From contig JAUIFH010000001.1 in assembly GCA_030429495.1 (NCBI GenBank), positions 372,001 to 436,000 of the forward strand: a stretch of DNA of 64,000 nucleotides. The letters are read 5' to 3'. Numbering within the stretch: the stretch's first letter is position 1; every line of letters begins with the position of its first letter. The stretch is from Alphaproteobacteria bacterium (GTDB lineage Bacteria; Pseudomonadota; Alphaproteobacteria; Rhodobacterales; Rhodobacteraceae). Shown piece by piece: positions 1-64,000 of the stretch. The notes under the pieces were generated by a model. It was given only the letters and a program-made list of their open reading frames with translations, searched no databases and had not been told where the DNA came from. The position numbers were made by a program, and so were the translations under genes.

Positions 1-1
1 C

Positions 2-703
2 GAGGACGTCGCCTTCTCGTTCGAAGGCCCGTTCGGGAAATATGACGAGCACCAGCTGCAGCGTGGCCTTCAGGTCTATACCGAGGTCTGCTCGGCCTGC
101 CACGGCATGAAATTCGTGCCGATCCGGTCGCTGTCCGACGAAGGCGGTCCGCACCTGCCGGAAGACCAGGTGCGCGCCTATGCCAAGCAGTTCACCGCCA
201 TCGACAAGGAGACGGGCGAAGAGCGCGAGGCGACGCCGAACGACTTCTTCCCGAAATCCTCGCTTTCGAACGCACCCGACCTCAGCCTCATGGCGAAAGG
301 GCGGGCCGGTTTCCACGGGCCGTATGGCACCGGGATCAACCAGTTCCTGCGCGGCATCGGCGGGCCGGAATACATCGTCTCGATCCTGACCGGCTATACC
401 GGGCATGAAGTCGAACAGGCGGGCACAACGTTCTACGAGAACACGGCTTTCCCCGGCGGCCTTATCGCCATGAACCCGCCGCTGTCGGACGATCAGGTCG
501 AATATGCCGACGGGCATGAGGCGACGGTCCATCACATGGCCGAAGACGTCGCGGCCTTCCTGATGTGGGCGGCGGAACCGAAGATGATGGCGCGCAAGCA
601 GGTTGGCTTTGTCGCGGCCCTGTTCCTCGGTCTGCTGACGGTGCTTCTGTACCTGACCAACAAGCGGATCTGGGCGCCCTACAAGGGCAAGAAGCAGGCC
701 TAA
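2..703 (+). CDS. petC: Cytochrome c1, heme subunit of the cytochrome bc1 complex (5'-truncated by window edge)
   Basis: Only the C-terminal 233 codons are present; the start lies before the window. Cytochrome c1 passes electrons from the Rieske protein to soluble or membrane c-type cytochromes on the periplasmic face. The fragment contains the heme c motif CSACH shortly after the left edge. A Met in the context IAMNPPL fits the axial heme ligand of Rhodobacter cytochrome c1. A single C-terminal membrane anchor ([18 protein letters not shown]) is followed by the basic tail [14 protein letters not shown] strong terminator follows directly, as expected for the last gene of a petABC operon. The petPR regulators, which neighbour petABC in Rhodobacter capsulatus, lie about 21 kb to the right. 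Confidence 0.95.
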
Positions 704-728
704 AACCCTGGCGAGTTTTGGCTACGGA

Positions 729-755
729 AAGGCCCCGCGAAGGCGGGGCCTTTTT
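729..755 (+). terminator. Rho-independent terminator of the petABC operon
   Basis: An 8-bp perfect GC-rich stem (731-738 with 743-750, GGCCCCGC/GCGGGGCC) with loop GAAG is followed at once by TTTTT. It starts 27 nt after the petC stop codon. Confidence 0.92.
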
Positions 756-772
756 GCATGGGTCTGGCAGGA

Positions 773-1207
773 TCAGCCGAGTTCGATCCGCTCGCAGGCA
801 ATAACAAGCGTTTCGATTGCCACTTCGTTGCCCGTCGCGGCCAGCATCGGTCCCGCGTAGCGCGCCGGCCACGCCTCGAACAGGTTCCAGCGCGCGACTT
901 CCTCACGCGCCTCGTCAAGCAGCACGATCGACATGCTGCGCCGTTCGATCTGTCCGTCCACCACCTGCTTGTGCCACAGCCAGATGTCGTTCGACGACGT
1001 CACGCCGCGTTTCAGCGTGACATCGCCCACCTTGTGCAGCCCCGGCAACTTGCGCACCGTCAGGTCGCGCGCGCTTCCGGTGCGATATTCGATGATCTCG
1101 GTCTGCGAATCGAGACCCGATACCTCGGAAAAGGCACCGTTCCCGACGCCGTCGATCTCGACGATAAAGTTGTAGTTGCCAACGGGATCGTCTGCGCGGC
1201 GCGGCAT
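773..1207 (-). CDS. Orphan T4-type phage tail tube protein (gp19-like)
   Basis: A 144-residue protein that resembles the T4-like gp19 / conserved phage tail-tube family over its whole length. Visible hallmarks are an N-terminal NYNFIVEIDG strand, the FSEVSGL segment, the TLKRGVT motif near residue 64, and the NLFEAWPARYAG segment. The ATG at 1207 matches the family N-terminus; longer upstream reading is antisense to another gene. This family forms the inner tube of contractile tails and related injection systems, but no sheath, baseplate, spike or capsid gene is nearby. It is convergent with petC and divergent from the gene at 1316. It may be domesticated or may belong to a system encoded elsewhere. 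Confidence 0.85.
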   Translation of the reverse strand: MPRRADDPVGNYNFIVEIDGVGNGAFSEVSGLDSQTEIIEYRTGSARDLTVRKLPGLHKVGDVTLKRGVTSSNDIWLWHKQVVDGQIERRSMSIVLLDEAREEVARWNLFEAWPARYAGPMLAATGNEVAIETLVIACERIELG

Positions 1208-1315
1208 GTCCGGTCCTCCCTGTCTAGGCAGACAGTCTACCCGTTTTTGCGAAGGTTCGCGAGCGCGCTGCCGAATCCCGTGCCGCGACGGGCGGTATTT
1301 GCTAGACTGCCCGTC

Positions 1316-1708
1316 ATGGCGCGCGCCCCGAAATCGCCGATCCGGACCACCGATCCCGCGGTCATCCTCGACGTGGAACTGCGTGACCGCGTGCTCTACC
1401 TCCGGCTCATCAACCGCTCCGACCGGCCTGTGCTCGATGTGCAGGTCTCGTTCGGGCGGAAACTCTTTGGCCTTGACGGTGCGGTCGATATCTCGGCACT
1501 GCCGCTCTGGAGCAGGCTTGCCTTCATGGCTCCGGGCAAGGTGATCGAGGTGCCGCTCGACCGGGCGGAGGTTTTCTTCGCCAAGGATCGGGGCACGCCG
1601 CTCAAGGTTTCGATCCGCTACAATGATGCCGATGGTGCGGCCCTTGCCGCCACGATCACGCATGACCTTGGCGCCTATCGCGACCTGCCCGGGATCAGCG
1701 TCCGCTAG
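1316..1708 (+). CDS. Conserved hypothetical protein, 130 aa
   Basis: I do not recognise the family. The protein is soluble-looking with alternating hydrophobic residues that suggest beta strands (VILDVELRDRVLYLRLINRS, LKVSIRYNDADGAAL), reminiscent of an immunoglobulin-like or jelly-roll sandwich. No signal peptide or membrane segment is seen. The start ATG at 1316 follows a 108-nt gap shared with the divergent tail-tube gene, so the two may share a promoter region. Its 3' end overlaps the convergent thiQ gene by 14 bp. A functional link to the tail-tube protein is possible but unsupported. Confidence 0.6.
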   Translation: MARAPKSPIRTTDPAVILDVELRDRVLYLRLINRSDRPVLDVQVSFGRKLFGLDGAVDISALPLWSRLAFMAPGKVIEVPLDRAEVFFAKDRGTPLKVSIRYNDADGAALAATITHDLGAYRDLPGISVR

Positions 1709-2408
1709 GCGGCGTCACGTCGAGATAGGCGGCCAGTGCGGGCGGCGGGTTGTCGAGCAGCGCGCCGGTCGGCTGCGGCGGATGCGCAATCCCGTCCGCC
1801 ACGACGATGGTGTCGGGCGCAAAGCGCAGCGCGTCGCCGGGATCGTGGCTGACCATCAGGACCGTCGCGCGCGTCTCTTCCGCAATCTCGGCGACAAGGT
1901 CGAGCATCTCGGCCTTGAGCGCGGGTCCGAGCGCCGCGAAGGGTTCATCCAGCAGCATCAGCGGACGCGAACGCAACAACACGCGGGCAAGCGCGACGCG
2001 GCTTTGCTGCCCGCCCGACAATGCTGCGGGTTTACGATTCTCCATCCCCGCAAGGCCGGTGCGCGTCAGCGCCCGGCTTACCGCCTCGTGTTCGCCTGCC
2101 GCAAGTCGCAGGTCAGGTCGCAGGCCCAGCCCGACATTCTCCGCCGCAGTGAGGTGCGGAAACAGGTTCTGGTCCTGAAAAAGGATCGACAGTGGCCGTG
2201 TGCCGGGAGCGGCGCCGGTGATGTCCTGCCCCTGCCATAGCACGCGGCCCGAGGCCGGCGGGAAAAAGCCCGCGATGACGGAAAGCAACGTCGATTTGCC
2301 CGCGCCGGACGGTCCGATCAGGGCGACATGGCTGCCCTGTGCAACGGACAGGTCGGCGCTGAGACGGAAGTCGTCCTGCCGGACGGTGATGGTGTCAAGC
2401 GTCAGCAT
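1695..2408 (-). CDS. thiQ: Thiamine ABC transporter, ATP-binding protein
   Basis: A 237-residue ABC ATPase that energises thiamine/TPP uptake. Walker A reads GPSGAGKST near residue 33, the signature is LSGGQQSRVALAR, and Walker B is LMLLDEPFAAL with the H-loop in MVSHDPGDAL. It is the last gene of thiB-thiP-thiQ and overlaps thiP by 14 nt, which indicates translational coupling. The start ATG at 2408 gives the usual N-terminus (MLTLDTITV); longer reading lies inside thiP. The TPP riboswitch upstream of thiB fixes the substrate assignment. Confidence 0.93.
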   Translation of the reverse strand: MLTLDTITVRQDDFRLSADLSVAQGSHVALIGPSGAGKSTLLSVIAGFFPPASGRVLWQGQDITGAAPGTRPLSILFQDQNLFPHLTAAENVGLGLRPDLRLAAGEHEAVSRALTRTGLAGMENRKPAALSGGQQSRVALARVLLRSRPLMLLDEPFAALGPALKAEMLDLVAEIAEETRATVLMVSHDPGDALRFAPDTIVVADGIAHPPQPTGALLDNPPPALAAYLDVTPPSGR

Positions 2409-3963
2409 CAGCGCGCCCTCCCCTGTCAAAGATCCAGAACAGCCCGAGGCTGAGGGCGAGAAGAAGCACCGCAGCCCCGGCCGCATCGGCCATCCGGTAG
2501 GCGCCCATCAGGCGGTAAAGCTGAAGTGGAAGGGTCGCCCGCTCTCCATCCGCAAACAGCGCGATGACACCGAGATCGCCCATCGACAGCGCGGCGGTCA
2601 GGCCTGCCGCGAAACCAAGCGGACGGCGCAGGCGGGGCAGGGTCAGCAAGCGCAGCCGGGCGACGCCGGCAAGGCCAAGGCTGTCGGCCAGCCTTCCGTA
2701 GCCCTCATGCGCGTCGCGCGCCGCAGGGATGAGCGCGCGCAGGATGAAGGGAAGCGCCATTGTGGCATTGACGAGTGCTGTCACCGGAAGGGCGAGGTCG
2801 CCGGGGCTCGCAATGGGGCGGAGCAGGAGGAACAGGCCGGTGCCAAGGATGAGGGAAGAGGTCGCGAGCGGCAGCATGCCAAGCGATTCCAGCAGGTCGG
2901 CGCGACGACGCTGCGCCACGGCCAGCGCAAGCGGTAGCGCCAGCGCGAGAGCGAATGCCGTCGAGCCGAGGGCCACGCCGAGCGAGCGCAGTGCCGCGTG
3001 CCAGACCGGCGCGGGCAAGCCGGCGAGTTGAGGCAGGCCGGCAAGAGCGATCGCGGCGAGCGGGGCGAGCAGGAAAGCCGCTCCGAGGGTCAGCACGGCG
3101 GCATCCTGCAAGATCAGGGTTGCAGCGCCCGCATCCCATCGTGCGACAGGCCGGTCGAGGCCCGCGCCGAAACCGGAAGGCAGGCTGAACCGCATGGCCG
3201 TACCGGCGGCGATGGCGCAGAGCAGCAACTGCATGGCGGCAAGGGTGGCGGCGCGGCCGAGGTCGAAGTCGAACCGGAACGCCTGATAGATCGCCAGTTC
3301 GATCGTGGTGGCTTTCGGCCCGCCGCCGAGCGTCAGTGCCACGGCAAAGCTCGTCAGGCAGATGAGGAAGATCGTCACGAAAATCCCCGGCAGCAGCGCC
3401 CGCAGCATGGGCCGTTCGAGGTGGCGGGCGATGTCGCCCGGCCTGAAGCCGAGTGCGGCGGAGAGCCGGAAACGCTCTGCGGGAATGGCGAGCCAGCCTT
3501 GGAGGAGAAGCCGCACCGCGAGCGGAAGATTGAAGAAGACATGGGCCAGCACCACGCCATGGAAGCCGTAGATCGAGATGCGCCCGAAACCCAGCGCGGC
3601 GAGGCCGTCATTGACCAGACCTGAACGGCCGAAGATCGTGAGAATGCCCATCACGGCGACGATCACCGGCAGGATGAACGGTGCGCCGAGAAGCGTGATG
3701 AGTATGCCGCGCCCGGGGAACCGCCGCCGCGCCAGGGCGCGGGCGACGGGGATCGCGAGTAGCACGCTCAGCGCCGCAGAGACGAAGGCCTGCGTCAGCG
3801 TGAAACGTAGCGCCGCCCAGTCGGCGGCGCCAAGCGCGCTCGCGCCGCCCGCCCGCAGCAGGACGGCGCCGAGCGTGCCGAGCGTCAGCGCTAGGACCAG
3901 CGCCGCCGCAGCCCCCGCGCCTACGCGGAGCGGCAGGCTCAACGGCTGAGCGCGGTCTGCCAT
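2395..3963 (-). CDS. thiP: Thiamine ABC transporter, permease
   Basis: A 522-residue inner-membrane protein with two homologous permease halves, the usual size and layout for ThiP (FbpB-type permeases). About 12 hydrophobic segments are visible. Each half carries an EAA-like loop that contacts ThiQ, for example AALGFRPGDIARHLERP in the first half and DSLGLAGVARLRLLTLP in the second. The ATG at 3963 lies inside the end of thiB (25-nt overlap), so the three thi genes are co-translated. It works with ThiB in the periplasm and ThiQ in the cytoplasm. Confidence 0.92.
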   Translation of the reverse strand: MADRAQPLSLPLRVGAGAAAALVLALTLGTLGAVLLRAGGASALGAADWAALRFTLTQAFVSAALSVLLAIPVARALARRRFPGRGILITLLGAPFILPVIVAVMGILTIFGRSGLVNDGLAALGFGRISIYGFHGVVLAHVFFNLPLAVRLLLQGWLAIPAERFRLSAALGFRPGDIARHLERPMLRALLPGIFVTIFLICLTSFAVALTLGGGPKATTIELAIYQAFRFDFDLGRAATLAAMQLLLCAIAAGTAMRFSLPSGFGAGLDRPVARWDAGAATLILQDAAVLTLGAAFLLAPLAAIALAGLPQLAGLPAPVWHAALRSLGVALGSTAFALALALPLALAVAQRRRADLLESLGMLPLATSSLILGTGLFLLLRPIASPGDLALPVTALVNATMALPFILRALIPAARDAHEGYGRLADSLGLAGVARLRLLTLPRLRRPLGFAAGLTAALSMGDLGVIALFADGERATLPLQLYRLMGAYRMADAAGAAVLLLALSLGLFWIFDRGGRADADA

Positions 3964-4928
3964 TCGGACAGCGCCGTGTCACGCAGCGCGGCCGCGTCGG
4001 CTGCCGGAACGAGCAGCGCCTTTTCGGGGATGACGAGGGTCTCGAACCCAGTCGGAAGACCGGCCTCGGGCGTCACGGCGGGATACATCCAGTTGGTTTC
4101 AGGAATGACCGATTGGAACGCATCGGTGACCATGAAGGCGAGGAACCGGTCCGCCAGTTCGCCCTGATCGGAGCCGGCAAGCTTGCCCGCGACCTCGACT
4201 TGAAGGTAGTTGCCCTCGCTGAAAGCGGCGGCCGCCTTGGTGTCGTCGCCCTCGGCGATCAGGTGATAGGCAGGAGAAGTCGTGTAGGACAGGACCAAGT
4301 CGGCCTCACCTTCGAGGAACATGCCATAGGCCTCCGACCAGCCCGGCGTGACGGTCACGATGTTGTCGGCCAGCGCCGACCAGATTTCGCCCGCGCGGTC
4401 GCCATAGGCGGCCTTGACCCAGAGCAGCAGGCCGAGGCCGGGGGTCGAGGAGCGCGGGTCCTGAATGACGATCGTCAGGTCGGACGCGGCCAGCGCTTCG
4501 AAATCCGTGGGGGCGTCCGCGACCTTGGTGCGGTCGTAGACAAAGGCGAAGTAGCCCCAGTCATAGGGCAGGAAATGCGGGTCGACCCAGTCGACAGGCA
4601 AGTCGAACTCGGTAGCCGCCTGGCCATGCTCGGCGAAAAGCCCGGACGCGGCGGCAGTGGCGGTCAGGTTGGTGTCGAGACCGAGTACGACGTCGGCCTC
4701 CGTGCTTTCGCCCTCCAGAAGGACCCGGCTGAGAAGGGCCGCGCCGTCGCCTGCCGCAACGAATCGCAGGTCACAGCCGCATTCGGCCTCGAACGCGGTC
4801 TCGACCTGCGGGCCGGGGCCCCACTCGGAAACGAAGCTGTCGTAGGTGTAGACGGTCAGGACGGGTTTTTCCTGCGCGGCCGCTGTCGTGGCCGCAAGGA
4901 AACCCGCCATCATCAGGGATTTTTTCAT
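3939..4928 (-). CDS. thiB: Thiamine-binding periplasmic protein
   Basis: A 329-residue solute-binding protein with a cleavable signal peptide (MKKSLMMAGFLAATTAAA then QEKPVLTVYTYDSF). The VYTYDSFVSEWGPG start of the mature protein and the DWGYFAFVYDR segment are typical of ThiB. A Shine-Dalgarno GGAGG lies about 8 nt before the ATG. It is the first gene of the thi operon and is preceded by a TPP riboswitch, so expression should fall when cellular TPP is high. It delivers thiamine or its phosphates to ThiP-ThiQ. Confidence 0.95.
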   Translation of the reverse strand: MKKSLMMAGFLAATTAAAQEKPVLTVYTYDSFVSEWGPGPQVETAFEAECGCDLRFVAAGDGAALLSRVLLEGESTEADVVLGLDTNLTATAAASGLFAEHGQAATEFDLPVDWVDPHFLPYDWGYFAFVYDRTKVADAPTDFEALAASDLTIVIQDPRSSTPGLGLLLWVKAAYGDRAGEIWSALADNIVTVTPGWSEAYGMFLEGEADLVLSYTTSPAYHLIAEGDDTKAAAAFSEGNYLQVEVAGKLAGSDQGELADRFLAFMVTDAFQSVIPETNWMYPAVTPEAGLPTGFETLVIPEKALLVPAADAAALRDTALSEWQTALSR

Positions 4929-4973
4929 CTCTCATCCTCCAATGGTCAGGCGGGCGGAGATGGGGGCGTCGGA

Positions 4974-5066
4974 CCCTACCTTCCCTCCGCCGGTCTTAAC
5001 CGGTTCAGGTTCAACGGGTTCGCGTTGCCGCATCTCAGCCCTGATGTCAGGGCACCCCGAGGTGGG
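4974..5066 (-). promoter_or_regulatory. TPP riboswitch (THI element) upstream of thiBPQ
   Basis: On the minus strand the conserved TPP aptamer parts occur in order: GGGGTGCCC (5058-5050), GCTGAGAT (5039-5032), ACCTGAACC (5010-5002) and the 3' segment GGAGGGAAGGTAGGG (4988-4974). About 45 nt separate the aptamer from the thiB ATG. That stretch contains the ribosome binding site, so control is probably translational or by a short expression platform. The remaining part of this 317-nt gene-free stretch (4929-5245) holds the repeat at 5110-5175 and the aroC leader. Confidence 0.95.
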
Positions 5067-5109
5067 GCGCACCATAGACAACCGCGCGCCTTGCGCAAGC
5101 GGTATCGGC

Positions 5110-5175
5110 GAAGGGGCGCTGCCCCTCGCCCCGGCGGGACCGGGGCTCACCCCGAGGTATTTCGGACAAGATGAA
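5110..5175 (+). repeat. REP-like intergenic element of Rhodobacterales type
   Basis: Two GC-rich hairpins (AGGGGC/GCCCCT at 5112-5126 and CCCCGG/CCGGGG at 5129-5145) are followed by CCCCGAGGTATTTCGGACAA. A related element with CCCCGTGGAGTATTTCTGAACA lies in the opposite orientation between paaA and paaB. I recall such CCCC-GGAGTATTT elements as common intergenic repeats in Rhodobacterales, but copy number cannot be seen here. Confidence 0.6.
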
Positions 5176-5245
5176 AGGCCAGGAAGCGGGAAGGCTTGAG
5201 CGGCGGCGCGGGCTTCGCTATGCCGCTTGGCAAAGGAGCATGCGC

Positions 5246-6352
5246 ATGAGCCTCAATACCTTCGGCCATCTCTTCCGCGTCACGACCTGGGGCGAAAGCC
5301 ACGGGCCGGCGCTTGGCGCGACCGTGGACGGCTGCCCGCCGGGCGTGGCCGTGTCGGAGGCGATGCTTCAGCATTGGCTCGACCGGCGGAAACCGGGGCA
5401 GAGCAAATACACGACGCAGCGAAAGGAACCGGACGCGGTCCGTATCCTCTCCGGCGTCTACGAGGGTGTGACGACGGGGACGCCGATCCAGCTGATGATC
5501 GAGAACACCGATCAGCGGTCGAAAGACTACGGCGACATTGCCGAGAAGTTCCGGCCCGGCCATGCCGACATCACCTATTGGCAGAAATACGGCATCCGCG
5601 ACCCGCGCGGGGGCGGGCGATCTTCGGCCCGCGAGACGGCGGCGCGGGTGGCCGCCGGCGGTATCGCCCGGGAGGCACTGAAGGCGCTGACGCCGGGTGT
5701 GAAGATCACCGGCTACATGGTGCAGATGGGGCAGCTGCGGGCCGACCGCGACCGCTTCGACATGGCGGAGGTGGAGCGCAATCCGTTCTGGTCGCCCGAT
5801 GCCAGTGCGGCTGCGATCTGGGCGGAGCATCTGGACGAATTGCGCAAGAGCGGCAACTCGGTCGGGGCGGTGGTGGAGGTTGTGGCCTCTGGTGTGCCGG
5901 CGGGTCTTGGCGCACCGATCTACGGCAAGCTCGACACCGACCTTGCCGCGGCGATGATGTCGATCAACGCCGTGAAGGGCGTCGAGATTGGCGCTGGCAT
6001 GGCGGCTGCGGAGCTGACCGGGGTCGAGAATGCGGACGAGATGTTTCCGGGGCGTGGTGGCCCGGTCTATTCGTCAAACCATGCCGGCGGCATCCTTGGC
6101 GGCATTTCCACCGGGCAGGATGTCGTCGTGCGCTTTGCGGTCAAGCCGACCTCGTCGATCCTGACGCCGCGCAAGACGATCACGCGAGGCGGCGAGGCGG
6201 CGGAGATCATCACCAAGGGGCGGCACGATCCTTGCGTTGGCATCCGCGCGGTGCCGGTGGGCGAGGCGATGATGGCTTGCGTGATCCTCGACCACCTGTT
6301 GCTGGATCGCGGTCAGACCGGCGGCGTGCGGGGGCCGATCGGGGCGCGGTAA
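5246..6352 (+). CDS. aroC: Chorismate synthase
   Basis: A 368-residue enzyme that converts EPSP to chorismate using reduced FMN, the last shared step of aromatic amino acid synthesis. Chorismate synthase signatures are clear: [18 protein letters not shown] at the N-terminus, [18 protein letters not shown] in the middle, and [19 protein letters not shown]. The ATG at 5246 is preferred because AAAGGAG sits 7 nt upstream; the in-frame ATG at 5240 would be too close. The gene is transcribed away from thiB and appears monocistronic. Confidence 0.97.
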
Positions 6353-6380
6353 GCCGCGGGCAGTGCGGGCCGGTCCTCGA

Positions 6381-7259
6381 TCAGCGGCCTGATGCGGCGC
6401 TGTCCTTCGACAGTTGCACGGCCAGGATCCCGGCCGCGACGATCGCAACGCCGATCAGGTCGAGCGGGCCAAGCCGTTCGTTGAGCAGGAGCGAGGCGAC
6501 GACAACGCCGAAGAACGGGTTGAGGAAGTGATAGGTCGCTGCCCTGACCGCGCCGATCCGGGCGACGAGGCGGAACCAGATCCATGTGGCGACGAGGCCG
6601 GGGAAGATCGTCGTGTAGGCAAAGGCAAGGCCGAGGCGCGGCGTCCAGTTGACCTGCCAGTCCTCGGTCAGAACCGCCGCCACGGCAAGAAGCGCCGCGC
6701 CGACGAACATCTGAAGCCCGACGACCATGAGCACGCTGCCCCCCGAGGACGCCCCGCGCACGGTGAGCGTGGCGATGGCGAGGGCCAGGGCGCCGATCCC
6801 GCAGAGCAGGATGCCCGCGAGGCTGACGCCGCCCGAGTAACGCGACCCCATGATGATAGCCACGCCGATCATCCCGGCGACGAGGCCCGCGATCCCCAGC
6901 GGGCGCACCTTCTGCCCGAGGAAGATCCAGCCCAGAAGCGCCACCAGCAGCGGCATCGTGGACGCGATGATCGCGGCGAGAGACGCTTCAACCCACTGCA
7001 TCGCGACGAAGTTCAGGCCCAGATAGAGCGCGTTCTGGCAGATGCCGAAGATCACGATCAGCCGCCATTGCCCGCGCACCGCGCGCAGGCTTTGCCCCAG
7101 CGCAAGCGCAATGGCGACGCCGATCGCACCGGAGATCAGGAAGCGGATGCTGAGCGCGGTGAGGGGTGGCGCATCGGCGACGATCATGCGCGCCGAGGTA
7201 AAGGCCGAGGACCACATCAGCGCGAAGGCCAGACCCATCAGAATTGCGCGCAGATCCAT
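6381..7259 (-). CDS. EamA/DMT-family transporter
   Basis: A 292-residue membrane protein with about ten hydrophobic segments and the internal duplication of the drug/metabolite transporter (EamA) family. The first repeat begins ALMWSSAFTSARMIV and the second around the ALAIATLTVRGASSG stretch, ending with the typical LGPLDLIGVAIVAAGILAVQL. An AGAGGA ribosome binding site precedes the ATG at 7259. Such proteins usually export amino acids or metabolites, but the substrate cannot be told. It is convergent with aroC. Confidence 0.85.
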   Translation of the reverse strand: MDLRAILMGLAFALMWSSAFTSARMIVADAPPLTALSIRFLISGAIGVAIALALGQSLRAVRGQWRLIVIFGICQNALYLGLNFVAMQWVEASLAAIIASTMPLLVALLGWIFLGQKVRPLGIAGLVAGMIGVAIIMGSRYSGGVSLAGILLCGIGALALAIATLTVRGASSGGSVLMVVGLQMFVGAALLAVAAVLTEDWQVNWTPRLGLAFAYTTIFPGLVATWIWFRLVARIGAVRAATYHFLNPFFGVVVASLLLNERLGPLDLIGVAIVAAGILAVQLSKDSAASGR

Positions 7260-7324
7260 TCGACATTCCTCTGGCGCGGTTCGGCCAACGCCACCGGGGT
7301 CTCGCAATTCTCGCCGGGTTGCAA

Positions 7325-7353
7325 CAGAAAAGGCCGCCCGGTCGGGGGCGGCC
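7325..7353 (-). terminator. Rho-independent terminator of the HU gene
   Basis: On the minus strand an 8-bp perfect stem (7346-7353 with 7332-7339, GGCCGCCC/GGGCGGCC) with a 6-nt loop is followed by TTTTCTG. It starts 24 nt after the HU stop codon. Confidence 0.88.
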
Positions 7354-7376
7354 CTGAAATCGTCCTGGAAGGCGGA

Positions 7377-7664
7377 TCAGCCGTTGACGCTGTCCTTCAG
7401 CGCCTTGGCGATGGATACCTTCACGACCTTGTCGGCCGGCTTCATCATGGTTTCGCCGGTGGCCGGGTTGCGAACCTGACGCTCGGGGCGGGCGCGGCAC
7501 TGGACCTTGCCGATGCCCGGAAGGGTCACGGCCCCGCCGGCGGCCACGGTGCGCGTCACCACTTCGGTGATCGCGTCAAGGGCGGACGAAGCCGTCTTCT
7601 TGTCGGAGCCCATTGCTTCAGCCAACTCGGTAACAAGCTGGGTTTTGGTCATCGGTTTCGACAT
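7377..7664 (-). CDS. hup: DNA-binding protein HU
   Basis: A 95-residue histone-like protein that bends and compacts DNA. The N-terminal helices (MTKTQLVTELAEAM, ALDAITEVV) and the GIGKV motif are standard. The usual RxGRNPxTG-type motif appears as RQVRNPATGETM, followed by the C-terminal helix VSIAKALKDSVNG. A GAGGAG ribosome binding site precedes the ATG, and a strong terminator follows. The upstream 133-nt gap contains an AT-rich TATATAAC element suited to a promoter. Confidence 0.95.
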   Translation of the reverse strand: MSKPMTKTQLVTELAEAMGSDKKTASSALDAITEVVTRTVAAGGAVTLPGIGKVQCRARPERQVRNPATGETMMKPADKVVKVSIAKALKDSVNG

Positions 7665-7797
7665 CTGTCTGTCTCCTCACTGTGCCCCGTTTTGTTGGGG
7701 GTCAACTGCGCCATTAAGCGTTATATAGTGTCCTAACACAATCTTTTGTGGCCGATGGCAAGCAATTTCGGCCGATTTACTCCGATTTTTTGCACCT

Positions 7798-9279
7798 TCA
7801 GAGGAACGCTGTCTCCTCAAAGCTGCGCAACTTCCGGCTGTGAATACGTTCCAGCGGCATTTCGCGCAACCGTTCCATCGCCCGCACACCGATCAGAAGA
7901 TGCCGGCCGACCTGCGTCTTGTAGAAGTCGGTTGCCATCCCCGGCAGTTTCAGTTCGCCATGCAGCGGCTTGTCGGAGACGCAAAGGAGCGTGCCGTAGG
8001 GCACCCGGAAGCGGAACCCGTTCGCCGCAATCGTCGCGCTTTCCATGTCGAGCGCGATGGCGCGCGACAGGCTGAGGCGGTGGACGGGGCCAGTCTGGTC
8101 GCGCAGTTCCCAGTTGCGGTTGTCGACGGTCGCGACGGTGCCTGTCCGCATGATGCTTTTCAGCTCGAAGCCCTCGACATGGGCGACTTCGGCGACGGCT
8201 TCCTGAAGCGCGATCTGGATTTCGGCAAGCGCCGGCACAGGCACCCAGACCGGCAGGTCGTCGTCCAGCACCTTGTCTTCGCGCAGGTAAGCGTGGGCGA
8301 GAACGAAATCGCCCAAAGACTGGCTGTTCCGCAAGCCCGCGCAATGTCCGACCATCAGCCAGGCATGGGGCCGCAGCACGGCGATATGGTCGGTCGCGGT
8401 CTTGGCGTTCGACGGTCCGACGCCGATATTGACGAGCGTGATCCCCTGACCGCCACGGCGCTTCAGGTGGTAGGACGGCATCTGCGGCATCTTCGGAAGC
8501 AGCGGGATCGTGCCGTCCGCCGTCGTGATCTCATGATTGCCCGGAGCAACGAATGCCGTGTAGCCCGAGGAAGGATCGTCGAGCATCTGGCGTGCAAGCG
8601 CCTCGAACTCGTCGACGTAGAACTGGTAGTTCGTGAACAGGACATGGTTCTGGAAATGCACGGGATCGGTCGCCGTATAATGCGACAGCCGCGCCAGCGA
8701 GTAGTCGACCCGCTGCGCCGTGAAGGGCGCGAGATGTCCCGAGCCATCCGGGTTGAACATCGCGGTGCCGTTCACGATGTCGTCGTTCGTCGTGGACAGG
8801 TCCGGCACGTCGAACACATCCCGCAGAGGAAAGTCGAGAACACCTTCCTGCGGCACGGAAACCGACGGATTGGAGGCAACGGCGAAATGGATCGGGATCG
8901 GCGTCGCACTGGGCCCGACGATGACGGGCACGCCGTGGTTGCGGATCAGGAGGTCGAGCTGCTGGACAAGGTAGTTGCGGAAAAGATCCGGCCGCGTGAT
9001 CGTCGCGGAGTAGGTGCCGGGCACCGCGACGTGCCCGAAGCTGAGCCGGCTGTCGGCGGTCGCATGGCTTGTCGTGGTGACGCGGACCTCAGGGTAGAAG
9101 GCGCGCACGCGCGCCTTAGGCCGGGTGCCGGCGACGGTCGCGCTGAACGTGTCGAACAGGAATCCCGTTGCCTGCGCATAGAGCGCCTCGAGCCGGGAAA
9201 CGGCCGCCTGCGCATCGGTGAACGCCTCGGGTGCTGCAACCTGCGGCATCAGCACTGGCAGCTCGTCCTGCACATTCAT
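7798..9279 (-). CDS. amn: AMP nucleosidase
   Basis: A 493-residue enzyme that hydrolyses AMP to adenine and ribose 5-phosphate, adjusting the adenylate pool. The length fits bacterial Amn. Visible family features are the N-terminal Amn domain with RPKARVRAFYPEVRV and FGHVAVPGTYSATITRPD, and the C-terminal nucleoside-phosphorylase fold with GVGPSNAKTATDHIAVLRP, MVGHCAGLR, and the nucleoside-binding segment ALDMESATIAANG. It appears monocistronic. The 177 nt before it contain a small CCCCG/CGGGG hairpin but no other clear feature. Confidence 0.95.
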   Translation of the reverse strand: MNVQDELPVLMPQVAAPEAFTDAQAAVSRLEALYAQATGFLFDTFSATVAGTRPKARVRAFYPEVRVTTTSHATADSRLSFGHVAVPGTYSATITRPDLFRNYLVQQLDLLIRNHGVPVIVGPSATPIPIHFAVASNPSVSVPQEGVLDFPLRDVFDVPDLSTTNDDIVNGTAMFNPDGSGHLAPFTAQRVDYSLARLSHYTATDPVHFQNHVLFTNYQFYVDEFEALARQMLDDPSSGYTAFVAPGNHEITTADGTIPLLPKMPQMPSYHLKRRGGQGITLVNIGVGPSNAKTATDHIAVLRPHAWLMVGHCAGLRNSQSLGDFVLAHAYLREDKVLDDDLPVWVPVPALAEIQIALQEAVAEVAHVEGFELKSIMRTGTVATVDNRNWELRDQTGPVHRLSLSRAIALDMESATIAANGFRFRVPYGTLLCVSDKPLHGELKLPGMATDFYKTQVGRHLLIGVRAMERLREMPLERIHSRKLRSFEETAFL

Positions 9280-9456
9280 CGGGAATGCTCCATCGGTTCA
9301 GGGGTGGGGTAGGACGCAAAGGAACTTCCCGCGGGTCGGCGGAACGGCGATAGCCCGATCAGGGAAGGAAAGCTTCGATCCGTCATGCCAGAACTTGTCA
9401 GAACACCCGTTGGCCTGCAAGGGGACCCCGCCTCGGGGCCACGCATCGGGGCTGCT

Positions 9457-10497
9457 TCATGCCTGGGTGTCGTTCCCAGCCCGCAGCGCGGTAAAGCCCC
9501 GCTCCTCAAGCCGGGAATGCAGGTTCTGCGCGACGTCCGCGAGGGCAGGGTCATGCGCTTCCGGCGCGCGATCCGCAACGGACCGGAGTTCTGCGGCCGC
9601 GCCTGCCGGCACGCCGATCCGTGCTGCGACAGCGTGCCAGATCGCGGGGTCGTTGCTGAGCGCTTCGTAGGGGACGAAGGTTATGTTGTCGGATGCGGCC
9701 TCGGCCCCATCCAGCGCGGAATAGGCGGAGATCCAGACCCGAAGCCAGTAGTCCATCGTGGCGGGGTCGCCTTCGGGCCGACTGCCGAACAGGAAGGGCC
9801 GGTGGGTCGCCCCGAATTCGTGATGACCGAGCCATGTCATGTAGTCGCGCGTGAACGCATCGGCGTCGAGGAACCGCCGGTGCTGGCCCAGCAGGCTCGC
9901 CGCGTGATCGAGCGGCCGGCGCAGCGGCACGAGGAACCTGGCCTCCGGCATCGCCCTGGCAAGCGCGCCAAGCCGGAGAATGTTGTTGTTGTTCTTCGAG
10001 ACATAGCGCGCCTTGCCGGTCCGCAGCAGGATCAGCCGGATCAGGTCGCGGTATCCATCGATGAGGTCGGCATCCGGTCTGTGCGGTTTCAGGCCGTCGG
10101 CGCCGATATAGGCCTTGCCGTCGAAGATGCGCCAGTAGACCTCGTCCAGCGCCTCCGGGCTTTGGGTGTCGACCTCGATCCCGTCGCCATGCGCGCGTTC
10201 GGCGCGCTTGCCTGGCTTCTGCCCTTTGCGGCTCAGCTTCGCCCAGAGGTTCGGGGCGAGGACGAAAGGCATGTCGGCATAGGTAAGTGATCCGAACTCC
10301 CCGGTCCGGTGGATCTCGCGCATCAGGATCGTGGTGCCCGCCCGCGCGAGGCCGGTGACGAAGACATGGCGCCCGCGATCTTCCGGCGCATGTTTCAGAT
10401 AGAGCCCGCGCTCGATATCGTGGAGCATCTCTGCCAGCGGCGGAGCCGAGAGGGCGAGCCGGTGCAGCAGCCGGTCGAGCGCGGAATAATCAGACAC
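9457..10497 (-). CDS. Sulfotransferase-family protein
   Basis: A 346-residue protein with the PAPS 5'-phosphosulfate loop of sulfotransferases near residues 45-60 (VFVTGLARAGTTILMR). A likely 3'-phosphate loop lies in RFLVPLRRPLDHAASLL. The acceptor is unknown; bacterial relatives often modify glycans or lipids. Translation starts at GTG 10497, overlapping the upstream membrane-protein gene by 8 nt, with AAGGTGG as ribosome binding site. It is the last gene of an apparent three-gene operon with two small membrane proteins, which suggests action at the membrane. Confidence 0.82.
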   Translation of the reverse strand: MSDYSALDRLLHRLALSAPPLAEMLHDIERGLYLKHAPEDRGRHVFVTGLARAGTTILMREIHRTGEFGSLTYADMPFVLAPNLWAKLSRKGQKPGKRAERAHGDGIEVDTQSPEALDEVYWRIFDGKAYIGADGLKPHRPDADLIDGYRDLIRLILLRTGKARYVSKNNNNILRLGALARAMPEARFLVPLRRPLDHAASLLGQHRRFLDADAFTRDYMTWLGHHEFGATHRPFLFGSRPEGDPATMDYWLRVWISAYSALDGAEAASDNITFVPYEALSNDPAIWHAVAARIGVPAGAAAELRSVADRAPEAHDPALADVAQNLHSRLEERGFTALRAGNDTQA

Positions 10498-10861
10498 GCA
10501 CCACCTTCAGGCGAAGCCAGATGTACGCGATCGATACGATGCAGAGCACGACGATCACCGTTGGCCGCAACAGGACCGATCCCCAAGCCGCCAGCCCGCC
10601 GGGATAGACAAGGCCGAGCAGGGCCACCGGCGCGAGCGCGATCATCAGCATTGCAAAGAACATCACCGATCCCTTCCCGATGACCCAGGCATAGGAGGGC
10701 AGGATTCGTTCCTTCCAGTGATCGGAGATTCGGCTGCTTCGCAGCACCTTGCCGGATTTCTGCGCGGTGGCGGTCACCTTGCGGATCACCGGCAGCAGCG
10801 GAAGCCACAAGAAGGCTTCGCTGGCGAGAACGCCGGCGATGACGACGAATATCCAGTGCAT
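10490..10861 (-). CDS. Small membrane protein of unknown function
   Basis: A 123-residue protein with three likely membrane segments: HWIFVVIAGVLASEAFLWLPLLPVI cut by basic residues, SVMFFAMLMIALAPVALLGLVY, and the C-terminal TVIVVLCIVSIAYIWLRL. I do not recognise the family. It starts 1 nt after the preceding small gene ends and overlaps the sulfotransferase start. The three genes are thus tightly packed and probably translated together. An in-frame start at 10885, inside the upstream gene, is an alternative. Confidence 0.7.
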   Translation of the reverse strand: MHWIFVVIAGVLASEAFLWLPLLPVIRKVTATAQKSGKVLRSSRISDHWKERILPSYAWVIGKGSVMFFAMLMIALAPVALLGLVYPGGLAAWGSVLLRPTVIVVLCIVSIAYIWLRLKVVRV

Positions 10862-10862
10862 T

Positions 10863-11102
10863 CTATTCGGCGGGCTCGCTGTCACCGGATGTCTTGGCCG
10901 CCTTCGCCTTCTTGCCCTTCAGCATCCGCTTGATCGGGTAGTAGAGCACGGCGACGATAGCCAGAAAGACCGAGCCCAGGACGCCGAGCACGGCAGCGAT
11001 CGCCCCTGCACCGACGCCGGGGCCGATATAGGCAAGTGCAGCAAGGGGATGCAGCGCGAAAACGGCGCTCGCGAGAGCAACGGTTACCAGTTTGCTTTTC
11101 AT
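10863..11102 (-). CDS. Small secreted or membrane-anchored protein, 79 aa
   Basis: The protein begins with a signal-like segment (MKSKLVTVALASAVFALHPLAALA) and then a Gly/Ala-rich hydrophobic stretch (GPGVGAGAIAAVLGVLGSVFLAIVAVLYYP). It ends with a basic tail rich in Lys (KRMLKGKKAKAAK). The ATG at 11102 is chosen because AGGAAG lies about 8 nt upstream; an in-frame GTG at 11111 is the alternative. It is the first gene of the operon with the second membrane protein and the sulfotransferase. Function unknown. Confidence 0.68.
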   Translation of the reverse strand: MKSKLVTVALASAVFALHPLAALAYIGPGVGAGAIAAVLGVLGSVFLAIVAVLYYPIKRMLKGKKAKAAKTSGDSEPAE

Positions 11103-11337
11103 CGAAATCACTTCCTCGTCTCACATAATTCAACGACCGGGCCGTATGCCGCTCCCCCGTCCAGCATGACAGAAATTCGGTGTCCGCGCCAAGGATTTAC
11201 GGAATGGCCTTGCCGGAATCGCGTTCAAAGTGCGCTCTTTGCCGGTTTTGTTGACGGTCTGTGGATGTTGGGAGCAGACTTGGCACGCCGACCGCAGCGT
11301 GGTCTATTCGCCACCGCGAGGGCAGGGCGGAATTGGC

Positions 11338-11634
11338 ATGACGGGACCGGCGATCACCATCACCTATTGCACGCAATGCAACTGGCTCCTGCGCTCGGGC
11401 TGGATGGCGCAGGAACTGCTCTCGACCTTCGGCGAAGACCTCGGCAGCGTCACGCTCGTGCCCGGAATTGGCGGGGTTTTCGAAATCCGCATCGGCGATC
11501 TTCTGTTGTGGGAGCGGAAGCGCGATGGCGGCTTTCCCGACGTGAAAGCTCTGAAGCAGTTGGTGCGCGACCGGATCGCGCCGGGGCGTGATCTTGGCCA
11601 TATCGACCGCGCTGGCGGCGGTTCGGGGGAATAG
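11338..11634 (+). CDS. SelT/SelW/SelH-family (Rdx) protein, Cys form
   Basis: A 98-residue thioredoxin-like protein of the Rdx family. It has the CXXC motif CTQC at residues 11-14 right after the first strand (ITITYCTQCNW), and GVFEIRIGDLLLWERKRDGGFPD, which is typical for SelW-like proteins. Both motif cysteines are encoded as Cys, so this is not a selenoprotein form. Family members are thought to be redox proteins with unknown partners. The stop codon is one base before the start of the membrane protease gene, which suggests an operon. Confidence 0.87.
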   Translation: MTGPAITITYCTQCNWLLRSGWMAQELLSTFGEDLGSVTLVPGIGGVFEIRIGDLLLWERKRDGGFPDVKALKQLVRDRIAPGRDLGHIDRAGGGSGE

Positions 11635-11635
11635 A

Positions 11636-12493
11636 ATGGATTTCTCGATCTCCGACGCGCTCTGGCTTTTCGTCATCCTGACGATGTTGCAGCCGATGCT
11701 GTCGCGCAAACTGACCGACATGAAGCGGCTGTCGATGATCTCGCATCTTGAAAAGCAGCGGGGCAGCCGGGTGATCCTGATGGTCCACCGGCAAGAGACG
11801 ATGCGCCTGCTCGGCTTTCCCGTCATGCGCTATATCGACATCCAGGACAGCGAGGACGTGCTGCGCGCGATCCGCATGACCGACCCCGAGATGCCGCTGG
11901 ACGTCGTTCTGCACACGCCGGGCGGTCTGGTGCTCGCCGCGCTTCAGATCGCCCGCGCGGTCGAGGCGCACAGGGGAAAGGTCACGGTTTTCGTGCCGCA
12001 TCACGCGATGTCCGGCGGCACCCTTGTTGCACTTGCAGCCGACGAGATCGTGATGTGCGACCATTCCGTGCTTGGCCCGATCGACCCGCAGATCAACCAG
12101 TTTCCCGCGGCCTCCATCGTCAAGGCTGTGGAAGCGAAGCCGGTGGCGGAACTGGACGACGAAACCCTGATCCTCGCCGATGTCAGCCGCAAGGCGCTGG
12201 CGCAGGTGATCCGGGCCGCGACCGAACTCCTCTCGGTCCGGTTGCCGCGCGATGAGGCGACGGCATTGGCGGAGAAACTCGCCTCCGGCACCTGGACGCA
12301 CGACTATCCGATCCCGGCGGCAGAGGCGAAGGCGCTGGGCCTGCCTGTGACGACTGACATGCCCGAAGAGGTGATGACGCTGATGACGCTCTATCCCCAG
12401 CCGGTGCGGCAGTCCGGCGGGGTGGAGTACCTCCCGATCCCGCGCGAGGCCCCGCACAAGGGCCGCAAGGCGCGGGGGCAGGGTCGGATTTGA
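11636..12493 (+). CDS. Membrane-bound SDH-family Clp-fold serine protease
   Basis: A 285-residue protein with one N-terminal membrane segment (DALWLFVILTMLQPML) and a ClpP/SppA-like fold. The nucleophile is likely Ser126 in HHAMSGGTLVALAADEI; Asp136 and His143 follow in ADEIVMCDHSVLGPIDPQ. HTPGGLVLAALQIA forms the oxyanion-loop region. Relatives were long annotated as DUF114-type proteins. The ATG at 11636 has GGGGGA upstream and directly follows the Rdx gene. A role in membrane protein quality control is an inference from the family. Confidence 0.85.
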   Translation: MDFSISDALWLFVILTMLQPMLSRKLTDMKRLSMISHLEKQRGSRVILMVHRQETMRLLGFPVMRYIDIQDSEDVLRAIRMTDPEMPLDVVLHTPGGLVLAALQIARAVEAHRGKVTVFVPHHAMSGGTLVALAADEIVMCDHSVLGPIDPQINQFPAASIVKAVEAKPVAELDDETLILADVSRKALAQVIRAATELLSVRLPRDEATALAEKLASGTWTHDYPIPAAEAKALGLPVTTDMPEEVMTLMTLYPQPVRQSGGVEYLPIPREAPHKGRKARGQGRI

Positions 12494-12702
12494 GACCACA
12501 CCGACCCGTGCCAAAATCCGGCGGTATGGGTTCCTCTGGAAGGCAATCCAGTCAACGCTTCAGCGCGCGCACCCTTGACTGTAATATCTTGCTACCATTG
12601 AATGAATTTGCGACCGACTTCGTCGCGGGCGATCCGGCATTTTGCGGCGTAGATATTTCCGGCTTGTGAGTGGATCGCTCAACTCGCAGGAGGAAAAAAG
12701 AG

Positions 12703-14985
12703 ATGAGAGCAGCAATGATTGCCCGGCATCTGTTCGCAATACTTTTTGTATCTCTTTTTTCCACGGATGCCATGGCCGCATGCGGGCTTCCCGTCGCGAG
12801 CGACGCTGATCAGCAGACGTTCACTGCGGTTGCCGGTCTCCGCAATACAGCAGAAGCATGCATCGATCTAACGCAGTTCACAGGGCAAACTGTCGCGATT
12901 GAAGTCACGGCTCCGGGCACCGTGTCTGGCCGCATACCCGGCCTCTATCTGATGCCGGTCGTAGAGAACATTCTCACGGTCCAGCCGGGCGGTGGCATTC
13001 TCGTCGTGACGGGAAACAGATCCGATCTGGGCAGTTATCGCATTGCTCTAAGGATCATGAATGAAGAGAAACCCGTTGAAGCGGTTCAAGCCGCGTGGAT
13101 ATTCCGGGGCGGACAGGGGTTTTCCCGCCCACAGGCCGTGCTGACCGACGGAATCCGAGAGGTCCTTCGGCTTTCCTGCAGCGGCGGGGAACTTGATCCT
13201 CAAACTGTCGGCGTACCCAACCCGTTGTCCATCGATGAGACATTCGGCCAGCAAATTGCTTTGGGAAATGGGGCCCGGATAAACTTCATGAGTGTGCACC
13301 ACCAAGGCCTTGAAGGCCGTTGGTATGGTGTTCACCGACTTGGTAATGTTGGAATCATCACTCCCGAGGAACGCGCCTTTTTTGACTCAGCGCACTTGAA
13401 ATTCGGCGAGCGCCTGATTGAGAACAATGGGGCTGAATGGGTTTACAAACGGCTCAAATCGGCGTGCGCTTCGGGCCTTGCATTCGGCAACCATCCGGCG
13501 ATTTCCTGCCTGCCTATCGGGCGAGGCTATCCGCAATCGGCATGTATTGATCCGACAATCGGCACGCTTGATCGTCAAATCGCTGAGATGTACGGGATTC
13601 TGACCCGTCTGGTCCCGCTCGCCGACGTTCGACGGCATTGGGAAGTCTACGCTGAAATGGACGCAGCTTTGGAAACATGCGGTCAAGACGCCGCTTGTTT
13701 CGCACAGCCTTTGCGAACTGCCTACGAGACGTTTTCGGGACGGCTTTCCGGGGACATACTGGCTGCACTCGAAGAACCAAACAGCTCGGACGATTTCGTT
13801 ATGAGTCCGGCCGATGAGGCACTGACTTCCGAACTGATACGACACGGTATGCCGCCAGGCCGCGCTCAGAACGCCAAGGTCGTACTTCGCGATCCGTCAT
13901 ATACACTGCTGTTGATCGTCGAGCCTTCATCGGCAGATCTTGTTGTTCTCCACTTGCCCGCGAGTGGCGCAGACCCGCTGGAACTCAGGATCGACCCCAC
14001 CGACGTAGGTCTGGAGCGTGCGATAGCGAAGCACGCTGCGCCCGCCTATGTGATGAACCGACCGATCACCCATCAGCGCGGTCGGACCCTTGGCGGGGGT
14101 ATTCTTCAGGCCTATCACATCATCTCAAACTCCCGCAGTGATGCGCCCGCAGAAAAAGGAGCGGGTCTTCGCTACCTCGCACAAACCACCTACCAGGTTG
14201 GAGGTTGGGTGCTCGATAGCGGAGGAATCGGAAGCAATATGCGCATCGAAGGAAGCTGGGCGAATGCAGCAACGGCCTTTGAACTGATTGCTCAGGAAAG
14301 ATCTGCTGCTGAAGATGCTGAAAGGCAGAGGCGCGAACGAGAAGAACGGATTGCGCGAGCGCGAGAAGAGGCGATGGCGTTTGAAACTTCTTCCGCGCTG
14401 GAAGCATCGCGCGGAGGGTTCATTTACAAGGCGGCGCCATTCTGGGATCGGTTTCAGAACGCGGCAATCATGCGCGGTGTTTTCGACGGAACAAGTAGCG
14501 CTTCCGATAGTCTGGTCTTAGGCTGGGCCGTCGCGTTCGACGACCATTGTGCAAGCCACTTGCCCCCTGACGTCGTGGTCCTTGAAGACGAAGCCATCAG
14601 GGTTTTTCGCAACGGGTTCGGCACCGAAGTCGGTCGAAGCGTCGAAAGAACAAGAATGAGCGTGGATCGCCGCTTCGAGGCGGCCGTCCAAAGGGCGCGC
14701 CAATCCTCCGTTCCCACCAACTTGGCATTGGATGCCTTGAATCTTGGAGCCGGTGTGCCCGTCAATTGGGATCGCGTGGCGGCAGCTGCCGATGAAATAG
14801 CGCAGCCGTACCGGGACAGCCTGCGCATTATTGGCTTGGGCGGTTGCAACGGTCCGATAACACAGCAGTACCTTGCTAACCTCCTGGCATCGGTTGGTCA
14901 TGGAGAGACAGTTCAGGAAAGCCCGATATTATCCCCATCCGAAAGCCAGGCGGTGAGCGACACCCCCGCCATCTCGGATCGTTAA
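12703..14985 (+). CDS. Large secreted protein with LprI-like segment and coiled coil
   Basis: A 760-residue exported protein. A signal peptide ends at ...STDAMA (cleavage near residue 25) before a mature start ACGLPVAS. Residues about 268-305 (cysteines around DPTIGTLDRQIAEMYGIL) resemble the LprI/DUF1311 repeat. A charged coiled coil (AEDAERQRREREERIARARE) lies near residues 530-555. Several cysteines occur, consistent with periplasmic disulfides. A strong AGGAGG lies 9 nt before the ATG. The gene and its flanks are visibly lower in GC than the neighbours, which suggests acquisition by transfer. It stands alone; the function is unknown. Confidence 0.75.
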   Translation: MRAAMIARHLFAILFVSLFSTDAMAACGLPVASDADQQTFTAVAGLRNTAEACIDLTQFTGQTVAIEVTAPGTVSGRIPGLYLMPVVENILTVQPGGGILVVTGNRSDLGSYRIALRIMNEEKPVEAVQAAWIFRGGQGFSRPQAVLTDGIREVLRLSCSGGELDPQTVGVPNPLSIDETFGQQIALGNGARINFMSVHHQGLEGRWYGVHRLGNVGIITPEERAFFDSAHLKFGERLIENNGAEWVYKRLKSACASGLAFGNHPAISCLPIGRGYPQSACIDPTIGTLDRQIAEMYGILTRLVPLADVRRHWEVYAEMDAALETCGQDAACFAQPLRTAYETFSGRLSGDILAALEEPNSSDDFVMSPADEALTSELIRHGMPPGRAQNAKVVLRDPSYTLLLIVEPSSADLVVLHLPASGADPLELRIDPTDVGLERAIAKHAAPAYVMNRPITHQRGRTLGGGILQAYHIISNSRSDAPAEKGAGLRYLAQTTYQVGGWVLDSGGIGSNMRIEGSWANAATAFELIAQERSAAEDAERQRREREERIARAREEAMAFETSSALEASRGGFIYKAAPFWDRFQNAAIMRGVFDGTSSASDSLVLGWAVAFDDHCASHLPPDVVVLEDEAIRVFRNGFGTEVGRSVERTRMSVDRRFEAAVQRARQSSVPTNLALDALNLGAGVPVNWDRVAAAADEIAQPYRDSLRIIGLGGCNGPITQQYLANLLASVGHGETVQESPILSPSESQAVSDTPAISDR

Positions 14986-15128
14986 CTGCGTCGGATGCTC
15001 GGTTAAAACACAGAGGCCAGTTCTCGACGCTGTGCTTCGGCACATATGCGTGAATTGCCACTCTGTCCCGCAAAGCGCGCGCGGATGGACCTCGTCCAAG
15101 GGTAGCGATTGTCGTTTGACGGACCAGC

Positions 15129-15758
15129 TCACGCCTTGCGGAAACTCACGATCCATCCGGTGTCGCCGCGATGCTCGCCCTCCGCGCCCGCCCCGTAGAT
15201 AGCGAAGGGTTCCGTGCGGAAGCCCTTGATCCGTGGTCCCAACGCCTTAAACGCCTCGGCGAAGCCGGCCGCCTTATAGAATGCGCTGTGGACGGTGATG
15301 GCGAACACTGCGTCCGGGCGCGACACCCTGAGCAGTTCCCCGAACGCTTCCGGCCCGACATGGCCCGTCGTGAAGGTCCCGGCGCTGATGCAGCCCGCAT
15401 AGATGCCGTCGGGCATGGGAAGAGGCTTTGTCAGATCGGCGGTGATCGTGTCCCGGTACGCCCCCTTCGCCGCCGCCACGGCCAGCATCTCCGCCGAGAT
15501 ATCGAGTCCGTCGACCGGCCCGATCCCGGTCTTCGCGAGCGCCTCACCCACAAGCCCGGTTCCCGCGCCGACATCGAGGACCGGACCCGCGCCGCCAAGC
15601 GCCGCGAAGGCCGCGGCGATCACCGAGGGGCTGCGATAACTCATCGCCTCGGCAAAGTCCCGGTCGTATTTCTCGGCCCAGTCACGGTAGTAGTTCACCG
15701 AGTCGTCCGGCGTCTTCAGCGCATAGGCGCCATCGAGATCGTGTTCTGTCTCAGCCAT
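15129..15758 (-). CDS. Class I SAM-dependent methyltransferase
   Basis: A 209-residue Rossmann-fold methyltransferase. Motif I reads VLDVGAGTGLVGEAL and is followed by the acidic strand end GLDIS; the post-motif region includes YAGCISAGTFTTGHVGPEA. The N-terminal YYRDWAEKYDRDF segment resembles the WBSCR27-like methyltransferase group. The substrate cannot be told. It lies 32 nt after paaE on the same strand and might be co-transcribed with the paa operon, but it is not a usual member of that pathway. Confidence 0.8.
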   Translation of the reverse strand: MAETEHDLDGAYALKTPDDSVNYYRDWAEKYDRDFAEAMSYRSPSVIAAAFAALGGAGPVLDVGAGTGLVGEALAKTGIGPVDGLDISAEMLAVAAAKGAYRDTITADLTKPLPMPDGIYAGCISAGTFTTGHVGPEAFGELLRVSRPDAVFAITVHSAFYKAAGFAEAFKALGPRIKGFRTEPFAIYGAGAEGEHRGDTGWIVSFRKA

Positions 15759-15790
15759 GCCGGCATCCCGCCACGGCGCGGCACCACACG

Positions 15791-16840
15791 TCAAGCAGCA
15801 TCGAAGTCGAGCACCAGCCGGTCCGTGACCGGGTGCGACTGGCAGGCAAGGGTGAAGCCCGCCTCCAGCTCCCATGGCTCGAGCGAATAGTTCACCGCCA
15901 TCTCGGCCTTGCCCTCGACGATCTTGCAGCGGCAAGTGCAGCACATGCCGCCATGGCAGGACCAGGGCAGGTCCACGCCCTGCCGCGCCGCCGCGTCGAT
16001 GATACCGGTGTCCCTGTCCTCGAACCGGAACGCCTGCCGCCGCCCGTCGACCAGCACCTCGACGGCCACACCCTTCGCCGCTGCCGCCTCGGCCGCTCGC
16101 GACGGTGCGCCGGGCGCTTCGCCCGAGGGCGTGAAATGTTCCTGATGCACGCGCTCCGGCGCGATGCCCATCGCGTTCAGCGCAGCCTGCGCGCCCTCGA
16201 TCATGCCGCCCGGTCCGCAGAGAAAGATGCCCTCCGCTCCCTTCGGGTCGATCACGCCCGCCGCCGCCAGCGCCGCGATCTTCGTGCCGTCGATCCGGCC
16301 GTTAAGAAGCGTGACATCCTGCACCTCGCGGCTCAACACGTGGATCAGCGAGAAGCGGCCCATATGCTTGTCCTTCAGCGCGTCGAGGCCCGCGCGGAAC
16401 ATGATCGTGTCGACGCGGCGATTGCCGTAAAGCAGCGTCACCCGTCCGCCGCCTGCCAGCACGGCGGACGCAATCGCCATCATAGGCGTGACCCCGGACC
16501 CGGCCGCGATCAGCAGAACATCGCGTTCACCCCGCAGCATGAATCGTCCCTCGGGCGGCAACACCTGCACTCGGTCGCCGGGGCAAAGGCCCTGCGCGAA
16601 GCCGGAAAACACTCCGCCCTCAACCCGCTTGACGCCCACGCAAAGGTCGCCCCCCGGCGCTGTCGCGATAGAATACGACCGCCGGATATCCGCGCCGCCG
16701 ACGTCTGCCCGCAGGGTCAGATGCTGCCCCGGGGTAAAGGCAAAAATGTCCCGCAGGTCGTCCGGTACATCAAAGACTAGCCCAACCGCATCGGCCGCCT
16801 CCGGGCGCACCTCGCGGACTACAAGTTCATGAAACGCCAT
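15791..16840 (-). CDS. paaE: Phenylacetyl-CoA epoxidase reductase subunit
   Basis: A 349-residue flavoprotein reductase that passes electrons from NADPH to the PaaABC epoxidase. The N-terminal half has the FAD motif RRSYSIATAPG and the NAD-binding LLIAAGSGVTPMMAIA. The C-terminal ferredoxin domain holds the plant-type [2Fe-2S] cluster motif CHGGMCCTC followed by a distant Cys in the LACQSHPVTDR stretch. It is the last of five paa genes in the order paaABCDE, 9 nt after paaD. Confidence 0.95.
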   Translation of the reverse strand: MAFHELVVREVRPEAADAVGLVFDVPDDLRDIFAFTPGQHLTLRADVGGADIRRSYSIATAPGGDLCVGVKRVEGGVFSGFAQGLCPGDRVQVLPPEGRFMLRGERDVLLIAAGSGVTPMMAIASAVLAGGGRVTLLYGNRRVDTIMFRAGLDALKDKHMGRFSLIHVLSREVQDVTLLNGRIDGTKIAALAAAGVIDPKGAEGIFLCGPGGMIEGAQAALNAMGIAPERVHQEHFTPSGEAPGAPSRAAEAAAAKGVAVEVLVDGRRQAFRFEDRDTGIIDAAARQGVDLPWSCHGGMCCTCRCKIVEGKAEMAVNYSLEPWELEAGFTLACQSHPVTDRLVLDFDAA

Positions 16841-16849
16841 GCCTGCCCC

Positions 16850-17323
16850 TCAGATGCACTTGAAATGGTCAAAGGGCTCTCGGCAGTCCCGGCAGCAGTA
16901 ATGCGCCTTGCAGGGGGTCGAGCCGAACTCGCTCACCCGGTCGGTCGCCTTCGACCCGCAGCGTGGACAGGCGACGGCCGCGGCGGCGAACAGCACGGCC
17001 TTGCCACCGCCGACCGGCGGCGCGATACCGTAGGCCCGCAGCTTTTCCCGGCCCCCTGCCGTGATCCAGTCGGTGGTCCAGGCCGGTGCCATGACCCGCT
17101 CGATCCGCGCCGGGATGCCCGCATCGCGAAGCGAAGCTTCCACGGCAAGCTCGATCGCCAGCACCGCCGGGCAGCCGGAATAAGTGGGCGACAACCGCAC
17201 GACGGCGATGTCGCCGTCGGCCACGACGTCCCGCAGGATGCCGAGATCGGCGACGGTCACGACCGGAATCTCCGGGTCGGGCACCGCGCCCGCAATCTCC
17301 GCTGCCCGGTCGAGGTCGATCAC
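16850..17323 (-). CDS. paaD: PaaD, Fe-S maturation factor for phenylacetyl-CoA epoxidase
   Basis: A 157-residue protein with an N-terminal MIP18/DUF59-type domain (GAVPDPEIPVVTVADLGIL, YSGCPA) and a C-terminal zinc-ribbon-like region containing paired cysteines (CPRCGSK and CCRDC). PaaD proteins are thought to help assemble the iron centres of the epoxidase system. The start is GTG 17323, overlapping the paaC stop by four bases (GTGA), which implies translational coupling. Confidence 0.93.
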   Translation of the reverse strand: MIDLDRAAEIAGAVPDPEIPVVTVADLGILRDVVADGDIAVVRLSPTYSGCPAVLAIELAVEASLRDAGIPARIERVMAPAWTTDWITAGGREKLRAYGIAPPVGGGKAVLFAAAAVACPRCGSKATDRVSEFGSTPCKAHYCCRDCREPFDHFKCI

Positions 17324-18063
17324 CAGACTGCCCCCGGATGCGCCCGCGCGACCGACTGCATCTCGGCCAGAATGTGACCAAGGTCCTCGCCGTGCAGCCC
17401 CGCGCGCCCGCCGCTGTGCATGTGGGTGTCTTCGGGCAGCACGAGCCGCGCCTCGGTGAAAATCATCCCGATCACCCGGTCCCAGTCGCCGCGCATCTCC
17501 TCCCGAACAGGCAGCACCCCCGCCGCCTCCGCCGCCCGCGCAGCAGGTGAGCTTTCGAACAACTCACCGGTGTATCGGTGCAGGGCGTCGACCGCGCGGG
17601 CCATCCGCGCCGCGCTTTCCACAGTCCCGTCGCCCATCCGGATCACCCATTCCCCGGTATGCCGGATGTGATAGGCGACCTCCTTCGCTGCTTTCCCGGC
17701 AATGCCGTGGACCACCTCGTCAGAGGAGGCCGAGGCGGCGCGCCAGAAAGGTTCCATGAACGCCGCGAAGTAAAGCTGGCGCAGCATGGTCTGGGCGAAA
17801 TCCTCGTTCGGTCGCTCCACCAGCAGGCAATTGCGAAACTCCCGCTCACCGCGGAAATAGGCAAGATCGTCCTCGCCCCGCCCCGCGTCTTCCAGTTCCC
17901 CGGCCCGGGCATAAAGCCCCCGCGCCACACCGATCAGGTCCAAAGCCATGTTCGGCAGCGCCAGATCCTCCTCCAGCATCGGCGCATGGCCGCACCATTC
18001 CGACAGCCGGTGCCCTAGCACCAGACAATCGTCGGCGATCTCCAGAAGCGCCTCGTGCATCAT
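17320..18063 (-). CDS. paaC: Phenylacetyl-CoA epoxidase structural subunit
   Basis: A 247-residue ferritin-like subunit that forms the complex with catalytic PaaA. Family segments are LEIADDCLVLGHRLSEWCGHAPMLEEDLALPNMALDLIG-type helices and DDLAYFRGEREFRNCLLVE, with KEVAYHIRHTGEWVIRMGDG in the middle. The ATG at 18063 overlaps the paaB stop as TGATG; a second ATG one codon later and a GTG one codon earlier are possible starts. Confidence 0.94.
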   Translation of the reverse strand: MMHEALLEIADDCLVLGHRLSEWCGHAPMLEEDLALPNMALDLIGVARGLYARAGELEDAGRGEDDLAYFRGEREFRNCLLVERPNEDFAQTMLRQLYFAAFMEPFWRAASASSDEVVHGIAGKAAKEVAYHIRHTGEWVIRMGDGTVESAARMARAVDALHRYTGELFESSPAARAAEAAGVLPVREEMRGDWDRVIGMIFTEARLVLPEDTHMHSGGRAGLHGEDLGHILAEMQSVARAHPGAVW

Positions 18064-18344
18064 CACATGTGCCCCACGTCCTCGGGGATCTCGTAGAAGG
18101 TCGGGTGGCGATAGATCTTGTCGCCGGTCGGCTCGAACATCTCGTCCGTGTGATCGGGGTCGGACGCCGTGATCGCTACCGACGGCACGACCCAGACCGA
18201 ATTACCCTCGCCGCGGCGCGTATAGACATCCCGCGCTGCCTGCAAAGCCATGACGGCATCGGCGGCATGCAAGGACCCGACATGCTTGTGCGCCAGCCCG
18301 TTCCGGGGCCGGATGAACACTTCCCAAAGCGGTGTCTCTGCCAT
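18063..18344 (-). CDS. paaB: Phenylacetyl-CoA epoxidase subunit PaaB
   Basis: A 93-residue small subunit required for the full epoxidase complex. The N-terminus PLWEVFIRPRNGLAHKHVGS and the AARDVYTRRGEGNSVWVVPS segment are diagnostic. It is followed by paaC with a 1-nt overlap and preceded by a 68-nt spacer after paaA that contains a hairpin repeat. Confidence 0.95.
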   Translation of the reverse strand: MAETPLWEVFIRPRNGLAHKHVGSLHAADAVMALQAARDVYTRRGEGNSVWVVPSVAITASDPDHTDEMFEPTGDKIYRHPTFYEIPEDVGHM

Positions 18345-18353
18345 GATCCCTTC

Positions 18354-18402
18354 TTCTGTTCAGAAATACTCCACGGGGGTCCGGGGGTGTGAAACCCCCG
18401 GG
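18354..18402 (-). repeat. Hairpin repeat between paaA and paaB
   Basis: A perfect 8-bp stem (18381-18388 with 18394-18401, CCGGGGGT/ACCCCCGG) is followed on the minus strand by CCCCGTGGAGTATTTCTGAA. It matches the core of the element at 5110-5175. In the middle of an operon it probably affects mRNA processing or stability rather than ending transcription. Confidence 0.6.
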
Positions 18403-18412
18403 GGCTCTCCAC

Positions 18413-19408
18413 TTACTCCGCCGCGACTTTTCCTGTCGCCCGTTTCGCCGCATGGGCCAGCGCCGCCTCGCGCACCCAGGCACCGTCGTCCCAGGCCTTC
18501 TTCCGCGCCGCGATCCGGTCACGGTTCATCACACCCTCGCCCTTGACGACGCGCCAAAACTCGTCCCAGTCGATGGGGCCGTGGCGATAACCGCCCTTGC
18601 CGCCGTTCAGCGCCTCGTCCCAGCGCATCGCGGGGTCCGGCACTTTCAGCCCCAGATACTCCGCCTGCGGCACGGTGGCGTCGATGAACTTCTGTCTGAG
18701 TTCGTCATTCGAGAAACGCTTGATCTTCCACGCCATCGACTGCTCGGTATGCGAACTCTCCGCATCGTGCGGCCCGAACATCATCAGCGAGGGCCACCAC
18801 CAGCGGTCGAGCGCATCCTGCGCCATGGCCTTCTGTGCCCTCGTTCCGCGACAGAGCGTCAGCATGATCTCGTATCCCTGCCGCTGGTGGAAACTCTCCT
18901 CCTTGCAGATGCGGATCATCGCGCGGGCATAGGGCCCGAAGGAGCATCGGCAGAGCGGGATCTGGTTCATGATCGCGGCCCCGTCGACGAGCCAGCCGAT
19001 CGTGCCGATATCCGCCCAGGTGAGCGTCGGATAGTTGAAGATCGACGAGTATTTCGCCTTTCCGGCCAGTAGCTCCTCGGTCATCCCGTCCCGCGTCACG
19101 CCCAGGGTTTCGGCGGCGGAGTAAAGGTAAAGCCCGTGGCCGCCCTCATCCTGTACCTTGGCCAGAAGCGCCGCCTTGCGCCTCAGCGAGGGCGCCCGGG
19201 TGACCCAGTTGCCCTCGGGCAGCATTCCGACGATCTCCGAATGGGCGTGTTGGCCGATCTGGCGGACAAGCGTCCGGCGATAGCCCTCGGGCATCGCGTC
19301 CTTCGGCTCGATCTTTTCCTCGGCGTCGATGCGCGCCTGAAATGCCGCGAGAAACGTCTCCGTCTCGCCGGTCCGCCCATCGGCGCCGATCAGCCCCTGG
19401 GAATACAT
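18413..19408 (-). CDS. paaA: Phenylacetyl-CoA epoxidase catalytic subunit
   Basis: A 331-residue diiron oxygenase that epoxidises the aromatic ring of phenylacetyl-CoA. Iron-ligand regions are visible in [36 protein letters not shown] and [22 protein letters not shown] lies about 8 nt before the ATG at 19408. It heads the paaABCDE operon. The other pathway genes (paaG, paaZ, paaJ, paaK) and the regulator are not in this window. Confidence 0.96.
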
Positions 19409-19440
19409 GCAGGCCTCCTCCGTTCGCGGCAGGATAATAA

Positions 19441-19476
19441 GTTACGAAATGGATTTATCAAAACACTTTTTGTAAC
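19441..19476. promoter_or_regulatory. Inverted-repeat operator candidate upstream of paaA
   Basis: GTTACGAAAT and TTTTTGTAAC form arms matching at 8 of 10 positions with a 16-nt spacer. The site lies 33-68 nt upstream of the paaA start and between the divergent paaA and 19523 genes. It is a candidate site for a phenylacetate-responsive repressor (PaaR/PaaX type) encoded elsewhere. Confidence 0.5.
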
Positions 19477-19522
19477 GCTTTGTCGCCTTGCACCCGCCCG
19501 GCCAAGCCTGAATAGTCCGGCC

Positions 19523-20380
19523 ATGACCGGAACGCTTCTCTCCCACGGCCACGGCTATTCTGCCGCCGCCCTCACCCGCCGCCTGGAAGGCTGGACCATC
19601 ATCGGCACGACCCGCCGGGCGGAGAAGGCCGACCGCCTGCGGAAGCAGGGGGTCGAGGCCATGCTCTGGCCGGGCGAGGACCTGCGCCCCGCCATCGCCC
19701 GCGCCACGCATATCCTTGCCTCCATCGCGCCCGGGGATGAGGGCGACCCGGTTCTGGCCGAATACGGGGAGGCGATAGCCCGCGCCGCGCCGCATCTGAA
19801 ATGGGTGGGCTATCTCTCGACCACCGGCGTCTATGGTGATCATCAGGGCGGCTGGGTCGATGAGACGACACCGCTGACCCCCGGCACGAAACGCGGGCGA
19901 ATCCGGGTTCTGGCCGAAAGCCAGTGGCAGGAACTGGCGACAAGCGCGAGACTGCCGCTGCACATCTTCCGCCTTGCGGGCATCTACGGGCCGGGACGGG
20001 GCCCGTTCGAGAAGGTGAAGAACGGCACCGCCCGCCGCATCATCCGGGAAAACCAGTATTTCAGCCGAATCCATGTCGAGGACATCGGCGCGGTGCTCGC
20101 CGCCTCCATCGCCCGGCCCGATCCTGGTGCCATCTACAATGTCGCCGATGACGACCCCTCACCGCCCGAGGACGTTCTGGCCGAAGCCGCCCGCCTGCTG
20201 GGCCTGCCCCTGCCGCCGGAAGTCCCCTTTGACGAGGCCGAGATAACCCCGATGGCCCGCAGCTTCTACGCGGAATCGAAGCGGGTGCGGAACGACCGCA
20301 TAAAGGAGTGCCTCGGCGTGACGCTCGCCTACCCGGACTACCGGACCGGCCTCCGCGCGCTTCTCGACGCCGAAAACTGA
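19523..20380 (+). CDS. NAD-dependent epimerase/dehydratase-family protein (YeeZ-like)
   Basis: A 285-residue extended short-chain dehydrogenase. The dinucleotide-binding start is a variant (LLSHGHGYSAAAL in place of GxxGxxG). The core YLSTTGVYGDHQGGWVDE carries the expected Tyr context. FRLAGIYGPGRGPFEKVKNG and FSRIHVEDIGAVLAASI are typical of the YeeZ-like branch. The substrate is unknown. It is divergent from paaA across a 114-nt gap that includes the candidate operator. Confidence 0.8.
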   Translation: MTGTLLSHGHGYSAAALTRRLEGWTIIGTTRRAEKADRLRKQGVEAMLWPGEDLRPAIARATHILASIAPGDEGDPVLAEYGEAIARAAPHLKWVGYLSTTGVYGDHQGGWVDETTPLTPGTKRGRIRVLAESQWQELATSARLPLHIFRLAGIYGPGRGPFEKVKNGTARRIIRENQYFSRIHVEDIGAVLAASIARPDPGAIYNVADDDPSPPEDVLAEAARLLGLPLPPEVPFDEAEITPMARSFYAESKRVRNDRIKECLGVTLAYPDYRTGLRALLDAEN

Positions 20381-20444
20381 CGAGGGAACTAAACCCGCAC
20401 CACTGGAGTTGTTATCGCGAAGTCCAAGAAACCGGGAGACCGCG

Positions 20445-20708
20445 ATGACCAAGTTCCTCCTTATGCTGCCGCTCGCCGCAAGCCTTGCCGCCTGCCAGAC
20501 GACGGCCGACCAGAACGTCGCCACCGGCGCCATCACCGGGGCCGCCGTCGGCGCGATTGCGTCGGATGACGGCGACAAGCTCGAAGGCGCGGTCCTCGGC
20601 GGCGCCGCAGGCGCGGCCGTGGGCAGCCTCGTAACGGCAGCGAACCAGCCGAAACAGTGCATCTACCGCTATTCGAACGGCTCGACCTACCAGGCGCCCT
20701 GCCCCTGA
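20445..20708 (+). CDS. Glycine-zipper lipoprotein
   Basis: An 87-residue lipoprotein with a short signal peptide and lipobox LAAC (cleavage before Cys18). The mature part has two Gly/Ala-rich zipper segments (GAITGAAVGAIA and GGAAGAAVGSLV), as in outer-membrane YMGG/OmpA-associated lipoproteins, and ends with two Cys. A Rho-independent terminator follows. Confidence 0.8.
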   Translation: MTKFLLMLPLAASLAACQTTADQNVATGAITGAAVGAIASDDGDKLEGAVLGGAAGAAVGSLVTAANQPKQCIYRYSNGSTYQAPCP

Positions 20709-20751
20709 ACCGGGGCCGCCTTTCGTAACGAGTACTCCGCGTGCCGGGGAG

Positions 20752-20783
20752 CTCGTGCGCGGCTCAGCTGCGCACGAGTTTTT
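20752..20783 (+). terminator. Terminator of the lipoprotein gene, reaching into ilvE
   Basis: A perfect 9-bp stem (20752-20760 with 20770-20778, CTCGTGCGC/GCGCACGAG) with a 9-nt loop is followed by TTTTT on the plus strand. The structure spans the ilvE stop codon, so terminator and coding end are shared between convergent genes. Confidence 0.8.
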
Positions 20784-21633
20784 CGTACTCCGCGACAACC
20801 CGCTTCGCGAGGTCGCCGACCTCGAAGGTGAAATCACCGATCTGCCCGACCGGAGTAACCTCGGCCGCGGTGCCGGTCAGCCAGCACTGCTCGAAGCTTT
20901 CCAGCTCATCGGGCATGATATGCCGCTCATGCACCTTGATCTGCATGTCCTTCAGCATCTGGATGACGGTCTGGCGGGTCAGACCATTGAGGAAGCAATC
21001 GGCCAGAGGCGTATGCACCTCACCATCCTTGACGAAGAAGATGTTGGCCCCGGTCGCCTCGGCCACATAGCCGCGATAGTCCATCATCATCGCATCCGAA
21101 CAGCCTTTGGCTTCGGCCGCGTGTTTCGACATGGTGCAGATCATATAGAGACCCGCTGCCTTCGCCTCTGACGGGATTGTCGCCGGATCGGGCCGTCGCC
21201 ATTTGGCGATGTCGAGCTTGGCGCCTTTCATCTTCGCGTCGCCGTAGTAGTTGCCCCATTCCCAGCCCGCAATTGCCAGCCGCACCGGATTACGCTTGGC
21301 CGAGACGCCCATATCCTCGCCCGACCCGCGCCAGGCGACCGCGCGGACATAGGCGTCGGTCCAGCCATTGGCCTTCAGCATTGCGTCCTTCGCGGCGTCG
21401 ATTTCCTCGGCCGTGTAGGGGATCGGCATGTCGAGCAGCTCGCCCGAGCGCAGGAGGCGCTTCGAATGCTCGTGGCCCTTAAAGATCTTGCCGTTGTAGC
21501 AGCGCTCGCCCTCGAACACGGATGAGGCGTAATGCAAAGCGTGGGTCAGGATATGGACCTTGGCATCGCGCCATTCCACGAGCGTGCCATCCATCCAGAT
21601 CTTTCCGTCGCGATCGTCGTAGGCCCCAGCCAT
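20764..21633 (-). CDS. ilvE: Branched-chain amino acid aminotransferase
   Basis: A 288-residue fold-type IV PLP enzyme that makes leucine, isoleucine and valine from their keto acids. Family segments are KIWMDGTLVEWRDAKVHILTH-type N-terminus, the HYASSVFEGERCY stretch, GYVAEATGANIFFVKDGEV and the ending LTGTAAEVTPVGQIGD. A strong GGAGGA precedes the ATG at 21633; an upstream in-frame ATG lacks such a site. It is divergent from petP. Confidence 0.94.
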   Translation of the reverse strand: MAGAYDDRDGKIWMDGTLVEWRDAKVHILTHALHYASSVFEGERCYNGKIFKGHEHSKRLLRSGELLDMPIPYTAEEIDAAKDAMLKANGWTDAYVRAVAWRGSGEDMGVSAKRNPVRLAIAGWEWGNYYGDAKMKGAKLDIAKWRRPDPATIPSEAKAAGLYMICTMSKHAAEAKGCSDAMMMDYRGYVAEATGANIFFVKDGEVHTPLADCFLNGLTRQTVIQMLKDMQIKVHERHIMPDELESFEQCWLTGTAAEVTPVGQIGDFTFEVGDLAKRVVAEYEKLVRS

Positions 21634-21662
21634 CGTATCCTCCTTGGGCGCGCCCGTTTTCA

Positions 21663-21705
21663 AATATTGCGCTTCTTAGGTCCGGTTCGGACATAATATT
21701 GCGCT
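21663..21705. promoter_or_regulatory. Direct-repeat/inverted-repeat element between ilvE and petP
   Basis: The 11-mer AATATTGCGCT occurs twice (21663-21673 and 21695-21705), spaced 32 bp, about three helical turns. Between the copies lies the inverted repeat GTCCG-GTT-CGGAC (21680-21692). The position in a divergent promoter suggests a regulator-binding array; which regulator is not known. Confidence 0.45.
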
Positions 21706-21746
21706 AAATCCGAGATTCGCTATCAGTTGAGTCTTGGAAAGTCAAC

Positions 21747-22310
21747 ATGGCTGACATAAAATCCGAACCGGGCGGGCAAGACGATCGAGGGATCAGGCAC
21801 ATGGAAGCTGGCAATCCGGGGAGTCATGGTGGCGAAAGCCTCCTGTTTCTCACAGACGAGCAGCTCCGGAAGGGGATCGAGGCGATGTTCTTCGCCTATC
21901 GCGCCTTCACCGCCGATCCCGATCGGATACTCGAAAACTACGAATACGGGCGCGCCCATCACCGCGCGATCCATTTTATCAACCGTCAGCCGGGGCTGAC
22001 GGTGAACACGCTTCTGACCATGCTCGGCGTCACGAAACAGTCGCTTAACCGCGTGCTGAGAACGCTGGTCGAGGATGGTCTCGTCGAGGCCCGAGTAGGC
22101 CGGCGCGACAAGCGTGAGCGCAACCTGTTCCTGACAGAAAAGGGGGCTGAACTGGAGCGCGAGCTGTCCGACGCGCAGCGCGCCAGGATGCGCGCGGCCT
22201 ATCGTGCAGCGGGCCCGGCCGCCGTCGCAGGGTTCCGCCAGGTGCTTGAAGCGATGATGGATCCGGATATACGCCGCCACTATCAGTCGATGAGGGAGAC
22301 CGCTTCATGA
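21747..22310 (+). CDS. petP: MarR-family transcriptional regulator PetP
   Basis: A 187-residue winged-helix protein that pairs with PetR. The HTH covers HHRAIHFINRQPGLTVN and LLTMLGVTKQSLNRVLRTL, and the wing is the VEARVGRRDKRERNLFLT stretch. The petP-petR pair is known from Rhodobacter capsulatus, where petR was found next to the bc1 genes and is needed for growth. Its stop overlaps the petR start by four bases (ATGA). Confidence 0.88.
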   Translation: MADIKSEPGGQDDRGIRHMEAGNPGSHGGESLLFLTDEQLRKGIEAMFFAYRAFTADPDRILENYEYGRAHHRAIHFINRQPGLTVNTLLTMLGVTKQSLNRVLRTLVEDGLVEARVGRRDKRERNLFLTEKGAELERELSDAQRARMRAAYRAAGPAAVAGFRQVLEAMMDPDIRRHYQSMRETAS

Positions 22311-23023
22311 GTGACCAGTCCGAGATTCATCTGCTCATCGTCGATGATGACGAACGCATTCGCGGGCTGCTGCAGAAGTTTCTGGTTCGGAACGGATTCT
22401 GGGTGTCGGCGGCGCGCGACGCTTCGCACGCCCGGCGTCTTCTCGACGGGCTCGAGTTCGATCTGATCGTCATGGATGTGATGATGCCGGGCGAGGACGG
22501 CATCAGCCTGACCCGGGACCTGCGCGAAAAGTTGAAGACACCGATCCTGCTTCTTACCGCGCGCGGCGAAACGGCCGACCGTATCGTCGGTCTTGAGGCG
22601 GGGGCGGACGACTACCTCGCCAAACCGTTCGAGCCGAAGGAACTTCTGTTGCGGATCAACGCGATCCTGCGGCGCGCTCCGGTGGTGTCCGAAGCGAAGG
22701 TGCCGAAGGTGCTTCACCTTGGTCAGGTCCGATACGATGTCGACCGTGGCGAGATGTGGCGCGGCGATAGCCTCGTGCGGCTCACCGCCACGGAGGCCGC
22801 GCTGATGCGGATCTTTGCCGCCCGCACGGGTGAGCCCGTCAGCCGAACCCAACTTGTCGAGGATCTCAGCCGCAATACCGGGCGCGGCGATGGCGGCACG
22901 GCGCAGGAGCGGGCCGTCGATGTCCAGATCACGCGGTTGCGCCGCAAGTTCGAAACCGATCCGAAGCAGCCGCGTTATCTTCAGACGGTGCGCGGGGCCG
23001 GTTACATGCTGGCACCGGAGTAG
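22307..23023 (+). CDS. petR: OmpR-family response regulator PetR
   Basis: A 238-residue response regulator with receiver domain (acidic DDD at 13-15, phosphoacceptor Asp57 in LIVMDVMMP, Lys106 in YLAKPFEP) and a C-terminal winged helix with LTATEAALMRIFAA and TRLRRKFETDP. PetR is an OmpR-type regulator required for respiratory and photosynthetic growth in Rhodobacter capsulatus. No histidine kinase gene accompanies it here, as in that species. It is co-translated with petP. Confidence 0.9.
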   Translation: MSDQSEIHLLIVDDDERIRGLLQKFLVRNGFWVSAARDASHARRLLDGLEFDLIVMDVMMPGEDGISLTRDLREKLKTPILLLTARGETADRIVGLEAGADDYLAKPFEPKELLLRINAILRRAPVVSEAKVPKVLHLGQVRYDVDRGEMWRGDSLVRLTATEAALMRIFAARTGEPVSRTQLVEDLSRNTGRGDGGTAQERAVDVQITRLRRKFETDPKQPRYLQTVRGAGYMLAPE

Positions 23024-23071
23024 GGGCGCGGCGCCGCTTGCCACTGCGTCGATCCGCGCTAATGTCGCGCG

Positions 23072-24004
23072 ATGACCACGCAGTTTTTCACACACCCGTC
23101 CGCCCTTCACCATGTGACACCCTCAGGACATCCCGAGCGTGTTGAGCGGATCGAGGCGATCTATGCCGCCCTTCGTAGTTCCGACTTCGCGGCTCTCGCA
23201 AGACAGACCGCCCCGATCGCGGATGAAGCGGAGGTGCTGCGGTGCCACACCGCACGCTACCTTGCAGAAGTCAGCCGCGCGCGCCCGGACACGGGTTGGG
23301 CGCAGCTTGACGGAGATACGTTCATGGCGGCGGGGTCGTGGGATGCTGCCCTGCGCGCGATTGGTGGGGTGGAGGCAGCGGTTGACGCCGTTCTTGCCGG
23401 CGACGCTGCGAACGCCTTTGTCGCGATGCGGCCGCCCGGCCACCATGCCGAGCGCGCACAGGCAATGGGCTTCTGCCTGTTCGGGACGGTGGCGATCGCC
23501 GCGAAATACGCGCTCGACCAACACGGCTTTTCGCGTGTCGCCGTGCTTGATTTCGACGTTCACCACGGCAACGGGACACAGGACCTGCTATGGCACGAAC
23601 CCCGGGCCATGTTCGTTTCATCCCACCAGATGCCGCTCTATCCGGGCAGCGGCGCGGCGGAGGAGGCCGGTGCGCACGGTCAGATCGTCAACCTCCCGCT
23701 CGCGCCCGGTTCGGGCGGCCACGAGATGCGCGCGGCCTGGGAAGCAGCATTGACGCGGGTGGCGGATTTCCGGCCCGAGCTTATCCTCGTCTCCGCCGGG
23801 TTCGACGCCCATCGCGACGATCCTCTGGCCGGGCTGAACTGGACCGAGGCGGACTTTGCCTGGGTCACCCATGCGATCTGCGATGTCGCGGATGAGACCT
23901 GCTCCGGGCGGGTGGTCTCCTCCCTCGAAGGTGGCTATGATCTCGACGCGCTCGCGGCCTCGGTCGCCGCGCATGTCAGGGTGCTGATGGAGCGGGGCGA
24001 ATGA
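23072..24004 (+). CDS. Histone-deacetylase-family amidohydrolase
   Basis: A 310-residue zinc hydrolase of the HDAC/acetylpolyamine amidohydrolase fold. Catalytic His pair and metal ligands are visible in RPPGHHAERAQAMGFC, LDFDVHHGNGTQD and SAGFDAHRDDPL, and the closing SLEGGYDLDALA is present. Bacterial members deacetylate acetylpolyamines or small amides; the substrate is not known. It overlaps xseB by four bases (ATGA), which suggests one transcript with xseB and ispA. Confidence 0.9.
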   Translation: MTTQFFTHPSALHHVTPSGHPERVERIEAIYAALRSSDFAALARQTAPIADEAEVLRCHTARYLAEVSRARPDTGWAQLDGDTFMAAGSWDAALRAIGGVEAAVDAVLAGDAANAFVAMRPPGHHAERAQAMGFCLFGTVAIAAKYALDQHGFSRVAVLDFDVHHGNGTQDLLWHEPRAMFVSSHQMPLYPGSGAAEEAGAHGQIVNLPLAPGSGGHEMRAAWEAALTRVADFRPELILVSAGFDAHRDDPLAGLNWTEADFAWVTHAICDVADETCSGRVVSSLEGGYDLDALAASVAAHVRVLMERGE

Positions 24005-24237
24005 GTGACGTTGCCAACATGAGTTTCGAAGAGGCGATGAAGGCGCTGGAAGGCGTGGTGCGTGACCTCGAATCCGGCAATGTCGAGCTTGAGAAGTCGA
24101 TCGCACTCTATGAGCGCGGCGCGGCGCTGAAGGCACATTGCGAAAAGAAGCTGAAAGAGGCCGAGGAGAAGGTCGCGAAGATCACGCTCGGCCCCGACGG
24201 CGCGCCTGCCGGCACCGTTCCGGTCGAAGGCCTCTAG
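24001..24237 (+). CDS. xseB: Exodeoxyribonuclease VII small subunit
   Basis: A 78-residue protein with the XseB pattern MSFEEAMKALEGVVRDLESG followed by LEKSIALYERGAALKAHCEKKL. It pairs with XseA, encoded elsewhere, to degrade single-stranded DNA. Its TAG stop shares one G with the GTG start of ispA. Confidence 0.95.
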   Translation: MSDVANMSFEEAMKALEGVVRDLESGNVELEKSIALYERGAALKAHCEKKLKEAEEKVAKITLGPDGAPAGTVPVEGL

Positions 24238-25103
24238 TGTTTCAGGAGCGGCTGAGGGCGGCGCAGAACGGCGTTCAGGCCGCGCTCGATGCGGCACTTG
24301 CCGCGCGGGCCGAAGTACCCATTATCCATGCGATGCGCTACGCGCTGACGGGTGGCAAGCGCCTGCGCGCCTTTCTGGTCCTCGAAAGCGCGGCGCTGCA
24401 CGGGATCGCCGCCGACGGCGCCATGCCTGCCGCCGCCGGGGTGGAGGCCCTCCACGCCTATTCGCTGGTGCATGACGATTTGCCCGCGATGGATGATGAC
24501 GACCTGCGGCGTGGTCAGCCGACAGTGCATGTTGCGTGGGACGAGGCGACCGCGATCCTCGCGGGCGACGCGCTTCAGACCCTCGCGTTCGAGCTTTGCT
24601 GTGACCCGATGCTTGGCCCTGCCGAACGCCGGGTCGATCTCGTCCGCGCGCTGGCACTTGCTTCGGGCGCGGAGGGGATGGTTCTTGGTCAGGCGCTCGA
24701 CATGGCCGCCGAAACTGCGCCCCGTGCCTTGACACTGGAAGAGGTCATCGCGCTGCAGGCCGGCAAGACCGGCGCGCTGATCGGCTTTGCGGCGACCTCG
24801 GGCGCGATCCTCGCCGGCGCGGATACCGCGCCGCTTGCCGCCTATGCGCGTGCGCTGGGCCTCGCCTTCCAGATCGCGGATGACATCCTCGACGTGGAGG
24901 GCGATCCGGCGAAAGCGGGGAAGAAGCTCGGCAAGGATGCAGGGGCCAACAAGGCAACGTTCGTGTCGCTTCTGGGCCTTTCCGGCGCAAAGGACCGCGC
25001 CCGCAGCCTTGTGGAAGAGGCGGAGGCGGCGCTGGCCCCCTATGGCTCTGCTGCCGATACCCTTCGCGAGGCCGCCCGCTTCGTGGTCGAGCGCGACGCA
25101 TGA
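24237..25103 (+). CDS. ispA: Farnesyl diphosphate synthase (short-chain polyprenyl synthase)
   Basis: A 288-residue isoprenoid synthase. The first Asp-rich motif reads [15 protein letters not shown] and the second [13 protein letters not shown], the pattern of bacterial FPP synthases. The start is GTG 24237, which overlaps the xseB stop by one base and gives the usual N-terminus [10 protein letters not shown]; the longer ATG frame runs through xseB. In many alphaproteobacteria dxs follows, but here the next gene is a threonine aldolase. Confidence 0.93.
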
Positions 25104-25218
25104 CCGGCCGCTGGCCGGATCGCGTTCGATCTGCGGCGGTGTCCCGCTACAAGATGAGGGCGGTTCCAGTCGCCGGGGCCGCACGGTATTTGCAGATAGA
25201 ACAGCGTGTGCCCCGACG

Positions 25219-26274
25219 ATGCCCAGCCAGCCGATCCTGATCGACCTTCGCTCCGATACCGCGACGCGGCCGTCAGAGGCCATGCGACGCGCGATGGCCG
25301 AGGCAAAGGTCGGAGACGAACAGCGCGGCGAGGATCCGACCACGCTCGCGCTTGAGGCGCGGGTGGCCGCTCTACTGGGGCAGGAAAAGGCGCTGTTCCT
25401 GCCCTCGGGAACCATGTGCAACCAGATCGCGTTTCTGGTGCATTGCCGGCCGGGGGACGAGATCATCTGCGCCGCGAATGCGCATGTGTTCGGGTCGGAA
25501 GGGGCGGGCGCCGCAGCGCTTGCCGGGGCGCAGTTCCGCCCGATCGCGACCGAAACCGGCCTGTTCTGCGAAGCAGAGGTCGGGCCGCTTCTGCGGACGC
25601 CCCGCCACCGCTCGCCGCGCAGCCGGGTTGTCACGGTCGAACAGACGACCAACCGCGGTGGCGGCCGGATATGGTCGCAGGCAGCGATCTCGGGCCTTGC
25701 CGCTTTCGTTCACACGAATGGGCTGATCCTGCACATGGACGGCGCGCGTCTCATGAACGCGGCCGTCGCGTCGGGCGTTCCGGCCGCCAGTTTCAGCCAG
25801 CCTTGCGACAGCGTCTGGATCGACCTTTCGAAGGGGCTTGGCTGTCCGCTCGGAGCGGTTCTTGCCGGGCCGGCGGGGTTCATCGAGGAGGCGCTGGTCT
25901 GGAAGCACCGCCTTGGCGGCGCGATGCGTCAGTCCGGCATCGTGGCCGCTGCTGGCCTTTACGCGCTGGACCACAATGTCGACCGGCTCGCGGAGGACCA
26001 CGCGCATGCGCGTCGGTTCGCGGGGCGGATCGGCAGCGTGCCCGGCGTGATCGTGACACCGGCGGACGTGTTCACCAACATCGTCTTCCTCGACCTTTCA
26101 GCACGGAACCTGCCGGCGAAGGACCTTGCGGAAAAGGTCATGGAAGCCGGGATTGCCGTGAATGTGGAAGGACCGTCCCTGATCCGCATCGTGACCCATC
26201 TGGATATCTCCGGGGCCGATATCGACAGGGCGGCTGCTGTCACCGCCGACGCGATCACCGGCATGGCGGTCTGA
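25219..26274 (+). CDS. ltaE: Low-specificity threonine aldolase / beta-eliminating lyase
   Basis: A 351-residue fold-type I PLP enzyme that cleaves threonine or allo-threonine to glycine and acetaldehyde. Visible: [19 protein letters not shown] at the start, [43 protein letters not shown], and the PLP lysine in [14 protein letters not shown]. The gene follows ispA after 115 nt and may have its own promoter. It is convergent with the DUF1028 gene. Confidence 0.88.
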
Positions 26275-26313
26275 GATGCCGTACCCGCGTGCGGGCTGCG
26301 GTCAGTTCCAGGC

Positions 26314-26979
26314 TCAGTCGAGGACGCGTTCCCTGTCCGTCGATACAGGTACCTGCCGCACCCAGTCGGAGTAGTCTCCAGATGTTGCGGCGTCGCGCAG
26401 GCGCTTCAACGCGCCAACAGGATCGTCCGGGTCATGGTCGATACGAAGCGTCAACGGCGGATGGTCCGGGTGCAGGACGAGCAGTGCCGCCGACAATAGG
26501 CCCCGGTAGTCACCACCCGCAGCATTCGCGGCCTCCAGTGCCGAGACCAGCCGGCGGTCGAGCGTTCCCTGTGCCGTCTTGAACCTCTCGACCATCGCGC
26601 CAAGGACACCCTCATTCGCCAACATGTTGCCTGCAACGATTCCGCCGGGAAAGCTGATGCTTCCCTTGACACCCTCGTTCGATGCGCCGGTAAAGGCGGC
26701 GACACCGCCACTCATATCCAGCGCGGCCAATTGACGGTATTCCCTGCCGGCATCGGCCGATGTTACCTGCGCGACGGCCGGCACGGCGCCCGTGCCATGC
26801 TTCATCGCCTGCAGCACATCGTCGCCCCAGAACGTCGAGGGCGCCGCGCCCTGACTGGCGGAGATGCCTGACAACAGATCTCCACGCAGCACCCAGCCGC
26901 CGACGCAAAGACTGCCGGTCGCGGCCGCTCCGCCGATTGCGCCTGTCATCGGGTCGTGCGCGAGAATCGAAAACGTCAT
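26314..26979 (-). CDS. DUF1028-family protein
   Basis: A 221-residue protein with the DUF1028 pattern: MTFSILAHDPMTGAIGGAAATG with a Thr/Ser-rich N-terminus like Ntn hydrolases, ISASQGAAPSTFWGDDVLQ, FTGASNEGVKG, and the segment FPGGIVAGNMLANEGVL. Family members often lie beside peptide ABC transporters and peptidases; function is not established. It is divergent from the ABC transporter operon at 27078 and shares a promoter region holding a perfect inverted repeat. Confidence 0.83.
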   Translation of the reverse strand: MTFSILAHDPMTGAIGGAAATGSLCVGGWVLRGDLLSGISASQGAAPSTFWGDDVLQAMKHGTGAVPAVAQVTSADAGREYRQLAALDMSGGVAAFTGASNEGVKGSISFPGGIVAGNMLANEGVLGAMVERFKTAQGTLDRRLVSALEAANAAGGDYRGLLSAALLVLHPDHPPLTLRIDHDPDDPVGALKRLRDAATSGDYSDWVRQVPVSTDRERVLD

Positions 26980-27002
26980 GCCTCACCTTTGTAATATGGA
27001 TC

Positions 27003-27045
27003 AATTATCATGATAAATTGACCTATGCAATTTATCATGATAATT
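27003..27045. promoter_or_regulatory. Perfect inverted repeat, candidate GntR operator
   Basis: Perfect 18-bp arms (27003-27020 and 27028-27045) with a 7-nt spacer. Each arm contains the 12-bp palindrome TTATCATGATAA (27005-27016 and 27032-27043), so there are two palindromic half-sites 27 bp apart. It lies between the DUF1028 gene and the ABC transporter. The GntR gene at the operon end is the likely regulator. Confidence 0.7.
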
Positions 27046-27077
27046 AACGGCCAATAAAACCAACTGGGAGAACTCAA

Positions 27078-28658
27078 ATGAAGCTGTTGTCCTGGACCCG
27101 CAGGGGTCTGTTGATGGCCGTGGCCGGCACCGCGTTCGCCACGACGGGTCTGCCCGGTCCCGCCAATGCGCAAACACCGCCCGGCGTGCTGATCGTCGGG
27201 CAGATCGCCGAGCCGAAGTCGCTCGACCCCGCCGCAGTGACCGCGGTCAACGATTTCCGTATATTGGTAAACGTTTACGAGGGCCTGACCCGCTACAAAT
27301 CAGGCACGCTGGAGGTGGAGCCGGCACTGGCTACCGGATGGTCGATCAGCGACGACGGCACCGAATACACCTTCACCCTCAGGGATGGAGTGACGTTCCA
27401 TGACGGGACGCCTTTCGACGCCGAGGCCGTGAAATTCAATTTCGACCGGATGCTCGACGAGAATCACCCCTACCATGACACCGGCCCGTTCCCGCTCAGC
27501 TTTTTCTTCGGAGCGGTGGAGAAAACCGAAGTCGTCGACGCGATGACGGTTAAGTTCACGTTGAACGCGCCATACGCGCCGTTCCTGTCGAACCTCGCTT
27601 ATCCCACGGGCCTTTTGGTTTCGCCTGCGGCCGTGATGGCGAATGGCAAGGAGTTCGGCCGCAGCCCGGTCGGGACGGGGCCCTTCAAATTCGCCGAATG
27701 GCGTTCGAACGAGGCGGTCGTGGTCGAACGGAACGATGCCTACTGGGGTGATCCGGCTGGCGCCGAGGCGGTCGTCTTCCGCCCGATCACTGATGCGAAT
27801 ACCCGCGTGGCAGAGATGCTGGCCGGGGGCATCGACATGATGGTCGAAGTGCCCCCGACGTCGCTCGGGCAGTTTCAGGGCGATGGATTTTCCGTCGCCG
27901 AGCAGGCAGGTCCGCATGTCTGGTTCCTGATCCTGAACGCCAAGGAGGGTCCATTTGCCGATCAGCGTGTGCGTCAGGCGGCGAACTACGCGATCAACAA
28001 GGAGGCGATCGTGAACGACGTGCTTGAGGGCACGGCCACCGTTGCGGCGGGGCCCACCCCGCCCGCCTTCGCCTGGGCATACAACGAAGCGCTCGATCCC
28101 TATCCCTACGATCCCGAAAAGGCCACGGCGCTGATCGCCGAGGCCGGCGCGGAAGGCGCCACGCTGACATTCTATGTCACCGAGGGCGGTTCCGGGATGC
28201 TCGACCCGGTCCCGATGGGCACTGCCATTCAGGCCGATCTCGAAGCCGTTGGCTTCGACGTCAAGATCGAGACCTACGAATGGAACACGTTCCTTGGGGA
28301 AGTGAATCCCGGACTTGAAGGCAAGGCTGACATGGCCGAGATGGCGTGGATGACCAACGACCCGGACACGCTCCCCTATCTCGCCCTTCGTTCCGAGGCG
28401 TGGCCCGACAAGGGCGGCTTCAACTCGGGTTACTACGCCAACGACAAGGTTGACGAACTTCTGGAGGCGGCGCGAACTGCGACCGATCAGGACGAGCGCG
28501 CACGGCTCTACCGCGAGATGCAGGCCATCGTGCAGGAGGACGCCCCCTGGGTCTTTGTCGCAAACTGGAAGCAGAATGCCGTGACAAGCGACCGGGTTGA
28601 GAACTTCGGCCTCGAACCTTCGTTCCTGTTGCATCTGCAGGGCGTCGTGAAGAACTGA
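27078..28658 (+). CDS. Peptide/opine-type ABC transporter, substrate-binding protein
   Basis: A 526-residue family-5 extracellular solute-binding protein. The signal region MKLLSWTRRGLLMAVAGTAF with a twin-Arg ends near PANAQ. Family hallmarks are EPKSLDPAAVTAVNDFRIL, YEGLTRYKSGTLEVEPALA, TFTLRDGVTFHDGTPFDAEAV-type signature and VRQAANYAINKEAIV. A GGGAG ribosome binding site precedes the ATG. It is the first gene of a four-gene transporter operon ending in a GntR gene. The ligand could be a peptide, opine or other amine. Confidence 0.88.
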   Translation: MKLLSWTRRGLLMAVAGTAFATTGLPGPANAQTPPGVLIVGQIAEPKSLDPAAVTAVNDFRILVNVYEGLTRYKSGTLEVEPALATGWSISDDGTEYTFTLRDGVTFHDGTPFDAEAVKFNFDRMLDENHPYHDTGPFPLSFFFGAVEKTEVVDAMTVKFTLNAPYAPFLSNLAYPTGLLVSPAAVMANGKEFGRSPVGTGPFKFAEWRSNEAVVVERNDAYWGDPAGAEAVVFRPITDANTRVAEMLAGGIDMMVEVPPTSLGQFQGDGFSVAEQAGPHVWFLILNAKEGPFADQRVRQAANYAINKEAIVNDVLEGTATVAAGPTPPAFAWAYNEALDPYPYDPEKATALIAEAGAEGATLTFYVTEGGSGMLDPVPMGTAIQADLEAVGFDVKIETYEWNTFLGEVNPGLEGKADMAEMAWMTNDPDTLPYLALRSEAWPDKGGFNSGYYANDKVDELLEAARTATDQDERARLYREMQAIVQEDAPWVFVANWKQNAVTSDRVENFGLEPSFLLHLQGVVKN

Positions 28659-28727
28659 TGCGTATCGCTGCGGGTTGTGCTTCGGTGGCCCGCAGCGCCT
28701 CGTCTCCCCGCCGGGCAGGAGGGCAGG

Positions 28728-29675
28728 ATGGGCGGATATGTCCTCAAACGATTGGTGTCGGCCGTTCCCGTGCTTCTGGGAATCACGATCATCGTCTTTC
28801 TGATCATGTCGCTGATCCCCGGCGATCCCGCCACGGCGATCCTCGGCTCCTACGCAACCCCTGAAAACGTCGAGAAACTGAACCGCGACCTTGGTCTCGA
28901 CAAGCCTATGGTACAGCGCTACTTCATCTGGCTCGGCAATATGCTCACGGGTGATTTCGGGCGCTCCTTCTCGCTCAACCGGCCGGTGCTCGACGAAATT
29001 CTGGAGCGATTCAACGCGACGCTGATCCTTGCCGGCACCAGCTTTATCCTTTGTGCCGTCCTCGGCGTATTGGCGGGGGTTGTGTCGGCGGCACGGCAAT
29101 ACGGTCTTGCCGACAAGGCGATCACGTTCGTCGTGCTTATCGGTATCTCCGTACCGTCCTTCTTTCTCGGCATGATGATGATCCTGGCCTTTGCCGTGAA
29201 TCTGCGGTGGCTGCCTGTAAGCGGCATGTATGCGATCTACGGCGGGGGCGATCTGCCCGACCTTTTGCATCACCTTGTCATGCCCGCGCTGGCGCTGGCC
29301 GCAGTCGCAACCGGCGTCGTCGCCCGGCTGAGCCGCTCCGCCATGCTCGAAGTGCTCAGGCAGGACTATATCCGTACGGCGCGCGCCAAGGGCGTACCGG
29401 AGCGTCGTGTGATCCTCGGGCATGCCCTGCGCGCGGCGATGGTCTCGATCATTCCGGTGCTTGGCATTCAGGCCGGGTTCGTCCTGTCCGGCGCGGTCTA
29501 TATCGAGATCGTGTTTCAGTGGCCCGGCGTCGGCCGGATGCTGGTTGATGCGATTCTCAAACGCGATCTGCTGCTGGTTCAGGGCGGCGTGGTCTTCGTT
29601 GCGGCTTGTTACGTGCTCTTCAACATCGCTGTGGACGTGGCGCAAAGCCTGCTCGATCCGAGGATCAAGACGTGA
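28728..29675 (+). CDS. Peptide-type ABC transporter, permease (DppB-like)
   Basis: A 315-residue inner-membrane permease with six likely membrane segments, the DppB N-terminus YVLKRLVSAVPVLLGITIIVF and the EAA loop around DYIRTARAKGVPERRVILGHALR. GDPATAILGSYATPENVEKL is typical of the DppB branch. An AGGAGG lies 5 nt before the ATG at 28728. Its stop overlaps the GTG start of the next gene. Confidence 0.9.
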   Translation: MGGYVLKRLVSAVPVLLGITIIVFLIMSLIPGDPATAILGSYATPENVEKLNRDLGLDKPMVQRYFIWLGNMLTGDFGRSFSLNRPVLDEILERFNATLILAGTSFILCAVLGVLAGVVSAARQYGLADKAITFVVLIGISVPSFFLGMMMILAFAVNLRWLPVSGMYAIYGGGDLPDLLHHLVMPALALAAVATGVVARLSRSAMLEVLRQDYIRTARAKGVPERRVILGHALRAAMVSIIPVLGIQAGFVLSGAVYIEIVFQWPGVGRMLVDAILKRDLLLVQGGVVFVAACYVLFNIAVDVAQSLLDPRIKT

Positions 29676-31537
29676 GCTCCTTCTTCCACCTGTTGTTCCG
29701 CAACCGGCTTGCGACGTTGGGCGCGGTCGTTCTCGCCGTTATCGTGCTTCTGGTTCTCCTGACCCCGCTTCTGCCCTTGCAGAACCCGGACGTCACCGCC
29801 ACTGCGGACCGGTTCAAGCGCCCCTTCACCGAAGGGCATCTGCTGGGAACTGATCATCTGGGCCGCGATCTTCTCAGCCGTCTCCTGCACGGCACGCGGC
29901 TCAGCCTTGCCATCGGTGTTGCTGCCGCGTTGATTGCCGCCACGATCGGTTCGGCCATCGGCATTGTCGCAGGATACTTCGGGGGGCGCATCGACAATGT
30001 GATCATGCGCTGCGTGGATATGCTGATGGCATTTCCCTACATCCTCCTCGCGCTCGCCATCGTTGCCGCTCTTGGCCCTGGTCTGATGAACGCGCTGATT
30101 GCGGTGGCTGCCGTGAATGTTCCCTTCTTCGCCCGCAACATCCGCGGCATCGCTGTCGGTCTTGCAGGGCGCGAGTTCATCGACGCTGCGAGGCTGGCTG
30201 GCATGGGGCACACCCGGATCATACTGACCGAACTGCTGCCCAACGTTCTGCCGGTCATCATCATCGCAATGTCCACGACCGTGGGCTGGATGATCCTTGA
30301 GACTGCCGGCCTGTCGTTTCTCGGCCTTGGCAGCCAGCCGCCGCAGGCCGATCTGGGCTCCATGCTTGGCGAGGCGCGCTCGGCGCTGATCTCGCATCCG
30401 CATACGTCCGTCGTGCCGGGGATCATGATCTTCCTTATCGTGATGGCGATCAATCTGCTGGGCGACGGGGTGCGCGACGCACTTGATCCACGGCTCCGTT
30501 CCGGCGCGCTCAGCCGGCCGCGCGCCACCACGATGGTCGACCGAGATAGCCCGGCCCCCGCGCCGACCGACGACCTTCTGGCGATCCAGGACCTGCACAC
30601 CCAGTTCCATGTCGGCGAGCGGATTTATCGCGCGGTGGGAGGCGTCAGCCTTGCCATCAAGCCCGGGGAGTGTCTGGGCGTTATCGGTGAAAGCGGTTCG
30701 GGCAAGTCAGTGACGGCGTTGAGTGTCATGGGCCTTGTCGCGTCTCCACCCGGCGTCATTACCGGCGGGGCGGTGCGCTTCCAGGGCGAGGATCTGATCG
30801 GGGCGCCCTACGAAGCGCTTCGTCAGAAGCGCGGCGACCGCGTCGCCTACATCTTTCAGGACCCGCTTTCCACCCTGCATCCGCTTTACCGTATCGGCCA
30901 GCAACTGGCCGAGGCGATACAGTCCCACGACCGCATTTCCAACGCCGTGGCCCGGACACGCGCGATCCAGCTCCTGAAAGATGTCCGCATTCCGAACGCG
31001 GAGGCGCGGATCGACAACTACCCGCATGAGATGTCGGGCGGCATGCGCCAGCGTGTGGGCATCGCCATGGCCCTGGCCAACGAACCCGACGTGATTATCG
31101 CGGATGAGCCGACGACCGCGCTCGACGTAACCGTTCAGGCACAGATCCTGTCCCTCCTCGATGACCTGCGACGCGCGCGTGGATTGGCGATCATTTTCAT
31201 CACGCATGATTTCGGTGTGGTGGCGCAGCTTTGCGACCGGGTGGCCGTTATGTATGCCGGCCGCATCGTGGAGGAAGGCCCGACCGGGGCCGTGCTCGAC
31301 GCGCCGGCGCATCCCTATACCAAGCGGCTGATCGCCTGCGTGCCGGAGCTTGGCGGTGGACGGCGCGTACTGGCGGCGATTCCGGGCTTGCCGCCAATGG
31401 TCGACAGGCTGCCGCCGGGTTGCGCCTTCGCTCCGCGCTGTGACAAGGTGCAGGAAGGCTGCCGGGCCGGTGATATCGCGCTGGCCGGCACCGCGCCACG
31501 CGCCGTGCGCTGCCTCTTTCCCGAGGAGGAGGTGTAG
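29672..31537 (+). CDS. Fused ABC permease-ATPase (DppC-DppD-like)
   Basis: A 621-residue fusion. Residues about 1-290 form a DppC-like permease ([24 protein letters not shown] loop [23 protein letters not shown]). Residues about 300-621 form a DppD-like ATPase with Walker A GESGSGKS near 338, signature [14 protein letters not shown], Walker [14 protein letters not shown], and the C-terminal Cys-containing [14 protein letters not shown] region. GTG 29672 overlaps the previous stop. The reading frame is continuous across the linker, so this is not a frameshift artefact within this sequence. Such fusions are known in this family. Confidence 0.9.
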
Positions 31538-32494
31538 GTGCCGGCGCTCAGGGTGGAGAATCTCGCCAAGACCTTCCCGCTCAGGAAACCGCTTTTCGGT
31601 TCCGCCGCGCCCGGAGTGCGCGCGGTACGGCCGATGAGTTTCTCTGTCGAGCCGGGTGAGACATTGGGTATCGTCGGCGAATCCGGGTGCGGCAAGTCGA
31701 CTTTGGCGCGGATGCTGGTCGGGCTGCTCGAACCGACCGAGGGAAGGGTCGAAATCGCTGGCCGCGCGCTGGACAACGCCGATCCGGCGGAATTCGGCAA
31801 GCTGATCCAGTATGTGTTCCAGGATCCGCAGAGCAGCCTCAACCCGCGCAAGACGATCCGGCAGGTGATGGAGGCCCCGCTCAAGCGGCTGCACGGTATG
31901 GCCCGCCCGCAACGCGCGGCCCGGATCGCCGAGATATTCGCGAGCGTCAATCTGCGCGAGGAGTTTCTGGATCGCTATCCGCATGAATTCTCCGGCGGTC
32001 AGGCGCAGCGGATTGGCATCGCCCGTGCGCTTGCAGCCAGTCCACGGATCATCGTTCTCGATGAGCCGGTGTCGGCGCTCGATGTTTCGGTACAGGCGCA
32101 GGTGTTGAATCTGCTGGCCGAGTTGAAAGCGCAGTTCGGCCTAACTTACCTGTTTATCAGCCATGACCTTGCCGTGGTGGAGGCGGTCAGCGACCGGATC
32201 GTGGTGCTCTACTTCGGATCTGTCGTTGAAATCGGCCGCGCCGAGAGCGTTTTCGCGAGGCCCCGGCATCCCTACACGAAACTCCTCGCGGACAGTGCGC
32301 CTGTAGTCGGGCGGCCGCTGACGGCGCCCGAGCAGAAGGGAACCGAGCTGCCCGACCCGCTCGACCCGCCGCCGGGTTGTGCTTTCGCTGGACGTTGCCC
32401 GCGTGCAACTGATATCTGCCGCACCGTCATGCCGGATCTCACTGAAATGGGAGAAGATCAGTTTGCCGCCTGTCACCACCCGATCGAAGGCTGA
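31538..32494 (+). CDS. Peptide-type ABC transporter, ATP-binding protein (DppF-like)
   Basis: A 318-residue ATPase that pairs with the fused subunit. Walker A GESGCGKST, Q-loop FQDPQSSLNPR, signature FSGGQAQRIGIARAL and Walker B IIVLDEPVSALDVS are present, with the C-terminal oligopeptide/dipeptide transporter region ending in CAFAGRCPRA. The start is GTG 31538 immediately after the previous stop, with GAGGAGG upstream. Confidence 0.9.
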   Translation: MPALRVENLAKTFPLRKPLFGSAAPGVRAVRPMSFSVEPGETLGIVGESGCGKSTLARMLVGLLEPTEGRVEIAGRALDNADPAEFGKLIQYVFQDPQSSLNPRKTIRQVMEAPLKRLHGMARPQRAARIAEIFASVNLREEFLDRYPHEFSGGQAQRIGIARALAASPRIIVLDEPVSALDVSVQAQVLNLLAELKAQFGLTYLFISHDLAVVEAVSDRIVVLYFGSVVEIGRAESVFARPRHPYTKLLADSAPVVGRPLTAPEQKGTELPDPLDPPPGCAFAGRCPRATDICRTVMPDLTEMGEDQFAACHHPIEG

Positions 32495-33227
32495 AGCCAA
32501 GCTCAGCCGGCCCGTCCAGGTTGCCGAGGCGATCAAGGACTGGGTTGTTGAGCGCGGCTTGCAGGCCGGAAGCCGCTTGCCCGGCGAGGCGGAACTGATC
32601 GAACGCTTCGGCATGGCCAAGGGAACCATCCGAGAGGCGATGCGTGTCCTTGAGGCGCAAGGTCTTGTCAAAACCCGCACGGGTCCAGGCGGCGGGAGTT
32701 TTGTGCACGAGGTCAGTCGCCAACGCGCGAAGGCGCTGCTGGGGAACTATTTCTATTTCAAGGACCTGACCATCGGCGACATCTACCAACTTCGTCTAAC
32801 GCTCGAACCGCAACTGGCGGCATCGCTCGCGGGCAAATTGTCGGAAGATGTTCTCAGGCAACTCGAAGACACGATAGCCGGGTATTCCCATCCTTCGGCC
32901 AGCCTTGACGAGGAACGCCGCCAACATGTTGCTTCACTAAGGTTTCATGCGATCCTGGCAGAACAGTCGGGAAACCCCCTGTTGGGTTTCATCATCGACT
33001 TCATGGTGAAGCTGTTGTCGGACCTTACCGTTTACCGCCGCCTGTACTCGCCGCCGAACATCGAGTTGTGGCAGAAAGGCCGGGATCACCAACAGGCCTT
33101 GGTCGTGGCGCTGCGCGATGGTGACGCCGAACAGGCCCGGTCGATCATGGCCGATCACATGGAGACCGCGTGGGCGCTCATGCGCAGGCAGGAGGTCGAA
33201 ATGCAAAAACGGTTCATCTCGGAATAA
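32463..33227 (+). CDS. GntR-family (FadR-type) transcriptional regulator
   Basis: A 254-residue regulator with an N-terminal winged helix (VAEAIKDWVVERGLQAG, LPGEAELIERFGMAKGTIREAMRVLEAQGLV) and an all-helical FCD-type ligand domain (YQLRLTLEPQLAASLAG, SLRFHAILAEQSGNPLL). A TTG start at 32463 with GGGAG 9 nt upstream gives a normal length; the ATG at 32379 would overlap the transporter gene by 116 nt. It is the last gene of the transporter operon and probably controls it through the palindromes at 27003-27045. Confidence 0.82.
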   Translation: MPPVTTRSKAEAKLSRPVQVAEAIKDWVVERGLQAGSRLPGEAELIERFGMAKGTIREAMRVLEAQGLVKTRTGPGGGSFVHEVSRQRAKALLGNYFYFKDLTIGDIYQLRLTLEPQLAASLAGKLSEDVLRQLEDTIAGYSHPSASLDEERRQHVASLRFHAILAEQSGNPLLGFIIDFMVKLLSDLTVYRRLYSPPNIELWQKGRDHQQALVVALRDGDAEQARSIMADHMETAWALMRRQEVEMQKRFISE

Positions 33228-33292
33228 TCGCTCGGGGCGCGCGGTCGGCAGAAGAATGACGCCGGTCCGTGCACACGGTCCTGCGCTATCGG

Positions 33293-35260
33293 CTATACTC
33301 CCAGCGCCTTCCGGCGGTTCGCGGACCAGCGCATTATGACGTGATCGAATGCCAGCGCCATCAGCGCGACGCACATGCCGAGGACAAAGTTCTTGCCAAG
33401 CTGATTGCCCGCCAGCGTTTTCTGAAGCTCCTGCCCCAGATCCTGCGTGCCGATGAACGCGGCGATGATAACCATGAAGAATGCGAACATGATCGCCTGA
33501 TTGAAACCGACCGCCATCGTCGGCAGCGCGAGCGGAAGCTGAACGGCGAGCAGCTTCTGATGGCGGGTCGCGCCCGACATGTCAGCCGCTTCGAGCAACT
33601 CGTCGGGGACGCTGCGGATGCCCTCAATCGTGTAACGCATCAACGGAACGGTTGCGAAGATGAAGATGGCAAAGACGACCGACACATCGTTGACGCCGAA
33701 CAGCATGATCGCCGGAATAAGGTAAATGAAACTTGGGAAGGTCTGGGCCGTGTCGCAAGCCAGAAGGATGGGGTCGGCCCATCTCTTGCGACGGGCAGCG
33801 AGGATCCCGAGGGGAAGGCCGATCAATGCTGCGAGAACGACGGCGGAAATCACGGCGTAGACGGTGATGATCGACCGGTCCCACCAGCCGGTAAGGGCAA
33901 CGATCCCGAAGAATGCCCCCGCGATCATGCCCGAACGCCATCCGCCGACGAAGCAGCCTGCCGCCGCGACGGTGAGGATGACCGACGTCGACGGCAGCCA
34001 GAGCAAAGCGTTGCGGAACGGGATCAGTACCCAGGTGATGAGGAACCAGCGCAGCCATTCCGTCGTGGAGGTTATCACGCCATTCGACAGGATCGCGCGG
34101 ATGACATCGTCGATTTCGGACCCCATCGACAGGTCCTGACCGCGCTTGATGTGATCGGCGAGTTGGATGAATTGCGCCGCGATCAGGCAGGCGACGAACG
34201 CGCCGATTCCGATCAGGAGCAGCCTGTGGCGTTGCCACCACGGCGTGCCGCGCTCGAAATGCTGTGGCTGCTTGACGACCCACGCCTTGGAGCATCGGTC
34301 GAGCGTCACCGCGACTAGCACGATCGTCACCCCGATCTCGAAGCTGCGCCCGAGCTTCAGAGAGTTCATCAGTGACAGCAGTTTGGCGCCGAGTCCCGGC
34401 ATTCCGATGAAAGCGGTCAGGACGACCATTGCGAGGGAAAGCATGATGACCTGGTTCACGCCGATCAGAAGCTCGGTCCGGGCCGAGGGGAGATAGACAT
34501 GGCGCAACATCTGCCAGCGGGTCGAGCCGCTCATCTGGCCCGCCTCCACCACTTCATCCGACACCTGCTTGAGGCCGAGGGCAGTCATCAGAACCATGGG
34601 AGGGATCGCGTAGACGATTGTCGCGACACAGCCGGCAGTCGGGCCGACCTTGAAGAAGATGACGGCAGGCAGAAGGTAGGTAAAGAACGGCAAGGTCTGA
34701 AAGATCGCGAGAATCGGCATCAACGCCCGCTCGAAACGTGGGAACTTCCACGCGGCAAGTCCGAGGATCAAACCGACGAGAACGGCGACCGGCGCAGCAA
34801 CGGTGATGACCGACATCGTCTGCATCGCCAGATCCCACTGTCCGATCAGAGCGACCCAGACGAAGGTGCCGCCCGCCAGAAGGGCCATCCGTGTGCCACC
34901 CAGTGCGTAACCGGTGACTGCGGCCACCGCTGCGACCGCGCTCCAGGGAAGGGGGCCGATATGGGGCCAGCGGTTCTTGCCGTACAGAAGGTTCGCCGTG
35001 ATATCGAGTAGCCATTCCAGCCCGGCAGAGATCGTGCGGGTGACGTGAATCAGGCCAAGGTCGTCCTTGATGAAGTCGAATAGCCACTGCATCCACTGGT
35101 CGTAGGGAAGCACCGCCCATTCCGGCACCCGGATCAGAAATGCGGGAAGGACTGGCTTCAGCAGCGCGGCGGCAAGTGCGAGGCAAAGCAACAGGATCAC
35201 ACCGCTCGGCCTTGCGATCCGGCGCGCGTCACTTTCCGAAGTCGAGTCGAGAATCGCCAT
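33293..35260 (-). CDS. tmoW: TMAO/quaternary-amine ABC transporter, double permease
   Basis: A 655-residue membrane protein made of two ProW/ChoW-type permease halves in tandem. EAA-like loops occur in both: GQMSGSTRWQMLRHVYLPSARTELL in the first half and ADMSGATRHQKLLAVQLPLALP in the second. Single-domain ProW proteins are about half this size. The ATG at 35260 overlaps the ATPase stop as TGATG; a GTG at 35263 is also possible. It is the last gene of an X-V-W operon facing torRST, which favours TMAO or a similar solute over glycine betaine, but this is inference. Confidence 0.72.
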   Translation of the reverse strand: MAILDSTSESDARRIARPSGVILLLCLALAAALLKPVLPAFLIRVPEWAVLPYDQWMQWLFDFIKDDLGLIHVTRTISAGLEWLLDITANLLYGKNRWPHIGPLPWSAVAAVAAVTGYALGGTRMALLAGGTFVWVALIGQWDLAMQTMSVITVAAPVAVLVGLILGLAAWKFPRFERALMPILAIFQTLPFFTYLLPAVIFFKVGPTAGCVATIVYAIPPMVLMTALGLKQVSDEVVEAGQMSGSTRWQMLRHVYLPSARTELLIGVNQVIMLSLAMVVLTAFIGMPGLGAKLLSLMNSLKLGRSFEIGVTIVLVAVTLDRCSKAWVVKQPQHFERGTPWWQRHRLLLIGIGAFVACLIAAQFIQLADHIKRGQDLSMGSEIDDVIRAILSNGVITSTTEWLRWFLITWVLIPFRNALLWLPSTSVILTVAAAGCFVGGWRSGMIAGAFFGIVALTGWWDRSIITVYAVISAVVLAALIGLPLGILAARRKRWADPILLACDTAQTFPSFIYLIPAIMLFGVNDVSVVFAIFIFATVPLMRYTIEGIRSVPDELLEAADMSGATRHQKLLAVQLPLALPTMAVGFNQAIMFAFFMVIIAAFIGTQDLGQELQKTLAGNQLGKNFVLGMCVALMALAFDHVIMRWSANRRKALGV

Positions 35261-36285
35261 CACGCCGGCCCCAGAAGAATGTCGAGCGCATCCTGCCGCT
35301 TCATCGCGCCGACTATTTTGCCGGCATTGTCGGCGACGGGCAGCAATTCGCGGTCGTCGTTGACCAGTTGGCGCGCCAGTTGCAACACGGTCGCGTCGGC
35401 CGCGACCGCCGGTCCATCGGGCGTGTGCCCGTTGAGCGGCTGTGCCAGCACTTTCGCGTGCACGACGCGGGATTTCTCAACGTCTTCGGTGAACTTCGCG
35501 ACATAGTCCGTCGCAGGGCTCAGCACGATCTTGTCGGGCGTGTCGCATTGCTCGACGGCGCCATCCTTCATGATCGCGATACGGTCGGCGAGGCGCAGCG
35601 CCTCGTCGAAATCATGTGTGATGAAGACAATGGTCTTGCCAAGCATTCCGCGCAGGCGAAGAAATTCATCCTGCATCTCGCGCCGGATCAGCGGATCGAG
35701 CGCCGAGAAGGGCTCGTCGAGGAACCAGATATCGGGTTCGATGGCGAGGCTTCGCGCGATACCCACGCGTTGCTGCTGGCCACCAGAGAGTTCGCGCGGG
35801 AAGTATTCCTCGCGGCCCTCGAGCCCGACGAGCTTGATGACCTCAAGCGCCCGTTCGCGGCGCTCGTGCCGGTCCTGTCCGCGCATCTCGAGCGGGAAGG
35901 CGACATTGTCCAGGACTGTTCGGTGGGGTAGAAGGCCGAAGCTTTGGAACACCATGCCCATCTTGCGGCGGCGCAGTTCGATCAACTCGCGCTCGTCGAG
36001 TTTCATGATCTTCTGCCCATCGACGATGACCTCGCCGCCGGTGATGTCGATCAGCCGGGACATGCAACGGACAAGCGTCGACTTGCCCGACCCCGACAGC
36101 CCCATGATGACCAGCATCTCGCCCCGGCCGACGTCGATTGAGACATCGCGGACCGCCGCGATATAGCCGGCCTGGCGGATCTCCTCGAAGCTCTGCGCCG
36201 CTTTCGCGGCCGGCAGGTATCCTTCTGGGTCCGTCCCGAACAGCTTCCAGACATTGCGGCAAGATATGACGGGGGCGTCGGCCAT
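35260..36285 (-). CDS. tmoV: TMAO/quaternary-amine ABC transporter, ATP-binding protein
   Basis: A 341-residue ProV/ChoV-type ATPase. Walker A is GLSGSGKST, signature LSGGQQQRVGIARSL, Walker B IWFLDEPFSALDP, followed by a C-terminal region with CBS-like sequence (ATVLQLARQLVNDDRELLPVAD) as in osmolyte transporters. The N-terminal VWKLFGTDPEGYLPAAKAAQ stretch is typical of this branch. It is preceded by a 63-nt spacer with a hairpin after the binding-protein gene. Confidence 0.82.
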   Translation of the reverse strand: MADAPVISCRNVWKLFGTDPEGYLPAAKAAQSFEEIRQAGYIAAVRDVSIDVGRGEMLVIMGLSGSGKSTLVRCMSRLIDITGGEVIVDGQKIMKLDERELIELRRRKMGMVFQSFGLLPHRTVLDNVAFPLEMRGQDRHERRERALEVIKLVGLEGREEYFPRELSGGQQQRVGIARSLAIEPDIWFLDEPFSALDPLIRREMQDEFLRLRGMLGKTIVFITHDFDEALRLADRIAIMKDGAVEQCDTPDKIVLSPATDYVAKFTEDVEKSRVVHAKVLAQPLNGHTPDGPAVAADATVLQLARQLVNDDRELLPVADNAGKIVGAMKRQDALDILLGPA

Positions 36286-36309
36286 GGTGCGTCGAACTCC
36301 TGAGTGGGG

Positions 36310-36331
36310 CCTCCGGGGCGGTCCCCGGAGG
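36310..36331 (-). repeat. Intercistronic hairpin between binding protein and ATPase genes
   Basis: A perfect 9-bp stem (36310-36318 with 36323-36331, CCTCCGGGG/CCCCGGAGG) with a 4-nt loop and no T-tract. Its place after the binding-protein gene fits a structure that protects that mRNA or lowers read-through, giving more binding protein than ATPase. Confidence 0.7.
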
Positions 36332-36348
36332 CGTTGCGGGGCGATCGC

Positions 36349-37446
<1,098 letters not shown>

Positions 37447-37469
37447 CTACAGAGAAAATTGAGGGGAGC

Positions 37470-38177
37470 ATGTCCAGAATCGGTCTGCCGCATATTGTGA
37501 TCATCGAGGATGAGCCGGTCACTCGTGCGACGCTGACGAGTTACCTCGATTCGAACGGCTACCGTGTGACGGAGGCGGCGAGCGCCCCGAAGGCCGAAGA
37601 GATCCTGGCGCGCGATCCGGCCGATCTTCTGCTGATTGACGTCAACCTCGAGGGCAAGGATGGCCTGCAGATCACGCGGGAACAACGCGCCCAATCGGAG
37701 ATCGGGATCATCCTGATCAGTGGCCGTACGGATGACATCGACAGGATCGTCGGGCTTGAAATGGGTGCCGACGACTATGTTTGCAAGCCGTTCAACCGCC
37801 GTGAACTGCTTGCCAGGATCAAGAACCTCCTGCGCCGGACGACGGCCCTTCGCCATCTGAGCCGGACGGTTTTCCGGTTCGCCGGGTTCACCTTCGACAT
37901 CAATACGCGGCGGCTGACGCGCGCCGATGGCGAAGCGGTTCGGCTGACGCGGGCGGAGTACGAGGTTCTGGCGCAACTCGTGCGCCACCCGGCTGCAGTT
38001 CAAAGCCGCGAAAAGCTTGTTACCTGCATAACGCATCGACAGGAAAGCCCGGAGCCGCGAACAGTCGACGTGCTGGTACGCCGTTTGCGGAAGAAACTCG
38101 AAGATGACCCGAAAGCGCCACAGATCATCACCACCTCGCACGGCGAGGGTTATATCTTCACCGGCCGGCTCGAATAG
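37470..38177 (+). CDS. torR: TorR-like OmpR-family response regulator
   Basis: A 235-residue regulator with receiver domain (Asp13-Glu14 region IIEDEP, phosphoacceptor Asp57 in LLLIDVNLEG, Lys106 in YVCKPFNRR) and a C-terminal winged helix (VRLTRAEYEVLAQLV, RTVDVLVRRLRKKL). A GGGGAG lies 6 nt before the ATG at 37470. It is convergent with torS with a 20-bp overlap and should be phosphorylated by TorS. It probably controls the divergent tmoXVW operon. Confidence 0.88.
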   Translation: MSRIGLPHIVIIEDEPVTRATLTSYLDSNGYRVTEAASAPKAEEILARDPADLLLIDVNLEGKDGLQITREQRAQSEIGIILISGRTDDIDRIVGLEMGADDYVCKPFNRRELLARIKNLLRRTTALRHLSRTVFRFAGFTFDINTRRLTRADGEAVRLTRAEYEVLAQLVRHPAAVQSREKLVTCITHRQESPEPRTVDVLVRRLRKKLEDDPKAPQIITTSHGEGYIFTGRLE

Positions 38178-41088
38178 CCGCGCATAATGCGACGCCCGGG
38201 AGTGCGGCGGACATCACGGCGCGCGCGTCGGTCGCGAGCGTTTCCAACGCCGGCATCTCGCCGCGAACCGCATCCGCGTTGTCGCAGCCTGCCAGCGTCT
38301 CGATCCGCTGAAGGCAGGCGACAAGCTGCGGGAGGTCGAAGTTTCCGGCGGCGCCCTTCATCCGGTGTGCGAGGTTGGCGGTCCTCCTCATTTCGCCGCT
38401 TTCCGCGGCGGCGCGGAGGCTATGCAGATCATCCTCCAGCGTGCCGAGGAACAACCGCACGACCTCTGCGGCGCGTGCGCCGCCGAGGTCGGCGACGGCA
38501 TCCGCTAGCGGGCCTGCGGTCCGTTTCGGCTCCTGCCACGCGGCATCCCGCGGCGAAAGGAATATGCTTGGGCCCTGTCCGTCCGTGACGGAGACGATCG
38601 CGGCGGCAAGCCTTTCGGGTGAGACCGGCTTCGCCACGAAGCAGTTCATGCCCGCTTCCAGATGCTCCCCGATCTGGTTTTTCTGAACATGGGCCGAAAT
38701 CCCGATGATCGGAATGTCGCGGATTCTGATATCCGGCATGTTTCTGATCGTGCGGGTTGCATCCGCGCCGCTGATGCCGGGCAGGTTTACATCCATCAAC
38801 ACGATGTCGAAGGTCCTCTCGGAAAGGCGCTCCAGCGCTTCTTCGCCGCTTCGCGCGCAATCGACGCTGTGCCCCATCCGTTCAAGGTAGCTTCGCGCCA
38901 CCAACTGGTTAATCTCGTGGTCCTCAACCACAAGTGCTTGAAGCCTGCGCCCGGTGGCTGCCGGTTGCCAATCCTTCGGTGCAGGTTCCACTTCTTCCGG
39001 AAGGCCGGTCAGAAACCCGACCTTCAGCGAGAAGACCGACCCCACGTTCGGTGTGCTTTCTACGCTGATTTGGCCCCCAATCGCATCGGCGAACTTCCTG
39101 CTGATCGCGAGGCCGAGGCCGGTGCCGCCATATTGTCGTGCGGTCTGGCTGTCCTCCTGCTCGAATGCGTCGAAGATACGTTGGCGCGCATCAGGCGAAA
39201 TACCCTTTCCGGTGTCCGAGACTTCAAATGCCAGAAGTACGCGATCATCCCGGAGCCCCAGATTTCGCAAACGCAGGACGATCTCTCCCTCGCCGGTGAA
39301 CTTCAATGCGTTTGAAAGGAGGTTGAAAAGGATCTGGCGCAGTTTGCCCTCGTCGCCCTTCAGGATGTCCGGCACGTCCTCTGCCATGTCGAGCCAAAGC
39401 GCTATGCCCTTCTCCCGAGCACCCGGCAGCAACACCGAGACGATACCGCGCAGTAAATCCGCCACCGAAAACACGGAGACATCCTCGACGATTTCGCCGG
39501 ATTGAAACTTCGAATAGTCCAGAATGTCGTTCAGGATCGTGAGAAGGCTTTCGCCCGATATACGTGCTGCCCTGACCTGCGCGACCTGCTCTTCATTCAA
39601 CCCATCCAGCCGGAGGTTTCGCAGCATCCCCAGCAAGCCGTTCATCGGTGTACGTATCTCATGGCTCATCATGGCCAGAAATTCGGACTTTGCACGATCT
39701 GCGGTTTCAGCCTTTGAGCGCGCTTCCGCGTGGGCGGAAACCTCGCCGCGCAGGGTTTCCGTCTGCTCGTCGACCAGTGCCTGCAACTCGTTTCGGTGCC
39801 GCCGAAGCTCCTCCTCGTTCCGGCGTCGTGTCGCTTCCAGTTCCTGGTTGGCGATGGCCTGTTCCCGGAACACTTCGACGGCGCGCTCCATCCCGGCAAT
39901 CTCGTCCGTCCCTGTCGGTACGACAGCGCGGTCGAGCCTTCCCGCCGCGAGTTCCGCCATATGCGAAGACAATCGGTCGATCCGACGCGAGATGTTGCCG
40001 CGAATGTAGAACCATAGGATTCCGACCGACAGGAAGAGTGCCAGGCCGCTCGCCCATGTGTAGCGCTGCTGCATCTTCCGCATCGCGGTCATGACCTCGG
40101 ACATCGCGGCAACGGCGCTGTCCTGAGATTGAAGTGCCAGGTCTTCGGCGGCACGACCGAGCATCCCGGCCGAGACGCGAAGCTCTGCCTGTTCGTCGAC
40201 GATCCGCTGCCGAAGGTCGAGAACGGCGACCGATGACGTGATGATGTTCCCCTGTGGGGGGCCAGCGACGGTCAGGTTTCTTATCGTCGCCAGTAGCGCC
40301 CGCGCCTGTTCCGCCCTGCCCGGGTCGCGGATGGCGGATATGCGTCGTTGCATGATCTCCGTTCTCGAACGGATTTTTTCCCGTAGCTCCGTAATGCCCT
40401 TGCGGTCTGCAACGGCGGGGATCTGGTTCAGGCTCAACCCGACCTCGGCTGTCAGGGATCGCAATTCGAACATCAGGCCAAGCTGGAACAGATCGACTTC
40501 GATAAGCTTGTCGAGGGTCTCGAGCCGCTCGTCGCGCGCGCTGTTGGAATCGCCGAGTTGATAGAGGTTGGAGATGACCGCCGACGTGCCCATCTGCGCG
40601 TTCGCAGCCAAGGTGTCGGCCATGTCGAGCAGTTGCGTCGTCGCATTCAGCGCATCGCTGAGGCCATGGTCCCGCCGGGCTGTCAGGTCGATCCGGTTGC
40701 GGACGAGGCCGTCGAGTATCGCGATATTGCCCTGAACCCGGTCGATCGCCGCAGCGAGGTCATCGGCCCCGGTGCCGCCCGCGTCGGTGTACCGCTTCAG
40801 CCGTTGCGTTAGTGCGTTTGCCTGACCCCGCAAATACGCCGCCCGGTCGCGCCGATCGCTCTCCACGGTCACGGCGGCCAGCTCTGGCGCGACCGCGACG
40901 ATCCGCGCGCTTTCTTCGGCGAAACGCTGCATTTCGGAAAGCGCCGGAATGGTGCTGTCGAAGACCTCTGACTGGCTCTCCGAGACGTCGCGCAGTTCAA
41001 ACCATCCCAGCAATCCGGTCAGCGCCGGAAGGCCGGCGATGATAAGGAAAGCCAGCAGAAGCCGGCCGCCGAGGCTCGCCTTCTTCAC
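38158..41088 (-). CDS. torS: TorS-like hybrid sensor histidine kinase
   Basis: A 976-residue unorthodox kinase. Domains in order: membrane segment about 9-30; long helical periplasmic sensor about 31-343; second membrane segment 344-362; HAMP to about 415; HisKA with His476 in MMSHEIRTP; ATPase with N593 in FNLLSNALKF, DTGKGI 625-630 and GGTGLGL 654-660; receiver with Asp766 in VLMDVNLPG; and Hpt with His908 in AHRMKGAAG. This TM-sensor-TM-HAMP-kinase-receiver-Hpt order is that of E. coli TorS. The start is a GTG at 41088. TorT is encoded divergently. Confidence 0.9.
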   Translation of the reverse strand: MKKASLGGRLLLAFLIIAGLPALTGLLGWFELRDVSESQSEVFDSTIPALSEMQRFAEESARIVAVAPELAAVTVESDRRDRAAYLRGQANALTQRLKRYTDAGGTGADDLAAAIDRVQGNIAILDGLVRNRIDLTARRDHGLSDALNATTQLLDMADTLAANAQMGTSAVISNLYQLGDSNSARDERLETLDKLIEVDLFQLGLMFELRSLTAEVGLSLNQIPAVADRKGITELREKIRSRTEIMQRRISAIRDPGRAEQARALLATIRNLTVAGPPQGNIITSSVAVLDLRQRIVDEQAELRVSAGMLGRAAEDLALQSQDSAVAAMSEVMTAMRKMQQRYTWASGLALFLSVGILWFYIRGNISRRIDRLSSHMAELAAGRLDRAVVPTGTDEIAGMERAVEVFREQAIANQELEATRRRNEEELRRHRNELQALVDEQTETLRGEVSAHAEARSKAETADRAKSEFLAMMSHEIRTPMNGLLGMLRNLRLDGLNEEQVAQVRAARISGESLLTILNDILDYSKFQSGEIVEDVSVFSVADLLRGIVSVLLPGAREKGIALWLDMAEDVPDILKGDEGKLRQILFNLLSNALKFTGEGEIVLRLRNLGLRDDRVLLAFEVSDTGKGISPDARQRIFDAFEQEDSQTARQYGGTGLGLAISRKFADAIGGQISVESTPNVGSVFSLKVGFLTGLPEEVEPAPKDWQPAATGRRLQALVVEDHEINQLVARSYLERMGHSVDCARSGEEALERLSERTFDIVLMDVNLPGISGADATRTIRNMPDIRIRDIPIIGISAHVQKNQIGEHLEAGMNCFVAKPVSPERLAAAIVSVTDGQGPSIFLSPRDAAWQEPKRTAGPLADAVADLGGARAAEVVRLFLGTLEDDLHSLRAAAESGEMRRTANLAHRMKGAAGNFDLPQLVACLQRIETLAGCDNADAVRGEMPALETLATDARAVMSAALPGVALCAAIRAGR

Positions 41089-41178
41089 CGGGCGTCCCCG
41101 TCATGGAGAACGGAGGGTTGAAATCCGACCAACATGCAGGCGATGGTATACTGCTTCGTGCGTATCGGTGGAAAAAAC

Positions 41179-42222
41179 ATGCCAAGGCTCAGTCTTGCCC
41201 TGCTGCTTCTCATGCCCTCCGCACTTTGTGCCGAAGACTGGCCGATCGAGTACCGGGACCCACCTTTCGACTTTTCCCGCCCTGCGCATTCGGCCCTTTA
41301 TGCGCCGCTTGATCGCGCGGCCGGGCCATGGCGGTTTTGCGTCTCATATCCGCATCTGAAGGACGCCTACTGGCTGTCGGTGAACTACGGGATGGTGGAG
41401 GAGTCGCGGCGCCTCGGGGTGAAGTTCAGGCTTGTTGAGGCCGGTGGCTATCCTAATCTGCAACGTCAGATCGAACAGATTGAAAGCTGCGTGGCCAAGG
41501 GGGCGGACGGGCTGATCGTCGGCGCGGTGTCCTTTGACGGGCTGAGCAGCACGCTAGAACGCATAGCCCAATCTATGCCCGTCGTGGCGAGCGTCAACGA
41601 TGTCGCTGACCGTGGTATTTCGGCGAAGGTCGGTGTGTCCTGGTACGATATGGGAGCGGCAGCGGCGAACGTGATCGCCGAGGCGCACCCCGCTGGGTCC
41701 GAACCCGTCCGGGTCGCGTGGTTTCCAGGCCCCGAAGGTGCTGGCTGGGTGGAGTTCGTCGATGCGGGATTCCGCGACGCGCTTCGAAACAGTTCGGCAG
41801 AGATCATCGATACTCTCTACGGGGATACCGGCCTCGAGATACAGGTCAGGCTGGTCGAAAGCGCGCTCGAAAGCCATCCGGACGTCGACTACATCGTAGG
41901 CAGCGCGCCCACTGCGGAAGCCGCTGTGTCCATCCTCCGTGCGCGGGGGGTGGAGGAGCAGATCAGGATCGTCTCGGACTACATGTCCCACGCGGTAATG
42001 CGCGGATTGCAGCGCGGCAAGATCGTCGCTGCCCCCACCGACTATCCCGTGCTTCAGGGGCGGCTATCCATCGAAATGGCCGTGCGCGCGGTCGAGGGGC
42101 GTTTGACAGTACGTCACGCTGGGCCCGCAGTTACCGTTGTCCGGTCCGGCTCCGCCGCCTTCGTTCGGGCCGCGGAATCGCTTGCCCCGGCAAGTTTCGT
42201 GCCGGTGTTCGAGATCGAGTGA
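41179..42222 (+). CDS. torT: TorT-like periplasmic binding protein
   Basis: A 347-residue LacI-type periplasmic binding protein with a signal peptide (MPRLSLALLLLMPSALCA). In E. coli TorT binds TMAO and contacts the TorS sensor domain. The TorT-like N-terminus WPIEYRDPPFDFSRPA is followed by the two-lobed fold (SVNYGMVEESRRLGVKF, GADGLIVGAVSFDGLS, VDYIVGSAPTAEAAVSIL). The ATG at 41179 is chosen because it starts the signal peptide; an ATG at 41134 would add 15 residues. It is divergent from torS over 90 nt. Confidence 0.87.
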   Translation: MPRLSLALLLLMPSALCAEDWPIEYRDPPFDFSRPAHSALYAPLDRAAGPWRFCVSYPHLKDAYWLSVNYGMVEESRRLGVKFRLVEAGGYPNLQRQIEQIESCVAKGADGLIVGAVSFDGLSSTLERIAQSMPVVASVNDVADRGISAKVGVSWYDMGAAAANVIAEAHPAGSEPVRVAWFPGPEGAGWVEFVDAGFRDALRNSSAEIIDTLYGDTGLEIQVRLVESALESHPDVDYIVGSAPTAEAAVSILRARGVEEQIRIVSDYMSHAVMRGLQRGKIVAAPTDYPVLQGRLSIEMAVRAVEGRLTVRHAGPAVTVVRSGSAAFVRAAESLAPASFVPVFEIE

Positions 42223-42275
42223 CTTTTGGGGCATGAGCCAGCACCTGCACCCACCCCTCTGCGGCTGGAGTGGGT

Positions 42276-42941
42276 CTAGCCGGCTGGCGCCGCGCCTTCA
42301 GCGGTGAACTTTCCGGGGAAGAACGCTGCGGCGCAGGTAAAAACCGTTTGCAGGGCTTCATGCCGGTCATAGGGGTCGTTCATCGTCATCAGTTCCAGCC
42401 AGACGCCTTCGGTTGTGACCCGCAGGACGCGGGCGATACGTGCGGCGTCACCGTCCCGTCCGGTCTCGTCGAGGAGGTCCTGGCAGATCTGCTCCATCAC
42501 GCGGCTGTATTCCTGATCGTTCGACCCGCATTGTTCCTGGTAGAGGGGCCGGCTCTGCGCTTCGCCCCAGAACGCGCACCAGGCCGACAGGCGGGTCGAA
42601 GTGCAGATCGCGGGATTGAAGTCGGCCCGCAGCATGGCGTCGAGGCGCATAGCCGGGTCCGGACCCGCATCTTCGAGCGCGGACGACCAGTTCTTCCGGT
42701 ATTCTTCCGCCAGATAGAGAAGGGTTTCGCCGAGCAGCTTTTCTTTCGTCTCGAAGTGGAAATTGACGAGACCGTGGGACAATCCGGCATGGCGGGCGAC
42801 ATCGGTCAGCGTCGTCCGCGCGTAGCCACGCCGTGCGATGGTTTCGAGTGTCGCCTCGATAAGCTGTTCGCGCCGCGCCTCGCGGCTCAGCTTGCGGGGC
42901 TGCGGGCGCTGATCGGTTGCTCTGTCGTCGATCTTGTCCAT
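42276..42941 (-). CDS. TetR-family regulator (BetI-like)
   Basis: A 221-residue repressor. The N-terminal HTH reads ATLETIARRGYARTTLTDVARHAGLSHGLVNFHFETKEKLL, very close to BetI, the choline/betaine-responsive repressor. The C-terminal ligand domain contains STRLSAWCAFWGEAQSRPLYQEQC, also BetI-like. The ATG at 42941 is preferred; longer reading would cross the operator region. It is divergent from the operon starting at 43141, and the 199-nt gap contains three related palindromes. Confidence 0.87.
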   Translation of the reverse strand: MDKIDDRATDQRPQPRKLSREARREQLIEATLETIARRGYARTTLTDVARHAGLSHGLVNFHFETKEKLLGETLLYLAEEYRKNWSSALEDAGPDPAMRLDAMLRADFNPAICTSTRLSAWCAFWGEAQSRPLYQEQCGSNDQEYSRVMEQICQDLLDETGRDGDAARIARVLRVTTEGVWLELMTMNDPYDRHEALQTVFTCAAAFFPGKFTAEGAAPAG

Positions 42942-43015
42942 CCTGCCGCTCCGGTCGTGGGGTCCCGCTGGTTGCAAGACATAGAGACTCTGCCCCTGGG
43001 TGCAAGCAAACCACG

Positions 43016-43062
43016 TTTTGACTGGATTGTCAGTCAGATTCTGATTGACAGCCCAGTCAAAA
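43016..43062. promoter_or_regulatory. Two tandem TetR-type operators
   Basis: TGACTG-6-CAGTCA at 43019-43036 is a perfect palindrome, and TGATTG-6-CAGTCA at 43042-43059 matches it with one change. The copies are 23 bp apart and together sit inside outer arms TTTTGACTGG/CCAGTCAAAA. They are placed for repression of both the TetR gene and the operon at 43141. Confidence 0.75.
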
Positions 43063-43090
43063 TCCGTGTGAAATGTCATCACAGCGGAAT

Positions 43091-43111
43091 CCAGTCACGG
43101 TGGGTGACTGG
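43091..43111. promoter_or_regulatory. Third palindrome with the same core, near the operon start
   Basis: CCAGTCAC and GTGACTGG form perfect 8-bp arms with a 5-nt spacer, 29 bp before the ATG at 43141. It shares the CAGTCA/TGACTG core with the two upstream operators but in inverted order. It could be a third operator or an mRNA hairpin. Confidence 0.65.
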
Positions 43112-43140
43112 CCTTCGGTTTAAATTCAAAAGGATAGATC

Positions 43141-44484
43141 ATGCGCGCGGCACCCCGACGCTCACTCGAAAAGTCAAACAACCAGTTTCAAAAGGCGCTC
43201 CGGCGGCTTCCTCTAGGGGTGGCGTCGACATTCAGGTACTGGGGCGACGACCGCACGATCTATGTCGACCACGGCAAGGGTGGACGGATCTGGGACATCG
43301 ACGGCAACGAATATGTCGACTACCGCCTTGGCTACGGCCCGGCGATTCTCGGCTACGCTGACGACCGTGTGGATGCTGCCGCCCGGCGCGGCATTGATGT
43401 CGGGGGCGTGTTCGCGCTGTCGACCGAACGCGAACTGGTCGTCGCCGACCGCATCGCCAAGATGGTCCCGGGTGTCGATCTGGTACGCTACTCCAACTCT
43501 GGCACTGAGGCGGTGATGGCCGCCCTGCGCCTCGCCCGCGCCTATACCGGCCGCGACAGCTACCTTCTGATCGAAGGCGCCTATCATGGTCTTTTCGATG
43601 CGGCGATGTGGATGGCCAATGTCGAGGAATGGAGCCGGAAGGGAGGCGGCGATCCCGAGGTGGTGGCCTATTCGCAGGGCATCCCGCAGGAATTGCGGTC
43701 GCTCGCCCACCTTGTGCCGATGAACGACCTGCAGCGCTTGGAAGACACGTTCAAGCGCCACGGCGACACGATGGCGGCGATGCTGATCGAGCCGATCCAG
43801 GGCAATTGCTGCGGCATCTCGGCCTCGGTCGAATATGTGCAGCTGGCGCGGCGGCTCTGCGATCAGTACGGCGTTCTCCTGATCATCGACGAGGTCAAGA
43901 CCGGATTCCGCGTCGCGCGCGGCGGCGTCCAGTCGCTGCTTGGCGTTACGCCGGATATCTGCACCTTCGCCAAGGCGATGGCGAACGGCTATCCGATCGC
44001 GGTTGTCGGCGGACGCGAAGAGGTGATGCGGACATTCCGCTATGGCGGCGCGGCCCATGGCGGCACCTATACCGCGCATTCCGTCAGCCTTGCCGCCGCC
44101 GAGGAATGCCTGCGCATCCTCGACGAAACGCCGGCGCTGGAAACGCTCGCGAAATATGGTGCCGATCTGAAGGCCGGCATGTCGCGCGTCCTGAACCGTC
44201 GCGGCATCGCGCATTCCTATGCCGGTCACGATTCGATGTTCGGCCTCTTCTTCGCCGACAAGGCGCCCGACAACTACCGCGACTGGAAGCGGTCGGATTA
44301 TTCCTTCTACGACCAGATGGCCTATTTCCTCCACGATCTCGGCATCATCTGCGAACCCGACAGCCGCGAACCCTGGTTCATGTGCGAAGCCCATGACACG
44401 GCCTGCCTCGATGACACGCTGAAGGCGTTCGAGACGGCGGTCGACATGACGCTGGAGCATTTCGGGGCCGAGAAGCGCGCATGA
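43141..44484 (+). CDS. Class III aminotransferase (glutamate-1-semialdehyde aminomutase-like)
   Basis: A 447-residue fold-type I PLP enzyme. The N-terminal LPLGVASTFRYWG, SNSGTEAVMAALRLARAYTGR, IEGAYHGLFDAA and LLIIDEVKTGFRVARGG segments are clear. The PLP lysine is Lys278 in TFAKAMANGYP. The sequence branch resembles GSA aminomutase, but this gene is in a catabolic operon, so an omega-transaminase or an unrelated amino-shift is likely. It overlaps the next gene by four bases. Confidence 0.85.
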   Translation: MRAAPRRSLEKSNNQFQKALRRLPLGVASTFRYWGDDRTIYVDHGKGGRIWDIDGNEYVDYRLGYGPAILGYADDRVDAAARRGIDVGGVFALSTERELVVADRIAKMVPGVDLVRYSNSGTEAVMAALRLARAYTGRDSYLLIEGAYHGLFDAAMWMANVEEWSRKGGGDPEVVAYSQGIPQELRSLAHLVPMNDLQRLEDTFKRHGDTMAAMLIEPIQGNCCGISASVEYVQLARRLCDQYGVLLIIDEVKTGFRVARGGVQSLLGVTPDICTFAKAMANGYPIAVVGGREEVMRTFRYGGAAHGGTYTAHSVSLAAAEECLRILDETPALETLAKYGADLKAGMSRVLNRRGIAHSYAGHDSMFGLFFADKAPDNYRDWKRSDYSFYDQMAYFLHDLGIICEPDSREPWFMCEAHDTACLDDTLKAFETAVDMTLEHFGAEKRA

Positions 44485-46094
44485 GCTACGATGCGGCCAT
44501 CATCGGTGCGGGCCATAACGGGCTGGTTGCAGCCTGTTATCTGGCCCGTGCCGGGCTGAAGGTCGTCGTCGTCGAGAAAAACGACTGGATCGGTGGGGCC
44601 GCGGTATCGCGGGAACTGCATCCCGGCTTCACCTATTCCAACTGCTCCTATGTCTGCTCGCTCTTCCGGCCCGAGATCATGCGCGATCTCGAACTGCCGA
44701 AATATGGCCTGCAGGTTCTGCCCTATGAGGGGGGCGCGGTCTTTACCCGCGACGGCGGCTATCTTGCGATCTTCCGTGATCACGACGCCAACCGCCGCGA
44801 ATTCGCGCGCTATTCGCCACGCGATGCCGAAGCCTATGACCGCTACTCGCGCGATATCATGCGGCATTGCCGGTTCATCCGGCCGCTTCTGATGCGCACG
44901 CCCCCAGATCCCGCGACGTTCCGCCCGCGCGATCTTGCCGAGCTGGCCTGGCTTGGCCGCAAGGTCGGCGAAATGTCCGAAAGCCAGATCTGCGATATGA
45001 TCCGGTTCTGGACCATGTCAATCTCAGACTTCCTCGATGAACATTTTGAAAGCCCGGTGATCAAGGCTTATCTCGCGGTCTCGGCCATCATCGGCACCGC
45101 GCTCGGGCCGATGTCCCCGGGCTCGGCCTATGTGCTTCTGCACCACTACATGGGCGACGTGGACGGCAATGTCGGCGCGTGGGGTTTCGCGCGCGGCGGG
45201 ATGGGGGCGATCACACAGGCGCTGACCGCTTCCCTCCGGGCCTCCGGGGGCGAGGTGCGAACCGGCAAGGGCGTCGAGCAGGTTCTGGTCCGCAACGGCC
45301 GCGCGGTCGGCCTTCGGCTTGACGGTGGGGAAGAGATCGCGGCAAAGCGCGTCCTGTCCAATATGGATGTGAAGCGAACCTTCCTGAAACATGTCGACCG
45401 CGACGAACTGCCCCCCGACTTCACCCGCAGGGTGGAACGGTTCAAGACCCGCGGCTCATCCGGCAAACTCAATATCGCGCTCGATGCCGCGCCGCATTTC
45501 CCGGCCCTGCCGGAAGGGGCACCAATGCTGAAGGGCGATCTGCATTTCACCGACAGCGTGGAGCGGATGGAACGCGCCTATGACGACTGGAAGGCCGGCC
45601 GCTTCAGCCGCGATCCGTTCCAGGACACGATGATCCCGACGATGATCGACCCGACGATGGCGCCGCCGGGCAAACACTTCATGTCCTGCTTCATCCAGTA
45701 CGCGCCACCGAAGATCGACGGGCGCGACTGGACCGATGCCGACCGCGACGCCTTCGGCCAGACGGTTATCGACCAGATCGCCGAGTATTCGCCCGGCTTC
45801 AAGGACCGCGTCCTGCATGCCGAAATCCGCACCCCGCGCGAGCTGGAGGCCGAGGTCGGCCTGACTGAGGGCAATATCTTCCAGGGCGAGCTGACTTTCG
45901 ACCAGCTTCTCTTCAACCGTCCGGTGCCGGGCTATGCCCAGTACAAGACGCCCATCCGCGACCTCTGGCTCTGCGGCTCCTCTGCCCATCCCGGCGGCGG
46001 CGTCATGGGGGCCCCGGGCCGCAACGCCGCCGCCGAAATCCTCCGTGACACGCGCGCGCCCACCGAGATGAGGGAGGCCTATGCAGTCGTTTGA
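44481..46094 (+). CDS. CrtI/PYROXD2-like FAD-dependent oxidoreductase 1
   Basis: A 537-residue flavoprotein with the N-terminal Rossmann motif DAAIIGAGHNGLVAACYLARAG and the C-terminal FAD motif NLWLCGSSAHPGGGVMG-like (seen as LWLCGSSAHPGGGVMGAPG). The fold is that of phytoene desaturases, but no carotenoid gene is near. The branch resembles PYROXD2. In this operon it probably dehydrogenates an amine or its oxidised product. Its end overlaps the second copy by 14 nt. Confidence 0.85.
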   Translation: MSYDAAIIGAGHNGLVAACYLARAGLKVVVVEKNDWIGGAAVSRELHPGFTYSNCSYVCSLFRPEIMRDLELPKYGLQVLPYEGGAVFTRDGGYLAIFRDHDANRREFARYSPRDAEAYDRYSRDIMRHCRFIRPLLMRTPPDPATFRPRDLAELAWLGRKVGEMSESQICDMIRFWTMSISDFLDEHFESPVIKAYLAVSAIIGTALGPMSPGSAYVLLHHYMGDVDGNVGAWGFARGGMGAITQALTASLRASGGEVRTGKGVEQVLVRNGRAVGLRLDGGEEIAAKRVLSNMDVKRTFLKHVDRDELPPDFTRRVERFKTRGSSGKLNIALDAAPHFPALPEGAPMLKGDLHFTDSVERMERAYDDWKAGRFSRDPFQDTMIPTMIDPTMAPPGKHFMSCFIQYAPPKIDGRDWTDADRDAFGQTVIDQIAEYSPGFKDRVLHAEIRTPRELEAEVGLTEGNIFQGELTFDQLLFNRPVPGYAQYKTPIRDLWLCGSSAHPGGGVMGAPGRNAAAEILRDTRAPTEMREAYAVV

Positions 46095-47637
46095 TGCGAT
46101 CGTGATCGGTGGTGGCACCAACGGGATGGCCTGCGCGACCCGCCTGACCAAGGGGGGCAAGCGTGTCCTTCTGCTCGATGCCGCCGACCGTCCCGGCGGC
46201 GCGGCTATCGGCGGCGACGGGGCGTCGGGTGCCTCGCAGATGCCGCTCGCGCATCTTCTGATGATGCTCGATCCGCGCGTTCATGCCGGAATGGACCTCG
46301 ACCAGCACGGCTTTTCCTATGCTGCGACTGACCTTGCGACGACCGCCCTGTCGGCCACCGGCGACCACCTCGTCCTCGAAGGCCCCGCCGGGGCCAGCCT
46401 TTCGGGTTCGCTGAGCGACACTGACCGCGACGCCTGGGCCACACTTCGCAAGCGCCTGCTGACCTATGCCGAGGCGCTGGTCCCGTTCCGCGCGCTGACC
46501 CCGCCCCGGATCGCCCGCAAGGCCGGCAACGACATGCTCGGGCTCGCGAAGATCGGGCTTGGACTGCGCCGTCTCGGTCGCGATGAGTTCCGCGAGTTTC
46601 TCAGGCTCTTTCTCATCAACGTTGCCGACGTGCTGGAAGATGACCTCACCGATGAGCGGCTCAGGGGGGTTCTGGCCTTCGACGCCGTGCTCGGCTCCTG
46701 GCTTGGCCCGCGCTCGCCGAATTCGCTCCTGGTTTATCTCAATCGCCTCGCGGGCGAGGCGGCAGGCACCCGCGCCGCGCTCGCGCTGCCGAAAGGCGGC
46801 ATGGGCACCGTCGCCGACGCCATGGCGCGTTCTGCCGCCGCTTCGGGTGTGACGCTGCAATCCGGCGCGCGGGTTGAACGTATTCTGATCGAAGACGACC
46901 GCGCGACCGGCGTGGTCCTGACCACGGGCGAAACCTACCGGGCCCCGACGATCGTTTCGGCGGCAGGTCCGAAACAGACCCTTCTGGAGCTCGTGGGCGC
47001 GCGCCACCTCGACACCGGTTTCGTCCGGCACACCCGGAACATCCGGTCGCGTGGTGGTGCCGCAAAACTGCACATTGCCCTGACCGCACGACCCGACTTC
47101 CGCGGCGCGGACCTTGCGACGCGGCTTGTGATCGCGCCGGATATCAACGCGGTCGAGACCGCGTTCAACGCCACGAAATACGGCGAAGTGCCCGAACGCC
47201 CGGTGATGGAGATCGTGATCCCGACCGCGCATGAAGGTGCCGGGGCAGACGATCCGCATCTCCTGTCGGCCATCGTCCAGTTCGCGCCGCACGACCCGCG
47301 CGACGGCCTCGACAAGGCGCGCAAACAGATGCTGGCCAATACGCTCGGCGTTCTTGAAGACCATGCGCCCGGGATCGGCGGCCTGATTTCCGAAAGCGAG
47401 CTTCTGATGCCGCAGGATATCGAGGCGCGCTACGGGATGGCCGGTGGCAACTGGCATCACGGCGAACTGAGCGTGGAACAGATGCTGTTTCTGCGCCCCT
47501 TCGCCGATGTCGCCCAGTATTCGACACCCATCGCGGGGCTCTGGCTCGCCAGCGCAGGCAGCCATCCGGGCGGCGGCATTTCGGGTGCGGCGGGCTGGAA
47601 CGCGGCCGAACGCATCCTGTCGCGGGTGGCGGCATGA
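46081..47637 (+). CDS. CrtI/PYROXD2-like FAD-dependent oxidoreductase 2
   Basis: A 518-residue paralogue of the preceding protein, with Rossmann motif FDAIVIGGGTNGMACATRLTKGG, GGMGTVADAMARSAAASG and the C-terminal FAD motif GLWLASAGSHPGGGISGAAGWNA. Two tandem copies suggest either two successive oxidations or a heteromeric enzyme. It overlaps the GcvT-family gene by four bases. Confidence 0.85.
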   Translation: MQSFDAIVIGGGTNGMACATRLTKGGKRVLLLDAADRPGGAAIGGDGASGASQMPLAHLLMMLDPRVHAGMDLDQHGFSYAATDLATTALSATGDHLVLEGPAGASLSGSLSDTDRDAWATLRKRLLTYAEALVPFRALTPPRIARKAGNDMLGLAKIGLGLRRLGRDEFREFLRLFLINVADVLEDDLTDERLRGVLAFDAVLGSWLGPRSPNSLLVYLNRLAGEAAGTRAALALPKGGMGTVADAMARSAAASGVTLQSGARVERILIEDDRATGVVLTTGETYRAPTIVSAAGPKQTLLELVGARHLDTGFVRHTRNIRSRGGAAKLHIALTARPDFRGADLATRLVIAPDINAVETAFNATKYGEVPERPVMEIVIPTAHEGAGADDPHLLSAIVQFAPHDPRDGLDKARKQMLANTLGVLEDHAPGIGGLISESELLMPQDIEARYGMAGGNWHHGELSVEQMLFLRPFADVAQYSTPIAGLWLASAGSHPGGGISGAAGWNAAERILSRVAA

Positions 47638-48830
47638 AAGACCTGCGTCACCATTTCGAAGCCCCGCTCAGGACCACGGCCTTTCACGAGCGTATCGCGG
47701 CGGCCAATGTCCTGAACGAATGGGCCCCATGGGCCGGATACACGACCGCGACCGTCCTCGAAGACGCGGAAACGGAATACACCGCCATCCGCAACACGGC
47801 GAGTCTCTACGACCTCTGCCCGATGATCAAATACCGGATCACCGGGTCCGGCGCCGTCGATTATCTTAACCGGCTGACGCTCAGGGACGTATCACGCCTG
47901 CCGGTGGACGCGGTGCATTACACGGCATGGTGCGACGATCAGGGCAAACTGCTCGACGACGGCACGCTGTTCCGGCTCGGGGAAACTGAGTTCCTGCTCT
48001 GCTGCCAGGAACGTCACCTGCCCTGGCTGGCGGATTCCGCCATTGGCTTTGACGTCTCCATCCGCGACGCGACGGATGAGATCGCGGGCCTCTCGCTTCA
48101 GGGGCCCTGCACAGCGGCGGTTCTGACCGAGGCGGGCTTTGACGTCTCGGCGCTGAAACCTTTCCGCATCGCACGCTATCCGTTCCAGGGCAGCACGCTG
48201 ACGATCTCGCGCACCGGCTTCACGGGCGATCTCGGCTATGAGCTTTGGATCGAACCGGGGCTGGCGCTGCCGCTCTGGGACCGGTTGATGGAGGCAGGCA
48301 GCTATTGCGGCATCCGCACGGTCGGGTCCACCGCGCTCAACCTCGCGCGGATCGAGGCGGGCTTCATCACCACCAATGCCGATTTCGTGCCCGCCGATCA
48401 GGCGGTTCGCGAAGACCGTGTGCGGTCCCCTTATGAGATGGCGCTCGACTGGATGATCGACTTCGGCAAGGGCCATTTCAACGGCCGCCGCGCACTGCTC
48501 AAGGAACGCGACACGCAATCGGGCGAATGGGCATTCGTTGCGCTCGACATCGAAGGCAACGTCGCAGCAGATCACGCGATCCTCTATGACGGTCGCGACC
48601 GCGAGATCGGCCAGGTCACCTCCGCCGCATGGTCGCCGGTGACGAAAAGCAGCATCGCACTGGCCCATATGCGCCGCCCGTATGACACCAAGGCGAAAGG
48701 CGGCATCTGGGCCGAAATCTACGCGCTCCGCGAACTGCACTACGTCAAGCTGATGATGAAGGCCGAAATCGTCGCCCGCCCCTTCTTCGCCCCGCCACGT
48801 CGGCGCGCCACACCCCCCGGACGGTTCTAA
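47634..48830 (+). CDS. GcvT-family (folate-dependent aminomethyltransferase-like) protein
   Basis: A 398-residue protein of the GcvT fold, which moves methyl or methylene groups to tetrahydrofolate. Visible: YTAIRNTASLYDLCPMIKYRITG, YLNRLTLRDVS, SLQGPCTAAVL, ISRTGFTGDLGYELWIE and LNLARIEAGFITTNADF. The family includes glycine-cleavage T protein, dimethylglycine-type demethylases and the DMSP demethylase DmdA. Here it could accept one-carbon units released by the oxygenases. It lies 11 nt before the first Rieske gene. Confidence 0.85.
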   Translation: MKDLRHHFEAPLRTTAFHERIAAANVLNEWAPWAGYTTATVLEDAETEYTAIRNTASLYDLCPMIKYRITGSGAVDYLNRLTLRDVSRLPVDAVHYTAWCDDQGKLLDDGTLFRLGETEFLLCCQERHLPWLADSAIGFDVSIRDATDEIAGLSLQGPCTAAVLTEAGFDVSALKPFRIARYPFQGSTLTISRTGFTGDLGYELWIEPGLALPLWDRLMEAGSYCGIRTVGSTALNLARIEAGFITTNADFVPADQAVREDRVRSPYEMALDWMIDFGKGHFNGRRALLKERDTQSGEWAFVALDIEGNVAADHAILYDGRDREIGQVTSAAWSPVTKSSIALAHMRRPYDTKAKGGIWAEIYALRELHYVKLMMKAEIVARPFFAPPRRRATPPGRF

Positions 48831-48841
48831 GGACAAGCGTC

Positions 48842-49990
48842 ATGACCGAACACCGCCATCCAGCATCACCGCTTCTCGACCACTGCCCCGAGACGCTTCC
48901 GGCGTCGTCCTATTTCGATCCCGACTGGTACGAGCGCGAGCGGCAGACGATCTGGGCACGGAACTGGGTCTGCGCGGGTCGGCTTGATGACCTTTCCCCC
49001 GGCACGATCCGGCGGTTCGACCTTGCGGGTCACAACCTGATCCTCTGTCGCGACCGGGATGGCCGGGTAACGGCATTTCACAATACCTGCCGCCACCGCG
49101 GCTCGGAACTTTGCATCGAGGACAATGCCGAGCTCGGCAAGCTCATCCGCTGCCCCTACCATGCCTGGGCTTACGATACGAACGGGCGGCTGATCTCGAC
49201 CGCCTATGCGACGCCGACGGGCGATTTCCGCAAGGAAGATCACAGCCTCTTTCCGGTGCATGTCCGTGTCTGGAACGGCTTCATCTTTCTCTGCCTCACA
49301 GACGAACCCGGCGAACTCACGCCCGATCTGGGTCTGGCCGCGCTCGACAACTGGCCGATGGCGGAGCTGCGCACGGGCCACCGTCTGGTCAAGGACATTG
49401 CCTGCAACTGGAAGGTCTTCTGGGAAAACTACAACGAATGCCTGCACTGCCCGGGCATTCACCCCGAACTGTGCGACATGGTTCCGGTCTACCGCGACGG
49501 GATCATGTCGCCGCAAGAGGCGCGGGACTGGACCGGCGATGGCGCCCGTCCCGCCGCCTTGCGCGAAAAGGCGCGGACATGGACGATGAGCGGCGAGACC
49601 TGCGGCCCGGAATTCCCCGCGCTCACGGCCGAGGAACGCGCGAACGGCCACAACTTCGTGACGATCTACCCCACGATGTACATCGTCGCGCATGTCGATC
49701 ATGTGCGCGCCGTCACGCTCATGCCGCTCGGGCCGGAACGGACCCGGCTGACCGCCGAATGGCTGTTTCCGCCGGAGACGCTTGCCCAGCCGGGCTTCGA
49801 CGCCGCGTCGGTGGCCGAATTCGCAACCCTCGTGATGTCACAGGATGCCGAGGCCTGCGAGATGAACCAGCGCGGACTTCGTTCCGAACGCTATCGGCAT
49901 GGTCGCCTCATGCCCGAGGAGTTCGATATCCTCAGGTTTCACGACTGGGTGCGGCGGCAGATGGAGGGAGATGCGGGGGACGCGCCATGA
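48842..49990 (+). CDS. Rieske oxygenase alpha subunit 1 (GbcA/CntA-like)
   Basis: A 382-residue oxygenase. The Rieske cluster ligands are Cys83-His85 in CRHRG and Cys104-His107 in CPYH. The mononuclear iron motif follows NWKVFWENYNECLHCPGIHPEL-like residues 189-210: His202, His207 and likely Asp335. The bridging position is Glu199, where ring-hydroxylating dioxygenases usually have Asp; Glu is typical of carnitine and betaine oxygenases. An N-demethylation of a quaternary or tertiary amine is inferred. No reductase gene lies nearby. It overlaps the second Rieske gene by four bases. Confidence 0.88.
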   Translation: MTEHRHPASPLLDHCPETLPASSYFDPDWYERERQTIWARNWVCAGRLDDLSPGTIRRFDLAGHNLILCRDRDGRVTAFHNTCRHRGSELCIEDNAELGKLIRCPYHAWAYDTNGRLISTAYATPTGDFRKEDHSLFPVHVRVWNGFIFLCLTDEPGELTPDLGLAALDNWPMAELRTGHRLVKDIACNWKVFWENYNECLHCPGIHPELCDMVPVYRDGIMSPQEARDWTGDGARPAALREKARTWTMSGETCGPEFPALTAEERANGHNFVTIYPTMYIVAHVDHVRAVTLMPLGPERTRLTAEWLFPPETLAQPGFDAASVAEFATLVMSQDAEACEMNQRGLRSERYRHGRLMPEEFDILRFHDWVRRQMEGDAGDAP

Positions 49991-51207
49991 ACAAGAGCCT
50001 GAAACCGATCCGCATCCCGAACGAATGGGACCGCCGCGGCCTGCCCGGCTGGACCTACCATTCGCAAGCGCTCTTCGAACTGGAACGCTCGGAGGTTCTG
50101 CTTACCCACTGGCAGATCGCCGGGCATGTCAGCGACGTTCCATCACCCGGCGACTGGCTGACCTTCGACTTCCTGGACGAACGCGCATTGGTCGTCCGGG
50201 GACGGGATGGCCAGGTTCGCGCTTTCCACAACCTCTGCCGGCACCGCGGCGCGCGGCTTGCCGACGGGGCGTCGGGGCACTGCAACTCGGCCATGGTCTG
50301 TCCATTCCACGGCTGGGTCTACAATCTGGACGGAACGCTGAGGGGGGCGGCCCGGCCCGACAGTTTCGGTGACATGGACCGTTCCCAGTTCGGGTTGAAG
50401 CCCGTGGAAATGGAAATCTGGCACGGTTTCATATTCCTGCGCTTCCTACCCGGCCCGCAACCTGCCGTTGCCAAGCTTCTCGAACCCTTTGATCCGGACT
50501 TCACGGCTTACTGCGCCGGAGACCTGCTGCCCGCCGGCGATTTCGGCAAATGGGAATTCGAACCGCTCCCAGTCAACTGGAAGTCCGTGCGCGATGTGGA
50601 CAACGAAGGGTATCACGTCGCGATGGCGCATCCTGCGCTTCAGGACCTCTACGGACGCAGCTATCGCGACATGGTCTATCGCGGCGGGATCACGCAGTCG
50701 GTGGGAGAATTCGGCGACCAGCCCGGACGGCTCTGGTCGGTTCGACACTATCTAAAAATGACACCGGATCGCGACTGGCTGCCAGAGCGGCTGCGCCGCT
50801 CATGGACCTATTTCGGCATCTTCCCCAACTCGGTGATCGCATTCACGCCGGACGGGGCGCAGTACTACCACGACATTCCCTTGTCGCTCGACCAGACCGT
50901 CGTGGGCGGCCGCCTTTATCGCCGGGCGAACGAAACGCGCGAACTGCGCGCCGCTCGTTACCTTGCCTACAGGATCGACCGCGAAACCTCCTACGAGGAT
51001 CAACAGCTTTCGATCTGGTCCAACGAGTCGATGAAATCCTCGGCGTTCGAGGACTTCCACCTCTCCGACCTCGAATTCGGCGTCCGCGCCCATCATGACG
51101 TTTTGCGTCGGCTTTTGCCCGTCATGTCGCTGAACGATGCGCCCGCCGAGGAAGACCTTGCCAACATCAACGCACATTTGCGCAGCGCCAGCGCGAATGC
51201 GGACTGA
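49987..51207 (+). CDS. Rieske oxygenase alpha subunit 2, divergent
   Basis: A 406-residue protein. Rieske ligands are Cys84-His86 in CRHRG and Cys105-His108 in CPFH. Mononuclear iron residues are likely His210 and His215 in VDNEGYHVAMAHP; Glu207 takes the bridging place. The sequence differs clearly from the first copy, so the two may form a mixed oligomer or act on successive methyl groups. The ATG at 49987 overlaps the previous stop. Longer upstream reading is a shadow of the first gene. Confidence 0.87.
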   Translation: MNKSLKPIRIPNEWDRRGLPGWTYHSQALFELERSEVLLTHWQIAGHVSDVPSPGDWLTFDFLDERALVVRGRDGQVRAFHNLCRHRGARLADGASGHCNSAMVCPFHGWVYNLDGTLRGAARPDSFGDMDRSQFGLKPVEMEIWHGFIFLRFLPGPQPAVAKLLEPFDPDFTAYCAGDLLPAGDFGKWEFEPLPVNWKSVRDVDNEGYHVAMAHPALQDLYGRSYRDMVYRGGITQSVGEFGDQPGRLWSVRHYLKMTPDRDWLPERLRRSWTYFGIFPNSVIAFTPDGAQYYHDIPLSLDQTVVGGRLYRRANETRELRAARYLAYRIDRETSYEDQQLSIWSNESMKSSAFEDFHLSDLEFGVRAHHDVLRRLLPVMSLNDAPAEEDLANINAHLRSASANAD

Positions 51208-51248
51208 ACGGACCCAAACAGGCGCAAACCAACAGTGGAGACAAATCA

Positions 51249-52352
51249 ATGACCAAGCTGACCCGGAGAACCGCTCTCACTGCGATTGGCGCGACGCTCG
51301 CTGTGCCCTATGTCCGACCGTCCTGGGCGCAGGCCGGCACCGTGAACGTCTATAACTGGGCCGACTATATCGGCGAGACGACACTCGAGGATTTCGAAGC
51401 GCAGACAGGCATCGGTGTTGTCTATGATACCTATTCCTCGGCAGAGGAGATGCAGGCCAAGATGCTTGCCGGTTCGACCGGCTATGACGTCGTCGATCAT
51501 GCCGGCATCGACATGCCGCGTGCGATCCAGGCGGGCATTTACCAGAAGCTCGACAAGTCGCTTCTGCCGAACTGGAAGAACCTGGACCCGGAGATTCTTC
51601 GCATCCTTTCCGGCTGGGACCCGGAGAACATGTACGGCATGCCGTATATGTGGGGTTCGGTCGGCTTCACCTACAATGTCGATCTGGTGAAAGAGCGTCT
51701 GCCGGATGCCGACATGACGTCGATGGACCTGATCTTCAAACCTGAGAATGCCGAGAAGCTGGCCGATTGCGGCATCTCCATTCTCGACAGCCCGACCGAC
51801 ATCATGCTGATGGTCCTGAAGTATCTCGGGCTCGACGGCGATACGACCGATCTTGCCGACTACGACAAGGTCGTCGAAGCGTTCAAGCCGATCCGGCCCT
51901 ATATCCGGACGTTCGACAATACCAACTATCTGAACGCGATCCCGAACGGTGAGCTTTGCGCCATCAACAACTGGTCGGGCGACTACGCCACGGCGGCCGG
52001 GCGGGCTGCCGAGGCGGGGATCGAGATGAACCTGGCCTATTTCGTGCCTCAGACCGGGGCGCCGGCCTGGCTCGACGTGATGTGCATTACGTCCGACGCG
52101 CCGAACCTTGAGAACGCGTACAAGTTCCTCGACTTCATGATGCAGCCGGAAGTCGCGGCGGGCTGCACCAACTACACTTACTACGCCAATGCGAACCTCG
52201 CGTCGCGTGAGTTCGTGCTGCAGGAGATTCTCGATGATCCGGCGGTCTATCCGGATGCCGAGACGATCGGGCGCATGTGGGCGCCGAAACCCTTCAGCGA
52301 GGAGCAGGACCGCGCGATCAACCGCGCCTGGCAGGAGATCAAGTCGGGCTGA
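51249..52352 (+). CDS. Polyamine-type ABC transporter, substrate-binding protein (PotF-like)
   Basis: A 367-residue solute-binding protein with a twin-Arg-like signal (TRRTALTAIGATLAVPYV) and mature start VNVYNWADYIGETTLEDFEAQTG, the hallmark of PotD/PotF proteins. Further typical segments are VYDTYSSAEEMQAKMLAGSTGYDVV and LNAIPNGELCAINNWSGDYA. A GGAG lies 8 nt before the ATG. The ligand is presumably the substrate of the catabolic operon and need not be putrescine. Confidence 0.88.
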   Translation: MTKLTRRTALTAIGATLAVPYVRPSWAQAGTVNVYNWADYIGETTLEDFEAQTGIGVVYDTYSSAEEMQAKMLAGSTGYDVVDHAGIDMPRAIQAGIYQKLDKSLLPNWKNLDPEILRILSGWDPENMYGMPYMWGSVGFTYNVDLVKERLPDADMTSMDLIFKPENAEKLADCGISILDSPTDIMLMVLKYLGLDGDTTDLADYDKVVEAFKPIRPYIRTFDNTNYLNAIPNGELCAINNWSGDYATAAGRAAEAGIEMNLAYFVPQTGAPAWLDVMCITSDAPNLENAYKFLDFMMQPEVAAGCTNYTYYANANLASREFVLQEILDDPAVYPDAETIGRMWAPKPFSEEQDRAINRAWQEIKSG

Positions 52353-52396
52353 CGCCCCCTTCGGCTAACCAAGACCGAAACGGAGGAGACCGCGAG

Positions 52397-53560
52397 ATGC
52401 CCGAACCATCCCCTGCCGCTGGCGCGACCGTGGCGCAATTCCCGCGCGGTGTCGCGCCGGCCGTCAAGGAAACGCCGTTCATCCGCATCGACGGTGTGAC
52501 GAAGCGGTTCGGGTCGTTCACCGCGGTTTCCTCCGTCAGTCTCGAGATCAGGAAGGGAGAGATATTCTCCCTTCTCGGCGGATCGGGCTGCGGCAAGACC
52601 ACGCTCCTCAGGATGCTCGCCGGGTTCGAGGATCCAACCGAAGGCCGCATCTTCATTGACGGCCAGGACATGACCGACCTGCCGCCCTATGAGCGTCCGG
52701 TGAACATGATGTTCCAGTCCTACGCTCTCTTCCCGCACATGACGGTCGAAAGGAACGTGGCCTATGGCCTGAAGCACGCTGACATGACCGCATCGCAGCG
52801 GGCCGACCGCGTGCGCGAGATGCTGGCGCTCGTGCAACTCTCCGACCTTGGTCAGCGCAAGCCGCACCAGATTTCCGGCGGCCAGCGGCAGCGCGTGGCG
52901 CTGGCCCGTGCGCTTGCCAAGCAGCCGAAAGTCCTGCTTCTGGATGAACCGCTGGCCGCGCTCGACAAGAAGCTTCGCGAGGCGACGCAGTTCGAGCTTA
53001 TGGACATTCAGGACAGGACGGGAACGACGTTCATCGTCGTGACCCACGATCAGGAAGAGGCGATGACCCTCTCATCACGCCTCGCGGTTATGGACAAGGG
53101 CCGCATCATGCAGATCGGCAACGCGACAGAGGTCTACGAATATCCCAACTCTAAATTCGTTGCGGGCTTCATCGGCTCGATCAATTTCTTCGATGCGACG
53201 GTTCGCGACATCAAGGGCGACATGGCGCGGGTGGACGTGCCCGAACTTGGCGGTCCGGTTGATGCGCGCGCGATCCCCGGTCTTGTCCCCGGCCAGCCGA
53301 TCACTCTGGCGATCCGTCCGGAAAAACTGTCGCTGTCGAGGACACGCACTGACGCCGCGAACGCGTTTCCGGGAACGGTGCGCGAGCTTGCGTATTTCGG
53401 CAAGGATTCGCTTTACCGCATCCTGATGCCCTCGGGCCGTATCCTCTCCGTCAACTCGGTCAACGCGCGGCGCGTGGGTGAGAATGAGCGGGTGGCGGAT
53501 TGGGAAGACGCCGTCTGGCTTTCGTTCGATCCCGCCGCTGCGATCCTGCTGAAGGATTGA
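52397..53560 (+). CDS. Polyamine-type ABC transporter, ATP-binding protein (PotA-like)
   Basis: A 387-residue ATPase. Walker A is GGSGCGKT, signature ISGGQRQRVALARAL, Walker B VLLLDEPLAALDKKL, H-loop VTHDQEEAM, and a C-terminal TOBE domain (ITLAIRPEKLSLSR). The N-terminal PFIRIDGVTKRFGSFTAV is PotG/PotA-like. GGAGGAGA precedes the ATG at 52397. It serves with the next two permeases. Confidence 0.9.
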   Translation: MPEPSPAAGATVAQFPRGVAPAVKETPFIRIDGVTKRFGSFTAVSSVSLEIRKGEIFSLLGGSGCGKTTLLRMLAGFEDPTEGRIFIDGQDMTDLPPYERPVNMMFQSYALFPHMTVERNVAYGLKHADMTASQRADRVREMLALVQLSDLGQRKPHQISGGQRQRVALARALAKQPKVLLLDEPLAALDKKLREATQFELMDIQDRTGTTFIVVTHDQEEAMTLSSRLAVMDKGRIMQIGNATEVYEYPNSKFVAGFIGSINFFDATVRDIKGDMARVDVPELGGPVDARAIPGLVPGQPITLAIRPEKLSLSRTRTDAANAFPGTVRELAYFGKDSLYRILMPSGRILSVNSVNARRVGENERVADWEDAVWLSFDPAAAILLKD

Positions 53561-53564
53561 GGCC

Positions 53565-54509
53565 ATGACCCGCGCCGCCTTTTTCCCCCGGCTTCGCCAC
53601 TGGTTCAACCGCCGCGGCTGGATCAAGATCACGATTGCCACGCCCTATGTCTGGCTTGCGCTGTTCTTCCTCCTGCCCTTCGCGATCGTCATCGCGATGA
53701 GTTTCGCGACCCGGACGCCGACCGCCCCGCCATTTTCGTTCGGCGGCGAACATCCACTGATGAACACCGCCCATTTCGCACGTCTGTTCAGCGACGACCT
53801 CTATATCCGCGCCTACCTGAACTCGATCGGCAACGCGACGGTCGCGACGCTCCTGTGCCTCCTGATCGGTTACCCGATGGCGCTGGGCCTGACGCGGGTC
53901 AGCCGGTCGTGGCGGAACGTGCTCCTCATGCTGGTCATCCTGCCGTTCTGGACCTCGTTCCTGCTCAGGGTCTATGCGTGGATGGGGCTGATGGGCACGA
54001 ACAGCTGGTTCAACAAGCTCCTTACCGAAGCCTACAATTTCGTCATGCCGGCCGACATGGCGCTTCGCTACATCCCGATGATGAACACCGGTTTCGCGGT
54101 CGTGCTCGTCACCGTCTATTCCTACCTGCCCTTCATGATCCTGCCGCTCTACGCAAATCTCGAAAAGCTCGACCTGTCGCTCAATGAGGCGGCGATGGAC
54201 CTCGGCTCCCGCCCATTTCAGGTTTTCCGCGACGTGACACTTCCATTGTCCGTGCCCGGCATCATCGCGGGGTCGCTGCTGGTATTCATCCCGGCATCAG
54301 GTGAACTCATCATCCCGTCGCTTGTCGGGTCGTCCTCGCGCCCGATGATCGGCCGTGTGATCTCGGACGAATTCGCATCCGCCCGGGACTGGCCGATGGC
54401 CTCGGCCGTCGCGGTCGCTCTGCTTTTGCTCCTCGTCGGGCCGCTCATGGCCTACAGCTACTACGAGGGCAAATCGCACGAGAAGCCGACTGCGGGAGGA
54501 GGGAACTGA
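53565..54509 (+). CDS. Polyamine-type ABC transporter, permease (PotB/PotH-like)
   Basis: A 314-residue inner-membrane permease with six likely membrane segments and the EAA loop LNEAAMDLGSRPFQVFRDVTLP. The PotH-like signature LPFWTSFLLRVYAWMGL is present. It starts 5 nt after the ATPase gene and its stop overlaps the start of the partner permease by one base. Confidence 0.9.
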   Translation: MTRAAFFPRLRHWFNRRGWIKITIATPYVWLALFFLLPFAIVIAMSFATRTPTAPPFSFGGEHPLMNTAHFARLFSDDLYIRAYLNSIGNATVATLLCLLIGYPMALGLTRVSRSWRNVLLMLVILPFWTSFLLRVYAWMGLMGTNSWFNKLLTEAYNFVMPADMALRYIPMMNTGFAVVLVTVYSYLPFMILPLYANLEKLDLSLNEAAMDLGSRPFQVFRDVTLPLSVPGIIAGSLLVFIPASGELIIPSLVGSSSRPMIGRVISDEFASARDWPMASAVAVALLLLLVGPLMAYSYYEGKSHEKPTAGGGN

Positions 54510-55348
54510 TGAAACGCCGTCCCGTCTTCCTGATTACCATGCTGTGCTTCGGTTTCGCGTTCTTCTACATCCCGATCCTGTCGATGATCGTCTATTCCTT
54601 CAACGGATCGCGGCTTGTGACCGTGTGGGGCGGGTTCTCGACGAAATGGTACGCCTCGCTCTTCTCGAACCGGCAGGTTCTGAATGCCGCGGTCCTGTCG
54701 ATCGAAATCGCGCTTCTCAGCGCGACCTTCGCGACGATCCTCGGGACGATGGCGGGCGTGGCGCTTGCCCGGTTCAAGCGGTTCCGGGGCAGGACGCTCT
54801 TTTCCGGTCTTGTGACCGCCCCTCTCGTGATGCCGGAAGTGATTACCGGCATCGCATCGCTCATGCTTTTCATCCTGATGGCGGAGTATATCGGGTGGCC
54901 GGCGACGCGCGGATTCACCACGGTGACGCTCGCCCATATCACCTTCTGCATGGTCTTCGTGACGACCATCGTCCATTCCCGACTGGTCGAGGCGGACGAG
55001 GCGATCGAGGAGGCGGCGATGGACCTCGGATCGCGGCCCTGGCAGGTGATGAAGGACATTACCCTGCCGGTCATTTCGCCCGCGATCCTGTCGGGCTGGC
55101 TCCTGGCCTTCACGATCTCGCTCGATGATGTGGTCATCACGAACTTCACCACCGGGCCGGGGACGACGACGCTCCCGATCCTGATCTGGTCGAAGGTTAA
55201 GCTTGGCGTGACACCGGACATCAACGCGCTTGCCACGATCACCGTGGTGATCGTGGGTCTTGGTGTGTTCGTCGCGGGCGTCATCCTCAATCGGGCCGAG
55301 AAGCGCCGCGAGCGTGACATGCACATGGCCTACCAGGCGAACCAATGA
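54509..55348 (+). CDS. Polyamine-type ABC transporter, permease (PotC/PotI-like)
   Basis: A 279-residue permease with the PotC/PotI pattern FFYIPILSMIVYSFNGS, EAA loop IEEAAMDLGSRPWQVMKDITLP and FTISLDDVVITNFTTGPG. It completes the transporter. Its stop overlaps the start of the cupin gene by four bases (ATGA), so that enzyme is translationally tied to uptake. Confidence 0.9.
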   Translation: MKRRPVFLITMLCFGFAFFYIPILSMIVYSFNGSRLVTVWGGFSTKWYASLFSNRQVLNAAVLSIEIALLSATFATILGTMAGVALARFKRFRGRTLFSGLVTAPLVMPEVITGIASLMLFILMAEYIGWPATRGFTTVTLAHITFCMVFVTTIVHSRLVEADEAIEEAAMDLGSRPWQVMKDITLPVISPAILSGWLLAFTISLDDVVITNFTTGPGTTTLPILIWSKVKLGVTPDINALATITVVIVGLGVFVAGVILNRAEKRRERDMHMAYQANQ

Positions 55349-56229
55349 CAGCGACACCCGAGGAATTCCGCGCCGCGGCGGACCTGCATACCCCGCTGGG
55401 ACAGCCCGGATCGGGCCGGGTGCGCTATGCGGCGGCGATGTATTTCCATCGCAAGGGCTGTCTGTCCACCGAGGCGCTGGAGGTCTATCGCATCTGCTCT
55501 CCGCGCGACGCCGAGGATCCGTTGCAGTTGCTGAACCAGCGCGGGGTCGCGGACGATCTGCCGCGCCAGTCATTGCCCGATCGGGACCGTGCATTGCGCG
55601 CGCTGCTGGGCGCAATCGACCGCTATTTGGCAGGGCTTTCCGGCCCCGGCGTCGCCGAGACCCGGGCGGGTCTCGCGGCGTTCGGCGGCGGCCCGGTGCG
55701 ACCTGAACCGGGCGGAACGAATGCGGTCGTCGCGGCGCATCTGGACGCCGCGGTCGATGCGCTTTGTGGTCAGGACCCGGCACTTGCAGCCGCGATCCGT
55801 GCCGCCGCTCCGCATCTGAACTGGATGACCTATGACAGCTATCCGCCGGATGAGATCGGGGCGGCATTCCTGATCGGTCATGCCTACAGTTCCCTTATCG
55901 GCGAAGGCGCCATTCCCGCAGACGATTTCGACCTTGGCCTGTTCCTCATCGCACCGGATTTATTGTACCGCGATCACGCGCACCCCGCGCCGGAACTGTA
56001 TGCGCCGCTGACTGGCCCGCATGGCTGGCGCTTTGCGCCCGACGCGCCTCTGGTCCTCAAACCGGCGCATGAGCCGGTCTGGAACACGCCAGGCGTACCG
56101 CATCTGACCAAGGTCGGTCCATTGCCGTTCCTGTGCATCTATTGCTGGACGCGGGACGTGAACCAACCGGCGCGGATCGTTCCGGCTGGGGATTGGGACA
56201 TGCTCGAACGGATGCGGATCGAATGCTGA
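55345..56229 (+). CDS. DMSP-lyase-family cupin
   Basis: A 294-residue protein whose C-terminal half is a cupin of the DddL/DddQ/DddW type. Candidate metal ligands are His211, His213 and Glu217, with Tyr219, in HAHPAPELY; His253 lies in PGVPHLTK. The pattern of an HxHxxxExY motif followed by a PxH motif is that of DMSP lyases, which cleave dimethylsulfoniopropionate to dimethyl sulfide and acrylate. The N-terminal 150 residues are helical and unlike short DddQ. It is in an amine-type operon, so the real substrate may be a betaine-like analogue. It overlaps the permease gene. Confidence 0.72.
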   Translation: MTATPEEFRAAADLHTPLGQPGSGRVRYAAAMYFHRKGCLSTEALEVYRICSPRDAEDPLQLLNQRGVADDLPRQSLPDRDRALRALLGAIDRYLAGLSGPGVAETRAGLAAFGGGPVRPEPGGTNAVVAAHLDAAVDALCGQDPALAAAIRAAAPHLNWMTYDSYPPDEIGAAFLIGHAYSSLIGEGAIPADDFDLGLFLIAPDLLYRDHAHPAPELYAPLTGPHGWRFAPDAPLVLKPAHEPVWNTPGVPHLTKVGPLPFLCIYCWTRDVNQPARIVPAGDWDMLERMRIEC

Positions 56230-56257
56230 CCGGACGGTCACAGTAGGGGGCAGGGAA

Positions 56258-57049
56258 ATGGAAGCGGAAGGTGGCGAACTCTATAGCGGACGGCTGATCG
56301 ACGTTCTCGAAACCCTGTGGGGAACGGGGTTCCTTTCGCCGGGCGGTCCGGACGAGGTCGGCAGGGTCGTCGCCGGCGTTGATATCACGGGCGCCGCCGT
56401 CCTCGATATCGGCTGCGGGGCAGGGGGGATCGACGTGACGCTGGTCCGCGATCACGGTGCGGGCTATGTTTGCGGTATCGATGTAGAAGATACGGTACTC
56501 GCCCGCGCACGGGCGGTGGTGGAAGGGGCGGGATATGGCGGCCGGATCGGTTGTCTGAAGGTCGCGCCGGGTCCGCTGCCGTTTCCGCCGGGGAGTTTCG
56601 ATGTCGTGTTCTCAAAGGACAGCATCGTCCACATCCCCGACAAGCACGCGCTGATGCTGGAAGTGTTCCGCGTCCTGCGGCCGGGGGGGCGATTCCTCGC
56701 CTCGGACTGGCTGATCGGGCATGACGGCGCACCCAGTGCGGAGATGTCGGCCTACATTGCCGCCGAAGGGCTGGATTTCGGCATGGCCTCGCCCGAACGC
56801 TACCGGGATGCGATGGCGCAGGCCGGGTTTGCCGATGTCGCGATCGCCAGCCGCAACGAATGGTATCGCGACACTGCGCGCGCGGAGCTTGCGCGGCTGA
56901 ACGGCCCGATGGGCAAGGCTCTCGCTGACCGGGTTGGCCAGGGGTTCGTGGACGACAACATCGGCATCTGGGAACGCATGATTCCCGTCCTCGATACCGG
57001 CGAACATTGCCCGACCCATCTGCGTGCACGAAAACCCGAAACGCTATAG
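56258..57049 (+). CDS. SAM-dependent methyltransferase, phosphoethanolamine N-methyltransferase-like
   Basis: A 263-residue enzyme. Motif I is VLDIGCGAGGIDVTL; the segments LWGTGFLSPGG, FSKDSIVHIPDKHALMLEVFRVLRPGG and SDWLIGHDGAPSAEMSAYI match the plant PEAMT C-terminal type closely. Such enzymes methylate amino groups to secondary, tertiary or quaternary amines. In a predicted demethylating operon this is unexpected; it may use a different acceptor or return methyl groups. It follows the cupin gene after 28 nt. Confidence 0.8.
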   Translation: MEAEGGELYSGRLIDVLETLWGTGFLSPGGPDEVGRVVAGVDITGAAVLDIGCGAGGIDVTLVRDHGAGYVCGIDVEDTVLARARAVVEGAGYGGRIGCLKVAPGPLPFPPGSFDVVFSKDSIVHIPDKHALMLEVFRVLRPGGRFLASDWLIGHDGAPSAEMSAYIAAEGLDFGMASPERYRDAMAQAGFADVAIASRNEWYRDTARAELARLNGPMGKALADRVGQGFVDDNIGIWERMIPVLDTGEHCPTHLRARKPETL

Positions 57050-57093
57050 GCTTCGACCTATCGGGAGATATCAGGCGGAGGCACGAGCATCCA

Positions 57094-59346
57094 ATGGCAG
57101 GCGGGGCAAGATCGACAACGAAGGTGACATCGAGCCATTGGGGGGCGTTCGAGGCCGATGTCGAAGACGGCCGGATCGTCGCCACCCGGCCGTTCGCGGC
57201 TGATCCGCAGCCGTCGGCCATTTCTTCCATCCTCCCGGCGGCGGTGCATCACCGAAGCCGCGTCCTGCGTCCCTCGGTTCGGCGCGGCTGGCTCGCGACG
57301 CGGGGACGCGGCGGGCGCGGAAGCGAGGATTTCGTTGCCTTGCCGTGGGACGAGGCCCTCGACATCGCGGCATCCGAGATCGACCGTGTCCGAAAGACCC
57401 ACGGCAACGAGGCGATCTTCGGCGGCTCCTACGGCTGGGGATCGGCAGGCCGGTTCCACCACGCGCAAAGCCAACTGCACCGGTTCCTGAACTGCATAGG
57501 CGGCTATGTCGCGTCCTTCGGCAGCTATTCGACCGGCTGCGCGCAGGCGATCATACCGCATGTCTTCGGAATGAACTTCCTCGACCTGCTGTATGAGCAT
57601 CAGGACAGCTGGCAGACGATCTACGATCACACGGAAACGCTTGTGATGTTCGGCGGCATCAACCCGAAGAACTCTCAGGTGAACGCGGGCGGTGGCACGG
57701 AACATGAGACGGGCGGATGGTTTGCCCGCTTTGCCGCGAAGGCGATGCGTCGCATCAATATCGGCCCGCAGCGGGACGATGCGCCGGAGGGCTGCGAGTG
57801 GCTGCCGGTGCGGCCGGCCTCGGATACCGCGCTGATGCTCGCGCTTGCGCATGTGATCGAGACAGAGGGTCTGACCAACCGCGACTTCCTCGCGCGCTGC
57901 ACGGTTGGCTTCGACCGCTTCCGCCCGTATCTTTTGGGCGAGGCCGATGGCCAGCCCAAGTCGCCGGAATGGGCACATCCGCTTTGCGGCGTCGAGCCTG
58001 CCGAAATTCGCGCGCTTGCGCGGCGCATGGCGACGACGCGAACGCTGATTACGCTGTCCTGGTCGCTGCAGCGTGGCGAGCATGGAGAGCAACCATACTG
58101 GATGTCGGCCGTGCTCGCCGCGATGCTGGGGCAGATTGGACTGCCGGGCGGCGGGGTCGGCTACGGCTACGGTGCCATCGGTGGGATCGGAAAATCGTTT
58201 CAGGGGCTGCGCGGAATGACGTTTCCGCAGGGCCGGAACCCGGTCGAGACGGTCATTCCCGTCGCCCGGATCGCCGACATGCTGCGCAATCCCGGACAGC
58301 CCTACGACTTCAACGGCCGGCGTGGACCTTTCCCCGACATCCGGCTGATCTTCTGGGCCGGTGGCAATCCGTTCCACCACCATCAGGATCTGAACGCACT
58401 GCATGAAGCCTGGCAGAAGCCCGAAACGATCATTGTCAGCGAGCCCTGGTGGACCGCGACAGCCAAGCGGGTGGACATCGTCTTTCCGGCGACGACACCC
58501 TATGAGCGCGAGGATATCGGCCGGTCGAGCCTCGATGATTACCTGTTCCACATGCCCCGGCTTATCCCGCCCGTGGGCGAGGCTCGCGACGATTACGCGA
58601 TCCTGTCCGGTCTGGCCGAGCGGATGGGTGTCGGGCCGGCCTTTACCGAGGGGCGGACCGCAGAGGAATGGATTGCCACCCTCTACGCGGAATACCGGCG
58701 ACTGGCGGCGGAGGAAGGCGTGGAGGTGCCCGGACTCGATGAGTTGAGGGCGCGGAACTGGGTTCGTCTGCCGATACGGACGGACGGGCCCAGCCGGACG
58801 CACTTCGCCGCCTTCCGGGAGAACCCGGAGACGGAAGCGCTGAAGACCCCGTCAGGGAAGATCGAGATTTTCTCGGAGACGATCGACGGCTTCGGTTACG
58901 AGGACTGCCCGGGGCATCCGATCTGGCTTCCACCCCGCGAATGGCTTGGTGCCGCCGCGCCCGCCGCACCGCTTCACCTCGTCTCGCCGCAGCCCGGCGA
59001 CAAGCTGCACAGCCAGCTTGAAAGCGCGCTGGCGGACGTTCCGGGCGCGCGCCCGGAAGGTATCGTCATGCATCCCGACGATGCGGTGGCCCGGGGCATT
59101 AGCGCCGGCGATCTTGTGCGTGTGTTCAATGCTCGCGGCGCCTGCCGCGCCCGTGCCTGTGTCTCGGACGGCATTCACCCCGGCGTCGTGGCCCTGCCGA
59201 CCGGCGCGTGGTTCGGCGATCCGGGCGACAATCTCGACCCGCACGGCAATCCCAATGTCCTGACGCTGGATGTCGGCACCTCCCGGCTTGGACAGGGATG
59301 CAGCGCGCACACGGCGCTGGTGGAGGTCGCGCGCCTCGACGCGTGA
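57094..59346 (+). CDS. Molybdopterin-dependent N-/S-oxide reductase (BisC/DMSO-reductase family)
   Basis: A 750-residue Mo enzyme without a Tat signal or N-terminal Fe-S cysteines, like cytoplasmic BisC. Ser146 in FGSYSTGCAQ is the expected Mo ligand. Other family parts: LPWDEALDIAASEI, FGGINPKNSQVNAGG, SWSLQRGEHGEQPYWM, GGNPFHHHQDLN and the C-terminal GIVMHPDDAVARGIS. Substrates of the family are biotin sulfoxide, methionine sulfoxide, TMAO or DMSO. It follows the methyltransferase by 44 nt and probably ends the operon. Confidence 0.87.
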   Translation: MAGGARSTTKVTSSHWGAFEADVEDGRIVATRPFAADPQPSAISSILPAAVHHRSRVLRPSVRRGWLATRGRGGRGSEDFVALPWDEALDIAASEIDRVRKTHGNEAIFGGSYGWGSAGRFHHAQSQLHRFLNCIGGYVASFGSYSTGCAQAIIPHVFGMNFLDLLYEHQDSWQTIYDHTETLVMFGGINPKNSQVNAGGGTEHETGGWFARFAAKAMRRINIGPQRDDAPEGCEWLPVRPASDTALMLALAHVIETEGLTNRDFLARCTVGFDRFRPYLLGEADGQPKSPEWAHPLCGVEPAEIRALARRMATTRTLITLSWSLQRGEHGEQPYWMSAVLAAMLGQIGLPGGGVGYGYGAIGGIGKSFQGLRGMTFPQGRNPVETVIPVARIADMLRNPGQPYDFNGRRGPFPDIRLIFWAGGNPFHHHQDLNALHEAWQKPETIIVSEPWWTATAKRVDIVFPATTPYEREDIGRSSLDDYLFHMPRLIPPVGEARDDYAILSGLAERMGVGPAFTEGRTAEEWIATLYAEYRRLAAEEGVEVPGLDELRARNWVRLPIRTDGPSRTHFAAFRENPETEALKTPSGKIEIFSETIDGFGYEDCPGHPIWLPPREWLGAAAPAAPLHLVSPQPGDKLHSQLESALADVPGARPEGIVMHPDDAVARGISAGDLVRVFNARGACRARACVSDGIHPGVVALPTGAWFGDPGDNLDPHGNPNVLTLDVGTSRLGQGCSAHTALVEVARLDA

Positions 59347-59363
59347 GCCGGGCGGCGGCGTGG

Positions 59364-59828
59364 TTACACCAGTCCGATGGGGCGTTGTTCGGCGATCGCC
59401 TCCATCGCGAAGTAGGATGTGACGGTTTCCAGCTCCACCCGTTCAATCAGCCGGCGATAAACATCGTCGAAGCTGGAGACATCGCGGGTCACGATCTTGA
59501 TCAGGTAGTCGTAGTCGCCGCCGATCCGGTAGAAATCGACGACACCCGGCAGCGTGACCACATGGCTGCGGAAGGTTTTCAGCCAGCCTTCCGAATGGTG
59601 CCGGGTCCGGATCATCATGATGACGACGAGGCCCGCGCCGATTTTCTCCCGGTTCAAGACAACGGTGCGATTGCGGATGATTCCGGCCTTCTCAAGGTGC
59701 TTCAGTCGTCGCCAGCAAGCGTTCTGCGACAGACCGACCCGCTCTGCCAGATCCCGCTGTGATTGCGCGGAATCGCGCTGCAGCTCTTCGAGTATCAGGC
59801 AGTCAATTCTATCCAGTTTTTCTGTCAT
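59364..59828 (-). CDS. Lrp/AsnC-family transcriptional regulator
   Basis: A 154-residue regulator with an N-terminal HTH (LDRIDCLILEELQRDSAQSQRDLAERVGLSQNACWRRLKHLEKAGII) and the C-terminal RAM domain (GVVDFYRIGGDYDYLIKIVTRD). The ATG at 59828 matches the family N-terminus MTEKLDRIDC; the longer frame extends across the promoter. It is divergent from the operon at 59953 and has a perfect palindrome just upstream of its start. Confidence 0.9.
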   Translation of the reverse strand: MTEKLDRIDCLILEELQRDSAQSQRDLAERVGLSQNACWRRLKHLEKAGIIRNRTVVLNREKIGAGLVVIMMIRTRHHSEGWLKTFRSHVVTLPGVVDFYRIGGDYDYLIKIVTRDVSSFDDVYRRLIERVELETVTSYFAMEAIAEQRPIGLV

Positions 59829-59831
59829 TTC

Positions 59832-59847
59832 TCTATCATATGATAGA
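59832..59847. promoter_or_regulatory. Perfect palindrome, candidate Lrp-type operator
   Basis: TCTATCATATGATAGA is a perfect 16-bp palindrome 3 bp upstream of the Lrp-type gene start. The size and AT-rich centre fit Lrp/AsnC sites. It probably serves autoregulation and control of the divergent operon. Confidence 0.65.
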
Positions 59848-59952
59848 ATTTTGCGCGATGCACGATGAAAATAAGTGATGAAATCATCGTATCGCTGCGT
59901 CAACAATTGGTCCAGAAGTCACTCCCCCGCCGAACCTTGAACCGGAAACATC

Positions 59953-61413
59953 ATGAGTATCCTGAACACGTTTCGCGACTATCTTCGCCAGCCGGATCTG
60001 CCATCCGCGATCCGCGCCGGGCTGATCGGCGAGAAGGCTATTGTCCAGGGTCCCTACGGCGAAAAACCGTTGGTCTACGCCGACTATGTGGCCTCTGGCC
60101 GCGCACTACGGCAGGTCGAGGACTTCGTGGCCGAGCAGGTTCTTCCCTACTACGCCAACACGCATACCCAGGCGTCCTATTGCGGCGCCTACATGACCCG
60201 GCTGCGCGAGGATATCCGCGCCGAGATCGCACGGATCGTCGGCGCCGGGGACGGCATGTCGGTCGTCTTCACCGGCGCCGGCTCCACCTCCGGGCTGAAC
60301 CGGATCGTGATGCTCCTCGACATCCCGCGCCTTCTGGCGGAAGGCGGGCGTGCGGTGGTGATCGTGGGCCCCTACGAACACCATTCCAACCTTCTTCCGT
60401 GGCGGGAAACCGGGGCCGAGATGGTCGAAATCGCCGAGGCGCCTGGCGGCGGTTCGAACCTAGCCGCGCTGGAACGTGCTCTGGTCGCCGCTGAGGGCGC
60501 GGATCTGATCGTCGGCGCCTTCGGGGCTGCGTCGAACGTCACCGGCATCCTCACCGATGTCGATGCGGTGACGCGCATCCTGAAAGCGCACGGCGCACTC
60601 GCGATCTGGGACTATGGCGCCGCTGCACCCTATCTGCCGATGCGGATGGGGACGGGAAGCGACGCCGAGAAGGATGCCATCGTCCTTTCGCCGCACAAGT
60701 TCCCCGGCGGGCCGGGTGGCTCTGGCATTATGATCTTGCGGGATGCGATCGCACGGCGGATCACGCCGACCCTGCCCGGCGGCGGAACGGTGAGTTTCGT
60801 TTCGCCCTGGCGGCACACCTATTCCGACCGGCTGGTCGAGCGCGAGGAAGGCGGGACACCGAATGTCATCGGTGACATCCGGGCCGGTCTGGCGATGATG
60901 ATCAAGGACGCGATCGGCGATGATTGGCTGGCTGCGCGGCAGGACGAACTGCGCCGCCGTGCCCTGGCGGTCTGGCGTTCCAATCCGCGTATCGAGATTC
61001 TGGGCCTGACCGACGTGCCGGCATTGCCGATCTTTTCGTTCCGGGTTCGCGATGGCGAAGGCGGCTACGTCCACCAGCAATTGTTTACGCGCATGTTGTC
61101 TGACGTCCACGGCGTCCAGGCGCGCGGCGGATGTTCCTGCGCCGGGTCCTATGCCCACAGGCTGTTGGGGCTGGATGAGGCCGCCTCGGACCGGCTGTTT
61201 GGTGCGCTGAACGACGGGATCGAGACCGACAAACCGGGTTGGGTACGCCTGAACCTGTCGGCGCTGATGAGTGACGAAAAGGCCGATTTCGTGATTGGTG
61301 CGGTGGACAATCTTGCGCGGGATGCCGCAAGCTATGCCGACGATTATATCGCGGATGTCGAACATGCGCGGTTCTATCCAAAAGGTGCGGGAAAACCGTT
61401 GATGTCGGCATGA
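59953..61413 (+). CDS. Class V aminotransferase-fold PLP enzyme (cysteine-desulfurase-like)
   Basis: A 486-residue fold-type I PLP enzyme. PLP Lys249 lies in LSPHKFPGGPGGSG. VYADYVASGRALRQVEDFV, PYYANTHTQASYCG, FTGAGSTSGLNRIV and GPYEHHSNLLPWRE are typical of the branch. A conserved cysteine pair lies in RGGCSCAGSYAH, in the position used by desulfurases, so sulfur chemistry is possible. It heads the Lrp-linked operon; 113 nt separate it from the flavin monooxygenase. Confidence 0.82.
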   Translation: MSILNTFRDYLRQPDLPSAIRAGLIGEKAIVQGPYGEKPLVYADYVASGRALRQVEDFVAEQVLPYYANTHTQASYCGAYMTRLREDIRAEIARIVGAGDGMSVVFTGAGSTSGLNRIVMLLDIPRLLAEGGRAVVIVGPYEHHSNLLPWRETGAEMVEIAEAPGGGSNLAALERALVAAEGADLIVGAFGAASNVTGILTDVDAVTRILKAHGALAIWDYGAAAPYLPMRMGTGSDAEKDAIVLSPHKFPGGPGGSGIMILRDAIARRITPTLPGGGTVSFVSPWRHTYSDRLVEREEGGTPNVIGDIRAGLAMMIKDAIGDDWLAARQDELRRRALAVWRSNPRIEILGLTDVPALPIFSFRVRDGEGGYVHQQLFTRMLSDVHGVQARGGCSCAGSYAHRLLGLDEAASDRLFGALNDGIETDKPGWVRLNLSALMSDEKADFVIGAVDNLARDAASYADDYIADVEHARFYPKGAGKPLMSA

Positions 61414-61526
61414 CCCGGCAATTCGTCGCAGCACGGGCCGCGATTTTTCCGACGACGAGCTGCCGTTTGCGTCTGGTCGCCGCGCCGCAGTTCAACGACT
61501 AGAACAACCGAGGAGGTTCTTTACCA

Positions 61527-63011
61527 ATGGCCGATGAGAGTTCCGCTTTGCCGATCGACGGGGCCGGGCTGATGGCGCTGGAAACCCGTCTGCGCGAGAA
61601 CCAGGAATATCTCTGCTGGCCCGGCAAGGCCTGGATTCCCGAACGGAAGGTCGATGGCGAGACCGTGACAGATGTCGCGATCATCGGCGGCGGCATGTGC
61701 GGCATGGTCGCCTGGATGGCCATGCGGGCCGCCGGCATCGAGCGGATCCGAATCCTGGACCGGAGCGCCGAAGGGTTCGAGGGTCCGTGGCTTACATACG
61801 CGCGGATGGAGACGCTCCGCTCTCCCAAGCAGCTTACCGGCCCGTCATTCGGCTACGGAACGCTCACCTTCCAGGCGTGGTTCCGCGCGCAGTTCGGCAC
61901 GGAGGCCTGGAACAAGCTCGACAAGATCCCGCGGCCGATGTGGATGGACTACCTCCGCTGGTATCGCAAGGCGCTGTCCGTTCCGGTCGAAAACAACGTC
62001 TCGCTCGACCTGATCGAGCCAGCGGGCGACCTGCTTCGGCTGCACCTGTCGGGCGCGCAGTCCGGCACGATCCTCGTGCGCAAGCTGATCATGGCGACCG
62101 GACGCGACGGCACCGGCGTTCCGAACATCCCGGCCTTCGTGAAGGGCGTCTCGAAAAGCCGCTGGGCCCATAGCTCCGATCCAATCGACTTCGCGGCACT
62201 CAAAGGCAAGCGTGTGACTGTCGTCGGCGTCGGCGCGTCGGCCGTCGACAACTCGGCGGAGGCGCTCGAACATGGCGCGGTCGAAGTCCGCCACCTGATC
62301 CGCCGGGCGGAAATGCCGACGATCAACAAGCTGATGGGCGTTGGCAGTTTCGGTTTCACCGCCGGTTATGGTGAGTTGCCGGACGAATGGCGCTGGCGGA
62401 TCATGAACTATTCCTTCGTGACGCAGACGCCGTCGCCGCGCGGATCGACCCTGCGCGTTTCGCGCCACAAGAACGCGCATTTCCATTTCGGCTGCGGCGT
62501 CGAGAAGGTCGAGGAGGCCGGTGACGCGCTACGGGTCCACGTAAGCGGTGGCCGGGAGATCGAGACCGATTTCCTGATCCTCGGCACCGGTTTCATCACC
62601 GATCCGATGGCGCGGTCCGAATTCGGCGATGCGGTGAATGACATCGCACTCTGGCGTGACGCCTACCGTCCGCCGCAGGGCGAGGAGAACCGCGATCTCG
62701 GTTCCTTCCCCTATCTCAATACCGATTTCACCTTTCGCGAGAAGGTGCCGGGGAACGCGCCGTGGCTCGCCAATGTCTATTGCTTCAACTACGGCGCGAC
62801 GGCCAGCCTCGGGAAAGTTTCGGGCGACATTCCGGGCGTGTCCGAGGGTGCCGACTGGCTGACGAAGGCGCTGGCCGCGCGGCTTTACTCAGAGGATATC
62901 GCGCGGCACTGGAACGATCTTCAGGCCTACGACACGCCGGAACTTCTCGGCGACGAATGGGCGGCGTCCGATCTCCCGAAAACCGCCGGTCTGGCAGGAA
63001 AAGTTGCATGA
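61527..63011 (+). CDS. NAD(P)/FAD-dependent monooxygenase (FMO/BVMO-like)
   Basis: A 494-residue flavoprotein. The FAD motif is VAIIGGGMCGMVAWMAM and a second Rossmann motif VTVVGVGASAVDNSAEAL binds NADPH. FLILGTGFITDPMAR is the usual closing motif. Such enzymes hydroxylate N or S atoms or insert oxygen next to a ketone. AGGAGG lies about 10 nt before the ATG. It overlaps the next gene by four bases. Confidence 0.83.
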   Translation: MADESSALPIDGAGLMALETRLRENQEYLCWPGKAWIPERKVDGETVTDVAIIGGGMCGMVAWMAMRAAGIERIRILDRSAEGFEGPWLTYARMETLRSPKQLTGPSFGYGTLTFQAWFRAQFGTEAWNKLDKIPRPMWMDYLRWYRKALSVPVENNVSLDLIEPAGDLLRLHLSGAQSGTILVRKLIMATGRDGTGVPNIPAFVKGVSKSRWAHSSDPIDFAALKGKRVTVVGVGASAVDNSAEALEHGAVEVRHLIRRAEMPTINKLMGVGSFGFTAGYGELPDEWRWRIMNYSFVTQTPSPRGSTLRVSRHKNAHFHFGCGVEKVEEAGDALRVHVSGGREIETDFLILGTGFITDPMARSEFGDAVNDIALWRDAYRPPQGEENRDLGSFPYLNTDFTFREKVPGNAPWLANVYCFNYGATASLGKVSGDIPGVSEGADWLTKALAARLYSEDIARHWNDLQAYDTPELLGDEWAASDLPKTAGLAGKVA

Positions 63012-63499
63012 TCGTGGATAGCCTGCCCCGAACCACCCTGACCGAGATCGCCGGCATGGCCGGCGGCGGCGCGGCTCTGCCGGCGCTGGCCGCGCGGCTG
63101 AACATCGTCGAGATGACGCAGGCGGCAGAGGATGCCGTGCTTCAGCCGAAGGATGCCGGCCGCTGGCCGCATGCGCTGCGCGCGGCCCTCGCGGCGCGTA
63201 TCGCGCGGCAAAACGATTGCCCGGCGCTCGCCGACCGTTATGCGGGAATGGCCGGCGCCGACATGGCGGTCGCCGATCCGGCCGTGGCGGGCGAAGCGGA
63301 GGGCCTGACACTGGTCTGCCGCTTCATGGACAAGGTATCCGTCAGCCCGCGCGACGTGGCGGCCAGGGACATTTTGGAGTTGCAGGAGGCCGGCGTGTCC
63401 GATGCCGACATCGTCCGGCTCTGCGAGCTGAATGCCTTCGTCTCGTATCAGGTCCGGGTCATCGCCGGCCTTCGGCTCATGGCGGAGAGCGTAGCATGA
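63008..63499 (+). CDS. CMD-domain protein (Avi_7170-like)
   Basis: A 163-residue helical protein related to carboxymuconolactone-decarboxylase/AhpD folds (LPALAARLNIVEMTQAAEDAVL, ARIARQNDCPALADRY). The CXXC motif of AhpD is missing here. It pairs with the next gene, and I recall such paired CMD and alkylhydroperoxidase-like genes as a defined family pair. Both ends overlap neighbours by four bases, so the three genes are co-translated. The biochemical role is not known. Confidence 0.7.
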   Translation: MIVDSLPRTTLTEIAGMAGGGAALPALAARLNIVEMTQAAEDAVLQPKDAGRWPHALRAALAARIARQNDCPALADRYAGMAGADMAVADPAVAGEAEGLTLVCRFMDKVSVSPRDVAARDILELQEAGVSDADIVRLCELNAFVSYQVRVIAGLRLMAESVA

Positions 63500-64000
63500 A
63501 CGACGTGATCCACAAGTTCACCCGCAACGTGCCTGACTGGCGACCGCGCGTCACGCCGGTCAAGCTTGAGGACGCGACGCCGGAACAGCTCGACGCGCTT
63601 CAGGTCACGCCGTCGAACACGAAGGTGTCGGCCTACGTCCTGACGCTTGCGCATGATGTCGAGACGCTGAAGGTCCGCTCCCCCCTGTTCAACGGGATCA
63701 TGTATGACCCGGGTGGGCTTGACCGTGCGGCACGCGAGTTGAGCGCACTGGCCGCGTCCGTTCTCAGCCGCTGCGTCTACTGCGCGGCGGTCCATGCCGC
63801 GCGCCACGCCCAGTTGTCGAAGAGCACAGAAGTGACGGACGATCTGTTCGCGAACGGTGACAAGGCCGATCTGACGCCCCGCGACCGGGCGATCTTCGAC
63901 CTGGCCTATGGCCTTGCGGGAAGCCCGCCGGCCGCGACACCCGACCAGATGCGGGCGGCGCGTGACGCCGGGCTCAGCGATGCCGAAATCGTCGACGCGA
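63496..64000 (+). CDS. AhpD/CMD-like alkylhydroperoxidase-domain protein (cut by window edge)
   Basis: The first 168 codons are present; the 3' end lies outside the window. The AhpD-type redox motif is clear: SVLSRCVYCAAVHAARHAQLS with CxxC and a following His. The N-terminus (IHKFTRNVPDWRPRVTPVKLEDAT) leads into the helical CMD fold. The ATG at 63496 overlaps the previous stop (ATGA). With the preceding protein it probably detoxifies or isomerises a product of the flavin monooxygenase. Confidence 0.75.
   Translation, partial: MNDVIHKFTRNVPDWRPRVTPVKLEDATPEQLDALQVTPSNTKVSAYVLTLAHDVETLKVRSPLFNGIMYDPGGLDRAARELSALAASVLSRCVYCAAVHAARHAQLSKSTEVTDDLFANGDKADLTPRDRAIFDLAYGLAGSPPAATPDQMRAARDAGLSDAEIVDA

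Follow-up and report, generated by a model that had tools for sequence, protein, structure and literature searches.

A conserved alphaproteobacterial gene cluster with a putative role in the catabolism of an N-methylated polycation

Comparison with described amine-degrading and amine-importing systems

In the glycine betaine route, the Rieske demethylase GbcA is followed by dimethylglycine and sarcosine dehydrogenases. Dehydrogenases of this type are taken here to carry an FAD domain and a GcvT domain on a single chain. Similar to this route, the operon found in the window, a 64,000 nt stretch of a Rhodobacteraceae genome, would combine Rieske attack on a quaternary amine with FAD- and GcvT-type demethylation to folate, but its FAD part is CrtI-like and encoded apart from GcvT, and its importer is of the polyamine type. 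Probably it belongs to the methylated-amine catabolic operons, a known kind, while the gene set itself appears to be new. In agreement with the preliminary description, which knew of no named pathway with this set, our literature search (supplements, preprints, and most subscription papers lay outside its scope) found neither a described operon of this composition nor a description of a trimethyllysine catabolism operon or of a PYROXD2 activity.

The first Rieske oxygenase, RieA (48842..49990, plus strand), bears the group Va signature YxECxHC. Among its 66 sequences (64 distinct, two repeated; homologues below 50% identity were dropped), the glutamate bridging the Rieske and iron sites (E199) is invariant, as in group V, and Y197, C200, and C203 are each conserved in at least 97%. 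A Cys-X-X-Cys pair beside the iron has been described for some group V members (PMC10952381). Y197 holds the aromatic position of group Va and is aligned with Y203 of CntA and with an asparagine of Stc2. Y197/E199/C200/C203 as a whole correspond to Y203/E205/C206/C209 of the carnitine monooxygenase CntA and to the published quaternary-ammonium group, and by this signature RieA is of the carnitine-oxygenase type. It differs from the CntA/CntB system by its tree position next to the Stc2/GbcA side of group V and by the lack of a CntB-like reductase in the operon. The stachydrine demethylase Stc2 (3vca) is the best PDB match of RieA (158 bits), but its asparagine is a tyrosine in RieA. Against the GbcA model (cut-off 670 bits), RieA and RieB reach 177 and 120 bits, respectively.

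The second Rieske oxygenase, RieB (49987..51207, plus strand, ATG at 49987), carries the signature DxEGYHV in all 93 sequences (91 distinct, two repeated; homologues below 47% identity dropped). The bridging glutamate E205 (numbering of alignment A1) is present throughout, as in group V, and so are D203, G206, and V209, in place of the aromatic residue (Va) or asparagine (Vb) at position 203 and of the cysteine pair. Aspartate thus occupies the pi-cation position. In a tree of 50 sequences, two of them duplicates of others, and with a root chosen by us, the RieB clade falls outside CntA, Stc2, the GbcA-like proteins, and RieA with a support of 0.985. RieB would extend the quaternary-amine Rieske scheme by one class. 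No Rieske reductase gene was found within the operon, which counts against the explanation preferred below.

The transporter comprises a PotF-like solute-binding protein (51249..52352), recognised by family models, PDB matches, and pocket residues, a PotG/PotA-like ATPase (52397..53560; TIGR01187 380.1 bits, above the cut-off of 355.6), and PotH- and PotI-like permeases (53565..54509 and 54509..55348, each by family model), all on the plus strand. Similar to the putrescine importer PotFGHI, to whose E. coli PotF chains it matches with 322-327 bits, the binding protein retains the binding aspartates and tryptophans. Among 82 sequences (homologues below 42% identity dropped, two sequences repeated), W37, D39, W242, D245, W274, and D276 are each conserved in 78-82. 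PotF Asp39, Asp247, and Asp278, which together with the tryptophan pocket we take to be the polyamine-binding residues, have counterparts in 78, 80, and 81 of the 82, respectively, and the tryptophan pocket is kept. A difference is given by the position of PotF residue 276, presumably phenylalanine in the wild type, which is tryptophan in all 82 homologues. The binding protein also remains below the NCBIfam PotF equivalog cut-off (347.3 of 636 bits). Nine loci contain an alternative binding protein that lacks the three PotF aspartates, a point against the preferred explanation.

Composition, boundaries, and distribution of the cluster

Positions 42276-59346 contain a repressor gene and a facing operon. 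All families listed in the preliminary description were detected there by profile matches: a BetI-like repressor, a class III aminotransferase, two CrtI-like proteins, GcvT, two Rieske proteins, a PotFABC-like transporter, a cupin, a methyltransferase, and a BisC-like protein. Six gene junctions overlap, namely AT3/CrtA (4 bases), CrtA/CrtB (14), CrtB/GcvT (4), RieA/RieB (4), PotH/PotI (1), and PotI/cupin (4), so that the previously given range of 1-14 bases stands, while the number given, seven, was one too high. The remaining junctions are gaps of 11, 41, 44, 4, 28, and 44 bases.

In relatives, the common order is TetR facing AT3-CrtA-CrtB-GcvT-RieA-RieB-PotFGHI-cupin-(amidohydrolase)-methyltransferase. 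The cluster is not a product of chance, since genomes of Defluviimonas, Frigidibacter, and Tabrizicola show the complete order at approximately 56-99% protein identity; a shorter form occurs in Gemmobacter. The conserved neighbourhood that had been proposed as a check does exist across genera, and the cluster of about twelve genes is real and jointly conserved in dozens of related bacteria.

RieB-type genes occur at 422 places in a named genome collection. From the best 80 of these 422 confirmed relatives, we tabulated the 50 in which RieB is flanked by 7 kb or more of sequence on either side, gene presence being determined by tblastn with an identity threshold for each gene. RieB is accompanied by PotFGHI in 49 of the 50 loci and CrtA, CrtB, and GcvT occur jointly in 30, whereas minimal loci lack CrtA, CrtB, GcvT, AT3, and RieA. 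Due to these minimal loci, RieB and the transporter may represent the true core, a point against the explanation preferred below. The patchy distribution also counts against it: of 196 genomes sampled evenly across the order, only 3, our own included, encode a cupin of at least 59% identity. In the phylum- and class-wide gene context, no neighbour of known substrate was found.

The class III aminotransferase AT3 (43141..44484, plus strand; PF00202) is HemL/GntE-like, with 452.8 bits against the guanitoxin GntE model NF041362, below its cut-off of 525. It is followed on the same strand by two CrtO/CrtI-like FAD oxidoreductases, CrtA (44481..46094; PF01593) and CrtB (46081..47637; identified by family matches and by its co-occurrence with CrtA and GcvT), and by a GcvT-like aminomethyltransferase (47634..48830; PF01571, 172.6 bits). 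In CrtA, 127 positions are at least 97% conserved (60 sequences, 58 distinct, two repeated). The folate-type motif of GcvT is represented by D109 in 59 of 61 sequences and by Y202-E203 in all 61; identity floors for the conservation counts were 46% for CrtA, 34% for CrtB, and 30% for GcvT. Unlike in dehydrogenases of the dimethylglycine/sarcosine type, the FAD and GcvT proteins are encoded by separate genes. GcvT aligns with the C-terminal half of the TMAO demethylase Tdm (227.5 of 1100 bits, positions 386-761 only), but it lacks the N-terminal half, and a full Tdm is encoded separately in the genome.

The CrtA-CrtB-GcvT set also occurs in several further alphaproteobacterial families. At 16 CrtA loci from other families (16 of the 18 genomes other than our own with a match), a second CrtI-like protein and a GcvT-like protein are each encoded at 15. 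These distant clusters also hold OYE-type flavoprotein genes, their class III transaminases are of two types across clades, and one cluster adjoins an MttB-family gene (below the NCBIfam cut-off). In another family, 4 of 4 loci, selected because both matches lay together, combine a Rieske gene and a CrtA-like gene with TetR and have neither transporter nor GcvT, and a Sphingobium plasmid carries such a pair beside the gene of a bile-acid symporter. The pair by itself is therefore no pointer to amines.

Downstream of the transporter lies a gene for a two-part protein (55345..56229, plus strand) with a small N-terminal domain (approximately residues 13-70) and a DMSP-lyase-like cupin (PF16867, 69.4 bits; cut-off 27). 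The N-terminal domain is free-standing in nine of the loci listed, and the cupin domain is absent from 3 of 48 loci that retain the N-terminal domain. The putative metal-site residues H211, H213, E217, Y219, and H253 are conserved in at least 95% of 65 sequences (homologues below 40% identity dropped, two sequences repeated), matching the His/His/Glu/Tyr/His set that we take to be the metal site of cupin DMSP lyases. The next gene encodes a SAM-dependent methyltransferase (56258..57049, plus strand; PF08241), present in 23 of the 50 well-covered loci; the amidohydrolase occurs in 25.

The last gene, encoding a BisC-like molybdenum S/N-oxide reductase (57094..59346, plus strand, ATG at 57094), scores 894.9 bits against TIGR00509, below the cut-off of 1017.55. 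None of the 80 relative loci (the top 80 of 422) contains a match to it, and each of the 50 well-covered loci extends at least 2.3 kb beyond its last operon gene. Due to both facts, BisC is a local neighbour outside the conserved operon, and its previously assumed membership in the pathway was rejected. The operon adjoins a betaine-type transporter, just upstream, and TorT/TorS. The TMAO demethylase encoded away from the operon scores above its cut-off.

Proposed pathway and competing readings

In the best explanation, to which we give a probability of roughly 55%, the operon is dedicated to the breakdown of a small N-methylated polycation, with a chemistry deduced from the encoded families. 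PotFGHI would bring the cation into the cell, where RieA and RieB would oxidise it at or beside the methylated nitrogen. CrtA and CrtB, taken as amine-oxidising FAD proteins, would strip the remaining methyl groups, and the separate GcvT would hand the one-carbon unit to tetrahydrofolate, so that the three proteins would form a counterpart of dimethylglycine dehydrogenase. AT3 would then transaminate the freed amine. This explanation is favoured by the gene order shared across genera, the joint occurrence of CrtA, CrtB, and GcvT, also in other families, and of RieB with PotFGHI, the signatures of RieA, GcvT, and the binding protein, the MttB-family gene at one distant cluster, the adjoining betaine-type transporter and TorT/TorS, the TMAO demethylase of the genome, and the single operator-like site. 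No role is given to the methyltransferase, the cupin, or the amidohydrolase, which counts against this explanation.

Most of the chemistry anticipated in the preliminary description is in line with the protein signatures: import of a cation, which we also assume, with the retained polyamine-type pocket, oxidative attack with the quaternary-ammonium-type signature of RieA, and one-carbon transfer to folate with the GcvT motif; a transamination step is supported as well. The term osmolyte was conjecture, since the transporter is likened to PotFGHI, unlike the betaine-type carrier just upstream. As leads for the substrate we suggest lysines methylated at N6, trimethyllysine included, or diamines and polyamines with N-methyl groups. 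Homarine is a candidate as well; a literature search for homarine in connection with Rieske enzymes found nothing on the subject.

Considering the 422 RieB-type places and the CrtA-CrtB-GcvT set in several alphaproteobacterial families, the substrate is, despite the patchy operon, probably a real and overlooked form of organic nitrogen. Human PYROXD2, presumably a member of the broad CrtI-like FAD family to which CrtA belongs, has to our knowledge no proven activity. An N-demethylase activity of CrtA and CrtB would assign a function to a family now named by its resemblance to carotenoid enzymes, and a simple organism could then serve to test the association of PYROXD2 with methyl-lysine, which is strong in human genetics. 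Two genetic reports tie PYROXD2 to methyl-lysine levels (PMC9730628, PMC8109053). It is tempting to speculate, though doubtful, that the operon represents the first known bacterial pathway for N6-methyl-lysine or N-methyl-polyamines, in which CrtI-like N-demethylases, as counterparts of the orphan protein PYROXD2 that are open to genetic study, deliver their one-carbon unit to a free-standing GcvT, and RieB, as a new Rieske class with aspartate replacing the aromatic cage, reads a protonated amine.

The conserved PotF-type pocket would also suit a pathway for a polyamine or alkaloid-like amine with incidental N-methylation, in which PotFGHI takes up a polyamine derivative, oxidation by RieB and CrtA takes place at ring or chain carbons, primary amines are removed by class III transaminases, and a lactam is opened by the amidohydrolase. 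The two transaminase types in different clades, the amidohydrolase in half of the loci, and the minimal RieB-Pot loci devoid of the demethylation module agree with it, but it is made unlikely by the quaternary-ammonium signature of RieA, the folate-type motif of GcvT, and the MttB-family and OYE-type genes in distant clusters. Even less probable is C-N cleavage, as by CntA on carnitine: RieA or RieB would hydroxylate the carbon beside a trimethylammonium group, and the released trimethylamine would enter a separate TMA/TMAO route. The group Va pattern of RieA, the full Tdm, and the adjoining TorT/TorS and betaine-type transporter fit, but the strict CrtA-CrtB-GcvT set and AT3 are left unexplained, and RieB lacks the aromatic residue.

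Biosynthesis of a modified amino acid or alkaloid by the HemL/GntE-like transaminase, the methyltransferase, and the Rieske enzymes is improbable: GntE is the top named family of AT3, though below cut-off, and a methyltransferase is present, but the importer, the facing repressor, and the folate acceptor protein speak for catabolism, and the operon families include no export or assembly enzyme. A pathway for DMSP or another sulfonium osmolyte with the cupin as lyase, as the preliminary description had allowed, is the weakest reading and was rejected as main route, because the cupin, with its PF16867 match and retained metal-site residues, is the sole pointer, whereas its nearest solved relative scores just 37 bits, its domain can be lost, the regulator reaches 26.3 bits against the AcuR model (cut-off 247), and the transporter is of the polyamine type.

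Repressor and operator-like repeat

As previously described, a TetR/BetI-type repressor gene on the minus strand (42276..42941; PF13977, PF00440) faces the plus-strand operon. With 105.5 bits it remains below the cut-off of the BetI model TIGR03384 (201.3). In the catabolic reading preferred above, the repressor would close the operon via a single local operator. A pattern search of the genome and of the relatives' intergenic regions revealed the operator-like repeat TGTCAGTCAGATTCTGATTGACA at 43028..43050 (no strand assigned), whose pattern has one site only in the 3.83 Mb genome, allowing up to three mismatches. One exact palindrome as common operator was rejected because it misfits most relatives; the half-site box alone is widely shared, the 10-mer CTGTCAATCA being present in 34 of 55 TetR-operon intergenic regions, the window counted among them. 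That it is found in merely 34 of 55 counts against the preferred explanation. The longest ORF of the repressor extends to 43082. Due to the position of the repeat and to the alignment of four relatives' repressors from residue 41-56 onward only, a start near 42941 is more likely.

Operon layout and conservation

Window positions 42276-59346 contain a + strand operon of closely spaced genes and, divergent from it, a gene of the TetR family. Each gene family named in the preliminary description was recovered by family searches, and of the seven overlapping junctions counted there, six were found, with overlaps of 1-14 bases each. Because the longest TetR open reading frame, with its start at 43082, would include the operator-like repeat TGTCAGTCAGATTCTGATTGACA (43028-43050), and because the TetR alignments of four relatives begin only at residue 41, 48, 55 or 56, the start more likely lies near 42941 than at 43082. 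With up to three mismatches allowed, the TGTCAGTCAGATTCTGATTGACA pattern has its sole match in the 3.83 Mb genome at 43028-43050, and the half-site CTGTCAATCA occurs in 34 of 55 intergenic regions between TetR and operon, counting that of the window. Single genomic match and shared half-site would fit a dedicated local repressor with a candidate operator.

In G106, a genome of the same genus, the genes for TetR, class III aminotransferase (AT3), the CrtI-like FAD proteins CrtA and CrtB, GcvT, the Rieske oxygenases RieA and RieB, the importer PotFGHI, cupin and methyltransferase occur in identical order with 69-98% identity. A RieB alignment scan of named genomes gave 422 relatives, the best 80 of which were kept; gene content was tabulated for the 50 of these loci with at least 7 kb on either side of RieB. 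All 50 contain RieB, 49 each of PotF, PotG, PotH and PotI, 44 TetR, and 42 RieA. The cupin is present in 45 loci, with its N-terminal domain alone in three more. AT3 was found in 31 loci, CrtA, CrtB and GcvT in 30 each, an amidohydrolase in 25, the methyltransferase in 23, and a small second cupin in 13. The latter and CrtA are nearly exclusive (both in one locus), and the smallest form among the 50 is TetR-RieB-PotFGHI-(cupin)-small cupin. Occurrence of the operon is scattered. Of 196 genomes sampled evenly from the order, 78 contain a cupin match of some kind, but matches of at least 59% identity that span most of the protein were limited to three, namely the window's genome, G106 and G018.

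The BisC-like Mo reductase (57094-59346), located directly after the methyltransferase, was originally counted as part of the pathway. BisC is absent from the 4 kb after the operon of G106 and from all 50 well-covered loci, each extending at least 2.3 kb beyond the final operon gene, and has no match in any of the best 80 of 422 RieB loci, so it is regarded as a local neighbour only. The proposed frame of uptake and catabolism of an N-methylated amine largely stands, with the sulfonium option being weak. About 10 kb downstream of BisC, the window's own genome contains a 57% identical homologue of the relatives' operon amidohydrolase; on this stretch, which lies downstream of the window (L197 5078-6199, 10344-11966, 12129-13253), an opine-dehydrogenase-like gene and ABC transporter genes with SBP_bac_8 binding proteins were found as well.

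Rieske oxygenases, binding protein and cupin

Conservation across 66 RieA sequences is at least 97% for each of Tyr197, Glu199, Cys200, His202, Cys203, His207 and Asp335. According to excerpts of PMC7948474 and PMC10952381, the residue at CntA position 203 distinguishes group Va (carnitine, choline, benzalkonium), where it is aromatic, from group Vb (betaine and stachydrine demethylases), where it is Asn, and Glu205 bridges the two metal sites. Owing to its aromatic Tyr197, RieA has the Va residue in this scheme; despite this, a tree of 50 Rieske sequences (48 distinct), rooted by our choice on the Asp-bridge group, places it next to the Vb side of group V. In this tree RieB forms a single clade (support 0.985), separate from the one that unites CntA, Stc2, GbcA-like proteins and RieA. 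All 93 RieB sequences keep the bridging Glu, with position 203 occupied by Asp and the Cys pair replaced by Gly and Val. Of the relatives next closest to RieB (33-41% identity), the five readable by the motif pattern show an Asp bridge.

The best matches of the binding protein are PotF chains of E. coli (322-327 bits). In the alignment, Trp37, Asp39, Trp242, Asp245, Trp274 and Asp276 are each kept in 78-82 of 82 orthologues, and the PotF aspartates matching Asp39, Asp245 and Asp276 bind the two amine ends of its ligand. Residue 276 of PotF itself, which we take to be Phe in the wild type, corresponds to Trp in all 82 operon orthologues. Such a PotF-like pocket suggests a substrate with two cationic ends. 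In nine loci an alternative binding protein, aligned at about 21% identity, lacks the three aspartates throughout, with an acid one place earlier at the second. Due to these missing aspartates, the ligand or the binding mode may differ between clades. In L080 and L083, two RieB-cupin loci, this protein takes the place of PotF; such a naturally occurring exchange may be useful for identifying the ligand.

The cupin protein (294 residues) joins an N-terminal domain of about 60 residues (55345-55560), without Pfam match, to a DMSP_lyase cupin in which the metal-site residues are kept; its best solved relative scores 37 bits. In nine loci among the matches listed, the N-terminal domain is a free protein of 74-112 residues adjoining GcvT, RieB or PotI. 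Elimination or hydration on a cationic intermediate would fit the cupin, as pure conjecture.

Proposed pathway and substrate

A cation would be imported via PotFGHI and oxidised by RieB and RieA on the methylated nitrogen or next to it; CrtA and CrtB would then strip further methyl groups, with GcvT handing the carbon to tetrahydrofolate, and AT3 would transaminate the product. GcvT keeps D109 in 59 of 61 sequences and Y202-E203 in all 61; these residues presumably belong to the folate site, as in T-protein. Conservation of CrtA is striking, with 127 positions at least 97% conserved across 60 sequences. Human PYROXD2 probably belongs to the broad CrtI-like FAD family of CrtA. With the human genetics of PYROXD2 as a lead, methylated lysines have about one chance in five of being the substrate; N-methylated diamines or polyamines are about equally probable, and the remaining probability goes to other substrates. 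According to PMC8109053, blood levels of N6-methyllysine and of dimethyllysine each owe about half of their variance to a PYROXD2 variant, and trimethyllysine and N-methylpipecolate are associated with this locus as well; the methyl-lysine link recurs in PMC9730628.

Methylated-amine catabolic operons are already known as a kind. No published description of this one was found among mainly open-access journal papers, assessed by listings and abstract openings; as far as tested, its novelty as a variant lies in the gene combination, the proposed demethylation module of three proteins and the clade formed by RieB.

Wider distribution and genomic surroundings

A complete operon is located on a Fuscovulum plasmid. 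Plasmids of Shinella, Rhizobium and Parasedimentitalea contain RieB, CrtA, CrtB and GcvT with another binding protein and another class III transaminase, and on an Ensifer plasmid RieB and CrtA are about 8 kb apart. Among 385 evenly drawn Alphaproteobacteria, 19 (the window's genome included) have CrtA at E <=1e-150, and loci were fetched for 16 of the 18 others. Except for L187, all 16 encode a second CrtI-like protein; a GcvT-like protein occurs in 15 (in L187 on the opposite strand), the exception being L174, where the contig ends. Polyamine-type transporter parts were observed in several, the methyltransferase of the operon in three, an OYE-type flavoprotein in two, and in one an MttB-family methyltransferase gene (L179 2673-4181, - strand) adjoins the CrtA-CrtB-GcvT cluster. 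In the alphaproteobacterial family f13, possibly sphingomonads, TetR, a Rieske protein and a CrtA relative (40-42%) are clustered without transporter or GcvT in all four loci (L235-L238, at about 8-12 kb), which were picked for co-location of the Rieske/CrtA pair; on a Sphingobium plasmid, a Rieske and CrtA-like pair lies near a bile-acid symporter gene. This trio and pair are the main result against an amine-specific reading of the Rieske and CrtA combination.

Directly upstream of the operon (33293-42222), a betaine-type ABC transporter (OpuAC-type binding protein, ProV-like ATPase, double ProW-like permease) is accompanied by a response regulator, TorS (639.9 bits, cut-off 676.5) and TorT (above cut-offs), a candidate block for TMAO or betaine uptake and sensing. 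At another site, the genome also encodes a full TMAO demethylase, which scores 1211 bits against a cut-off of 1100, a threshold passed by no gene of 14 control genomes. Thus, the operon resides in a genome handling methylated amines. It is tempting to guess that BisC may be linked to these Tor genes, and may have been grouped with them before the operon was inserted between.

Further upstream, a DUF1028 gene adjoins a dipeptide/nickel-type ABC transporter operon (26314-33227). Beyond BisC, a divergent Lrp/AsnC regulator, a SufS-like class V aminotransferase and a flavin monooxygenase-like gene (59364-63011) possibly form a second amine-related operon.
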